Of a stretch of DNA of 64,000 bases, positions 1 through 64,000 are shown in pieces. The stretch's first letter is position 1. Each line of letters opens with the position of its first letter. Source of the stretch: Phoenix dactylifera (lineage: Eukaryota; Streptophyta; Magnoliopsida; Arecales; Arecaceae); the NCBI RefSeq assembly GCF_009389715.1, contig NC_052399.1:2744938-2808937 (forward strand), in the 5' to 3' direction. The notes below the pieces were generated by a model. The model was not told the DNA's origin. It searched no databases and saw only the letters and a list, made by a program, of their open reading frames with translations. The position numbers and the translations under genes were made by a program.

Positions 1-654
1 CTCTTTTAGTTTTCTCATTATTTTTCTCGATACGATAGGAAAGACAAATTATGCAATTGTTAGTAAATCAGCAGTATCAGCATAACTCAGAAAACTTCCT
101 ACAGTCTACTGAAGTCGATGAGATTCTGAACTTCTCATAACAATTGATGCTTTCTCTGAACATTGCATATAAAAAGAAATAGTATAGACATGTCAAACAC
201 CTATTCATGGAATAGGTATCTTGCTCCATCTAGAGGTCATGGATTCTAAACACCTTGCACTATATCCTTTTGAGTTACCATCATTGCATTGAGGTATGAA
301 ATGAGCATCTTTCATGTTATCATGCATGGCATCCACGTAGGGTTTTTTTATTGGCGCCACCTTGCCAGTGAATAAAATGTGGTTGGTGCCTGGTCCCTGT
401 TGATTCGCTGCAGTGGCATAATGAGTGCATGCATGAGATTTGTGACCTGGGACCAGGGTATGAGGTGTATGCCGAATGCCGCCAGAATCCAAACTGGAGC
501 TTTGTGTCCCATCAACCTGTATGAAATATTGCTTAAGGCCAATCTTGTTAGCCAACTAAACGATTCCTTGCAGTTTCTTCCAAAGAGACAACCTTGGATC
601 AATTCGATATTCCCCAAATCCACAGATCCACCAGAGGATCTTGTTTTCTAGTGG
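1..654. other. Intergenic, no gene recognised
   Basis: Short open frames on both strands overlap at about 205-651, but none has a domain I recognise and they contradict one another. The stretch runs into the repeat that starts near 655, so it may be the body of the same old transposon. Confidence 0.4.
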
Positions 655-1292
655 GGTTGCTCTGTTTTGGTCCCATTTGGCTTATGAGGATTGATGTTAC
701 AATTTGTTCTGACTTGTTTGTACAGGGTGGGCTCTTAGTTGGGTTCACCCCTCTCTCATTTTATTAATTCAATTAGGTGAACGGTGGCTAGCAACCACTT
801 AGTCCAAAAAAAAAAAACACTAAAGTATTGGTTTTCATATCTAGTTGCTTTGTTTTGGTCCCATTTGGCTTATCAGGATTGCTGTTACAATTTGTTCTGA
901 CTTGTTTGTACAGGGTGGGCTCTTAGGTGGGTTCCACCCCTCTCTCAATTTATTTTTATTTTTTATTTTAATGTAAAGGGGAGGGAAAAGGAGCCACCCG
1001 AAGATTAATCATATTTACAATAGAGATGAGGAGCAGAAATAAGTTACATTATCCGGAGATAAGAGGAACAGATGCAAAAAAAAGAAGCTAAATGGTTTCA
1101 AACCAAGTGTTTAATAATCAGGATAGAAAATATTGATGCTTGTAAGAAGAAGTAGTGGAGCATTTACAAAGATTCTCAAAAAAAACACCAGAATCTAGAA
1201 TGTTCTCATTTTATTAATTCAATTAGGTGCATGCTGGTTAACAACCATTTAGTCCAAAAAAAAATACTAAAGTATTGGTTTTCATATCCAGT
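655..1292 (+). repeat. Tandem duplication of a LINE-tail-like unit
   Basis: A unit of about 190 bp (655-845) is repeated at 846-1292. The first half (about 655-755, GGTCCCATTTGGCTTAT onward) returns at 846-950. The second half (about 753-845, TTATTAATTCAATTAGGTG then an A-run) returns at 1204-1292. The unit looks like the 3' end of a non-LTR retrotransposon: a CAGGGTGGGCTC block, a short conserved stretch and a poly(A) run. The second copy is split by an insertion at 955-1203. Confidence 0.75.
955..1203 (-). mobile_element. 5'-truncated LINE/SINE-like fragment with target-site duplication
   Basis: About 249 bp interrupts the second copy of the 655-1292 duplication. Its left end is T-rich with TTTATTTTTATTTTT-like runs, which on the minus strand is a poly(A)-like tail following GGGTGGCTCCTTTTCCCTCC. 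The flanks read TCTCAATTTATT (943-954) and TCTCATTTTATT (1204-1215), a 12-bp near-perfect target-site duplication. Polarity, tail and duplication fit a reverse-transcribed insertion. No coding domain is visible, so the family is unknown. Confidence 0.6.
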
Positions 1293-1689
1293 TCAAGGGT
1301 GACTTTGGAACAGTTATGACCGGGATAAGGTAGAAGATAGATAGAATATGTCGCCGTCTTCTTGCTGATATTTGGGTTATGATGGTCTAATCTTTTTTCG
1401 GATCTCTCATATCAGCAGGGAAGTGAACGAGGATAGAGATTGCTTGGTTCAAATTTTGTTCATTCCAATGCTAATTTCATTGGAACTGACTCGATTATTC
1501 CTAATCTTGTAACGGTTGATATCATGACTTAAAAATTTGATAGAATGTAGTAATTGGGTCCTCGCAATTTTTACATAGAAGTATTAGTTCGTCAGAAACT
1601 TAATTTTGAAGCATTAATCAAATGTTTTCTTATGGGTGTGCATGAATAAAATGTTTCTCTACCCGATCATTCTTTTTTTGATATTTATG

Positions 1690-1943
1690 TTTAGATCCTA
1701 TCTAAAAACACGGGTGTTTAGATAGGATCTTAACATAATATCAGAGCCCACCGGTCCTTTTTGCCTACCAAAACTTCCACACTCTCACCTACTAATCTAA
1801 GTTTTGTGTCTCGAGCTCTACACATGAGAGGAGGTATTGAGGAATAATAGTCTCACATTAGATAGGTTAAGAACTCTTGTGGTGCTTTCGTACTCTTGGA
1901 TCCATCTATCTAAACATTTGGGTTTTCTGATAGAATCTTAACA
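1690..1943 (+). mobile_element. TRIM-type LTR element remnant
   Basis: A miniature non-coding LTR retroelement relic. The 3' LTR is about 1835-1943, starting near TATTGAGGAATAATAGTC and ending GATAGAATCTTAACA. A partial 5' LTR ends at 1735 with GATAGGATCTTAACA. Between them are a primer-binding-site-like TATCAGAGCC just after 1735 and a purine tract GAGAGGAGG just before 1835. The layout and the GAGGAATAATAGTC start are typical of plant TRIM elements. It is broken and old, with the upstream LTR only partly present and the LTR ends visibly diverged. Confidence 0.6.
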
Positions 1944-4900
1944 ATTTAATAGAAAAAATAGCATAACTTTAAAATGGTAGATGAAAAATCAAATATAACA
2001 ATTTTACTTATCTTTTTTATTATTATTATTTTGAGCAACTAGCAGGTTCCTTAAATATTCTCTAGAAAAACCCCGTTTATTTCTTTTTTCTAAACAAACA
2101 AGAAAAATCTTTTAATCAATACAATGCTTCCCATTTTTTACTAGGTACCTTTTATTTTTTTAGTACCGATATTTAACGAAATATTACTGGATGGGTAACT
2201 ACCTTGAAGCCCTCTACCCTCCCTTTCTTTCTTTTTATTAATCCCTCAAGAAGATCTACTTTTGTGCCTTTTTATCTGACACTTAGTTTTCTCTCCAATT
2301 TTTTGTTCCATTTGGCTGTGCATGTGTACGTTGTAACTATCTATATGTATGAAATTGTACTTAACTATTAATATTTGCTAAGAAACTATTAATCTCTTAA
2401 AAAAAAAGAAATATTCATCCCCGTTTCATGTGCGCTTTTGTCTGCTTTTTTGTTAAATTTTGTCCCTTTTTGCTACACCCATGTGCCTGCACACATGCAT
2501 GCATACACCTATTTTTTCCATGGGAATGCATGACCAATTATTAGACATCTGAAGAAAGTTGTATCGAGTTATTAGATTTTATTTGGTTCAAGCATGCATA
2601 TTGATGCATTGGAGGCAAAGTAGCTTAAAATAAACTACCATAGATCCCTTCTAACCTGCACTTCATTTGTTCTACCTTGGCAATGGAATAGTTTTATCCT
2701 TCTTTCGGATTAAGTGGGAAGGAGTGAATTCTATAACTTCCTGAAATATCTCCTCGATCTACCCTTGGAATAAAGCGAGTTACAAAAATTTCTTTGGCAT
2801 AATAAGTTGATAAAATTCATCACCACTTATTCCAGTATAACCCCAATCACCAAGGTGTCTTAGAAGAAGCAAATCATTCTGCCAATCTCATGGCAAAAAA
2901 ATCTCTCTTCATGTCTCTTCAATAAGTTATTGACACTACATTCTACCAACATCGTCAAAAGAAAAAATAAAAAGAAAAAAGATGGTATGGACGCTACATG
3001 ATGACTACGTGCTTGCCACTTTTTAAGCAATCTTGTTCATTAATCGATAAGAAAAAAGAACTCTGTTTCAACTTCCAATTGGATAATTATCTTAGAAACC
3101 ATTTGAAATTTCATGCCGGGATATCCGCTGCAAGCACAAGATATCTACGGTTTGCAAGGAATGCAAGGGGAGGAGGAGGAGGAGATTGGACGCTTTGTAA
3201 ATACCATCATACCAGATCTCCTAACATCTTCCAAAAGCCAGATATTATTAATTTTCTGTAATCATTCTTTTTACATACATATAAAGTCAATGGTTCCAAC
3301 CTTATCTTAGTGGGAACAAGGAGAAGTTGAACATGTGTAGTCCAGGGAGGGCTGTGGACAGGTTCCCACAAGATCTAGAATGCCATTAATATATCATCAC
3401 AGTTTTGTTAACGTTGAGCGAGTCTTTGGAATGATTACGTGTTGAACTTGAACATGGAGCTTCCTTTCCCTTAGAAGGGAACATCCCATGTGTTCTTCCC
3501 GGAGAGGGTAACCCTATACTTGTAGGGTTGATGCACTATTTTCACTTAATAGTTGTTACAGTAACATATTAAAGGACTGCTTTCTAGAACCTGACACTTG
3601 GACACAACCAGTGGGCAATGAGATCTAGAGTTTTTTCTAGTAGCTTAGAACAGGGTCTTTGATAGATCACTAGGGAAAGACCATTAATAAATATAAAGTA
3701 TAAAAAAGAAGCTAGTGGATACTAATTCTTGTTATAAGAATCAAAAGCTCATGAATCGTGCCTTCCTTCACCCACCTATACTCCACATGGCTAACGTAGA
3801 ATTTCTTCGTTGAGGACATCATCAAATATGAAATATGGCTTGTGGAGTGCATACTCTAAGAAACATTATTCTTCTAATTAAATTTAATGACTTCCTTCTT
3901 TTTCAGAGAATAATGGTGGAAGACCCACCAATTATCTCATAGAATACTTATATGAATGACTTTGTGATGGAGCACCTCTTGAGCTTTTAAACAAGACCTC
4001 GCAACAGAAGACAGGTGCAATATCTTGGAAATTTAGCATGTTTGGCACACTGGCACTGCTGCTGCTGATATGCAATTACATAAAGAATGAGATATAGATG
4101 ATCGAAACCGTTGAAAAGCAGAGGCTTTTCATTTACATGGTTGATGGTGTATCTTTTTCAAGGTTTGAGAATGAACCATCCTCTCAATAGCGGAAGGCTG
4201 CAAAGGCTGACCGATAGCTCTGTTTTGCAAACTGTGGGAGGTTAAGAAGGCATTCTCAGACGTCAATGACTCGTACTTTTTTATAAAAATTAAAAGCATA
4301 GGTGGCCTTAAAGTAACTCTGTAGATTATCTAGCGAAGTCGGCGAGGGAAAAGTTGACTTCTGGATTGGTCTAAGGTGCCTAATCATTATACTTCTTTAC
4401 TATAAATTAATTATTGAATTGCTGCAACTTGCGACCATAACCATGCAACCAATCTGTTCATTCAGACTTTTGACTACAAGATTTTGCCGCATCCTTGCAA
4501 CCCCAACCACTCGAAAAGTTCCTGTTTTCTTATTCTTTTATTATTATTTTTATCCGTTGAGAAAAGGAAGAAACATGCTCTTCCTCCTTCGTTAAGACAA
4601 TGAAAAGCTCTGTTATCTCATTTCTAAGAAGGGATAGGTCCGAGGAGTGCTATAAAACCATGCTAAATCGTTTTCAAATTTATGCTATCGCTTCTTTTTT
4701 TTTTTTGGATAAAAAACGGCATTCACATAAATCTTGCATGGGTACAACCTGCAATTTATGCCGTGACTTCACGTCATCTAGCTTTTAGTCAATAAAATAC
4801 TCCTAGACCACAATCATATTTTCGAGTGGCATGTGAAGCATGTATAAATGCTGCATACTTAATTTTTTTCACGCAAGGATGACCAAGACAGCCTTGCCGT

Positions 4901-5099
4901 CTCATTTGAAGTCGCCAACTGGTTAATATTCCTTGAGAATCACTCCAAAGTCGTGGAGTTTGGATCCCGTCACTCTCTAAAACTAAACAAGAGGTCTCAA
5001 GGACAAAATTGAATGTGGAAATATTCTAGTCAATTGCAATGCTCCTTCCCTCACTTCCCCATTAGAAATACTAGCTAGTTGGCCTTAGCAGCCACAAAG
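1944..5099. other. Intergenic spacer upstream of the first GT61 gene
   Basis: An AT-rich spacer of about 3.1 kb with frequent stops in all frames. Small open frames near 2998-3310 and 4600-4788 show no domain or codon pattern I recognise. I saw no GT61 catalytic motif, no tRNA-like cloverleaf and no clear transposon ends. The regulatory region of the first GT61 gene probably lies in its last few hundred bases. Confidence 0.5.
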
Positions 5100-5150
5100 G
5101 AAAGCAATAAAGAGAGCCGGGTGGTGCCAGCTTTCTGCTATCTTCGTCTG
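5100..5150 (+). promoter_or_regulatory. Conserved 5' block of the first GT61 gene
   Basis: GAAAGCAATAAAGAGAGCC followed by GGTG and CAGCTT lies about 50-100 bases before the start codon. Nearly the same block precedes the second GT61 gene (11590-11640), and its AATAAAGAGAGC core recurs before the third (23995-24006). Conservation between paralogues whose surrounding spacers differ suggests a core promoter or 5' UTR; AATAAAG may act as a weak TATA element. Confidence 0.45.
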
Positions 5151-5200
5151 CGACTAAGGTGTTAAGGAGGAGATTGCATAGAGCCACTGATATCTAGAAG

Positions 5201-8130
5201 ATGGGGAATGAGAAGGAGTTTGTTAGGAACATAGGTCGAATCGAACCCCGATCGCTTAGTTTCGGATTGCTCATTGGATGCTTTCTTGCCTTGATGATCT
5301 ACATGTCCATGTCCGATCGTTATGTAACTCCTCTACCGACCGGTAAGTCGCTTTCGACCAAACTGATAATCTCACTGTCTGTAGCCATGGATTCAGCAGC
5401 TGCTAGCTATGCGAGATTGGTGGATTTGCAAACCATATGAAACAAGCTGCATGAGAATTTAAATTTAGCATTGCGTTAAAATTCTTGTAGGTCCAGTTGG
5501 CTTTACAGTTGAGCCCCGAGCAGCGCCAGCTCGTGGAGTTCCTTCTAGTCCCATGGTGGAGCACAAGATGAATTCGCCGCAAGTAGGTAAGACCAGAATA
5601 TGACATGAAATTGGCAACTACTATTTATCGTTGCCTGAATTGATCCTCTGATTCGTATAGCTCTCGAAACTCGTTTAGTTAAAAGTGAGCATGACCATGA
5701 TGAGTCTTTTTGAGTTTGATCCTTCCACTAGATTATACAATCTTTGTTCATCTCTTAAGATCTATTGGGTTCTTTGATCGACAACATGACCGATCATATT
5801 GTAATCATTGAGAAGATGCAGGACCGCGAAATGCTGCAGAGGAGAATAAACTAAGCAGTGATGCTTCGCATCCAGGATCAGATCTCTTCGAGGAGAATGA
5901 TGCTATTAATGTGCGACGGAATTCATCATCTATGATTCATGATGCTTCCTCTGGAAGGCAAGATGCAATTAGCGCCCAGCAACTCGGTGAGCCAATGATT
6001 AGAGTTTTCATACTAATATCACAGGTTAAAACTTAAAAGATGTGCGAGTTGACTAGGCTCCATCAGCAAGTAATCCCAGCTGCAAATCAATAATTGAGCA
6101 CACAGTTTGGATTTCCAGTAGTTGGCATCGTACAACCCTAGCTGTTTTCCAGTAGCTCGCTTCAAAGGGAAACCTATTCTTCTATTTTTATTTTTCTTTT
6201 TTTCTTTTTTTCTTTTTTTTTTGGAGGGGGGGTCCACTTACACATAGATGTGAGTATGCCATGAGAAATTAAAAGACAAAACACGATTGAGGCTCTGTGG
6301 GATGGGGCCACTGCCATCTCATATATAGGCTCCAGAATGATGAGCTGCGGAGGAGATGACTCAGTCCACTGCACTGTTCGCCTCCCGAAAAACATGTGCG
6401 ACCCAAAAAGAATCAAGACTGCCCAGAAGATGACAGACATCCCTGACTAGTGGGTGTAGATCTGGCCTGGCACGTCCGCACCTGACCAAGAATATCCGCT
6501 GGGCCCCCAAGTATACACTAGAATATACGAGACCCTCCCACGCCGCGAGCAGCTCTGCCACTAGGATAGACTCATCGAAAATGCGTTGTTCCCTGCCGCA
6601 ATCAACCTGAGCTCCTGGTGTCTAATCACGAAACCTATTCTTCTTTGTTACAGGGAACGAAAACATCAGAGAGGATCAGCATGAAAAGGATGGCGGCAGC
6701 AGGGTCCCAGACAAAAATTCTTCTACTACTGGTGATTCAACTCAGAAAGAAAATATCATGAATCCCAAGCAACTAGGTATGTTGGTTTCCTTTCTACATT
6801 GAATCTCAGAGTCGCAACTGCTTAAACTGGCATTTATAAATATCCAATATGCTATTTCAGCGAAAATAGCTGAAGAAGCTGTCATAACACAACTTCTGGT
6901 TCCCACTGCCAGTGTCTAATGTGGGTTCTTCTCTCTCTTTGTGAAGGTGAAAGCAGTGAGGCTGTCAAGCCTCAAAGGAAGCCAATGTGCGATTTTTCTA
7001 GCGCAAGATCTGATATCTGTAGAATGGAAGGAGACGTCAGGATTCATGGGAAGTCCTCCTCCGTGGTGTTCGTTGCTTCCAATCAGATGGGCGATCCAGA
7101 ACCAAATGAGTCGTGGCGACTCAGGACTTACGCTCGTAAGTTCGACAAAACCATAATGGAGAAAATCAGGGTAGTGTCCGTTAAACTGTCGAGCAGTATC
7201 GATGCCCCTCGTTGCACCCTCCATCACAGCGTCCCCGCCATTGTATTCGCAGTTGGTGGGTACACTGGAAACGTATACCACGACTTCAATGACGCACTGA
7301 TTCCTCTCTTCATAACTTCGAGACAATTTAATGGAGAAGTCCAGTTGCTCATAACCAACACACAGCTCTGGTGGGTGCACAAGTACCGCCATATCCTGCA
7401 AAAGCTCACTCGATATGAGATTATCGATTTCGACAACGATGATCAAGTTCGCTGCTACCCCCATGCTATCGTCGGCCTCGAAAGCCATGAAGATATGGCC
7501 ATCGACCCCTCGAGAGCTCCAAATGGGTATTCCATGGTCGACTTCACAAAATTTGTGAGCAGCGCCTACTCCCTCGATCGAGACTCGCCCATCAAGATGG
7601 GATTACATCCCGAGAGGAAGCCAAGGCTTGCAATCATAGATAGACATCGAACTAGAAGGCTTACGAATGTCGAGGAAGTTGTTAAAATGGCAGAGGAGTT
7701 GGGCTACGAGGTGCTGAGAGCAGAGGCCAAGTTTGAGACTCAAGTTGCCGAGTTTGCACACATCATCAACTCGTGCGATGTGATGATGGGCGTGCATGGG
7801 GCCGGGCTCACAAATATGTTGTTCCTTCCAATGGGTGCAGTGTTTATCCAGGTAGTCCCCTGGGGTAGGTTGGAAAAGATAGCTAGGTATGACTATGGGG
7901 ACCCAGCCGGGAACATGAAGCTGCAGTACATGGAGTATAGCATCAGTGAAAAAGAGAGCACTCTTATAGATCTGTACCCTAGAGACCACCCTGTGTTCAA
8001 AGATCCCATGTCATTTCACAGGCGTGGATGGCTTGCTATGGGGAAAGTATACCTAGTTGAACAAAATGTGAAGCTTGATTTGAGAAGGTTTAGACCTGTT
8101 CTGCTGAAAGCCCTCGAGCTCCTCCATTAA
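5201..8130 (+). CDS. GT61 glycosyltransferase 1 (XAT/XYXT1-like)
   Basis: Probable Golgi type II membrane glycosyltransferase of family GT61 (DUF563), the family that adds arabinosyl or xylosyl side chains to xylan. Exons: 5201-5342, 5491-5586, 5822-5986, 6654-6776, 6947-8130; 569 residues, all introns phase 1. Residues about 20-37 form the membrane anchor (LLIGCFLALMIYMSM). Residues about 48-175 are a low-complexity stem. The last exon carries the cysteine entry motif MCDFSSARSDIC, GGYTGNVYHDFNDALIPLF, and DVMMGVHGAGLTN near residue 455. The start matches paralogue N-termini. Exon 2 has a second in-frame acceptor 18 bases downstream (exon from 5509, 563 residues). Stem exon 3 lacks the cysteine pair of its paralogues. 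Intron 3 contains a LINE fragment. The gene appears intact; donor and acceptor sugars are unknown. Confidence 0.9.
6169..6644 (-). mobile_element. 5'-truncated LINE (RNase H fragment) in GT61-1 intron 3
   Basis: The insert (6184-6629, 446 bp) is flanked by a perfect 15-bp target-site duplication, GAAACCTATTCTTCT, at 6169-6183 and 6630-6644. Its left end is a long T-rich run (6184-6222), the poly(A) tail of a minus-strand element. On that strand 6561-6361 encodes the end of a plant LINE RNase H domain: AELLAAWEGL, then HPLVRDVCHLLGSL and VAHVFREANSAVD. The RNase H part is open over about 66 codons, but the element is 5'-truncated and so dead on arrival. The right duplication copy lies just before the exon 4 splice acceptor (AG at 6652-6653). 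Confidence 0.9.
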
Positions 8131-8526
8131 CAATAGAATAAAGGCATCGGCTGTATCTTTAGTATTTTAATTATTGTCTCACTGTTTTGTTCGTTTTCAA
8201 GAAAGACAGAGTTTCTCTCTCTCTTTTTTTTATATATATACAATCCCTCTTTTTATAGGTTAATTGCAAATATAAATATCTTTATTTACATACTTACATA
8301 TTGATATCTTTTGTATATCATAAATTCCCCGACAAAACACAAGTTTAACTTTGTGTTAGTCATAATAAAAAATTGTCACATTAATTCCCATGCCTTCCCT
8401 CACCTGGTCTTTTGAAGCTTCTAGCTAGTGAACCACTTGTGTTTCTTGATGTGCTGCCCCCAATGTCCCTAGGGTTTAGATCTCAATTATAGCTAAAACA
8501 CCATAACGATGTTGTAATAGAGTCAA
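8131..8526. other. 3' flank of GT61-1
   Basis: AT-rich sequence after the stop codon with T-runs and a short TA run near 8232. It probably contains the 3' UTR and polyadenylation site. Nothing else is recognisable. Confidence 0.4.
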
Positions 8527-9300
8527 ATGAGGATTCGCGGATATGTTGAGGAAATTACTCGAGAAGAAAACTGGGAAGGCAACAGTGAAATGAGCAGATT
8601 TTGGGAGGATTCTTGGGTGAACAATACCCCCTCTGCCTTCAATTTCCACAGCTATAATCAGAAACTACCAGATCCAATGCCACAGTGTCCTCACAATGTA
8701 AAAAGAGAACAAAGCAGGATGTCTCTTTTTGAATCAACCTAAATGATGAAAAGAGAGCAGAACTCAGTAATTTGCTATCTTTGATCTCCCCTCTCCAACT
8801 TTCATCATAAACTAACTCACTGCTGTTTTAACTTCAGATCAACTGTTCACAATAAAATCTTTGTACAAATTTGTGAGATCAAGTGGACTTTTTTCCATGA
8901 ATCATTGAAGCCCCAGAGAAAACAAAGTTCTTCCTATGGCTGGCTCTAAAAAATAGGTTACACATTGAGAGATGATGGAGGATGCTCCCTTTTGTCACTG
9001 CAGTAATGATACTATAAACCACCATTCTACTTCATATGCGGTTTGCCATAAGTTGAAGCCCCTCAAATTTTGAAGACGACCTACTGCACTTTTTTCATGG
9101 ACCACATGGCGAAAGAAAAGGATCAGAGCAGGTACAGGAAGGCCTGGGATCGATTGCCGATTGTTGTTTGTTTGGCATCCGTGGAGAGAAAAAAACAACG
9201 GTGTTTTGGGCCAAAAAATCTATCGTTGTCTCAGTTCTTTCTAAGATAAATTGCAATGTTCCTAGCCGGGGCAGCAGTTGCACCGCACAGGCAAATGATG
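8527..9300 (+). mobile_element. Degraded LINE ORF2 C-terminus
   Basis: A plus-strand frame at 8527-8742 contains RFWEDSWVNNTPSAFNF, which matches the FWxDxW...P motif between reverse transcriptase and zf-RVT in plant LINEs. Near 9168-9260 FGIRGEKKTTVFWAKKSI resembles the final IWxERNxRVF block of the same proteins. Order and strand fit one relic with its frame broken several times. Neither motif is strong alone. No target-site duplication was found. Confidence 0.45.
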
Positions 9301-10004
9301 GGCTCACCTCCCAGCTATTTAATCTCCCTAACTTAACCAAATCTTTTTTTTTAACATTATATAGAGACATCAACATGTGGAAAACGTCCACATTCCAAAA
9401 GGTCCGCTTATATGGTTATCCTACCAAACGAAAACCAAGTAAATTCAAGGCAAATAGGAACAAGAATGGAGTGTGGGTTTACCACCATAGTATAAATATT
9501 GGGTACGTCATGGCATGACCCCCACCGGCTCGAGGCCCATCTCAACCTACTGCCAGCCACCGAGAAATGCCAAGACTACTACCGAACTCCGGTGAAGTTA
9601 CATCTCTCTCGAACATTTCATCGAACACATTCCCTGCGTCGCCTGCCGCTCACCGAACAACATGCCTTCCCATTCCGCTGCTGTGCTCGTCAAACAGGAT
9701 GCCCGATTACCCGGCGGAGCCACCAAAACCTTTCCATTTCGTTCCAGCCGCCGTACACCTGAACACGAACCACTCCCTCCCCATGGTAGGCCTCTTGTGT
9801 GGACCTCCGCGCACCATTTTTTATGCACGTCGATCCATCACCTCCTTTGGCTGTGTCTAAATACCTAATCATTCCTTGAACAGCATTAACTATTGGAATT
9901 CACTTCCTAACTACCTAAAAAAAAAAAAAATTATTGTTAGTACTCTACCCTACTATTTGGTTAGCACTCTGGTACGATGAAGCAGTGGAAAAAATAAAAG
10001 AGGG

Positions 10005-10026
10005 GAGAGAGAGAGAGAGAGAGAGA
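10005..10026. repeat. (GA)n microsatellite
   Basis: Eleven uninterrupted GA units. Confidence 0.95.
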
Positions 10027-10144
10027 ATTTAGACGGTTAAAATTATATATTAAAATATTTATAAAAAATAATAATAATTTTATTTTTTTCTCGGTATATC
10101 TCAAAAATTATATATATTTGTATAGAAGCTCCATACAAAAAAAT

Positions 10145-10330
10145 AATATAGTCTAACAATGAAAAATATTAGTGACCGATACAAATTGTTATGTGATCCC
10201 TAAAATTACTCTAACAAAATTATGTTAATAAAAAAAATAATATAAATTGATACAGAATTATGTTAATAAAAAAAATATTATACGCGATACAAGTTGTTAA
10301 GTGATTTCTAAAATTATACTAATATTATGC
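10145..10330. repeat. Imperfect AT-rich tandem repeat
   Basis: Blocks of the type CGATACAANTTGTTA, then TAAAATTA and ATTATGTTAATAAAAAAAAT, occur twice in the same order with small changes. This looks like a local duplication within AT-rich spacer. Confidence 0.55.
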
Positions 10331-11587
10331 TATCCTTCTCTAAAATAATTTTAATCTGGTTAAGTACTTTTTTTTTTTTTTCCCCGTTCATTGATTAAAT
10401 AAGTCATTCCTTCCTTTTGAGTGATATTTGGCTCGTTAGCTGGATAATTCCTTTCTCTAAGCGTCCAAACAGCACTATTAGCACTATGTCACGAGCCAAC
10501 CAAGTAATACTTTTCCTATCCGTTGCTTCGGCATAAGAAGAATTTCATGTGTACTTTCGCACACTGGGCTTTATGTGCGACAAATTTATATATACCTCGA
10601 CAGCTGCTTGGGACCAGATAATGAGCCGTTCATTACTTTCTTTATCACTCAACGAAGAATTTAAGATCAAGTGGTTGGAAACAGCATACAATCCATTACA
10701 AGAAAAAGAAGGCAGATGGTTGCTTCTGCTCCTGGCGTTGGCCTTGGAATCAACGAGGTTTAATTTCCTTGGAGCTTTGCTCTCAAACGTTTTTAGAAAA
10801 GAAGACAACAGGGCTCTTCAGTAGTTGGTCCATCGACATTAACTGAAGCAATAATTGGACAATGAATTGATCCGATGGTCATTGTCATGCATCAAGAACC
10901 TGACGTCCATCCATCTTGGTCCCTACCAAATTAACACCCAAAACTCTCATGTATGGGACATACATAGAAGCACCATCTTGGAAATGACATAGATCTTAAG
11001 AAGTGCCTAGGGTAAGTCTTCAGCAGTCCATAGGCAAACAAATAAACCATCGAACCATCTAAATCACTTTCAAAAATTTAGGCCATTATTTCACTCCATC
11101 TTGCTTTAAGAATAAAAAAACTCATATGAAATTAAAAAACCTTTTTTGAGAAGAAAAAAAAGAAAGGAAAAGCCCTACTGTATCAAGCTAGCACAAGTGA
11201 CAGGTCAAGCACGTAACCTGCTAGGATTTTTAATTTAAAGACCGGGGGAGGAAGAGATCCATCACTTGGATGCTCATCAGTAAATAATAAATAGTGATAC
11301 TTAAATGAGGGAGAAGAAGCATCGCCATGTTGCTTAAAGAGCCAAGCTGTCTGTATTAATTTGCTTCATTCGTGAGTTCCCACAAGCCACCAAACATATA
11401 CAACTGGAAGAAAAAACTTTCAACTACATCCATAACGAAGCCATCCTCAAGTGGTCTATCTTGGATCCAGTCCACCTCCAAAGTCCAAACCAAACAACAC
11501 GTTGTGGAAGTAAAAACTGATGGCTCCTATTAAAATATACCTTTAAGGAGGCCATAACAAGCCATGAAAGCTTGCCTAAAAATAGCA

Positions 11588-11640
11588 CGAAAGCAATAAG
11601 AGCGAGAGCCTGGTGTCAGCTTCCTCCGGCTTCCTCCGTG
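11588..11640 (+). promoter_or_regulatory. Conserved 5' block of the second GT61 gene
   Basis: CGAAAGCAATAAGAGCGAGA, then GCCTGGTGTCAGCTTCC, lies about 65-115 bases before the start codon. It matches the block upstream of the first GT61 gene in order and spacing, as expected if core promoter or 5' UTR was copied with the gene. Confidence 0.45.
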
Positions 11641-11703
11641 AGAAAGGTGGCGTTGTCCAGCTAAACGATCAAGAGTTAGCGATATCAGAAGACAGGGTTC
11701 AAG

Positions 11704-12850
11704 ATGAAGTCTTCTAGGAACTTCAGCCGAGTCGAGCCCCAGAAGCTCGGTGTAGGACTGTTTGTTGGATGCTTTGTGGCCTTGATATTCTACATTTCCA
11801 TGTCTGATCCTGTTGTGATTCCTTTCCTTAATGGTAAGCGTCTCTCACTCTCTCTCTGTTTTCAACTTAATAATGTCAAAGTCTGAATCAATAAGTTGTA
11901 ATAATATAGAAGTCTTTAACTAGCTAAAACTTGTAAATCTTATTGGTTTTCCAGCTGATTCCCGGTTAACATCAATATATGGAGTTCATAAAACTCCAGT
12001 GGTGGAAGACAAGATGAGCTCTCGAGAATCAGGTAAGAAAAGCTTATGAGTTCCTTGGGAATCATTGTTTTTCATTGCTCGAATTGAACCTCCGGTTCGT
12101 ATAGGCCTTGAAATTTATGCAGATATAGCATAAATATATAACCAGAATGAGCTGTTGGTTTGATCATTAAGTTGGATGGGTTATGCTCTGGTTATGATTT
12201 AAGTAGTTAGATTTGTTGGGCTTTTAGTTTCCATATATGGCTTATCCTACAGCGATTATTGGGAGTATGCAGGACCGGGAAAAGCCAGACAGGAGCACAA
12301 GCCAAGCTGCAGTTCTTCAGACCCGAGATCAAATCTCTGCAACAAAAATGATGTAACGAGAACGCAATCGAACTCGTTACCTGCAAAAAGTGATCCTCCC
12401 TCTGGAAGACAAGATGCAAGGAATATTCAAAAACTAGGTGAGCCAAATGATTTGAACCTATAATTAGTTTAAAAGCTTTAAAGATTTGCTAGTTGGGTCT
12501 CCTTGGAGGATAGCCAGGTGATAAATTTAATCCATGTTCAGGACATCTGATTGGATTCGAAGTAGTTCATAGTATGCGATCTAGTTGGTTTTGTAAGTTT
12601 GAATGGATAGATCAAATTTTATATTAGACAGATAAATAAAAGGAGAAGCCTAATGTTCTGTTACAGGGAGCGAAAACAGGATAGAGGATCGACATGAAAA
12701 GCATGGTGATTATAAGGTCCCCGACAAAAATTCATCTCCTACAATTGGTGATCCAATGAAGAAAGAGGTCATCATCAACCCCAAGCAACTCGGTATGTTG
12801 ATAGTTATTGGATCCCAGCAACTCTTCTTTTTCGCATGCATATCTATCTA

Positions 12851-12893
<43 letters not shown>

Positions 12894-14218
12894 AGTACCA
12901 GTAGGCTGGTCATGCCAGGTAACTGAAAAAACTGTCAAATAACTCGATGAAACGCTGTATATGATTCAGCATCTTAGATGGTTAAGCCTTGTTCGGCATA
13001 TAATAACATGAGCTGCTTTCCTTGTGCCAAGGTGGAAGAAGAGAGAATGTGGAGCCTCAAAAGAAGCCGATTTGTGATTTTTCTGAACAGAGATCTGATG
13101 TCTGCGAAGCGAACGGTGATGTTAGAATCCATGGAAAGTCCTCCTCTGTGGTGTTTGTTACTTCGAACCAAAGAGACAATCCGGAATCAAATCAATCATG
13201 GCAGATTAAAGCTTATGCTCGCAAAGGAGACCGCAGCTTAATGGCAAATATCAAGGAGGTCTCCGTCAAATTATCGAACGGTCTTGAAGCTCCTCGGTGC
13301 ACGGTTTATCATAACGTACCTGGCATCGTGTTCTTCAATGGTGGCTACAACGGAAACTACTACCATGACTTCAATGACGTGCTGATTCCTCTGTTCATAA
13401 CTTCGAGACAATTTGATGGAGAAGTTCAACTCCTCATAAACCACATGCACCTTTGGTGGGTCAACAAGTATCGCCTGATTCTCAACAAGCTCTCGAGATA
13501 TGAAATTATAGATTTCGACAACGATGATCGAGTGCATTGCTACCCGCATGCGATCGTTGGCCTCCACAGCCACAAGGATTTGAGCATCGACCCCTCGAGA
13601 GCTCCAAATGGGTACTCCATGTCGGACTTCTCAGAATTCTTGAGGAGTGCTTATTCGCTCAAGAAAGATCTAGCAATAAAGGTGGCAGAGCTTCCGGAAA
13701 GGAAGCCTAGGCTGCTGGTCATATCAAGGGGATTGACTCGAAGATTCGCCAATCTGGAAGAGATCGTTCAGAAGGCCACAGAGTTGGGCTACGAGGTGGT
13801 GGTTGCAGAGGCCAGATTCGAGTCGAACGTCGCTCAGTTTTCGCAAATTGTGAACTCATGTGATGTGATGATGGGAGTGCATGGGGCTGGGCTCACCAAT
13901 CTCATTTTCCTTCCAACGAATGCGGTGTTGATCCAAATAGTCCCTTTTGGAGGGTTGGAAGCGATAGCTAAGATTGACTATGGGGACCCTTCCAAGGACA
14001 GGAAGCTGAAGTACTTGGAATACAGTATCAGTGAAGAGGAGAGCACTCTGATAGATCTGTATCCTAAGGACCACCCTGTGTTCAAGGACCCCATGTCAGT
14101 TCACAAGCTTGGATGGACAGCTATGGGGGAAATATACCTATATAAGCAAAATGTGAAGCTTGATATGGAGAGGTTTAAACCTGTTCTCTTGAAAGCCCTT
14201 GAGCTCCTCCATCAATAG
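11704..14218 (+). CDS. GT61 glycosyltransferase 2 (XAT/XYXT1-like)
   Basis: Closest visible relative of the first gene; about three quarters of catalytic residues match by eye. Exons: 11704-11833, 11955-12032, 12273-12437, 12667-12792, 13032-14218; 561 residues, all introns phase 1. Exon 1 encodes MKSSRNFSRVEPQKLG and an anchor at about residues 16-34. Exons 3 and 4 have the same or almost the same length as in gene 1 (165 and 126 against 165 and 123 bases). Stem exon 3 keeps a cysteine pair, SCSSSDPRSNLC. The catalytic exon has ICDFSEQRSDVC, GGYNGNYYHDFNDVLIPLF and DVMMGVHGAGLTN near residue 448. VPFGG replaces the usual VPWGG/R after the motif. Intron 4 has a long TA microsatellite. Predicted Golgi xylan pentosyltransferase; exact activity unknown. 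Confidence 0.9.
12839..12891. repeat. (TATC)n(TA)n microsatellite in GT61-2 intron 4
   Basis: A few TATC units followed by about twenty TA units, inside the intron just before the catalytic exon. Likely length-polymorphic. Confidence 0.95.
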
Positions 14219-14949
14219 TAGAGGAAAGTTGGAGCTTTACTATATCTTCTTCCGGTTGATTTTTCACCACAAATTTGTCCCAAAGGAGAAGGTTGACTAG
14301 AAGGGAAGTTTTAGAAGGGACAAAGCTTGTAAATTGCATCAGGAGTGAACGTGGACCATCTTTAACTACACCAAAGATGGGTGTCTACTTCACTTATTTC
14401 TGATCAATAAGAAATGTATTGCTACATTCTCAATTTCAACTTTGGTTTCTCGTTTCATCAGAGGATTTTGATTCAACTATCTATTGGACTCTGCTGTCAT
14501 CAAAAGTGTTTCATATTTTCAGGATACAACACGCATTCTCTAACATGGTTCAGCCTGCACTTGAACTTTTGAATTACAAAATAAGGTCCAGGTTTTAGTC
14601 CTGGGTTGTCCTCCCAAGTGTTAGACCTGGCTAATTCTCTTCCCCTTACCCTGTTATATATATATTAAAAAAGGGAGGATGACAAGGAGAAAATAGCTTG
14701 CCTTCTCACTCCAAACAAATCCGATAGTTATGGTTCACTAAGCAAGGGAACAAGTTCCAGTATGGAAGAAAATACTTTCATTCTGGTATTAAATGTGGTA
14801 CAGCTTAGAGTTGGACGTATGAGTTAGATGACGTGAATCTAGAAGCCCAGCAATTCACAAGCAGTTTCACACCCAGTGGAAAGTAGTCACCCTTTTGCAT
14901 CCTTTTAAGGGATCCCCTTCCCCTCTCCTTTGGCATCATCCTTGGGAGT
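14219..14949. other. 3' flank of GT61-2 up to the Copia element
   Basis: About 200 bases after the stop lies TCAATAAGAAATG (near 14403), a plausible polyadenylation signal region. The remainder shows no gene. The last five bases (GGAGT, 14945-14949) form one side of the probable target duplication of the Copia element. Confidence 0.45.
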
Positions 14950-15518
14950 TGATGGGGGAAATACAACAAGAGGACTAAACCAATCGGACTAAGGCACGGA
15001 TATCTCACTCTCTTTAAGCAGATTCAAGCCCTCTGCAGTTGGCAAAACCTAAAACCCATGCAGCAGAAAATACTATGACTTATCACCTCTAGGATACAAT
15101 AGCCTGACGATCGTCATATGACAAGGACAACTCTGCGCAAGTAGTCAAGTCCAAAGCTCCACCAAAGAAACACCCTTCTTTTCCAAGAAGTCTCTCAAAA
15201 TTTTTTTATGGGTAAAATGAAATGATATTGTATATTTTTTGGAATGAAGAGGGAGAAGGGTTTATATAGAGACTTTGTAACTTTGAATTTATGAAAATAA
15301 TAAAAACATAAATGCACTTAAAAATCTTAAAAGTAACTCCCCCACCAAATACATTTTTCAAAACGGTTCATGAATTATTCCCATTTATTTCCCCATGAAT
15401 CCTTCATCTCCCCAAATACTTTTATCTCCTTAAATACATAAACCATTCATGAGTCATTAAATACGTGAACCTCATAAATGATATAAATATTAAACTTTAA
15501 TATTAAAATGCACCGATA
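14950..15518 (-). repeat. 3' LTR of the Copia element
   Basis: About 569 bp. It aligns along its length with 20038-21231 once the nested transposon is removed. The outer end TGATGGGGGAAATA matches at both ends of the element, and the inner end reads GCACCGATA against GCACCAACA in the other copy. Confidence 0.9.
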
Positions 15519-18500
15519 TTCCCTCACTCATTTTAATATTAATACCAAAGTTTAGAGAAATTACTAGGCAAAGAGAGATCATTATGCATCATAAAGGTGT
15601 GCTCTCCATTGAACCTTCACTTAGTGAAACAACAATCTCTACTCCAGAGCTAGTAGTGATCTCAGACTTGAACTATGGCTACTTAAGGGATATAAAGAAT
15701 TACCGCTCATACATAATAATCTAGGTGTTGACATGAGCTTTAATAGCCAGCATGTTATGGCCATATGCTATCCCAGTTTCATGAGCATTTTTGAGAATAA
15801 GCCCAAGTCTCCTAGGAAGCGGCCCCACTTCCATGCTTACATAGGTGAAATCTGTCAAGGGTGCTCATGTAATACTGACACCCCACTCAAATGAGCTACA
15901 AATTTTCATTAAAAGTTTTGAAAAACTCAACCTCCACAACATTACAAGATAAATGCACCTACACCATAGGGATGAAAAAAGAATGTGCATTTCTTTCGAC
16001 TGCCATATGATTCGTTTTTTTCCATTGAACCTAGTTTTCAGGATCTCTGGTTTCCAGGTTGGGCATCCTCATATGTGGTTCTTGATTGTATAGGCTTCAG
16101 CCCCATCCCCCTCGACATATTCCAAACCCTTTCTCTTGACAATGCCTCAGTCAGTGGATCTGCAAGATTATCAAAAGATTTAATGTAATCCACATTAATT
16201 ATGCAGCTGCTCAGATAAGATCTCACAATACTGTATTTTCTCATGATAGGCCTGGATTTATCGTTATAATAACGGTTGTTCACTCTACCAATTGGGGCAG
16301 TACTATCACAATGAATTATCACAGATGGAACTAGTTTCTCCCAAAAAGGGATTTCATCTAACAAATCTCTCAACTAGTTTGCTTCCTCACTTGCTGAAGC
16401 TAAAGTTATAAGTTCAGCCTCCATGGTAGAGTTAGCAATAATAGTTTGTTTTTTAGATTTTCAGCATATAGCACCACCACCCAATGTAAAAATATAACTA
16501 CTAGTAGAGAGAGAATTATCTGATAATGTGTTCCAATTTTCATCACTAAAACCTTGAAGTAAAGCATGATACTTTTTACAAAACAACCCATAATTTTGGG
16601 TACCAGATAAATATTTCATAACTCGCTCAATGACATGCCAATGTTCTCTACCTGGCTTGCTAGTAAACCTACTAAGTACTCCCATTGTACATACAATGTC
16701 AGGTCTAGTACAATCAATCGCATAATGCAAGCTCCCAATAATACTAGCATACTCCTTTTGGTTAATCACATCAATCTCATTTTCCATAGGAAATAAATGA
16801 ATATTTGCATCAAAAGGAGTAGTAACATGCTTGCAATCAAAATAGTTATACTTTTTTCAAAATTCTTTCAATATAATGTGACTGATTAAGAAAAATTCCA
16901 TCAAAAGTTTTTGAAATTTTCATTCCCAAAATAAAATTAGCCTCACCAAAATCTTTCATTTGAAAATAGCTACTGAGCATATTTTTTGTTTCATTTATAA
17001 CATGCAAACTTGAGCCAAAAATTTATAAATCATCCACATAGAGGCTAACAATAACATGTGAATTTTCTCAAGATTTATAATATATGCACTTATCACATTA
17101 ATTTGGTTTATAGTCATTTCAATCATGCAGGAATCAATTTTTTTATGTCACTGCTTAGGAGCTTGTTTTAACCCATATAGGGATTTGTTGAGCTTACACA
17201 CTTTACTTTCTTGACTATGCTCTACAAAGCCTTTACGTTGATCCATGTAAATTTTCTCATCTAGTTTTATATTTTAAAAAGTTGTTTTTATATCCACTTG
17301 ATGAATACTCAATTATGAATTGCAGCCACTACAATTAATAAACTAATGGATGTATCTCTAGTAACCGGAGAAAATGTATCGAAAAAATCAAGATCAGCTT
17401 TTTGTTTAAAACCTTTTGCTACAAGCCTGACCTTGAATTTGTCAATAGAACCATCAGGTTTTAATTTTTTTTTGGAGGACCCATTTACAACCAATATTTA
17501 TACAACCCTGTGGTAATTCTACTAATTTCCAAGTTTGATTAGAAATTAGAGAATCCACCTCATTAGTAACAGCCTCTTTCCAAAACACAGCATCAGGTGA
17601 ATTTAAAGCTTCTTGTAAAGTCAAAGGAGTTTCCTCCATATTAAAAACATAATAGTCAGGGCCAAAATCTTTTTCAACTCTAACTCATTTACTCCTTCTC
17701 AGCTCAACTTCAAAATTTTCATAGTTTTGTGAAGAATTAGAAGAACTAGGCTCATATAAAATATTTTCTCTCAAATATTGACCCTGACTATTTTTAGTTT
17801 TGAAAGAAAATTTATCTTCCTGAAAATAGCATCACCTGACTCAAAAAGTACATTATTTTCAATATCCAAAAATTTATAGGCTGTACTGTTTGCTGCATAT
17901 CCAAGAAAAGCACAAGTGATAGCTCTAACACCAAGTTTTGGTCTTTTAGGTTCTGTTAACCTTACAAAAGCCAAACAGCCCCAGACCCTCAAATATCCTA
18001 AATTTGGCTTATACCCTTTCCACAACTCAAAAGGAGTGAGTTTGGTTTTCTTATGAGGCACCCTATTCATCACATAACACGCGGTCAAAATTGCTTGACC
18101 CTAAAGATTTAAGGGCGCATTTAAGTTAATCAACATGGCATTTGTCAAATTAATCAAAGTTCTATGTTTTCTCTCAGCTGCACCATTAGATGCAGGAGAG
18201 TATTGAGGAGTAGTTTCATGGATAATTTCCAAAGATTGCACAAAAGTGTTAAAATGCATAGATTCATACTCACAGCCTCTATCACTTCGAAATTTTTTAA
18301 TTTTTCGACCAAATTGATTTTCAACTTCTTGGACAAAATCTTTGAATTTTTCAAAAGCATCACCTTTATTTTTTAATAAGTAAACGTAAGTATATTTTAA
18401 AAAAATATCTATAAAGGTGATAAAATATCTATTTTCTTCATGGATTAAAATTTCTTCAAATTCACAAAAATCAGTATGAACCAGTTCTAACAATTCAGTT

Positions 18501-19353
18501 TTTCTTTCAACACTTTTATGAGGCCTCTCTGTGATATTTGCTTGACTACAAATTTCACATTTTTCAAAATCTTTTATCAATCTTGGAATTAATCCCAAAC
18601 TAATGATTCCCACGTATCTACTATTTATATGACATAAATGAGAATGCCAAAAATTTATAGAAGGAAGCATATAAACGGAACTAGATGATGCTTTATTACT
18701 CTTAATATTTAACTTCAACATACCATCACAAGCATATCCTTTGCCCATAAATATCCCATTTTTGTTAATTACATATTGATCAGATTTCATAGTTTGTTTG
18801 AAGCCAACCTTGTTGAGTAGAAAACTCAACATCAAATTCTTCCTCATGATGGAGCATGAAGTACATCTTTCAAGAGTAGCACACATCCAGAGGTGAATTT
18901 CAGCTCAAACTCACCACTTCCAAGGACTTTTGTTTGGCTAGAATCACCCAGCATAATGGTCCTCTCATCCTTGAAGGGAGTGTAGTTTTTGAACCAAGTC
19001 ATAGCAAACATGCATATTGGCACCAGAATCTGCCCACCACCCTTCAACACATTGAACCATGTAGATGTCTATAATCATTGCTACAAGAGATTCCTCGGCT
19101 ACATTAGCCTGAGGAAAAGGCCGATGTTTTCAAAATCTGCAAGTTCGAGCAATATGCCCACTTTTGCCACAAACAAAACATGCACCAAAAGAATGGTTTT
19201 GTGAAGGGGGTATTTGGTTCCTATTTTTCTGACTCGGGTTTCTCCTACTATGCGGTTTGCCATAAAATTTCATATTTTTTCTCTTTGGCTTCAAATGACT
19301 ATTTTTAGGAAAATAATCATTAGGCAGAGCATTATTTGAAGCAATTAAATTTA

Positions 19354-19455
<102 letters not shown>

Positions 19456-20037
19456 CTACTTGTACTTGTGGCATATAGTTTTTTGAAATTCTCTCCATGA
19501 TGGTGGTAGCTTGTCAATAATACCAGCCACAATCAGGTTATCCCCAAGCTTGATGCCTTCAAATCTAACCTCTCCAACGATCATTTGAAAATCTTGTGCT
19601 TGCTCAGCAATGGATTTTCCATCCACCATTTGAAAGCAAAAAAATCGACTTGCTACATATTTCTTTACGCTAGGTTCTTCAGTATCATACTTGCTCAGTA
19701 AAGCTTTCCAAATACTCTTTGCAGAAGAGTAAGTAGGATTGTAATAATCATAGAAATTATCGGCAAGAGAATTTTGTAATACCCATCTCTAGTATATTTG
19801 TCCACTTTCTTTTGACGAGCTTGATACTCTTCATCTGTCATCTCATCGGTTGACATCTTGGTTGGATTTTTCTCGGTGAGAATGTAGGAAACGTTGAGAA
19901 GACTCAAATAGAATAGCACCTTGCTTTTCCATCTCTTGAAGTGGGCTCTCTTGAAACAGAAGGGCTCGTTAAGATCTCCAGCATTACCATTGTGCTTCTC
20001 AGGGATTAGCTCCATTTCCATTGAATCTTCTTAAAAT

Positions 20038-21231
20038 TGATGGGGGAAATACAGCAAGAGGACTAAACCAATCGAACTGAGGTACAGATATCTCGCTCTC
20101 TTTAAGGAGATTCAAGCCATCTGCAGTTGGCAAAGCCTAGAATCCGGTGCAACAGAAAATACTATGACTTATCTCCTCCAGGATACAATAGCCCGATGAT
20201 CGTCATATGGCAAGGACAACTCTGTAGTAGTCACTACAAGAAACTTAGACATTAGCGACGCTTTTTTTTGGCTATTAACGACGCTTAAAAGCGTCAGTAG
20301 AAACCCTCCCGACGCTTTTCAAAGCGTCGGTAAAGCGTCGCCTATGCTACAGTGGAAAAAAATATTTTCTGACGCTTTTAAAAGCGTCGCTAATTTCAAT
20401 TTAGCGACGCTTTAAAGCGTCGCTCTTTCCCGACGCTTTAAAGCGTCGCGAATTTCCATTTGCAAAAAAAATTACCATTTCCGGTCTGCATCTTCTCCTC
20501 CATTCAGAAATACAAACAACCTTTCCGATCGGTACCTTCATTCCGTCCGTGCAGAGTGGTTGGGTTTGGCTATATAAACAAATTTTTTTTTCAGATCCGC
20601 CGATGTGGGACTAAAATGAGGTGATTTTTTGGCTTCCGACGACGCTTTTAAGCGTCGTTATTTAACAACGCTAAAAAGCGTCGTTAAAAGTGTCGTCAAT
20701 TGCATATTAACTTCGACGACGCTTATAAGCGTCGTCATTAGCCGACGCTTTTAAAAAGCGTCGGCAAATGTTGACGGAAAAATTTTTTTGCCGACGCTTG
20801 GAATAAGCGTCGGCAAATAAGAGTCGGTAATGTTCTTTTTTTGTGGAGTGAGTCAAGCCCAAAGCTCCACCAAACAAACACCCTTCTTTGCCTAGAACTT
20901 TCTTAAAATATTTTTAAGTAAAATGAAATGATATTGTATATTTTTTGGAATGAAGGAGAAAAAGGGTTTATATAGAAAGTTTGTAACTCTGAATTTATGA
21001 AAATAATATAAACATAAATGCACTTAAAAATCCAAAAAATAACTCCCCCACCAAATATATTTTTCAAAACGGTTCATAAATTATTTCCATTTATTTTCCC
21101 ATGAATCCTTCATCTCCCCAAATACACAAACGTTTCATCTCCCTAAATACATAAACCATTTATGAGTCATTAAATACGTGAACCTCATAAATGATATAAA
21201 TATTAAACTTTAATATTAAAATGCACCAACA
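20038..21231 (-). repeat. 5' LTR of the Copia element, split by a CACTA element
   Basis: About 572 bp of LTR sequence plus a 619-bp CACTA element with its 3-bp duplication. On the minus strand the LTR begins TGTTGGTGCA and ends CCCCCATCA, the usual TG...CA form. Confidence 0.9.
20232..20850. mobile_element. Non-autonomous CACTA (En/Spm-like) transposon
   Basis: A 619-bp DNA transposon nested in the Copia 5' LTR. It starts CACTACAAGAAA and ends TTTTTTGTGGAGTG, an imperfect terminal inverted repeat with the CACTA signature. A perfect 3-bp target duplication AGT flanks it (20229-20231, 20851-20853). The interior has many direct and inverted copies of GACGCTTTNAAAGCGTC-like motifs, the subterminal repeats that CACTA transposases bind. 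There is no coding capacity, so mobility would need a transposase elsewhere. Confidence 0.93.
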
Positions 21232-21576
21232 TGAGTCCCTCCATTAGAGGCTTAAATCTCAAAGTATTCTGTGGGAGGAACTTGAGATTTTCACCATCAA
21301 TTCGGCCTGAGGAGCTCGCCGGAGACAAGGTGAGTTACCTCTCCTTTTTCCAGTCATTGGCCACTGTTCCACTTTGAATCCGACCGGCGAGTTGCCGGAT
21401 TAGTCATAAACAAGACCCCTCTGTTTCGGTATTTTCTTCTTCTGTTTGGGCTGGTCATTGCTGGGTGTGGCGCATCACTGGTACCGCTAAGGGTCGTCGA
21501 TCACTGGGGGTTGCCGACCATGGGCGGCTGCCCGCCGCCGAACACTTTCCTCCACTTGGGCTAATTTTGTTATCAT

Positions 21577-21735
21577 CGGTTACCCCGTCATAGGCTAGAA
21601 ATGTGATACTATTGAAGGCCTTGTTATAGGCTAAAAATCTGATACCATCGAAGGCCCCATCACAGGCTGAAAATGTGATACTATCAGTTGTCCCATCATG
21701 GGCTAGAAACGTAATACCTATTGATGGCTCCAGCA
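21577..21735. repeat. Minisatellite, unit about 44 bp
   Basis: Three to four imperfect copies of a unit with core ATAGGCTAGAAATGTGATAC, then TATTGAAGGCC. It creates an open minus-strand frame of 93 codons (21736-21455) that is a repeat artefact. Confidence 0.75.
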
Positions 21736-22572
21736 CGGGTAGAAAATGTGACCGAACTTTGGCCCAAAATTAAAAAAAAAAATTGATCTAAATCAAGTTA
21801 AAAAGAAATGAAATGAAAAGCACTAAAAATACTATTGAAGAATTATGAGATGACGTATGATATAATACTCTTAAGTGGATGGATTCCTATTGATATTTGA
21901 TGTACATATGTATATTGTTTATTCGAGTATTATTAATAGTTGGTTTGTGATTTCATGATGTGTGTGACAATTTTTTGCTATTTTTTTAAACTTATATTAT
22001 TGTGTTGGTATAGATGTGTGGAGATTCTTACTGGGCTGTAAAGCTCACACTACCTCTCTTTTTTTTAGAGTCGCAGGATGCATAGTTTGGATGGGTTAGG
22101 TATAGAGTTCGAGTATCAGAGTTATCAATTAGTTAGTTAATTTATTTTTTTTTAATACCGATGAACATTTGAAGATCATGTAACTGAACCAATTTGATTA
22201 TTTGGACATGATAGAATTATTTATTTGGATTAATTGATTAATTGTGAAGTTTTTAGATTTTTTTTGTTGATCTTAGGCTTTGCATGATCTCTAGGGCTCA
22301 TACGGTCGTGTCATATGGTTTGGATTAACCTTTTCATGGGATGGCCTTCACAAGCTTACACGTGAAATAGCGTCTATGGGCTTATGCATGGATAGCCTCC
22401 ACGGGCTTACGTATGGGATAGTCTCCACGAGCTTATGAGTGAGATTGCATTCACGGGCTTATGGTTGGAATTTTGTTAGTCTTGGATTGAACTTAAAAAT
22501 TAAATTAATGAGAAACGGATGATATGACATAAGAAATTATTGTTGAACAATTGGTTAAATTTGATATATATT

Positions 22573-22574
<2 letters not shown>

Positions 22575-22630
<56 letters not shown>
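22575..22630. repeat. (TA)n microsatellite
   Basis: About 28 TA units followed directly by a G-run and GCATGCGCGCGC. Confidence 0.95.
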
Positions 22631-22632
<2 letters not shown>

Positions 22633-23090
22633 GGGGCGGGGGCATGCGCGCGCTTCTTTGATAAAATGATAATGAGAGCTTATGTGAATGTTAATTGTTT
22701 GAGCTTTCTGAGTATTGATATGGTATTCATTTTACCTGGTATCACTCATGTGATTATTTTTCTATTACTTATGGTATAGTGATTCGGAATTCTTATTGGG
22801 CTAGAAAAATTCATATTCTTCATTGTATTTTTTTTAGAGTTGCAGGTTGCGTAGTACTTGTTATAGGTGGAAGAGATGATTAGATATAGCATTCTTGTTT
22901 CCGGCAGGATGAATGCATCTTATAATTTTGTACAAGTTTGTTATTTGTTATGAATTAAAATTATTTTTGTATATAGATATTGAGGTTGTGATAAGTTTTT
23001 TTAGTCCTATCATATTTTTTAGGGCCCTGCCCCAGGATGCAGGCGGCCGTGTCACGTAGTCGACCCACGCGGCAGGCACAGGACGTGACA

Positions 23091-23958
23091 ATTAGTTTCA
23101 AGCTTGGAAGTTCGGCCATTTCTTTCTTTCCAAAGACACTAGAACACCACCGCAAAGTGACAGCCCATAGTTGTTTAGGGTCAGCTCTGCTTGAACTGTT
23201 TTCTCTATCCAATCCGCATTCTCTCCTTTGAATTACGAGGGTGCGGAATAGACGGAACCCGTCATGAAAAAGAGAATCGAGGAGCAGAGAATTTCTCGGA
23301 CAATATTTGATTTCTTCGCCCCCTCTTGACTAAGATATTTGGTGAATATAAGCAAATAGCTCATAAGGTTTGCTAAGAGAGCAAGCAAGTTCAATCACGA
23401 TAAACACACTCGCCTAATTTTCTCCACCTAAACTTGAAGCCGCCTCAGCGTTTCGTAGTAAGCTATGTAACTACCCTGCCAAAGACTTCAATTTCGTCGT
23501 AGTCCTTTGCCAAGCCCTGTTTCCACAAACAACAGCTGACTATGTACAATACTTACAATCTCAATGAAACTATAGACCGTCAATCTTGTGGACTTAAATT
23601 AGTCAGCAAATACATTGATTAATGATATAAATGAGTTCCACGCACTAGAACCTTTATGGGCCGTTTAGTGAGGCAGTGAGTTCTACTTTTTGTCGGGCTT
23701 TTCCACCCCAAAGCTCTAAGCCTTTGGGACCTTTCCCTTGCGAACTATTTAGGCACATGCTGTTCATATCTTCCATGCGATGGGGCCATTAAATTAAGTA
23801 GAAGTTGAAAACTTGGAAGCAGCTTCTTCTCAGCCAACGCATTCTAAGGGAATCACTTGGCTCCATGCCTTCCCTTAGGAAAGCCGTATGGGGGGAGAGG
23901 AAAACAGGGACCGGGTCATCAATTATGAGGTTTATAGGACGCGACCCCTTTTCTTCTT
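23091..23958. other. Spacer upstream of GT61-3
   Basis: Two short antisense-overlapping frames near 22961-23231 and two near 23789-24022 have no recognisable domain. Nothing else is supported here. Confidence 0.4.
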
Positions 23959-24006
23959 TATATATCAATAAATCAGACTGCCGGCCATTAAAAAAATAAA
24001 GAGAGC
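23959..24006 (+). promoter_or_regulatory. Candidate promoter of GT61-3
   Basis: A TATA-box-like TTATATATC (TATATA at 23959-23964) is followed about 35 bases later by AATAAAGAGAGC (23995-24006), the block shared with GT61-1 and GT61-2. In this gene the shared block would sit near the transcription start. The start codon lies about 140 bases further on. Confidence 0.45.
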
Positions 24007-24141
24007 TAGATGTGAGCTCCACTTCGCACTCATGTTAAGAGCTCCGTAGAATTGCTGCAGCCTAGCCTTTTCCACTGCAACTAAGGGATTCCTCTGTGTA
24101 TGATAGAAGACTGCTGAAGGCTAGATAGCAGCGAGGGGAAG

Positions 24142-26916
24142 ATGGGGTACGAGGCAAAGCTGGTTAGGAGCTTCAGCCGCTTCGAACCACAGAAGCTCGG
24201 ACTTGGATTGCTCGCCGCGTGTTTTCTGGTCTCGTTAACCTACATTTCGGTGACCAATAACTTTGCAGTCCATTTTCCCATCTGTGAGTTTCTCATTCTA
24301 CAACTCTTTGCTTTTTTGCTCTTTTTTCTTTTCATTTTTTTTATCTCTGTTCTTGCAAAAGATCCTCATTTATCTGCATCTTACAAGATGTGGTATTGTC
24401 AGATCTTTAGTTCTTATCGCTCGAACCTCTTTTGCAGTAAATTCCCGGCAATCATCATCGAAGCATGCAGCGGAAACCGGCCCTCTGGTCGAAACTGCAA
24501 TGACTTCTCCACAGTTAGGTAAGATAAAAGCAAATATCTCTTTTTTTTCTTTTAATTTAAGAAAAAAAAATTGCAGTTAAGCATGCTTAAACGAAAGTAG
24601 TATTAGGATGCATGATCTCATAGGAAGTCTTCGTGGTGGAAATATTTCTAAATATGGAGAGGAAGAGTAAAGAATAGGCAAAAGCAGCTGAGCTTTTAGA
24701 CTTGGCAATGAGGACTCTGCTCCCAAAGTGTTGAATCAATAGAGGGCACAATTGGTCTTTTGAAAAATATCGATAACAATAAAATAAAAAAGAATATTGA
24801 AAATTTACTTGTCTGAGTTAAACTAATGAGATGTATATATGTATGTCCTCAATTTGGGTGATCATTGTTTTCCTCTCAATCAATAATTGAACTAGTGAAA
24901 TGTATGTCTCTTAATTTGGGTGATCATTTTCTTCCTCTCAATCTTTAGAGGCGGGGCTCGAAAATGCGACGCATGAGAGCCGGCCAAGCTGCGACGATGC
25001 CAACCCAAGATCAGGTCTTTGTGGAAAGAATGATCTTACCGAGATGCACCAGAATTCTTCCTCCACGGCTTCTGATGTTCCCCCTGCGAAAGAAGATCTT
25101 TCAAACAGCACTAAACAACTAGGCGAGTAAAACCACTCTTCTTCTTTTTGCTTTTATCTGCTACCGTTTTTCTTTTCGAACCATGGAAAATTTTGCAAAG
25201 GTCAAGTCATTTGAGCTAAAATTATTGTTCGTGGTGAACCACCCGGCTCGGGTTGATTAGCTGATGCAACAAGTCTTGCTTGTAGTAACTAAGATCAATT
25301 GCGATCGACCTTGTTGATTATTACAGGTGGTGAAAAGGTGACATGGGGAAAAAGCTTACCATGCGACCCAAAATCAGGTCACTGTGAAACGGATAGTGAT
25401 GGTAGGACCCAGAAGAACATGACCACCATGGTTGATTCATTGCCTGGACCAGTTACCACCAGTTCCATCAAAAAAGGTATGTTTTTATGTCCTTCAAGTA
25501 CAATTAATCGAGAACCATGATCCAAATTATTGCTGTAAAGAAAGAGGGAGGGGAAATATTAAAAAAGAAAGAAAGAAAGAAAAAAAGGCTGAGGAACTCA
25601 GTGAGTCAGCCGACTCGACTCACTGAGTGAGACGCTCATGGCGAGTTTAGTATCCAAGGAGTATAGACTGTCGATCTTTAAGATGACTTCCTTGTCTGAT
25701 CTATTGTAGACTTCTTCTCCTGCTTGTAGATGAACGGATTGAGGATTTGGAGGCTGAGAGGAAGCCGATGTGCGACACGTCGGCCCGGAGATCCGACGTC
25801 TGCGAAATGGACGGTGATGTGAGGATTTTGGGGAAGAATTCCTCGGTGATATACGTGACACCCTCTAGAATTGGTGCATGGGGAAGAAATGAGTCATGGA
25901 AGATCAGACCTTATTGTCGCAAGACAGACAAGGCGGCCATGGCTGAAGTTCGGGAGGTATCCGTGAAATCATTGGGAAATTACGAAGCAGCCCCTCGCTG
26001 CACTGTTAATCACACAGTTCCTGCCATCGTCTTCTCAATTGCAGGATACACTGGAAACTACTTCCATGCCTTCACCGACGTGGTCGTCCCACTCTTCCTG
26101 ACTTCCTACCAATACAATGGAGAAGTACAGCTTGTTGTGACCAATTTCAAAGTTTGGTGGATTTACAAGTACCTTCCGATACTAAAGAAGCTCTCTCGCT
26201 ATGAAATCATTGATTTCGACAACGATGAGAGAGTGCATTGCTGTAAACATGCGATCGTCGGTCTGAAAGCCCACAACGACTTGAGCATCGACCCCTCGAA
26301 AGCTCCGAACGGATATTCCATGGTCGACTTCACAAGGTTTATGAGGAGCGCGTACTCGCTGGAGAGGAGTTCCCCGATGAGGATCGGTGAACATCCCGGT
26401 AAGAAGCCAAGGCTGCTGATCATAGCAAGAAGTCGAACGAGAAAGTTCATGAATCTAGACAAGATAATTCGGATGGCAGAGAAGTTGGGCTTTGAGGTGG
26501 TGGTCTCGGAGGCCGACAACAATGTGACTCGGTTTGCGCATGTTGTGAACTCATGTGACGTGATGATGGGGGTTCATGGTGCCGGGCTCACCAACCTAGT
26601 CTTCCTTCCGACGAACGCAATCCTGATCCAGATAATCCCTTGGGGTAGGCTGGATTGGATAGCTAATACTTACTTCAAGTATCCGTCCAAGGAGATGAAA
26701 CTGAGGTACTTGGATTACAATATAACTGAAGAGGAGAGCACGCTTATAGATCAGTACCCTAGAGACCACGCTGTCTTCAAGGACCCCTCGTCAATTCACA
26801 AGCTTGGATGGAATGGTATGATGGAAATATACCTAGTGAAGCAAAATGTAAAGCTCAATATCAGGAGGTTTAGGCCTGTTCTGATAAAAGCCCTTAAGCT
26901 TCTACATCAACGATAG
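24142..26916 (+). CDS. GT61 glycosyltransferase 3 (XAT/XYXT1-like)
   Basis: Exons: 24142-24283, 24438-24518, 24959-25132, 25327-25476, 25730-26916; 577 residues, all introns phase 1. The signal anchor is at about residues 19-37 (LGLLAACFLVSLTYISV). The stem carries two cysteine pairs, SCDDANPRSGLC in exon 3 and CDPKSGHC in exon 4, the most in the cluster together with the catalytic entry pair MCDTSARRSDVC. The catalytic exon has GYTGNYFHAFTDVVVPLF, where HAF replaces the HDF of its paralogues, and DVMMGVHGAGLTN near residue 463. The exon 3 donor is GC (CTAG then GCGAGT) instead of GT; the reading frame supports it. Predicted Golgi type II enzyme acting on xylan. The HAF change could alter activity, but I cannot say how. 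Confidence 0.88.
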
Positions 26917-29900
26917 AACAGAAGAGTTAGATTTAGTTTATCGTACATTTAAAAGTTTTCACTTCAACTGCTCATTCTTTTCTTCCCCAAGGGGGTGGCA
27001 AGAAGGATGATTTACAAATTGTAATCTTGCCGCACATGGAGAGTCTATATATATATGAACTAAATCATACTGAGAAACTACAAAATAATTCCTCAATTGT
27101 TTGGTGTTAGTTTGTCTAATCCTGGGTGCCACACTAACTGTGACCTTATTGGTTGCTATACTGAGCTTTTTCTCATTTAGAGAGGGAATCCAAAAAAAAG
27201 AAAAAGAAAAAAAAAAAGAAAACTCTTTTTGAGAGTAAAAGGAGAGATAAGGCATGCATGTATCAGTATAAAGTGGTCCTTAGGAGCTGCCACATGGTCA
27301 AGTCCTTTTTCTGAAAGAAAAGTAGAAAGAAAGAAAGTGGGTAGAAATAGAAGCCACAGCCTAATTGATTGTATGTGATGTTCCAATTACACCCCTTCTC
27401 CCGTGTCGGTGATCATGATTTAAGTACTTTATGATATTAAGCAGCTTCAGTTTCTTTTTGTCACATATTACTTTTTGAGACTCTAATTATGAAGAATAAC
27501 CCATCCACATGTAGATACAAACTGACAAGTTTAAAATTCATAAAGCTCTCATCATTCAGCTTATTATATATTTATCTAATGGTCAACTTCCTACCTAACT
27601 CAATGCAATCGGCAGATCCACTATATGAAACGCGGACGGCTGGAAGCCTTTGTAACGTGCCATTGGAATTCTATTATCATGATTGCATGTTGTGCTAGGT
27701 TGGCAGTCCAGTATCTGTGGCTAATCATGCGGCATCCACGTACACATTGCAAACGTGTGCGTTGGTGGATGGAGTAAATATCATAAGAGTTGCCGGAAAA
27801 ACCTTAAACAAAGGATAGTAAAACTGTCTCCTCGGGATCCTGGCATGCACGTAGAACATACTTTTTTTTTTTTTTACTTGTATTCATGTGGACGTGTTGG
27901 AGGAACCGTAGGCAATGGCTTTTAACTGCCAGAGAATAACGAATTAGTTTAAACTTTCTGCATGTTTTGACTCCTACGATAACGTCCAAGGTCGTGGTGT
28001 GGGGTTGGCTGTACAAACGAGCCCACCACCTTTCGCAATTTTGTTGTATCCGGATGGGCTTCGCACATGTTTCCATTAAATTTTCCTCCTTAGGCACCGA
28101 CTCTTCTTCCTTTCAAACAAACGGACACTTGGCTGGGAAAATTCAGAGTCCTTATGGGGGTAGGTTTTGGAGGCTTGGATGGGTGTCGGCTAAGGGACTC
28201 TTTTAAGTCCAATTGCCTGCCAACCAGGACTTTGTGTGATGAAGCTGGATGGAGACTTTGCCTGTCCTTTTTCAATTAGAAAAAAAAGGACAGAGAGGTT
28301 GGGTTACTCTCGAGATGTACGTATTTAGCTCAAAATACAACTCAATTTCTTTCTCTAATTATTAAAGTGATAGTATTTGTAATTTGTTGTTCATTTAAGT
28401 TTCGATGCAAGCATTCCTGGATGGAAGCAAAGATTGGTTTTAACCACATGTAGCACCAAACATGCCACTTTTTGGGTGTCTCCAATGGAGACCCAAAATT
28501 TGATGCCTTCGAGCTTAATGGCAGGCAGGAGTTGAAATAGGATAGCAATACTTTTCCACAGTTTGCCGAACTCATGAGATATGTAAATTATTCAACAAAA
28601 CGCATGGAGTGTCACCATGAAAGATGACAACTAGTAGTTATTAGACATTTGTTGCACTTGGGAGGATAAGTTGTCACACTCAACCTATTGATGACAAAGA
28701 TATTGCTAGCAAAAGCATTGCAATGGAAGTACTATTTTTACTTTTTTACTCTTTTGAGCCAAGCACTTGTTGAACATTAAGACATGGAAGAAGTGACATA
28801 CCATCTATTTTGACATGGCCAACATAAATAATTCTTTTTATTAATCATCCAATCTCCCTAGATAAGAAGTAGTCAATTTTTCTAGTAATTTCGATCCAAA
28901 GCATGCATATAATAAATATGTCGGTTGTAGATCGGCTATGATAAATTAAAGCCCGGCATCATCAACCCGACAGAAAAATGATGATGATAGACAATGACAA
29001 AAACAAATGTGAATATATAATGATCATTTTCAGACTATACATCTTGTTGATAGTTTTAATTGAAAATTGCAACTATGTACTGCAACTTGCTGGCGATGCT
29101 TGACAACTAGTTCTGTTGTTAGTATTAGAGAGAAACTGCACCGGGTATAGTTTATACTTCATAGGAATCATACGAAAGAGAGAGGTATTTTCTTACAGAA
29201 AGCTGGTGGTCCTCTAGGGATAAAAGAAAACCCCTGCAATGAGACAAAAAGAAGCCATCCCAATGGGTGAGGCAATTAAAATATATTGCCGGACTATTTT
29301 GTATTTAGTAAACCCTTATAGTACTATAACCAAAATGGAACAGAGCATTTGCTTTGATCATATAGATTGTCACATACCGGCGCAATTGATCAATCCAAAT
29401 CATCTGAACTTCAACTTAATTTGTGCACATTAGCCATAGCAGATGGCTGATAAAGATATTCTGTTACTTTGCCGCTTTTTAAAGCTACATGACAGGATTA
29501 GTCCTCTGAAAAGTGAACCTCTTAAATGTTTAGATAGGGCACCTAGAAGCTAGCTTCTCTAATTCCATTCGCTAGTGATGTTGAGGCCTTTGCCAAGCTT
29601 GGCCAAGTGATCCACTTGGGTCCATCCGATTTTTAGGAGTTAGGACTTCTAAATTACAAAGAACTTAGAGCTTGACAACACTTTGGTCTTCTTCCTCACA
29701 AGTATAAGCCACATGCCAAGCTATTCATTCCATGTGGAGGTCATATTAGAATAAAATGATGAGACTCGCAACTGCTCTCCATTCCACCTCCTAGGTGGAA
29801 AACCAAGGATCCAATCTATAACTTGCCACCGCAAGAGTTGGTAGGTGGTCGAGTTATTCCATTGGTCAATTATGGAGTCCTTATCAATATGACCATGTTT

Positions 29901-30105
29901 CCAAAGAATCCGAATTACTTTTCAACACGAAGAAAAAAAAATATTAGGAAATCATGAAGTAAGCAGGGCGGAAACGACTCGACTTCTGAGATGAATAGAA
30001 GAGTAGACGCGGCAGCCTAACCACCACCTCCCTCACTAACCCTCTTCATAAACGCTGCCATCTTTCTGCGAGTAATGAAAGATTGAAGGTCGCGCCACAC
30101 CAAAC
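26917..30105. other. Spacer between GT61-3 and GT61-4
   Basis: A 3.2-kb AT-rich spacer. Small overlapping frames at 26959-28275 and 29239-29433 lack recognisable domains. A block near 29585-29635 (AAGCTTGGCCA, then TGATCCACTTG) is shared with 39110-39160 upstream of GT61-5, suggesting the two genes were duplicated with their 5' flank. No transposon ends were seen. Confidence 0.45.
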
Positions 30106-33070
30106 ATGGCAAACAAGTTCAAGCTGGTTAGGAACTCGAACCGAGAGTCCCAAAGGTTCAGAATAGTAGTTTTTGTAATCGGATGCTTCCTCGTCTCGAT
30201 GACCTTCATTGTGGTGTCTCAACCTCAATCCATCCCTTTTCCCATCTGTAAGTTTTTCAACCTCGGCCATGAATGGCTTTATGAATTTGATGAACGCAGC
30301 TTTATATCATCGGCTGCTTTTGATATGGATTTGGTTGAATTCCATGATTAAATTCTTGTGTTTGAGCACTTACTTGATGCTGAACAACATTGCAGTGGGT
30401 TCAAAACCAAGTGTTCATGTGGCTCCAAGCACCCCCAAGGCCGAAGATACAGGGCATTCTCAACGACTGGGTAAGACGCTTGCACAACTAGTTCTTCTGA
30501 TGATATGTTTGGCATCGAATTGTTGGGGTTTGATGATTAAATAATGTTTAAGATTTACCAAAGATTGGGAATCGATGATGTCTTTCTTCAGGTGAAATTT
30601 CAGGACAAGACAATGCAACAGAGCACAGCAAGCAGGAAATGGGTAAGGCAATCCATTTAGATACTTTTTTTTTCATTCAAAAAAAAAATTATTAATATGT
30701 AACTTAAAAGATTGCCTAAGTCTGACTAAGCTTGTTTGCCAGAGCTGTGTCTTTTAAATTGAAATTTTCAATGTAGAAATAGATTAACAGAGGAGAGTTA
30801 TGTGGCTTCCCTGGTGAATTTTAAATGGCTCTAGGGAGGCTTTGAGGGGTTTTTTTTTTTTTATGAAGGGAGGTTTTGTGTGATGAATCCTCATGTTGAA
30901 CTCCCATTAAATTTTTTTTTTTTTTTCATGTTTCAGAGAGCAATAATGAGATTCAGGAGAAAATAATAGAAGGTGATGACTTAAGAGCCCATCAAGATGA
31001 AGTGGGTGGTGAAATTAATTCAGCTCAGAAGGAAACTCTGAGAACTACAGATAAACTAGGTATGCCTTTTGCAGCTCACATTAGATTGTTGTTGAATTCA
31101 ATAGGTCTAGCTTGGCTCACAGTCCTCAAACCAGAGATGATAAGTTTTTAAACCATGATAGCGAACCTTGTCCTCCTCCATGTTACAGAGAGCAATAACA
31201 GCATGCAGGAGATAAGCACGAAAAGTGACGAGTCCAACTCCCATGGAGGTGAATTGCACAGAAAATTTACACTCCCAACAATTTCAAACTACACCATCAA
31301 TGATTCACTTCAAGTAGAAAATGCTAGCAATGCCGAGCAATTAGGTACATCGATCGCTATTGACATTGGACTAGACAAGTTGAAGGCGATGTGGTTTTTA
31401 TTTGTTATAGCTCACCTTTTCCTTGATGTCACAGGGAAAGAAAATGAGACCACCACATGTGATCCCAATTCTGGTGAATGTGATAAGGATGGGGAAGCAG
31501 GACCCCAGGGGGACCCCAATCCTGCCATTGCCGATCCAACTCAGGAACAAAACACTAGCAATTCCAAGCAATTAGGTACATTGGCCATCATTAAGATTTG
31601 TTGGCTTTCAAATCAAGATAACTAGCACCATCGTAAAATGGAGGAAACTACTAGGCTCTCCAAGTTTTTTTTTTTTTTTGCCCCTCTCTTTCTCCTTAAA
31701 ATAGAAGCCAAAAAGAAAACAATTTGGAGGGGTAACAGAACCAACTCGTAGCATTTAATACATTGGTCAGAAACATGTAAATTTAGCACAAAATAGAACA
31801 AGTCATTACTTTACATTGGTTTGAGGAGCTCCATTTCTGCATCAAGATGAAAGCATTACTTATCATGACTAATTTTTTGTTTTTGGCTTAATGTGAAGGA
31901 GTGGGGGGTCAGAATATGATGAATTCAGAGAAGAAGCCATTATGTGATTTTTCTCACTACCGAGTAGACCGATGCGAATTGGAAGGCGACATCAGAATTC
32001 ATAGGAACCCTTCCTCTGTTATATCCGTGGAATCCACGGAGAGAAGCAGTGAATCATACCGCATTCGGCCGTACCCTCGCAAGGGAGACAAGATTGCTCT
32101 TAGCCGTGTCACAGAAGTGATGGTAAAATCGAGCAAAGACGGTCCTCAATGCAGCATAAACCACAACGTCCCTGCCCTAGTGTTTTCGGTTGGTGGGTAC
32201 ACAGGAAACCTCTTCCATGACTTCACTGATGTAATGATCCCCATCTTCTTAACCGCCAGCGAATTCAATGGGGAGGTTCAGTTTGTCATAACCGAGACCA
32301 GGCCTTGGTGGATGAAGAAGTATCTAACTGTGTTTCAGAAGCTCTCTCGGTACGAAATCATCGACTTCGACAACGATGACAGAGTTCATTGCTTCAAGCA
32401 TGTGGCTGTGGGTCTTCGAGCCCAAATGGAGTTCACCATCGACCCCGCACAAGATCCTAATGGCTATACCATGGTCGACTTCGCTCGATTCATGAGAAGC
32501 GTCTACTCATTGGAGCGAGACGCCGTGACCAGGATCGAAGAGCACCCCCACAGGAAGCCAAGACTTACGATCATATCGAGGCAGCGAACCCGAAAATTCA
32601 CAAATGTTCCTGAGATAGTTCGAATGGCACAGGATCTGGGCTACGAAGTGGTGGTTGAAGAGGCTGGTGTGAGCACCAACGTAGCTCAGTTTGCAAGAAA
32701 CATTAATTCTTGCGATGTGCTCATGGGAGTGCATGGGGCTGGTCTCACCAATCTGGTGTTCCTCCCAATGAATGCAACCATAATCCAGATAGTACCATGG
32801 GGTGGGCTGGAAGGGATAGCCATGTTCGACTTCGGACATGGAGCCAAGGCCATGAAGCTGAACTATGTGCAGTATAGCATCAGCGTAGAAGAGAGCACCC
32901 TGACAGAGATATATCCAAGAAACCATCCTGTGTTCAAGAACCCCACATCGTTTCACAAACAGGGGTGGGTTCTTCTAAGGGGAACATTCATGGACAAACA
33001 GAATGTGAAGTTGGATGTCAACAGGTTCAGGGATGTTTTGTGGAAGGCCCTCGAGCACATGATGCAGTAG
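30106..33070 (+). CDS. GT61 glycosyltransferase 4, long-stem form
   Basis: The longest member: exons 30106-30247, 30396-30470, 30592-30642, 30937-31059, 31189-31344, 31435-31575, 31899-33070; 619 residues, all introns phase 1. Anchor at about residues 19-39 (VVFVIGCFLVSMTFIVVS). Five stem exons give a lumenal stem of about 180 residues. Exons 4 and 5 begin almost identically (ESNNEIQE and ESNNSMQE), and exons 5 and 6 end alike (SNAEQLG and SNSKQLG), so exons were probably duplicated. Exon 6 has the cysteine pair TCDPNSGEC. The catalytic exon has LCDFSHYRVDRC, GGYTGNLFHDFTDVMIPIF and GVHGAGLTN near residue 506; the motif before it reads DVLM instead of DVMM. Closest relative in the cluster is GT61-5. 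Predicted Golgi xylan pentosyltransferase; substrate unknown. Confidence 0.88.
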
Positions 33071-34844
33071 GTGTTTGTTCGAGGCTTTGTACACCTTTCA
33101 CTTCATATATATTTTTTTTCACCAATTAATTCTCATTTATGCTGAAGAAAGATGATGTCTGCAACTTGAAGTTTAGCTGTAATGATGGATATATGATTCC
33201 TGTTTTGAATATTCTTGTAGAGGATACTGGGTGGTTCGACCACCCTTTCATTCAACTAAAGAAATAAGGTGTAGAGGATACTGGATGATCCTTGTAAAAA
33301 TATTTTTGCAAGCTTTTCCTCATTTCTGTCTATTTTTTTGAATCTTGGCCTCTGGTGTGGGATAAATTAATCCTGATGTCTTATATTAACAAGACTGAAT
33401 TAGGTGATGCCCTTCTGATCACACACCGACTCTCCTTTGGCTCAGTCTTCTTCGATCACATGGCATGGTGATTTTTTTTTTTTTTACTTTTGTCGACATA
33501 TCCGCAGTTTGGTTGTTCCTTAGAAGTATAATTACAGATTCAATAATAGGATACGCTCTATTATTACTCAATTAGTTTGCCGACGACATGAAAAATTGTT
33601 TCATCCAATCAAAATTTTTAATTTGCAAACTTGGTTACAGCCTAGTAATCACACCCACTCTTTGTCTTAGGAGACGATTCTTGGTTTGAACTTTGGAAAT
33701 GTTTTCCATGAGTTTGGTTCGAGTAATTCTAATCTTGATACTTTAATTTGATATTAGCATCCCTAGCTACCAGAATGATTTACAATACTGCAAGTTTCAT
33801 CATCATAAAGATTAAAAAATAAAAAAAATAAAAGAAAATTAAACAGTTGCTATTGGCAGATCATGATAATGCAGTTTTAAATTATTATCTTAAGTTAAAG
33901 CACCATCTCTCTCTCTCTCTCTCTCTCTCTCTGCGCATTAATTTTTAAGTGCAGGGTGGTTGTACAGACCCTACCATGGTCCTTGGTTACTTAAGCATTC
34001 ACCTCAAGTTCATTGATAGATGTAGCAAGACGAGAGAATACAAAAGGAAGAAAACAAGCGAATGAAAACAAATCAAAGGAGATAAACAGAAACAATCCTA
34101 ACTCTTTTATTTTTTTGAGCAAATTCAACTCTTCAATCGATTTTTTTTTTTCAAAAAAACACAGATAAACACAAGCAAAATGGATCATCTAGGAGGTGCG
34201 GTTACATTGCTGTTAACTTTGTCGCAAACCTTACCCTTCTCTCCAGAATTGCGATGGTGCAACCATAGGTTATTAGCAAATTGACAAGGCTCGTTGTATC
34301 AGAATATGCTTCGAATAATCTATTGCATAACATGTGGATGTATCTATATATTTGGACCTTCCTATGGTTAACATGCAATTGGAACCCATCACATGGCAAG
34401 TAGTAGTCCCCAAATGCCACCAATTAATTGCATTTGTGCATGTTAGCTGGCCACCAAGGGGAAGCATGAGCACAATCATAGCCTTTAGGCGCGTTGTGGT
34501 GGTTGGGTTGGCAGTGTCTAGAAATAATTTTGAATGGATTCTCACGTTGAGGCTACCCTTAGGTTGGCGCGTCTCGCTACGCCTTTATTTCAAGCTTTCA
34601 CAAACGCGTAACGCGATGAGGGGGAGGTGTTGATAGGTGTGGTCTTGTCGTTTGTAGGCAAATCTGGAGAGCTACCTCTTTTCTTGACATAAAAAACTCC
34701 GAAGATGCTCCATCCTACCAACTACTAAATGCTGAAATATTGGCATTTTTCATGTGGGAAGAACACATATATCACATCCAAAAGCGATTTGGTAACAAAT
34801 AATTATTAGTTTTGTGGAGTAAAAAATATGCAATTATTGCTGTG
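33071..34844. other. Spacer after GT61-4
   Basis: The first 300 bases probably contain the 3' UTR; a short motif GTAGAGGATACTGG occurs twice at about 33220-33285. The rest is AT-rich, with a CT microsatellite at 33905-33932. Opposing frames at 34202-34633 have no recognised domain. Confidence 0.4.
33905..33932. repeat. (CT)n microsatellite
   Basis: About fourteen TC/CT units without interruption. Confidence 0.95.
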
Positions 34845-36246
34845 TCCTTTCAATTCCTTGGATGCCTTGAGGTGAAGTAAAAATAATAAAAAAAAAAGAA
34901 TGTAGGAAAGAAGAAGCTTATCATTGTAGAAATGATAAGAACATCGCAAATAAATATTAGGTCTTCATTGATTTGTCAAGGATGTGCTAGTTTATGGAAT
35001 AATAGACCAAATAACATGCATCAAAGTTTTCAAACCAAAAGCAACTATTCCTAGCGTTCGCAATGACATTGTAGAAAAATTCAATTCAAGAATTTTTTTT
35101 TGCTCTCTTTGTTTATCATGTTCCGCTTATTGCGGGGCTTCCTAGTCAAAATTCTTTGAAATTGAAGTAGCTTTAGAAATCAAAATATTCTTGTTTGGAA
35201 AATGACTTTTGTTAAATGATTTTGTCGGCATTCAAGCAGTTGCATCCCTTCAATCTCTTGATGCCCTAACAAGACAAACATGAATTTAAAAATAGAATGC
35301 AGAAAAGAAAGAATCTTGCCGTTGTGGAAATAATAAGAACATCGCAAGTAAATATTAGGTTGTGATTGGTTTGTCAATACAGTATCATGTTGAGGTATCA
35401 CTAGTTTATGGAGTAATAAACCAAATAACATGCATGCATGCATCAAGTTTTCAAAAAATAAGTGACCATTCCTAGTGTGCGCAATGAAAAATGTAGAAAA
35501 ATTTAATCCAAAAACTCTTTTTTTTCTCCCTTTGTTTATCATATTCCACGTATTGCGGGGCTTCCTAGCCATGGTGCTTTGAAATTGAAACAACTTTGGA
35601 ATTCAAAATACTCTTGCCTGAAAAATGACTTTTGTTAAATGATTTTGTCCACATTCAAGCAGTTGCATCCCTTCAATTTTTTTTGATGCCCTAACAAGCC
35701 AAACATGAAGTCAATAATAGAATGCAGAAAAGAAGAATCTTGTCATTGTGGAAATAAAAAGAACATAGCGAGTAAATATTAGGCCGTGCTTGGTTTGTCA
35801 AGACAGTATCATGCTGTTCATGTGCTGGTTTATGGAGTAATATATAGACCAAATAACATGCATCAAGTTTTCAAACCAAAGGCGACCATGCCTAGCGTCC
35901 GCAATGGACACTGCAGAAAAATTCAATCCAAGAACTCTCTTTTTTTACTCCCTTTGTTTATCATGTTCCGCCGATTGCGGTGGCTTGGAAATTGAAGCAA
36001 CTTTGAAAATCAAATTACTAGTGTCAGAAAAATGACTTTTGTTAAATGATTGTGTCCACATTCAAGCAGTTTCTTGATACCCTAACAAGCCAAACATGAA
36101 GTCAAAAAAATGCAGAAACGAAGAATATATCCTGTCATTGTGGAAATAATAAGAACATCGCGAGTAAAGATTAGGCCGAGCCAGAACACACTCGTCTGGA
36201 AAATGAGTTTTTCTGAAATGATTTTGTCCAAGTTCAAGCAGTTGCC
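34845..36246. repeat. Tandem repeat, about four copies of a 390-425 bp unit
   Basis: The anchor motif AAGAACATCGCAAGTAAAT recurs with small changes at about 34939, 35337, 35761 and 36153, spaced 398, 424 and 392 bases. Each unit also has ACCAAATAACATGCATC, TTTGTTTATCATGTTCC, AATGACTTTTGTTAAATG and TTCAAGCAGTTGC in the same order. The last copy is shortened. The copies differ by point changes and small indels, so the array is not brand new. No coding function is apparent; small frames inside it are artefacts. Confidence 0.85.
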
Positions 36247-39200
36247 GACAACTCGCTACCAGACAACACTTTTTATCTGTACACCAGAAATTCCTCTACT
36301 GCTTTTGGCCAAAGAAACAGTAGAAGAAGCATTTGATCTCTAAGAATATGGACCCCGAAAGTTCATACTGCTTTCACATGCCGTATTTAGTTTGCCAGCC
36401 ACGGTCTTCACGCCATCTCCACAGGACTCTTTTGCAGGAATCCTACATTTCCTCCATTTGGACCACTTGACTGTGCCCGGGGAAGCTCTTTGGTTGCGTG
36501 TTTCGGTATCCCACAGTAATTTAGGTCGCTTTCTTCTCCCATGCCAGTAGGAGATACTGAGCTTTCTCCCTCTCTTGTTTTCTTTCTATAATCACAAAGA
36601 GAACGTGATATGCGTCAAAGGGTTTACGATCCTTCCTCGCTAGTCGACAGTATGGAAAAGATTCGAAGTTTAGCTGCCAACTTGACGTAGAGGACCCGAC
36701 GTTCACATGGACTCTTTCTACTGCGTTTCTATCGAACAGTAGTTTTATACAGACTTACGATGGATCTATCTTTGCTTTGGAGATCTGTCAGATTAGCTGG
36801 GCCCGGAGTTGGATCTAGATGTTGAATGAAGCCTCACCTAAGATTCCAGCTCGAAGCAATATAAAATTATGTGCATGTCTCGGCTCAATCCCTGTCAAGT
36901 CCTTGTTTGCTGTGGTGAACCAGGGACCATTGAAGATAAATGTTAGGCATCCATTAAAATCCTGAAACATGCCCCGGTTATAGGGCAAAAATGTGGGACA
37001 AGTCATGTGGCTCGGTGTCCACCAGTTTGGTACCTTGCCAAACAAGTTGAACGACCATCAGACTTGGTGGTTGCAGTCTATTTAATTCAAGCGATAATTA
37101 TTAATATCTTACGAAATTCGTAGGCATGCACATCTAGCGGTGCACCGATGCATGCCGGATGATTAAGTCCACGCGAATCCAATTCAGATCTAGATCTAGC
37201 ATCCATATATAGTGTCTATACAACAATCATTCATCATTTTAAAAAGATAAATCGCATGATGCATCATTAATCTATGACTTCTTTTCGAAGCATCATCACA
37301 TGTACGTGTAGCTTGATAGCTATTCTTTTAGATCTGTAAATAGGAAGACACTAGTCATTTCAATAAGGGACTAAACTATTTAGATAGATCAAGATCTCAT
37401 TTTATCAGAAAAAGTTGACCGGTTTTCTAGTAAAACCCAAATCTATTGATTTTAGACTTTAGATTTGATTTTTATTTATTAGAAAAAGAGTATAAAAGTT
37501 GTATATAGGAAAATTACATCACATGCAACCTTTGGTTTCACTGCTCTCTAGGAAGTAAATATATGCACCTGTTCTTGATTAGGCACACTAGTTTATACAT
37601 GGATGAGGGACTAAAATATAGATGGCCACCTAAACAAGGGACTGGAGCATATATTTTTGGCCTCTATGTCTTGATCGCTAAATAGCATTAGAATAAGGAT
37701 TGGAAAGTTATTTCCATGGATCCATACATGTGCCTACACATACATACACATGCACATGCATGCGCGTGACCGGAGTTATAAATAATAAGTTTTAATTGTA
37801 CCGTTATACCATGCACATTTGTTGCATAATGAGAGCAACCGGTATTCTCTAACATCTCGGTAGTCCTTAACAAGTTAATATTATTTAAATAACGACAAGA
37901 CTAAATAACTTTAAGATTCTTTGCGGCATTTTTCATGCTATATCCTCAAAGCGCAGGTATGTTTCTAGCTAGCTTTTTAGAAATTGCAAAAAAATCCCTC
38001 CCTTTCTGAAAAGCATCCTTCCAGTGCCTATGGCTAAATTCAGACATAATCCCAATAAGATTTCTCGCAGTTTCAACTTCATTGGCCCTTGCAGAGGGAA
38101 AAAATAAACTTTTTTAGTTTTTGGAGGTGTAACCAGGGAAAATCCCATCATTTTAACAGTAAGCTTTCCCAACCATTTACTTTTCTCCATTCCGTAGCAA
38201 GTTCGCTCAGACGGTACCGTTAACTTTGTCGGTACCGTTAACTTTGTCGGGTATACTCTGGCTTTCAGCCCTATAGCTTGATTCCGGTCGAATTCTTCTC
38301 TCCTTATCTCAAAGGACAGGGTGAGCCCCACCAGCCTTTTTCCAGGGCCATAAGAAAATTATTAGATAGACTTTCCCATATTGGAATCATTGCATTGCAT
38401 AAAGAGATGATGAGACCTCAGATTAATTAGATGGTGATGTTGTTCCCAGAAAGAGACAAAACCAATGAATGAGACAGAGATGTTTGGGACCTCAATCTCC
38501 ATTGCAAAATTAGACTCTCATTTATTTATTATCTTGATTTGCTATTTTGCTCAGATCATTTTACCAGCATGGCAGCATAATTGACGAACCAAAACCACCT
38601 AAATTTTTACTTAATTGAGAAATTTCTTTAATTTTTATTATTATATTTCAAATGCCAACAATAATAGGATTAATCTCCCAAATGCACAACTCGAAATCAT
38701 CTTTTATGATTAGGTTACTTAGAGAAACCATCCTAATTTTTACTTGATTTTTCAATGATATCCAACGCACGTTCCAACTCTTTCATTTCATATACCTTGT
38801 TCTTCTTAAGAAGCAAATAGTATTTCCTATCAATTTGTCCCTGCCTAGAATGTGAGCAAATACATCATTTTGGCTATCTTATGTAGAGCTGAATTTGGTT
38901 TTTCCGGTGCTCTCATTGTCACTGTGAAGCTAAAGGGTATCATACCCTGGAGATTGCGGAGAGAGTTCCATATTTTTGAATTGTTGTGTTTCAAACATCA
39001 ATTATAGGATTAGTCCTCCCCAACGTTCATCTAAAAATCATCTTTAACAACTAGATTGCTTAGAGGACTCAGGAAGTTGTTATGTCCAAGTTTTCGGCCC
39101 CATGTTCTTTAGACCTTTGGGAAGCTTGGCCAGCTGATCCACTTGAATCCATCCACCGGTCGAATCCTCCTAATTTAACTGCATAGAATTTATCCTCCCA

Positions 39201-39440
39201 AATGGTAGGATTAGTCTACTTGAATCCAGCAATCATCTCTCATGGAAAACCTAGGAGCCATGCAGTTCTCTGTAAGCTAAGCAAGAGTTTATAGAATAAG
39301 GAAGTGTGGGTTGTGCGTAGGTCAACTATGGTAATCAGGTTGTTGACATTAACAAGTTGAAAACGAATCCTATAGCTACAGAGAGTAAACATATTGTGGA
39401 AAAATATTTCAGAAGATTGAAGGTTGGTGCTCCAGCAAAG
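36247..39440. other. Spacer between the repeat array and GT61-5
   Basis: A 3.2-kb AT-rich spacer. The minus-strand frame at 38331-37969 (120 codons) has no domain I recognise and includes a short tandem duplication. Sequence near 38990-39300 resembles the region upstream of GT61-4 in scattered blocks. No other feature is supported. Confidence 0.4.
38213..38248. repeat. Perfect 18-bp tandem duplication
   Basis: GGTACCGTTAACTTTGTC occurs twice head to tail without a mismatch. Confidence 0.9.
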
Positions 39441-41333
39441 ATGGCAAACAAGATGAAGTCCACAAGGAGCTCCGGCAGAGTCGAGTCCCGAAGTTTCAGA
39501 CTAGCAGTGTTCATCATCGGATGCTTGGTGCTCTCCACTTTTGTTGTCGTCTCTAAACCTCAAATAGATCCTTTTCTCACTAGTAAGTTTCTCTTCAGCA
39601 TTGGTCCTGCATTGGGTTACTTTCAATTGCTTAATTGCTCTGTTTGAGCGTGCTGCTAATGCTGAAAGGTATTGCAGGGAGTTCAGAGCCATTAAAGCCC
39701 ATAGGTCGGAATAATCTTGGAGCCAAAGGTACAGCAGATTCTCCAAAATTGGGTAGGCCACTCAATCCTGTACTTGTTCATATGGTTTTTGTGTTTAATG
39801 TTGCAATCTTGAGGTTTGATTTCATTATGTACTCTCATAAGAAAAATCAAATGAATCTAACAGAAAATTTCAAGCACTTTCGAGCAATCTAAAGAGGTCG
39901 TGCATACATATATCAACCATTATTCCTAGTAACAATGATAATAATGATAACAAAATGCCAATGGTGGTGATGATAGTGGTAAAGGTGGCGGATGGCAACA
40001 ACTGTAAACATAATGATCCTAATGATGATGATGAAATAACCAGAACATTTAGGTTCTAAAGAGCGAAAATGGATGGTGATGCTAGGCTCCCCAAAGCTTT
40101 TTTTCGAGTAATTACTTCCCATGTCTTGTTTTTTTTTAAAAAAAAAAAATTTGGTTCGCTTCATGTGAAGGTATGAAGGGAGAGAATATGAATCGAGGGA
40201 AGCCATTGTGCCATGTTTCAGAACGACGAGGAGACCTGTGCATAATGGATGGCGACATTAGAATTCATCAGAACACTTCCTCCATTATACTCGTGGAACC
40301 CAGTGGAAGAAATGAATTATGGCGAGTTAGACCTTACCCACGCAAGGGAGCCGACAATGACTTCAACCAAATTAGAGAACTGACGGTTAAATCGAGCAAA
40401 GAGGCAATACAATGCACCATAAACCACAGCATCCCTGCTATAGTCTTTTCAGTCAGTGGATACACAGGAAACCTCTTCCATGATTTCACCGATCTTTTGG
40501 TTCCCCTCTTCTTAACTGCTCGCCAATTCAATGGAGAAGTCCAATTCATCGTGACCGACGTGAAGCATTGGTGGATCGACAAGTACCTGCCCGTGTTTCG
40601 AGGGCTCTCCAAATACCAACTCATCGAATTTGGCAGGGACGATCAGGTTCATTGTTTCAAGCACATGATCGTGGGTCTCCGACGCCACAAGGAGCTAAGC
40701 ATCGACCCCACGAAGGCTCCTCATGGGTATTCTATGGTCCATTTCACTCAATTTATGAGAAGCACCTACGAGTTGGGGAGAGACACCGTAGCTAGAATTG
40801 AAGAATACCCCCATAAGAAGCCAAGGCTGCTCATCATATCAAGGAAGCAGTCACGGGCGATCACAAATGTTAAGAGGATAGCTCAAATGGCAGAGGAATT
40901 GGGCTATGAGGTGGTTGCTGCCGAGGCCAATTCACTGTCTAATATTACTCGTTTTGCCCAAATAGTTAACTCCTGCGACGTGATGATGGGAGTGCATGGA
41001 GCTGGGCTCACCAATATGGTGTTCCTCCCACCGCAAGCGACGGTGATCCAAATAGTACCGTGGGGCAGGCTGGAAACAATAGCTAGGAAGGACTTTGGGG
41101 ACCCAGCCAAGGACATGAAGCTAAACTACTTGCAATATAGTATTAGTGCACAGGAGAGCACTCTGATGAAGCTGTATCCTAGAAACCACCCTGTGTTCAA
41201 GAACCCCTCCTCATTCCACAACCGTGGGTGGGATCTGGTGAAGACTACGTTCATGGAGAAGCAGAACGTGAAGCTTGATTTGAGCAGGTTCAGGGATGTT
41301 CTGTGGAAAGCCCTCGAGAATCTCATGCAGTAG
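39441..41333 (+). CDS. GT61 glycosyltransferase 5, short-stem form
   Basis: Exons: 39441-39582, 39678-39752, 40171-41333; 459 residues, both introns phase 1. The start at MANKMKSTRSS matches the MANK start of GT61-4; an in-frame ATG at 39357 would add 28 residues with no counterpart. Anchor at about residues 22-42 (LAVFIIGCLVLSTFVVVS). Only one stem exon remains (ending SPKLG), so the stem is about 40 residues and has no extra cysteine pair. The catalytic exon has LCHVSERRGDLC, SGYTGNLFHDFTDLLVPLF and DVMMGVHGAGLTN near residue 347. I found no further exon in the 418-base second intron. Closest to GT61-4, perhaps 60-65% in the catalytic part by eye. Predicted Golgi type II enzyme. Confidence 0.9.
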
Positions 41334-44300
41334 AAGAGTGCATGGTGGCATTAACCTCTTGGAGAACCCCTTTTCCATGTTTGAATTCATTCTTTGTGGT
41401 CAAGAATGTCGTGTGCTTAAATAGTGTCGCAAGAGAGAGAAGGCTATGGTGCAATAAATTACAAAGTGGTGGACTAAATGTGAATCTCGAACTAAGTACG
41501 CCACTATATATGTATACCCTTTTTCTTCTTACAAAATTTTATGTTTGAGAGGTTTTTTTTTCTTTTTTCTTTTGTGTTTTTGGAAAAAGAGATGGAAACA
41601 TTTTTGTCTTAAATTGAAACAAATAATAAATCCAGTGGCATGGTTATTTCTTGGTTAGATTGTACATCTTTTTTTATTGATTCTTTTTCCATCAAGAACA
41701 AATGAGCTGTCGGCTTAGCTGTCTTGGAAACATGATTGAAAGCATCCGGAATTTGACCCACCAAGGAGATGGCCGCTACCATTCCTTGATTAGCTGGCCA
41801 TTGACAAAGATTGATTGACCAAGCCAATAATTGTAAGCAATCCATCTCCATTCACATGAAGTTTAAACCTTCCCGAGCTACGAGATTTAACCTGATAAAA
41901 AATCCTGAAACAGAGCATTGATGAACGAAACAGAGCAAAGGATATAAATTTGATAATACTTAAAAGCTTGCTTACGAAAGGTGCAAATTTACGGCTAGCT
42001 TTCAACTCTTAAGCGGCCTAGAAAATACAAAAAGGTGTTAAGCCCGTATCCCTCTCCGAAAGAAAGGGTCCAAAGCTGAAAAAATAAACCATTAAAGGGC
42101 TCCTCGCATGTTTATATTGTTATTCTGGATTTCATAATACACCACTTTTCTTAATGAACACACTTCCTTTGAAGTCTCCCTTGGGAAATTAGCTAATAGC
42201 CAGGCAAGCACAAGAAAAGTCAATTCATTGGTGATAGATTTCATTCAGCACAATGACACGACTCACCAATAAATATCAATTACACTGGTGATCTTTAGCT
42301 GGAAACCAAATGTAAACATGATGGTTGTACTTTTTTACACTTTAAAGGCCCGGCTCTACGGAGGAAAAAAACAAGGGAAAAATAAAACAAAGAGAAGTCT
42401 GGGAAGCCTTGGCCGCCCAGCGTGGGACTAGACAGGTTGTTGGCTTGGCCATCTCCAAAAGTGTTTGATGGAATAGCCAAGTTAGAGTCCACAAAATTAG
42501 GCCGGTCTTTATTTGAATTCTTTTTTTTATTTCGTGGCCTCATGGCAGATTCACCCATGCAGAGCGGTGTTATTTGGCGTCGCCTCGCCGGTTGCCGTCA
42601 ACTTTTTGGGATCCACCCCCCGTACCGTGTAATAATGACAAATAGAAGGATTGATCCCCGGGTGGGGAAGGCATGTCATTTCCAGAAGCCGTTAGGTAGC
42701 AGGACAATTATTGGTAGCTCCAGCCGCTGGAGTTTTAACCACCGTGTGTCGTTTGGCTTTTGATTTCCTGGAGAAGAAGAATATAGGATAAGTCACGAAG
42801 CATATACATACATACATACATACCTATATGGAATCTTGTGAACATCTTTAAACAATAAGAATCTTAGAAGTAATATATTGGGGTGTAAATGTGCTGGGCT
42901 TTTGACCACGAGATCAAAAGGCCCAAAAGGCATCTTTCCATTAGCTGGATGCAAAATTGAAGAGCACAGCTGTTAAATTCTTTCTCATCTTGCATTATTC
43001 TGCATCCTCTGGCTGTGATGTTGGAAGGGCAAATCAACTTTGGACACTAGAATGGTGTGCGTCGCAATCAATAATTTATTTTCTAAAAGCATGAAAAAAA
43101 TCATTTATTTATCTCTAATTTGAAAAATATGAAATTTACTATTTTTAGCTAAAAAAATTAGTTGAGAGCAACAATTGTTACATCAGTTGGTTGGCACGTC
43201 TTGTCCAAGAGCTTACGCCATAAGAGAGAGAGAGAATTGGATCAGAATATTGCAATTAATGGTGCTTTGTTGTATGCTCAAAATAGCTTATTGGTAATGC
43301 TTAATGTCCTTTTTCGACCCTCTGGATGACAGAACTAGATCATTATGATCCATTCTTGGAGTCAAAAAAAGTTAACATATTTTCATGGGCAATCTTTGGT
43401 TAGTCCAAGCAAAACCACCGACAATCACCTAGTAGAAGTGATGTAAGCTCCCTACCTGAGGTAACCGATAAACATTCCATGCAAGTGGTTGCATTCTAGA
43501 TCGTGCTTTATGGCATAAGCTTATTGAAAACTTGGTTACCTAATAGTCTAAAGTGAACCATGAGGTTGTTGGTTCATGTGGAACCATGATGTGGTTTTTT
43601 CTACCAATCAAGGACTAGAGCTTGTGTTTTGTACAAATGTCAAGTATGCAAGATGTCCAGTTACATGTTTTCCTCAAAATTGGTTCTGCAATTCTTTTGG
43701 CTCCTTTGAACATGAAGTGCCGTAGCTGAACTCCCCTCCGGCTTCAGTCAGCTTGTTAATTGTTGCCACTCCTCTCCTTCGGGTTGATGTCTCCATTTAG
43801 AACCCTAATGAGCCCGTTCCCGCTATGTATACATATGTATATAAGAAAAGGTTAAATTTGTCATTCAACTTTGTTTCTAAAGTGACATATCATGATATGT
43901 AGTCTTATCTCCGGCCTTGGTATGTTAATCAAAACTTGTAATTCTTCACATATCTGCCGTTCGTGTATAATTCAGATCATATTGAAGTCAGTTAAGCACG
44001 AGTTAAGCATATTGAAATCAACTTTGAAATATGCTTGAGCATCACTTCCCTCAAAATTATATGCTTGAGCATCAAATCTCAATTCCTCTTTGTAGTTATG
44101 CGCGAACTATTGTAAGTTAATGCTCCTGGACCATCCTTTGTTTATGTCCACCAATACACCAACTGAAAAGGATGCCAAATATATCCCCTTTATTAAAGGC
44201 AGATTCTCTTTTTACTAGTTTGGTAGGTTCATATCATCCCATTATTAATAACCTTCATGGTGGAAAGTGATGAAAAATTGTGAATTAGATTGTTAGTCAT

Positions 44301-44702
44301 ATTGTTTGCTCAAATTAGATTTAAATTATATTGTCTCAACTGCATAAAATGTATTAGTCCCCATATTCCACATTCATGGACACAAATATGTATCTTTTCC
44401 ATTAGTCTGAGAGGAATAAAACAGGGCAGTGATGGAAGCAGAAGAAATTTTGCTTGATGGCTATCTACACCATTGAAAGTTGATTGAACCTCGAAATCAC
44501 TTCTTTTGCCATATTTTTTTAACTAATAATGTATAAAAGTAAAATTAACATCTTCTGATGCTTTGCACCATACACTCATATCGATCATCTTACAAGAAAA
44601 TACAAAATCATTACAATATTGAAGAACCCAAAAAAAAGAGAAGAAAAAAAAGAGAAATGAATGGGGATCGAGGAGATCATCTAGTTCCAACAGTCAAAAG
44701 AC
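41334..44702. other. Spacer between convergent GT61-5 and GT61-6
   Basis: This 3.4-kb stretch separates the 3' ends of two convergent genes. Minus-strand frames at 42005-41609 read in two registers (for example LVNQSLSMA and QGMVAAISLVGQIPDAF) and look somewhat protein-like, but I do not recognise them. A frame at 42422-42763 is also unknown. A CATA microsatellite lies near 42803-42822. The rest is AT-rich. Confidence 0.4.
42803..42822. repeat. (CATA)n microsatellite
   Basis: Five near-perfect four-base units. Confidence 0.85.
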
Positions 44703-46634
44703 TTAGCTGGTGACATTGTGAGGTAGGTGCTTGAGAGCTTCCATCAGAGTGTTCCTAAGCCTGCCCAAGTGAGGCCTCACATTTTGATTGTCCAAGTACA
44801 CAGACTTGAGCGTATTCCACCCCTGTTTGTGGATTTTGTAGGGGTTCGTCAGCACAGGATGGTCCTTGGGGTATTGCTCGCTGAGAGTGCTCTCATCCGC
44901 TTGGATTTTGTACTCGAAGTAGTTGAGCTCTAATTCCTTTGCGGGATCCTGGAAGGTTTCTCTGGCGAGCCATTCCAGGCCGCCCATGGGCACAACCTGA
45001 ATGATCACAGCCCCTGCAGGGAGGAAAACCATGTTGGTGAGCCCGGCGCCATGGACTCCGATCATCACATCGGCCGAGTTCACTAGCCTCGCAAACTTGG
45101 CTACTTCGGTGCTAATATCAGGCTGGCCGATCCTCACGTCGAACCCCAAGCTCATTGCCATGTCCGCCATCCCCCTCTCGTTCAAGAATTTTCTTGTCTT
45201 CTGGCGAGACAGGATCAACAGCCTTGGCCGCCTCCTTATGTCCCATTCATCCTCCGGAGGCGCCGCGGTTGCTCGTTCCAGTCCGAGTGCCTCTCTCAGC
45301 ATCGCTTTGAAATCGACAATGGAGTATCCAGTAGGAGTCCTCGAAGCATCGACGCCTAGTACCTTGTGGAAGCTCGGCCCCATGATCACCCGAGGGAAGC
45401 ACCGCACCGTACTCTCTTGCTCGCTCTCCACGTCGATGATCTCGTAGTTGGAGAGCTGCTTGAAGATCAAGCTGAATTTGCTCACCCACCACGATTTGAA
45501 GTCGGAGATCAAGAAGTGGACCTCGCCATGGAACTGATAGGAGCTTATGAAGAGCGGGACTAACACATCGATGAAGTCGTGGAAGAGGTTGCCGGCATAG
45601 CCTCCCACAGAGAAGATCATGGCAGGGACTGTATGGTTTGTGGTGCATTCGGGAGGCAGATGATGGCTGTTTGATGCTTTCAATGACCATTCTTTTACAT
45701 TGGCAATGGCTACGGCATCATTCTTGCGAGCATAAGGCTTGATCTTCCTTTCTTGCCTCCTCGACATAGGTTGGACAAACACAGTGCGAGAGCTTCCATG
45801 CACCCTTATATCGCCCTCCGCATCGCAAGTATCGGATCTCTTGCTTGTCTCGTAGCATATCGGTTTCCCCATGTCGACCGCGGTGCCGTTTCCTTCATCA
45901 TCTTCATCCTCTGCAAATCAAAATTAGCAGTACAACCTTTAGGACAAAGAGGCCTCATCCATTTCTCGATGGTTGTCTGAATTATTGAAAAGGTCTCTTA
46001 ACTTTGACGAACCTTTCGCTGGATGTTATAATTCAATGATTTTGTGAATAATTCATAGATTATTTACTCCTCACCAAAAAAAAAAAAAAAATTCATAGAT
46101 TAATTACTCACACCCTTCTTTTTGACAAATATTAGATTGTCTACGTAATATCCTTGACTAAAAGAACAACTAACAGCAGCTAATTGTTGAAATTTAGATT
46201 GCTGTCAACTGTCAGTATTTATTGTCATCTCTGCCATTCTTTCTCTTGCGCTAGCGCTTATATCATTGCATTCTCTAAGTACATCTGGAATGGAAGCTAC
46301 CTTGCAGATCCGTGACCATCAAAAGATTTGTTGCTGTTGGTACCATTAATTTCGAGGGTGCCTGTGATTTCCCTGCAAGAGCAATAGTTCTAGTTATATA
46401 AAAGATCTCAAGAAGAACTAGAAAGAATTCCCTCAAAAGAACTAGAGACAGAGACGGACCATATGGATACGAGCAATAGCGAAGCTTGATGAGAGAGAGG
46501 ATGGAAAGGGAAAGGATCATGGATGCTATGATGAAGGCATTCCCTATCCTCCAGGGCTCTGGCCTGCCAAAACTCCTTGAAGTCTTCATCTCTCTTCCTC
46601 CTTGTTTCTCTTTTCCTCCCGACTCCCTCCTCAT
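44703..46634 (-). CDS. GT61 glycosyltransferase 6, inverted and divergent
   Basis: Minus-strand exons: 46634-46460 (or 46589-46460), 46372-46301, 45910-44703; 484 residues from the first ATG or 469 from the second, both introns phase 1. The second ATG (MKTSRSFGRPEPW) aligns with the GT61-2 start, and a TATA box sits only about 25-30 bases before the first ATG, so the second is more likely. Anchor: FIIASMILSLSILSLI. One stem exon of 24 codons. The last exon begins with an acidic run (EDEDDEGN), then ICYETSKRSDTC, GGYAGNLFHDFIDVLVPLF and NSADVMIGVHGAGLTN, where SAD replaces the SCD of the other five. It is GC-richer and less similar than the tandem five, so it probably belongs to an older branch. 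Predicted Golgi type II glycosyltransferase. Confidence 0.9.
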
Positions 46635-46657
46635 CGCAGTCTTCGACCTTCGGAGTT

Positions 46658-46663
46658 CTTATA
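46658..46663 (-). promoter_or_regulatory. TATA box of GT61-6
   Basis: GGTATAAGAA on the minus strand. With normal spacing transcription would start at about 46635-46628, on top of the upstream ATG (46634). That favours translation from the ATG at 46589. Confidence 0.5.
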
Positions 46664-46679
46664 CCAAGGGAAGGTAGGC

Positions 46680-47563
46680 GATTAGTTTATTTTGGCGTTT
46701 TTTTTTTTTTGGTTTTGAAAGGAGACTACATATCATAGGCGAAAAGGTGAAGGCCAGTTGCAAAACGTTTATAGCATACCGATTGTTCTTAATAACTCTT
46801 GCACAAACTAAGTCCAATCAACAAAAGACTCTTGTACGAGGAAGAGACAAAAGAGTGAAGAGGTTTGTTACCCCTAACTTAGCTGTAACTTCTTTTGATC
46901 GCAATAGATTCTGCCATTCTGGTTTCAAAACCTCTCTGTAAAATGGAGGTGGGTTTCCACTGCTTTCTCTCACAGGGGGAGGGGAAAAAGGAAGGAAGGA
47001 AGAAAGAGTCCAAAACCTAGTTACCGTTTTAGACATTCGGCTAAGTCTAATAATTGCATTGCTTTACATTAGGGAAAGATTTCAGTTCAAATATCTCGGT
47101 AATGATTCCTGGGTGCTCAAGTTGACCCAAGTAATTCTAATGCGTGGTCCTCTCATCACTATTTTCGGAATAACCAAAAACGAAAAACTTTAGTCTCATT
47201 TTTGATAGACTTGACCCTTTGACAAGGACACTAATTATGAATGACAAAATTATCAAAGAAACAGTTTTAGTCTTCTGGAATTTTAAGAACATCTTTCTTT
47301 ATCAATAAATATTATTATAGCGTTAGTTTAATCTATTGAAAATTCTAGTTCTTTGCTTAAAGAAAGTAATGAGATTATAAAAAAAATGAAGTCCAGCCTA
47401 TTAAGATTCAGAAAGATTAGATAGGAATTCCAGATATGCTGCCTATTAAAAAAACTAGGCAGAGTTGACATGTAGAAGCTTGGACAGCTCAACTTAAATG
47501 GCAATAGTAATTCAGTGCGTGTGTGATATTCATAAGCTGTTTGGCTTTTATTATTCTGTTAAA
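46680..47563. other. Upstream flank of GT61-6
   Basis: AT-rich sequence with no recognisable gene. A block AGTTGACATGTAGAAGCTTG followed by GACAGCT (about 47464-47490) recurs at about 48037-48063, beyond the 217-bp duplication. Confidence 0.45.
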
Positions 47564-47997
47564 TATTTTTAACAGAAGTAAGGGATTGTCATTTTCAAAG
47601 TTGGAACATTGAGCCTGAGCTTGATTGATGCAGGATCAACTAGGGGAAGATGCTCCTGATATTTCCAAACCTAGCTATAGTTTTATTTTAAATCATCGCC
47701 GACACTCGATCGATGCCATCTCTTATAAAGACATCTTGACCACATGGCATACAAAGATGAGGGGCCCTTTGGAACTACACTATTTTTAACAGAAGTAAGG
47801 GATTGTCATTTTCAAAGTTGGAACATTGAGCCTGAGCTTGATTGATGCAGGATCAACTAGGGGAAGATGCTCCTGATATTTCCAAACCTAGCTATAGTTT
47901 TATTTTAAATCATCGCCGACGCTCGATCGATGCCATCTCTTATAAAGACATCTTGACCACATGGCATACAAAGATGAGGGGCCCTTTGGAACTACGC
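47564..47997. repeat. Recent 217-bp tandem duplication
   Basis: Two head-to-tail copies (47564-47780 and 47781-47997) starting TATTTTTAACAGAAGTAAGG. I see only two mismatches: GACACTCG against GACGCTCG, and ACTACACTAT against ACTACGCTAT. About 99% identity marks a very young duplication. There is no coding content. Confidence 0.92.
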
Positions 47998-48159
47998 TAT
48001 TTTATCCATGTCTTCTAACAACCAAATTATGATGGCGGAGTTGACACGTAGAAGCTTGGACAGCTAAACTTGATGGACTTTTCATGTGCTTGCAAAATAG
48101 GAAGCAACTGAGAATGCTCATGTCAAGGTCTTGAAATATTAACAAATTCCTGGTAGACT

Positions 48160-48680
48160 TCCCCTTTTTTTTCGCATATAACCCCCTAATATTAATTCTC
48201 AAGAGAAAAAGAAAATTTAAATGAACTTTCCTAGAGAGCCATATAAATGTTTAAAATGGCTGTCGGTGCATACTGCATAAGAATTACAACTTGTGAAATT
48301 TATATAAGTCTACCCTCTCTTTTTTTTTTGCATATAACCCCCTAACATTAATTCTCAAGAGGAAAATTAAAATGAACTTTTCTAGAGAGCCATATAAATG
48401 TTTAAAATGACCGTTGGTGCATAAACATCACAACTTGAGAAATTTATATAAGTCTACCCCCCTAACCTTCTTTAAGAGAAAAAGAAAATTAAAATCACCT
48501 TTCCTAGAGAGCCATATAAATGCTTAAAATGACTGTCGGTGCATAAGTATCACAACTTGTGAAATTTATATAACCCCTTAACATTCTTGAAAAAGAAAAT
48601 TAAAATGAGCTTTCCTAGAGATCCATATAAAATGTTTAAAATGACCATCGGTGCATAAGCATCACAACTTGTGAAATTAT
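48160..48680. repeat. Tandem array, unit about 110-150 bp, four copies
   Basis: CTAGAGAGCCATATAAATG with small changes recurs at about 48231, 48382, 48504 and 48615. Each is followed by TTTAAAATGACNGTNGGTGC, then CATCACAACTTGTGAAATTT and a run like AACCCCCTAACATT. Units differ by point changes and indels. No open frame runs through the array. Confidence 0.85.
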
Positions 48681-51514
48681 AATTAATGTTGACACTGAAG
48701 CTGACTTGCCAACTTGCATCAAAAGCAAAACATGAAAAAAAAATAGGACTTGGAAAATGGAAACATCAATCTATTTAAGTATTTGGCATCTTAGCCAACA
48801 CGATTAGCTGTGTGTATTGCAACCTTCCAGCATGACTTGAATCAAGCTATTATTGCTACCATTTAATCCATGGCCCATGGGACCATTAGTTAACGGCTAA
48901 GACTAGCTAGCAATCTGAATCAATTGTAGAGGTCGGCTGGCAGCCAACCTTGAAGGAAAATGTGCTTAGAAAGTGGCTTTCCTTCTTCCTTTTCCGCTTA
49001 CTTTTAATCTCTAGTCTTTCAGGCTTGCGTGATGTGTTTGTTCACTCTCTGCTTGAAATGGATGACTGGGTTCGCCATGGATTGCATCAAAGTATGATGA
49101 TGATGATGAGTATGGACAAATTAATGATCTTCGTTTCCAACTACAGATGTTTTTCAAGTCTTTAGACTTGCCTGAAGGCAATGGTACATAGGAGGTTCTC
49201 TAAGCATGAAAAGGCTTTATATTTATCTATATTGGCCAAGAACAAGTAAAGGTTACACATGAAGAGGCAACTTTTGATCTCATATTAGTATATTGTGTGC
49301 ATGCCCGTTTGGCTTTGATCCGATCTTACTCTATTATTATTTGTTTTGAAAATGGCATTTCAACTCGCATAAATAAGACCCATAGAAGCCCATTACAATA
49401 AAAAACATCGTCCAATGCCCATTTCCCAACAACATTATGCAGTCAAGACTAGAAAATATCATGCTTATCTTGATTAACGGAGACTGGATCAATTTATTAA
49501 TTTTGCATCTGGAATGTATTTTTTTTGTTTTTCCCCTTGCTGTGGAGAACAACAGCCGGATTGGCACCTACTGAGTATGAACTCCAAGCCTCTCACCAGT
49601 TAAAACACTTACCACGGCCCTGTCGACTATCTCGAATGCAAACACAGGTATGCATCAGATCAAAATAGTCGAGCTTGAGAGATCCTTACAGTAAGAATAA
49701 CCAATATAAGATGCAGATGGTTAGATTTTTAGAATGGGGACAAAATGCAATAGTCTATTATGATGACAAAGGAAACAAAAGACATCCTAAAACAATGCAA
49801 GTAAATTAGTAGAAACATAGAGTTACATGAGCAATTCATATAAATTCTTGACACGCATTGTTTTCAACATCAAGTTGCTGTTTTTCCCTGCAGAAACTAT
49901 ATGTTTTCTTAATCTAACTTCAAAAAATTTGTTGAAGGTGCAGGTGATAAAGATACAAGAGACCCAGATTCCTGCAATATTTAGCAGGGCTCACACCATC
50001 CTAGTTTAAGAAAAAAAAAAAAGAAGAAGGATCAACAGAACGTTTCTCAACTTGCAGTTCTTCTCTAAACCCAAACTGTATTTTAGAGGGAAGAAGGTTC
50101 AAATGATGGATTGAAACATATAGCTAAGTTTCTTGAGGTAAAAAAAAAAAATAGCTATGATGATCTACTAAAATATTTCAACTTTGCTACAATGGTAACC
50201 AATTGTCCACAACATTTAGTATGGTCTTTACTGGATCTACTGGCTTTCAATTATAAAATTCATCATTCATCCCCTTCCAAACAACATTTAGTAATGGCCA
50301 TCCTCTAATATTGGGCCAAAATGTAAAGGCCAACAAGATGGTCATAGAAAACAGCCATCCCAAGATTTGTTTTTTTCTTTTTTTTGATGGAAGAGGATCT
50401 CAAGATCCCCCTTTTCAGCTCTGATATTATCTTCTTGTTGATGCATGCTGAAGGAGTAAAAGTAACTGGAAGAACTGTACAAAGGGACTATCAAGTTGAA
50501 TCATCTAAAGTGCATTTATACCACCTGTCTCTTTCATTATTCTTCTCCAAGAAGCAGGCCGCCGACACAACCTCATCTCTGCTGATTGAGAAAAGCTTTG
50601 CAGCATATGCTTGGGAGGCATCTCCCACAGCCATATGTCCTCCCATAACATGGTTATCTTGCTTTCTTGAACAGAAGCTGACTCAATTTGAGTGCATCAG
50701 CCGCTCCAAGTACCAAATTCCAGAAGGTCGGCGAAGGCCATATGCTTTTGAAACATGATTCATCCAAAAGCACATCAGAATATCTTCACCAAAAGTTACA
50801 AGAGAATAAGATTTATATCTTTTAAATTATTGAACACAGTCCTCCCTACAAATTTGATTCCTCCACTCGCCGACATTCTAGAAATTGCATACATGCTGCT
50901 ACCAGCATGGACTCTAAAATTCCATCAGTCATGGCAATAGAGCTCAAGTCTGCCCTTTAGAATGTTCTGTACATGAACAAATCATTGATTCAAAATGAAA
51001 CACCTCGCAACAAAACCGACTGTATGTTTCAGGTAAGCTATAGCACAAGTTTAAGAATAAGCCTTCTTTAAATGCTATGCAACAGCATGAACCAATCAAT
51101 GTTTCTTCGCCTAAACTAGATATCATGAACAAAGCTCAAGTAATAAACTGCGCTTGCAGGATGCATGAACATAAGGTAGAGATGACTGAAATGATGACAC
51201 CATTTAAGATGAAAGGATTATTCCATAAAAAGATACTTTGCATTTTGCTCGTTTTTCACTAAATAAATTACACCAAATCAAAATCAGTGTTTCAAAAAAT
51301 AGCAGCAAAGGTGAGGGACAGGAATCTGGCATTAAAAAGCTATTGCCACAAGTGAAAATGAGAGGAAAATTTATCCTCTACATGCCAGACTCGTTGCCCG
51401 TCTAACTAGGGCATTTACAGAACTTGAAAGTGATTCATATGTACATGATATACGTTGAGAAATTAAGAAGAAGATGGGAAAAAGAATCAATAAAAGTGAA
51501 CGCTGCAATGGTGA
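48681..51514. other. Spacer and 3' side of the PSS gene
   Basis: The part near 51514 probably includes the 3' UTR of the phosphatidylserine synthase gene. Small frames at 48950-49165, 50111-50308, 50384-50758 and 51077-51262 have no recognised domain. No repeat or transposon ends were recognised. Confidence 0.4.
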
Positions 51515-54500
51515 TCATAACCTTTTTCTCATCATTGCCCGACGAATTTGCCAGGACCAAACAAGCAGGAAGATCAGGAGGGCCAAACCCACACATGTCC
51601 AGAAAATTATCAGCCATGGGGGCATTGGGTTGGGAAAGAGACCTGGTTAAAAATGAATAAATAGTTTCCTCAAAATAAATAAATAAACAAATAATGATAA
51701 GAACAACAACAACAACAATAATAATAATAATAAATCAGTCTCAAACAAATCTACAGTCTACAAAATGAAGTATGCACTAAGAATAATATGGAAGATAGCA
51801 CTCACCATGGCCAAACTTGATACAGATAAGAAGCTCCACTATGCATATTGCTAGGGAAAGCCAACAGAATGCCCCTACCTTCTTCACAGGCTTTCTGAAA
51901 TCATCATCATAAGACAAACGCTTTTCAGCCACACAAAACATGAGAGCATGCTTGTCTAAGAGATGAAAAATCTTTATAGTTTTAGAATATCTCATGTTTA
52001 TTTAAACCAGGACCTTGAAGTATAGCCCAATACAATCACATTTGAGATTATTTGTCATCCATATGCAAACAAAACAAACTAATTTCAAGTTTGCAATCCT
52101 ACATTCTTCTAATTTGTTAGAAATGGGAATACCTGTCTTGCAAGTAGGTGTTATACTCGCGGATGGTTGGTATTGCAATTAGCCACCACAGAATCAATCT
52201 ATACACAACCAAAGGATTTCGAGGGGGAATCCAGAGACAAAATTTGAGAAAAAAGGTGTTGAGCTCTACAGTCATAAACACAATGCAAAGGCTGAGCACT
52301 TGGATGAACCTCCAAGGCCCGAGCAGAGGGTGCCATTCATCTTTGTCCCATCGTGCAGGTGTGAACTGGCCCAGTGTTCTTTTCACCTTGAAGGCCAAGA
52401 AGAAAATGCAGTTCAGCCAAATAGATAAAAGGAATATAATACATAGCATATGCTTTAGTTCTGCCGTGATATTTGCAGCTCTGAAGATCCAGGATATGCA
52501 AACAAAAGCTCATACTCTATGTTGGATGGAGTATGAACCAAATACGGATACTCAATCTCAACAAACCACCACAAACATTCCTTTTTAAAAACCGTATGTT
52601 CTGAAGCATGAGAGATTAGCGAAAACAGTGCAAAATAAATATTTGATTTAAATGAGAAGTGAATTACATTTCCTCAAGCCATCTCAAAAGAAAATAAGAG
52701 ATTGTTCAATAAGAACCATTTGTAGATTAATCACCGATACCACAGTTAGGAAATGATCCCAACCTGATCCAGGCTGGACTTGATCTGTCACGTATATAAT
52801 ATATATTCCAATCACAATTCATGAGCTAAGCCTTCCTAGCAAACATGCTGATGTAGATTGTTTACTGTTTGTTTTACATTTTCATGATTCCTTTTTAGTG
52901 TGGTAGAAGGTCAATGAAATTGGAATATGTGTTACCTCAGGCAAACCCCAACATCAGATTATCTCCCTTTTTCTGGAGAAAATATGCATTCAAATCTTAC
53001 ACAAACCAAGGTGCAAAATGGAACGTATGTTGTACCACAAAATATGAAGGTCCTAATAGAAGTGAAATGCTAATGATAAAACATACCTTACCAATGATAT
53101 TTGGCTGGCGGCTTATACCAACCCACTCATATGTTTTCCCATCAAAGTACCTAACACTGCGCATTCCTGCCCATATACCTGGACCATGGAGCAAATGGCT
53201 ACCCCATCATGACAAGCAGTAATCTCAAGAAGTGCATAAAAATAAGACAACATTAAAAAAAAGAAAGATCTCAATTTAGATTATAGAAGATAGTAAATAG
53301 AACTTGAGAAGCATATTAGCAGAATGAAGCACGTAAGGCATCACACAGAAGGACTTCCAGCTACTATTTTTCTCATATGAGTTACCCACCTAACCTCAAC
53401 TCTTGTCATTTTAAATACCTCCTCAAACTCCATTACCAAGTCTTTACCAAGTATAACCCATGTTAAGCCTCTACTGTTATCAAGCAATTAACATGTCGTA
53501 GTTTCCCTTGCACTAGGATTTCAAATATCAGCTTATGCCAGCCCATGCCATCAGGAACATACTGCGCCAAGCCAATACCAGCATTTTGCAGCACTTGTCT
53601 GATACTGCTCACTAGAGGCACTGCATGTGATTGACACAATATGGCACATGTTGAGCTAGCCACTACCCAGCATGTCCCACTCCAAAGGCATTTCCTGCCT
53701 TGCATGTTGTAGATTTTTTGAAAAATCTTTACAATTTAGTGCCATAAATCATATTAATTCCCTGCCTACCGGACGTTGCCAAAAGGTTCTTCAACTTATT
53801 AAACTTAACGTGTTCAAAAGCAATATTAATCTGTTTAACTTGTTAACCCTTGAAGTGGAATAAAGTGCATCCACGGCTACATCAAGTGGCGAACTTCTTT
53901 AATTTAAGTTAATGAGGTTTTTACATGTAATTGCTTCTCATTTAAGCTCATCCTCCTCAGCCCTATCCAAATCATCAATCACATAAAACAAACATCTTCC
54001 TTCCACCATGTTCTTAGGTTTCTTCCTTTTTTTTTATTTCTTTTGTTATAGAAAATGGAGGTAGCAGATCCAATTTTTTTATTTCTAGTCTAAGTAACTA
54101 TAACATTTGTGCAGCCCATTTCTTCCATTTTTCCTTCATGTTCTAGATCAAGTGACTCTTACTTTTGTGCAGCCTTTGAGTTGTCTAACTCTGATGATGT
54201 AGTCAGAATTCGAAATGTTGAAGTGGTTTGACACAAATGGTTCATGCCATACCAAATAGGTCTTGGCACAGTTACCTTTGATTCAGAATTAGAACCAGGT
54301 GAAGCAACCCAAAAGTGCTTGAAGCCTGGAACAGCTTGCGAATTGAGTAGTTCAAGGTGTACCACCTGCAACTGGCTCCGAAAACAGGTGATTCATGCAG
54401 GAGATCCAGTAATACCATGCAAGTACAATCAGGAACCTCTTTCTCCTCTATTCCCCTCCCATTTCCGCTCTTTCTAGCTAAAAACAAAGATAAGGAGATC

Positions 54501-57500
54501 ATGGAGAACAGTGGCTTGTGAGAAGATTTGAAATCTCCATCTAAGATCAGATCTCAATGACCACTTCATGTATGACCCACCTCCTTCCTCGAGATAATTA
54601 AATAAGGAAACCTAGTATAGTTTTCCAGCTAAGTCATCATCCTCTAAACAAAAGGTCACTAAATCCTTTGGTTTATGAACATGCTACTGCCATGAACACT
54701 CATAATTCACTATCCACAGCTGCTGCCTCTTACCACTCAGTTAGGAATTAAAGGATAATCTACCAACAGAATCAGAAAAAGCTTACCCTTTGATTTCCAC
54801 CAATTAAAAAAAATGTTCACTTTAGTAGAGCAAAGAAGAATAACATGTTCTTGTAATAATATTTTTCCTAATAATTTCCTTCTAGAAGTTACTATCTTCT
54901 TTTCTGTTTGTTCATTATTGTGATTACAAACCATTGTCAAGTCTAAATCCTTCTACAAGCACTCATTCAATGTACAAATAAATTAAGATTGTTGATTTAT
55001 GTTTTGCAACATTTTATGGAAAGAGTACTAACATAAGAATCTAACATAAGTGTTAGGTTGCCATAATGGTTAATAATTTGCTACTGAGCATTCCAGAGGT
55101 GTAGTGGCTATCCAATTTTTCTTCTAATAATCTCTAATAAAGGCCATTATAACAGCCACTATTTCCATCTTAAGGTTAGATTTGGTTGAGATATATTTCC
55201 AATATAATGTTTAATAATGCTAATCTTACTGGATATTTTCACACTATTTTATATGAAAACGAAAATATTATCTTCAAAAATACTTATTAATGGTTGTAAT
55301 GATTACTCAACATATTAGAGTATTCCAGTTCCCAAGACATGGATGGAAAAATTAAATGAAGAAATGCCTGCACAAGGTGAGACTCGTACAAGAGGATGAA
55401 GTCTTAAATTAAGAGCACAAGCCAGGTGAACAAGAAGGAAAGCTCATCCAAAGTTATTATTATTTTCTTGGTCATAAAGCACGTCCATATGTATAATAGA
55501 AATATTCTTTTTAGAAAATAATAGTAGTCAACAATTATTATACTATATAACTAACTATATGTCTTCTAAATATTATGGTTTACTCTACAAACTCGGAAAC
55601 TAAATAACTGGCTGCTATATGTATGACATTACAATTCCTGTTATTTCAAATTATGATACACCATGTCACAATAAGAATAAAAGAGAGTTGGTCCCAAAAA
55701 AAATATTTTCATCTCGGCAAAGTTATCTGTATATATCTGTGCTGAGCAGTTACTAACGCTAATATTAGCTGATACACTGGCCCTTAGTATCCATTCAATA
55801 TAAATCAATATATCCCAAGATGTCGGCCAACACAAAATCATTGCATTAGCCAAAATTTGCTAATTAATCTTTAAAATTTCAAAACAATTTCAATAATTAA
55901 ATACCTTAACAAATATATTAGAATAGTATGATTAATATTGAGTTTATTATATTGGCAAAGATTTCGATTAGCTTGATTCTTATAATACTGGATGAGATTT
56001 CAAACCATCTTAGGGCACGTTTGGCTCAAAATCAGAATTAGAATTGGCATGGATTGGAATAAGAATTAGAATGGCCATATACCCCAATGCATTTAGTTCG
56101 TGACCGGAATCGGAATCGGAATTAGAATGGGATCTGAATACTAGGGGAGAGTAGGGATTGTATTTTAGGGGATTGAGGATTCCCATTCCCCCCTATATGA
56201 CTCCCTCCAACCAAATGGCTAGAATGAAAGTCACTCATTTCCAATCCCATTCCATAGTCCATCTCCCCCAAACCAAAAATGCCCTAAGTATTTTTCCTAA
56301 TACTGTTAGTCATCCACCAATATTGTCATTATCTAGGGTTTTTAAAAAATTACTTCCAAAGTGAAACTGTGGGTTAGGCTCAACAGACTCCTAAAAGAAA
56401 AATTTTCCTATCAAAATTGAGAGAAGTTTATTTTTCAAGTAAAAAAATAGAGAGAAGGTTGTCAGTGCACTTTTTCTATACCCACAACCAAACACAAGAA
56501 GAAATTAGAAAATAATAAAAAATAAAGTATTCATCCGTATATCACATGCAGGCCTGGATGGATGGCTATGAGTATTGAGTACATAGAATGATCCGAGCAG
56601 CCTAAGTACTGGTGTAATGGTGAGATGGAAAACAAGGGTGAGAATAATTTGATAACATGGGAGACATTGATTTTAGTCACTGGTTCACATGGCAAGATTG
56701 GATCACTCTAGTGGCCCATAGTGAGAAGGGCCAATGTGTTTGAATTGCTAGATTAGGTGGCAACATTAATCACTCTAGTGTCGTGCCCCACCTATGAAAA
56801 AAGAGAGAAGGGGGGCAAATAGAAAAGCTAATTCTGGTGGACCCGAGCCACCAGTTCCATGCCATTCAGGCAATGAGAAGAGCTGCTGGTCAGCAGAGAT
56901 CAGAAGAAAAGCAGTTGACCAACAGCTTTATATTGGGTGTTCGATGATGACTATATGAAACTAGAACTATCCTACAAACAAATGGGTGGAAAAGGCATAT
57001 GCAATTTAAGAAGATGGTGATTATATCTAGAAAAGAAGTCTAGTCCAAAGAAATTGGTAGTCGCGGTGGCAATGAGTCAATTGTGTTAGATGCACGCTGG
57101 CTCAGGTTCGGACCAAAAAAAACAGAAAAGAGAAAACCCTCAATCAAGACCCAAGTCATTTATAATCAGGTTGAAACGCATAAGCCCATATCCAATCTAT
57201 TTATTTTACATTGATGCATATCCAACTAGCCAACCCATATAGCGCTTCGCTTGTCAATAATATGAGATTTAGGTTTGACATCTAAAACAAGGAAAAAGTG
57301 CAGAAGCAATGAGTAAAAATTGAAGTGGAGAAGAAAACATGATAAATGTTAAACGCACAATTTCCCTAACTTTTCTTTTCAATATTTTCTATTATTTTGA
57401 CCATTAATTATACAACCTTCCTAATCACCTGAACCTATCCTTGAGCAAGCAATAAACCATTGTACAATTACCACAATCCCAAGGGTTTGGGAATGGATCT

Positions 57501-60500
57501 TAGAGGTCTGTTCTACCCATGATGATTCATCAATTGGAAAGTCCTAACCCATATCTGAACCCATTTACAATAGATTTGGCTTCAGCTAAGCCATACCAAA
57601 ACCAATTAATAAGAACCATCACCCAAAAGCCTATTTATTTCAAGGCAGGTCCGGTCAAAAATTGCCACCCTAGATGGGTTGAATGTGGATGGAGCCTCAT
57701 TTAGTTAAAGATGGGGCTCTCAAAAGAAAGATTGCACAAAGCAAAGCCGCATCATCAAGTTCCAAGCTGGCAATTATCCAGGTGATCGTACCGCTTTGAC
57801 CAACAAGCAGATATTCTGGGCTTAAATCTTGGATGGTGCATCCCAAGTAGTAGGACCTACATAATTAGCACAGATTGCCTCCCTCCCTTTCTCTCAAAAA
57901 GGTCACAACCAAATTAGAATCAACAGATCATCAAGTTCCAAATTGACTCCACAAGGACAAGCACAGCATTTTTGGAGTCTAAATAATAGACTGCAGTACT
58001 AGTACAAGATTTCAAAAATGAAGTGATAAAAATGGTCATTAAATACTACAAAAGAATCAGTTGGCTATTTAAGATTCTGCCGAAACTAATTGAAACAATT
58101 ACTTTACTATAAAATCAAGGAAACCATCAAACAAAATATTAAGATAAATAAGATCTGTTCAAGTAAGAAGAAAAAAAGTGTGAAGGGATTAAGAGAGAAT
58201 GTCAATGCCTTTTCTCTCTCTTCTCCTTCATTAATTGGAGGTCACAAGTTTATTTCATTTAAAAATGGGCTTGGATCCATTCATAATTCAAGCACCTCCA
58301 AATTGAATTGCCCATTGTTGGTGTTAATGGAATCAAATGATGCGGCAAATGTAGGATTACCTTACATCTAAGGCTAACCAAGGTATAATTATTGCATGAT
58401 TGTACCTTAGTCACAATCTTATTTTATCTAGGTATAAAGAATCATATTCAATTAGAGAAGAATTTGGAGCAAACTAAAATGAAAGCTGCAATATTTCAGT
58501 GAGAGAATATTTTGTAATCATTAGAAGATATAAACTAATTCGTGACTACTTATGTTCATCTACTTCTTCCATCACTTTTTAGAGACTTGATTTAACAAAT
58601 GAAATTCAGAATTTCTCTCTGAATTCTCAAACAAAAATGCACATAAATCAATGGACCTCATGCCAAAAAGAAATAAAATAGGAAAATAAGGAAGAAGATT
58701 TTAAAAAATCAGAATACATAGTTGGAATAGTTTTTCAAATCCAACATTCCAATTCCGTGAGAGAGAGATATCAAGGCCGAACAAGCCTGCCATGCCTATA
58801 TGACTACCTAAAATTGGAAGAGTGGGAAAGAGATTGTGGGCTTCGGCAATGGGGCCGATGGGCAAACCATGGTGGTTTCCTCTCTTCCTTCAAGATTTGC
58901 TTGGCTTGCTAGCCTCTCAAGAATGAGAGAGGCCAAGACAATGGAGGATCTCAGAAGAGGAGTCAAAAGAAAAGAAGAAGAGATGAAGGAGGAAGACCGC
59001 AAGAAATGAGGTGCACAGATGAGCTAATGAGACTTTATGAAAATCTTATATCCTATAGGTAAGGTCCAACAAAAGACCCACTTAATCCTATTTCTCTTTT
59101 TTTTTTCTTTAGTTCAAAGGGTATGCGGAACAAAGATATAATCTATGGACCTATTTACAGAAGCAGGAGAGCAAAAAGATGAACTGTTCTAGCTAGAGAG
59201 GGTAAGGGAATGAATAAAAGGATCAAGGGCCAACAGCAAACCGGAGAATAGGGGCATGAACTAAAAGCATATCAAGGGGTGTCGGCAAGCGGTTATGCAG
59301 TATTCATCCAAAATAAGTGGGGTGCGGATAGGGTATGCATACTCATTTACATGAATGTATTTACCCAGATACCATACTTCTTGATGCAAAATATGGGACT
59401 GCAATTGCAGAGTATCTCATAAAACACATGGAAATAAGACTCCGTGAGATATGTACACAATTATCCATGTATGATGCCTTTGCATGTTTAAGCTCGCGTT
59501 GTTCATATAATGCAATGAACACAGATGTAAAATGAGTACAACCTTCAAAGAATAAATGTGTAAGTTAAAGGAAGACTAAAGTAACAGTAGCTGGCTAGCT
59601 CAGGTCTCACCAAACCAATTGCAGATTAAGATATCCAGAATGATACTATCCCACCAACATTCGTTGAAATTTGGCAACATATGACGAAAAGTTAGCTGCA
59701 AAATATTAGCACAAGTGTGCTTTTAGAACAACCAACACCAAAAAAGAAACACTCGTTAGTTATTCTTGACATATTTTGAAAACTGACCTCCATTAATTCG
59801 AAGCCAATTGACAAAACCCACAAAAGGGGTTGATTTCGTATCATTATAGCTTTTCCCCACCATCCAAAAATATGAGCAGGAACAAACTCATCAAACAATG
59901 TTTCCTAGCAAAATGTAAAACCCAAAATCAGTAACTTGCAAAAACCCAGTATATGTCAATATGAAGAGATTCGGAAATATGAAAGTAAAAAATTAAAATT
60001 AGATTGGTGAACGAAGAATTCATACATAAACATTGTTAAACCTGCTTTTGGGATTCTCAGGTACATATATACGGCAATCAGTTCCATATGATCTTTCAGG
60101 TAGTTCTGTAAAAATGTAAATGAATGAAGGGTTCAAAATTTCTTCTATTGCAAATAAGCAACAGTTATATCAGAAAAAAAAAATCCCATAAAGGATATTC
60201 ATTACCGACTCCTAGATCAGGGTGAAGATATTTCATTAACTGCCGAGCATCATCACGGTTCTGAAATATAGGAGATAATATTCAAAGAATGAATGACCTT
60301 TTCAATAAGGACAGAGGCAAAATAACTAGCCATTGTTCAATAAATGATAATCTTGCAAATGAAACACAATATAACAGCTACCAAGAAGTCAGAGAAAGTA
60401 ATATAGTTTCTAGTAAAATAGTATAAAATATAAGCGTTCTAGAGGCAGCATAATGTTAAACATGGAATAATGATTTCTAGAATAGAAAATAGATTGTGTA

Positions 60501-61976
60501 ACAATACATGGGGTATTAATTGGCATGAGTATGTGCGAATGAAAAAAGTGAAGGGAAAAAAGTTAAGGAAAAAAGAAAAAACAGAAGATTACCCTAGTAT
60601 CTTTTAGTTCAGTCAGAAGTCATTCAAATTGACATTGCCAAGCTTGTATGACATACTATATCAAATCAACAATGCTAAATACAAGAGCAAGATGCATGAG
60701 CATCCACAAAGAATCAGGTCTGGCCTTCAAGATTGTAAGCTTAAATGACTAGAAACAAACCTGGAAAAGCAAAAAGGTAAGAGCGACGAGGTAAACAACA
60801 GCCATCCCATGAACCAGACGCCAAATGGCAGGATGCGGCCTGATAAGTACCCTGCAAATCACAATAGTAATTAACCAGGCAGAAATTCAGTTTGTGGCCC
60901 AGTTATATAGCTAAAACCAAATGTTTACGTGCATATTTTGCCACACTAGGAAGATTTTCTAATACTTAAGTTGTTTTCCTATTCCTTTTCACAATCAAAA
61001 ATTTTTCCTGATCAATTCAAATATTATACGATAGAAAATAATGTCAACAGCCAATTGCCAGATTTAAGCAAACATCCCATGGTGCCTGTGTCTGCCATAA
61101 CCATAACCATCTTATGATATTAGTGTGTAACCGCCAACAGAAAAACACAAATGAGCTGTAATTTAAGACAGAAATGTAGACATAAACCAGAATTTGACTC
61201 AGATAAGAAACCTAAAATAACAATTAGTTAACATGAGTTATCAAATCACCCCAATGATTGCTTCCATACGTTAGTAGCATTAGTTCACATTTTAAAATCA
61301 AATATTGGAAATAAAATTTTTAAAAAGAAAGTACACAAGTCATATTTTGCACTCATATATACAGTGGATTCTTCCAAAGAATTGACATGACAGTGAGAAA
61401 AAGGCATATAGATTGATTTCATATTTTTCCATCTTCATTAAGCATGGTAAAACTTCTCCACAATATACTACTCCAGAGGAAACATTTAAGAAAGTACCTA
61501 TCATGGCTATGAAAAAAGACCAGATCATTAGAATCAACAATAGAAAAGTTGTAACTCACGTTGAGGGCGCTTGAAGCAACGAATAAGCTAGAAAGACTGC
61601 AATCATTGCCCAGACACCCCTAAAGGGAACAAAGATGAGGGATCAGCAAGGCTTCCTTTTGCTCAGAGCAGATAAAAATCTTCTATAGTAAAACAAGAAA
61701 GCATGAAAACAGATAATACGGGAGTACTATGTCTATCAATGAAATAGAAGATGATATAAATCTAAAAAGAAGAGGAACAAGCAAGTTGAGAGAAAAGATC
61801 AACCACATGATTCATAGATGTTTCTGATCAATATAATAGGAATATCCAGGTAATAAAGTTAAACTTCCCATAGAAATTACCAAGTTTTTGCCGAAAAATA
61901 ATTAGCATACCTCTTTACAGATGTAACAACATCATCAGATGCAGTGCTTTCCGGATCAAGTGCTCCACTTGCCCAA
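51515..61976 (-). CDS. PSS1: Phosphatidylserine synthase, PSS1 (base-exchange) type, 5' end missing
   Basis: ER membrane enzyme that makes phosphatidylserine by exchanging the head group of an existing phospholipid for serine (PSS family; plant copies are often named CDP-diacylglycerol-serine O-phosphatidyltransferase). Eleven minus-strand exons in consistent phase: 61976-61911, 61619-61560, 60851-60761, 60260-60206, 60105-60026, 59904-59788, 59695-59611, 53178-53087, 52386-52133, 51894-51806, 51642-51515, stop at 51517-51515; about 372 codons. Diagnostic stretches in order: [100 protein letters not shown] and [15 protein letters not shown]. Several hydrophobic helices are visible. About 50 N-terminal residues found in Arabidopsis PSS1 are missing; that exon probably lies beyond 64000. 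Intron 7 is about 6.4 kb. The gene looks functional. Confidence 0.93.
51671..51734. repeat. AAT/AAC-rich microsatellite in the last PSS intron
   Basis: Compound run of AAAT, AAC and AAT units (AACAACAACAACAATAATAA core) between the last two coding exons. Confidence 0.9.
53179..59610. other. Large PSS intron 7
   Basis: About 6.4 kb between the exon ending NWFG and the exon starting with IWAGMRSV. It is AT-rich and contains a MITE (56009-56288). The small frames inside, including 54244-54477 and 58090-58371, lack recognised domains. Its length stands out, since most other introns of this gene are 0.1-0.7 kb. Confidence 0.75.
56009..56288. mobile_element. MITE in PSS intron 7
   Basis: A 280-bp element with terminal inverted repeats: left CTTAGGGCACGTTTGGCT, right (reverse complement) CTTAGGGCATTTTTGGTT. 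The interior is rich in GGAATNGGAAT-type repeats, the first half mostly as GGAAT and the second as ATTCC, so it can fold. If the true termini are GGGCA and TGCCC, the flanks TTA and TAA (or a shared TA) suggest a Harbinger- or Mariner-type MITE, but the superfamily is not settled. Non-coding. Confidence 0.65.
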
Positions 61977-64000
61977 CTGAGAAAACATGGAGCAAACACT
62001 GATACAACAATTTCTCTTATAAAAAATAATTTTTATAGTTGAAAACAAATATGAACTAACTGTCAGGATTTTTTACAAAATTAATTTATTATACCTAAAA
62101 ATATATTATAGGTAACAAAACCAGCCAAAAGAAAAAAAAAAAAAAGAATCTTGTAGCCCTTCAAGTAAATGAAAAATAGAAAATTCAAAGAGACAACTTA
62201 TTTCCACTCCATACACTTCAGCAAATATACTATAACAAGTTGAACGTTTGTCATACAATGTATCTTGCTGAGGTTAATGAGATACTTATGTATAAAAGCT
62301 AAAACAGAGAAAAATAGAATGATGAGTAGCAATCTTGCACAAGCTATAAAAGCATTTAATAAACTAGTTGTACAAGATATGCTAAAGTAAAACCTTCTTC
62401 AAGACATAAGAGTATTAAAAGAAAGGCAGTTCCACTAAGTTATATAAACCTAAAACTAAAAGACTCCACCAACTGCAGCACATTTGACCTCCTGGATGGA
62501 GGAACGCAAAAGATGCCCACTATAAAGCAAAAATATATCACTAGTGTTAGAAAAAACCATCGAAAAATATATATATAGACATAATATCATGAGTGTTGCC
62601 AAGTCTGCCTTGTTTCATATTTTGGACACCAAGCATGAACAAGGTTCGTCGTACCGGTACCGAACCTCGTACCGGTGCCGCACTAGCATAGGCGTACCGA
62701 GTGTCGGTACGGTACGTATGGGGTATGCTAGGCGTACCGACACTGGCGTACCGATACCGGTATCCATCGGTACGGGTACGGTACGTCCGGTACCGATCGG
62801 TACAGCATACCATAAGCATGATCCAATCAGGGTTTCATTAGTATATCTAGAGTGCAAGATACTATAGGCCAAGTCAAATTTATATTGTATAAATAGATTA
62901 CATGTATAATTAGTAATTATATGTTAGTAATTTTCTCGCTTCACCTAGCTTTGTCTCATGCATCCTGTTTTAAGTTTCACAGGTTAAGAGAGACCTCACC
63001 ACAATTCACGATCAACTTTCAGAAATCATCAAGTCTGTATATCAAATTTTGGAGTTCAATTCAATCTCACTAAATATGATCATTTTATTATCTTTTCAAG
63101 TAAACCTGCCTTAGCAAACTTCCCTCATACAGCTCAGCAAGATGGTTTTGCTGAGAGCAAGCATGGGCACATTTTCTTGAGACAACTTGCTCCTTTCTCT
63201 TGTCCTTTTTGTGCCGACACAGTTTTGAAAGCACTACCATTTTCGCTCTATTTTATATCAAGTGCACACTTTCTGACAGTTAATCATCACAAACTTATCA
63301 TCAAATTATATTCATCCACCTTACCTTTTAAATCAAAAGATTTGTTCCATTTGCTTGGTGACCTATGTCTTTTGCCCTTTAGGGAATTTTCTTTTTTCTT
63401 AAAAGAAAGGTTAAATTATCATAATCCATTGTCACAATGCCACTTGAATGACTGACCTGTTTGCTTGGCCCTGAGATGTGCCCTCACTTAATTCTCAAAA
63501 CCATCACGTCTATCTGAAGAAAGAAAACAAAAAGGTTTCTCCATCTAGATACTTTTATCCTCACCTCAAGACCAAGTGGATGAGAAGTGAAAGTCAAAAG
63601 CTAAAAATATACATGCATACATAGAAGCATGCATGAACATACATGTACACATGCATAAGTTCATGCATGCAAGCAATGTACATATATATAATAGAATATC
63701 ACATCATGCATCATAAGATGATAAGTACCCTGGATCATTAGCAGAAGCAAGATCAGATGTTGCTCCAAGAACATATTTGGATCTAAAATCAGGGAAGTAG
63801 AGACTTTAGGAAGTAGGATCATCTGCAAATATACGAGTGTTATACATTATAACAAGATATAAAATTTATTACTTGATGATTCTCTAAGTAAACTGAAAGG
63901 TTATCCCAGAGAATGCAGAAATAGGGACTTCAATATGATGTTGAAAAATGAAAAATGGTTGATAAAAGAGTAGTTTGGAAGCCTCGGGCGGCAAATGCTC
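61977..64000. other. Upstream PSS intron or 5' region
   Basis: AT-rich sequence to the window edge. The missing PSS N-terminal exon, expected to encode a WTAWxYKPRTISLLLIGACF-like stretch, was not found here, so this is probably intron. It contains the GTACCG-rich repeat (62640-62815), a CATG/ACAT-rich stretch near 63610-63680 and a short exon-like segment at 63729-63782 on the minus strand. Confidence 0.5.
62640..62815. repeat. GTACCG-rich palindromic repeat
   Basis: About 175 bases dense in GTACCG, CGGTAC and GGTACGGTACG, sharply GC-richer than its surroundings. Because GTAC is its own reverse complement, the block can form many alternative hairpins. Long open frames on both strands (62544-62867 and 62872-62547) rich in Tyr, Arg, Thr, Gly and Val are by-products of the repeat. 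It may be the core of a MITE-like element; I found no clear termini. Confidence 0.8.

Follow-up and report, generated by a model that had tools for sequence, protein, structure and literature searches.

The stems of Golgi glycosyltransferases differ widely in length and, to our knowledge, the source of new stem sequence can seldom be traced. Six GT61 genes lying within one 64-kb stretch of Phoenix dactylifera DNA (the window, i.e. the whole stretch analysed) carry different numbers of stem exons, which raises the question of where these exons come from and whether the catalytic exon had any part in their origin.

Six GT61 gene models and their symmetric stem exons

We rebuilt six predicted gene models (g1-g6), choosing exon borders by reading the sequence, and none of the six contains an internal stop. 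All matched Pfam PF04577 above its cut-off of 27 (48.1-57 bits; the spliced protein was scanned for g3 and the catalytic exon for the rest), which places them in the GT61 family. In all six, E1 encodes a hydrophobic stretch, judged by eye, which may be the single N-terminal anchor of a Golgi type II membrane enzyme. The genes are paralogues, and the comparisons below cover these six within the window. Their features are as follows.

5201-8130, +: g1 gene model
5201-5342, +: g1 E1, putative membrane anchor with its cytoplasmic tail (model; hydrophobicity by eye)
5491-5586, +: g1 E2, constant stem exon (model, profile search)
5822-5986, +: g1 E3, module, catalytic-head-like then E2-tail-like, without the Cys pair (profiles)
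6654-6776, +: g1 E4, E4-type module (profiles)
6947-8130, +: g1 catalytic exon; head (6976-7068) against the E3 profile, E 0.073
11704-14218, +: g2 gene model
11704-11833, +: g2 E1 (model)
11955-12032, +: g2 E2, constant stem exon (model, profile search)
12273-12437, +: g2 E3, module with CX9C (profiles)
12667-12792, +: g2 E4, E4-type module (profiles)
13032-14218, +: g2 catalytic exon; head (13049-13165) ranks first among non-self matches of the E3 profile, E 3.6e-4
24142-26916, +: g3 gene model
24142-24283, +: g3 E1 (model)
24438-24518, +: g3 E2, constant stem exon (model, profile search)
24949-25122, +: g3 E3, GC-donor module; CX9C at residues 15 and 25, matching the catalytic exons of g1-g3
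25327-25476, +: g3 E4, E4-type module with CX6C (model, local alignment)
25730-26916, +: g3 catalytic exon; head (25753-25848) against the E3 profile, E 0.0075
30106-33070, +: g4 gene model
30106-30247, +: g4 E1 (model)
30396-30470, +: g4 E2, constant stem exon (model, profile search)
30592-30642, +: g4 E3, 17-codon stem exon without a match that places it (model)
30937-31059, +: g4 E4, E4-type module, 5' part common to E5 (DNA alignment, profiles)
31189-31344, +: g4 E5, E4-type module resembling E4 at its 5' side and E6 at its 3' side (DNA alignment, profiles)
31435-31575, +: g4 E6, E4-type module with CX6C (DNA alignment, profiles)
31899-33070, +: g4 catalytic exon; head (31922-32032) against the E3 profile, E 0.0012
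39441-41333, +: g5 gene model
39441-39582, +: g5 E1 (model)
39678-39752, +: g5 E2, sole stem exon (model, profile search)
40067-40094, +: 28 bp in g5 intron 2, a possible module remnant resembling the central part of an E4-type exon (profiles)
40171-41333, +: g5 catalytic exon; head (40200-40319) against the E3 profile, E 9e-4
44703-46634, -: g6 gene model
44703-45910, -: g6 catalytic exon; head (45753-45887) weak against the E3 profile, E 3.6
46301-46372, -: g6 E2, sole stem exon (model, profile search)
46460-46634, -: g6 E1 (model)

The first-pass annotation had claimed phase 1 throughout and stem exon counts of 3, 3, 3, 5, 1 and 1; the rebuilt models reproduce both, with all 22 introns in phase 1. 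Given that the genes are paralogous, these 22 introns do not stand for 22 independent events. Splice dinucleotides are GT-AG in 21 introns and GC-AG in one (g3 E3, donor after 25122). Every one of the 16 stem exons has a length divisible by three and phase 1 at both ends, i.e. it is a symmetric 1-1 exon. E2 directly follows the membrane exon E1 in all six genes; the stem exons beyond it number 2, 2, 2, 4, 0 and 0 in g1-g6 and, except for g4 E3, fall into a single family, here called modules. For the 17 codons of g4 E3, local alignment and HMM searches among the window exons gave no match that would place it.

Predicted stem lengths range from 24 to 182 residues, and it is plausible that stem exon number alters the distance of the catalytic domain from the Golgi membrane. 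The stems of g1-g5 are hydrophilic (VILMFW share of 14-17%). Pooled stem dN/dS was 0.51 for g1/g2 and 0.32 for g1/g3, the g2/g3 pair standing outside these figures because dS was saturated; the catalytic exon gave 0.22-0.23, and E2 alone 0.60-0.81 where computable, not clearly below 1. An AlphaFold2 model of the catalytic exon built from six sequences reached a pLDDT of 33.8, too low for structural use.

Likeness of the modules to the catalytic head and to E2

The catalytic exon had been regarded as a bystander that stayed single while the stem changed around it. This view is contradicted by profile, HMM, DNA and diagonal evidence, according to which the 5' part of the modules probably derives from the catalytic exon's head. 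The E3 profile (g1-g3) aligned with the catalytic profile in hhalign with Prob 92.7 and E 4.3e-7, scoring 46.2 against a null maximum of 18.6, and none of 300 column-shuffled profiles did as well. The likeness lies on a single ungapped diagonal that keeps register with the acceptor; it is clear from codon ~8 to ~40 and disappears beyond column 41. This diagonal scored 39.3, the next best 13.0, and the null maximum in 1000 was 22.3. In all 18 E3-catalytic pairs the best local match lay at residues 4-56 of ~390, in 17 of 18 E4 (g1-g3)-catalytic pairs it lay within residues 1-55, and in E2-catalytic pairs it fell within the first 60 residues in 7 of 36. Among 3385 six-frame pieces, the top five non-self matches of the E3 HMM were five of the six catalytic heads (E 3.6e-4 to 0.073), and the top three non-self matches of a catalytic-head HMM were the three E3 exons. 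A further match of the head HMM (63503-63544, -; E 0.021) was taken as chance, as stops break its frames and the six proteins have no tblastn match at that site. At the DNA level, the E3 profile matched the catalytic heads of g2 (E 7.6e-7) and g1 (E 9.9e-6). Identity between E3 and head is 21-38% over 34 columns. The stems hold 8 cysteines, always two per exon, and the pairs of g2 E3 and g3 E3 share the CX9C spacing of the head. Judged from these alignments, E3 in g1-g3 is a copy of the catalytic exon's head that has since diverged.

A 34-column tree including E3 and the catalytic heads set the three E3 exons apart from all six heads (aLRT/UFBoot 96.5/98). The alternative grouping of E3 with the g1-g3 heads was rejected by the AU test (p 0.007), but KH and SH gave p 0.09; the topology is in line with copying before the genes split, with the timing left loose by KH and SH.

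The E4-type modules are linked to E3 and, more weakly, to the catalytic head. A profile of g3 E4 and g4 E6 was equalled against the head by one of 200 shuffles, and a four-member E4-type profile gave a modest E of 0.01; the profile of g4 E4 and g4 E5 showed no direct likeness to the head (10 of 200 shuffles as good). Their Cys pairs are CX6C and coincide with the head cysteines only if gapped. Within g4, the 5' ends of E4 and E5 are alike (p 7.9e-7), as are the 3' ends of E5 and E6 (p 2.6e-6). The tails of the E3 module and of E4 are likewise homologous beyond chance in a shuffle test, so that homologous exons occupy different positions of one gene in each of these three cases. Three other matches were set aside: a 100% 30-bp match between g4 E5 and E6, for which both flanks overlap the same 90-bp intron; poly-A/T matches between introns; and a 14-nt identity between g2 E2 and g2 E3, out of frame and attributed to chance.

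The 3' part of the modules resembles a different exon. Their last ~12 codons and donor are like the tail of E2, as judged by composition-keeping shuffles: for E2 against nine modules, block -19..-2 gave p 0.0035 and block -37..-17 p 0.0040, and block -55..-38 showed no likeness (p 0.52). Offset 0 scored 12.8, the next best 3.5. The signal comes partly from the L codon (block -16..-5 alone, p 0.08), and the E2 tails of g5 and g6 are weak against module tails (p 0.04-0.08). Taken over the whole exon, the E2 profile did not resemble the catalytic exon, its score being equalled in 122 of 200 shuffles. Two parental likenesses therefore meet at one junction in the modules, the head over columns 9-40 and the E2 tail over the last ~37 nt, and of the two the E2 part is the weaker.

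Exon ends in QLG, KLG or RLG, described earlier as near universal, occur in 11 of 16 stem exons, the exceptions being g1 E2, g2 E2, g3 E4, g4 E3 and g6 E2; in g3 E2 and g4 E4, both among the 11, the split codon becomes E through the next exon. The plant donor consensus at base -3 is A or C. As base -3 is T in 13 of the 16 stem exons, splice-site bias was ruled out as the source of the motif. The proposed shared beginnings stood in part: the 5' starts of E4 in g1-g3 and of the g4 modules are alike (p 0.018 and 0.0025), whereas the first 29-41 nt of modules gave nothing significant against the catalytic exon (E3 p 0.07 and 0.14; others 0.59-0.85), nor did E3 against E4 (p 0.30, 0.11). Over their first ~8-13 codons, modules have no significant resemblance to the catalytic exon.

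In the genes without modules, g5 intron 2 holds the 28 bp noted above, whose module likeness (9.6 bits) was reached by none of 1000 shuffles and none of 440 non-genic windows, and which is weaker with other E4 profiles (E 0.48, 7.7). This intron is related in sequence to g4 intron 6 (p 0.00019; E 0.015), which has no module match of its own. Modules were probably lost in g5. The structure of g6 is E1-E2-catalytic, and its intron 2 showed nothing against modules beyond poly-T (0 bits).

A proposed hybrid exon and its rivals

We propose, with a probability of about 0.6, that the module is a hybrid exon produced by tandem duplication within the gene, between E2 and the catalytic exon, and that its copies multiplied in g4 and were lost from g5. 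The ancestral gene would have consisted of E1 (membrane anchor), E2 (short stem exon) and the catalytic exon. A duplication running from the last ~12 codons of E2 to a point ~40-45 codons inside the catalytic exon would create an exon whose 5' part is the catalytic head with its acceptor and whose 3' part is the E2 tail with its donor. Splice sites and phase would thus be inherited ready-made and, because both parental introns are in phase 1, the new exon would be symmetric at birth; only its internal junction would need to keep frame. The copy would then have drifted to a polar spacer, some copies retaining a Cys pair and an N-glycosylation motif similar to those of the head. Multiplication of modules (E3 and E4 in g1-g3; E4-E6 in g4) and their deletion from g5 would have followed.

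The homology of E3 and head is compatible with either direction of copying, and the catalytic head might instead have been the final stem module, which became joined to the catalytic part when one intron was lost. We consider this unlikely. A module tail would be expected near catalytic residues 45-60, yet no window stands out there when a module-tail matrix is slid along: those at codon 57 (g2) and 63 (g3) rank third and fourth with negative scores, and for g1 and g4-g6 the four best windows all lie outside 45-63. The head is, moreover, conserved in every gene, even in g5 and g6, which carry no modules.

The first-pass annotation had derived the stems from duplication and loss of one ancestral module. 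Much of this holds, in that most stem exons form one family, multiplied in frame and probably lost in g5. Its full form, with every stem exon including E2 copied from that module and the catalytic exon uninvolved, is quite unlikely: the alike tails of E2 and modules and the (Q/K/R)LG ends would fit it, but E3 matches the catalytic head in register far beyond chance, E2 shares only its last ~12 codons and upstream of them matches neither modules nor catalytic exon, and g4 E3 stays unplaced.

A donor arising from a cryptic GT inside the copied head, with no contribution from E2, would agree with one profile comparison, in which a single run carries the alignment of E3 as far as head residue 54. 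It is very unlikely, as the ungapped likeness ends after column 41 and the remainder is covered by likeness to the E2 tail. Convergence of polar Ser/Asp/Asn-rich linkers combined with splice-site bias, which the hydrophilic stems and short alignments might suggest, is hardly credible given that composition-keeping shuffles reject it, that the cysteines of E3 and head agree in spacing and position, and that the CTAG end departs from the donor consensus. In alignments of the six genes' exons, the stem exons other than g4 E3 thus share more than chance or splice bias would give, E2 in its tail.

The hybrid-exon origin leads to a wider and more tentative picture, possible on present evidence, in which the enzyme's catalytic exon supplied the material for its stem: a copy of the head would have been fused to the E2 tail and kept as Cys-loop, glycosylatable spacers, and gain and loss, under way before the commelinids radiated, would have tuned the number of these spacers (0, 2 or 3-4) from one neighbouring gene to the next.

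Relation to known systems and significance

Class 1-1 modules are the exon-shuffling units of Patthy, and the GT61 stem exons are likewise all of class 1-1; they differ in that their sources lie inside the same gene and that the modules are known from sequence alone, not as folds. In the literature searched, we found no description of a stem exon-module pattern in GT61. Monocot GT61 orthogroup A comprises tandem genes at collinear loci with the consensus A1 > / A2-A5 < / A6 > (Cenci et al. 2018, PMC6297846). Read backwards, the five plus-strand genes and one minus-strand gene of the window fit A4, A4, A3, A2, A2, A1 of the palm rows in Table 2 of that paper, by order and orientation alone. Its trees used 253-311 aligned positions after block selection; in the main-text portion, exons are named once, in the methods, and, unlike here, nothing is said on stem exons, phases or modules.

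Domain repeats formed by internal tandem duplication, in the part of PMC1553488 considered, also involve in-frame multiplication of a unit within a gene, but the GT61 unit would combine the catalytic head with another exon's tail, in a polar linker and not a known folded repeat. Similarly, in the parts considered of PMC4974935 and PMC2809761, intragenic tandem duplication changes exon-intron structure; those cases gain introns, whereas in GT61 a duplication across an existing intron would create an exon. Searched against the PDB (E up to 0.001), the catalytic profile matched only EOGT and POMGNT2 (9wjk, 6xi2, 6xfi, 8kb7, 7e9j; 8 distinct sequences). Their best matching stretches start at profile position 103-104, and the GT61 head and stem thus lack a matched counterpart in these enzymes.

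In these palm genes the source of new stem sequence may be readable as the enzyme's own catalytic exon and a neighbouring exon, joined with splice sites and frame inherited, and the resulting modules may act as tethers. If the same were true in other monocots, module number would be a countable character that could be compared with each gene's putative xylan-decorating role.

Six GT61 genes and their stem exons

Gene models were rebuilt directly from the DNA, and all six GT61 genes of the window matched PF04577 (48.1-57 bits; cut-off 27):

5201-8130, + strand: g1
11704-14218, + strand: g2
24142-26916, + strand: g3
30106-33070, + strand: g4
39441-41333, + strand: g5
44703-46634, - strand: g6

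Each model reads open throughout and consists of exon 1 (short tail plus a hydrophobic stretch that was judged by eye), one or more stem exons and a single catalytic exon. All 22 introns are in phase 1, with 21 GT-AG and one GC-AG, and the stem exons number 3, 3, 3, 5, 1 and 1 in g1-g6; the coordinates and counts of the first-pass annotation, which had described phase-1 stem exons differing in number between neighbours, are borne out by these models. The motif (Q/K/R)L-G stands at the donor of 11 of the 16 stem exons, in two of which it becomes L-E after splicing. The sole non-GT donor follows the third exon of g3 (25123-25128, CTAG|GCGAGT).

The five plus-strand genes followed by one minus-strand gene (5201-46634) fit, when reversed, the palm order A4, A4, A3, A2, A2, A1 in Table 2 of PMC6297846, by order and orientation alone; this suggests a palm-like locus in which g6 is A1. 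Between g2 and g3, on the minus strand (16461-19513), separate open pieces match an integrase core, a GAG-pre-integrase and a CCHC zinc knuckle, which we read as Copia-like retrotransposon remains; the piece at 16461-16856 is without a Pfam match. No description of exon modules in GT61 stems appeared among the titles and abstract openings of the literature matches listed, and GT61 stem exons are not mentioned in portions of the main text of PMC6297846 or in passages of PMC10952531, PMC11062476, PMC9941839 and PMC3342304.

One stem exon, E2, adjoins the anchor exon and is present once in each gene; its six-member profile, which recovers those exons by construction, has no further match with E <0.5 anywhere in the window. 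The remaining stem exons (2, 2, 2, 4, 0 and 0 in g1-g6) comprise E3 of g1-g3, the E4 type (E4 of g1-g3 plus the g4 exons E4, E5 and E6) and, in g4, an E3 of 17 codons. The DNA profile of E4 from g1-g3 matches g4E6 (5.5e-16), g4E5 (1.1e-6) and, weakly, g4E4 (E 4.9), and the g4E4-E6 profile matches E4 of g1 (7.1e-14), g2 (2.7e-8) and g3 (6.8e-7). Exon comparisons within the window gave no class placement for the symmetric g4 E3 (30592-30642), which, given an uncorrected pairwise p of 0.023 with g3E3, is perhaps a truncated E3.

Likeness of the modules to the catalytic head

Among 216 peptide pairs (catalytic-catalytic pairs excluded), 18 passed the Bonferroni line, and 10 of these were E3 against the head, the 5' start of the catalytic exon, out of 18 such pairs possible. 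Compared with whole catalytic exons, E3 had its best match at residues 4-56 in 18/18 pairs, and E4 of g1-g3 inside residues 1-55 in 17/18. The best match lay within residue 60 for g4E6 in 4/6, g4E4 in 2/6, g4E5 in 1/6 and g4E3 in 0/6 pairs, and for E2 exons in 7/36. The E3 profile matched the catalytic profile at E 4.3e-7, and none of 300 column shuffles reached the real score (46.2; null maximum 18.6). Scores were lower for four-member E4 (20.5, null maximum 18.6; 0/200 shuffles), g1E4+g2E4 (22.3, null maximum 22.0; 0/200) and g3E4+g4E6 (17.2; equalled by 1/200). Neither g4E4+g4E5 (10/200 shuffles as good) nor E2 (122/200) showed likeness to the catalytic profile.

The window's 3385 six-frame pieces were searched with an E3 HMM and a head HMM. 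The top five non-self matches of the E3 HMM were the heads of g2, g5, g4, g3 and g1 (E 3.6e-4 to 0.073), with the g6 head far lower (E 3.6), and the top three of the head HMM were g3E3, g2E3 and g1E3 (E 2.9e-4 to 0.015). A fourth head-HMM match, 63503-63544 (E 0.021), was taken as chance. As DNA, the E3 profile matches the heads of g2 (7.6e-7), g1 (9.9e-6), g5 (0.0023), g3 (0.06) and g4 (0.36), interspersed with the tails (3' ends) of g2E4 (0.019) and g1E4 (0.11). The likeness is in register with the acceptor: g3E3 and the g1-g3 catalytic exons each have cysteines at residues 15 and 25, and g2E3 has them at 13 and 23. The best ungapped diagonal scored 39.3, against 13.0 for the runner-up and a highest score of 22.3 among 1000 nulls, and confines the likeness to columns 9-40, columns 1-8 and all from 41 on being near or below zero.

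Module tails and E2

The last ~37 nt of the modules are similar to those of E2. When six E2 blocks were each compared with all nine modules, p was 0.0035 for -19..-2, 0.021 for -37..-20, 0.0040 for -37..-17 and 0.083 for -16..-5 alone; farther upstream there was no likeness (-55..-38, 0.52; -70..-56, 0.15). A scan of codon offsets from 0 to 14 peaked at zero (12.8; next 3.5). Codon shuffles of single-gene E2 tails, final four bases omitted, gave p of 0.016, 0.012, 0.001, 0.009, 0.08 and 0.08 for g1-g6, so the likeness is weak in g5 and g6. Slid along the catalytic exons, the tail matrix had no standout near residues 45-60: g2 codon 57 ranked third and g3 codon 63 fourth, both with negative scores, and in a further slide none of the best six positions lay there.

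Module gain, probable module loss, and the stem as a putative tether

Within g4, E4 and E5 are near copies of each other in their 5' parts (p 7.9e-7), as are E5 and E6 in their 3' parts (p 2.6e-6), with matches extending into the intron by ~10 nt on the acceptor side and 6 nt on the donor side. In the catalytic tree, g4 groups with g5 (UFBoot 90). According to Cenci et al. (PMC6297846), the A1 clade is apparently basal within orthogroup A, a question left open there; if g6 is A1, it would be the outgroup, and the E4 type, common to g1-g3 and g4, would predate the g5 split and thus have been lost by g5. In g5 intron 2, 28 bp at 40067-40094 match the module middle (9.6 bits, whole-window E 0.013; shuffle maximum 5.3 in 1000; 0/440 overlapping non-genic windows as high), and two other E4 profiles match the site weakly (E 0.48 and 7.7). 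The g6 intron has no module likeness, and g6 may never have had modules. A 39-bp stretch (77%) is common to g4 intron 6 (31576-31898) and g5 intron 2 (39753-40170), at unequal distances from the donors.

The stems of g1-g6 span 128, 123, 135, 182, 25 and 24 residues, with 2, 1, 4, 7, 0 and 0 glycosylation motifs and a V/I/L/M/F/W content of 14-17% in g1-g5 and 33% in g6. Their eight cysteines lie in pairs, spaced CX9C in g2E3 and g3E3 and CX6C in g3E4 and g4E6. The stem probably serves as an extended tether that is glycosylated in part and may contain small disulphide loops.
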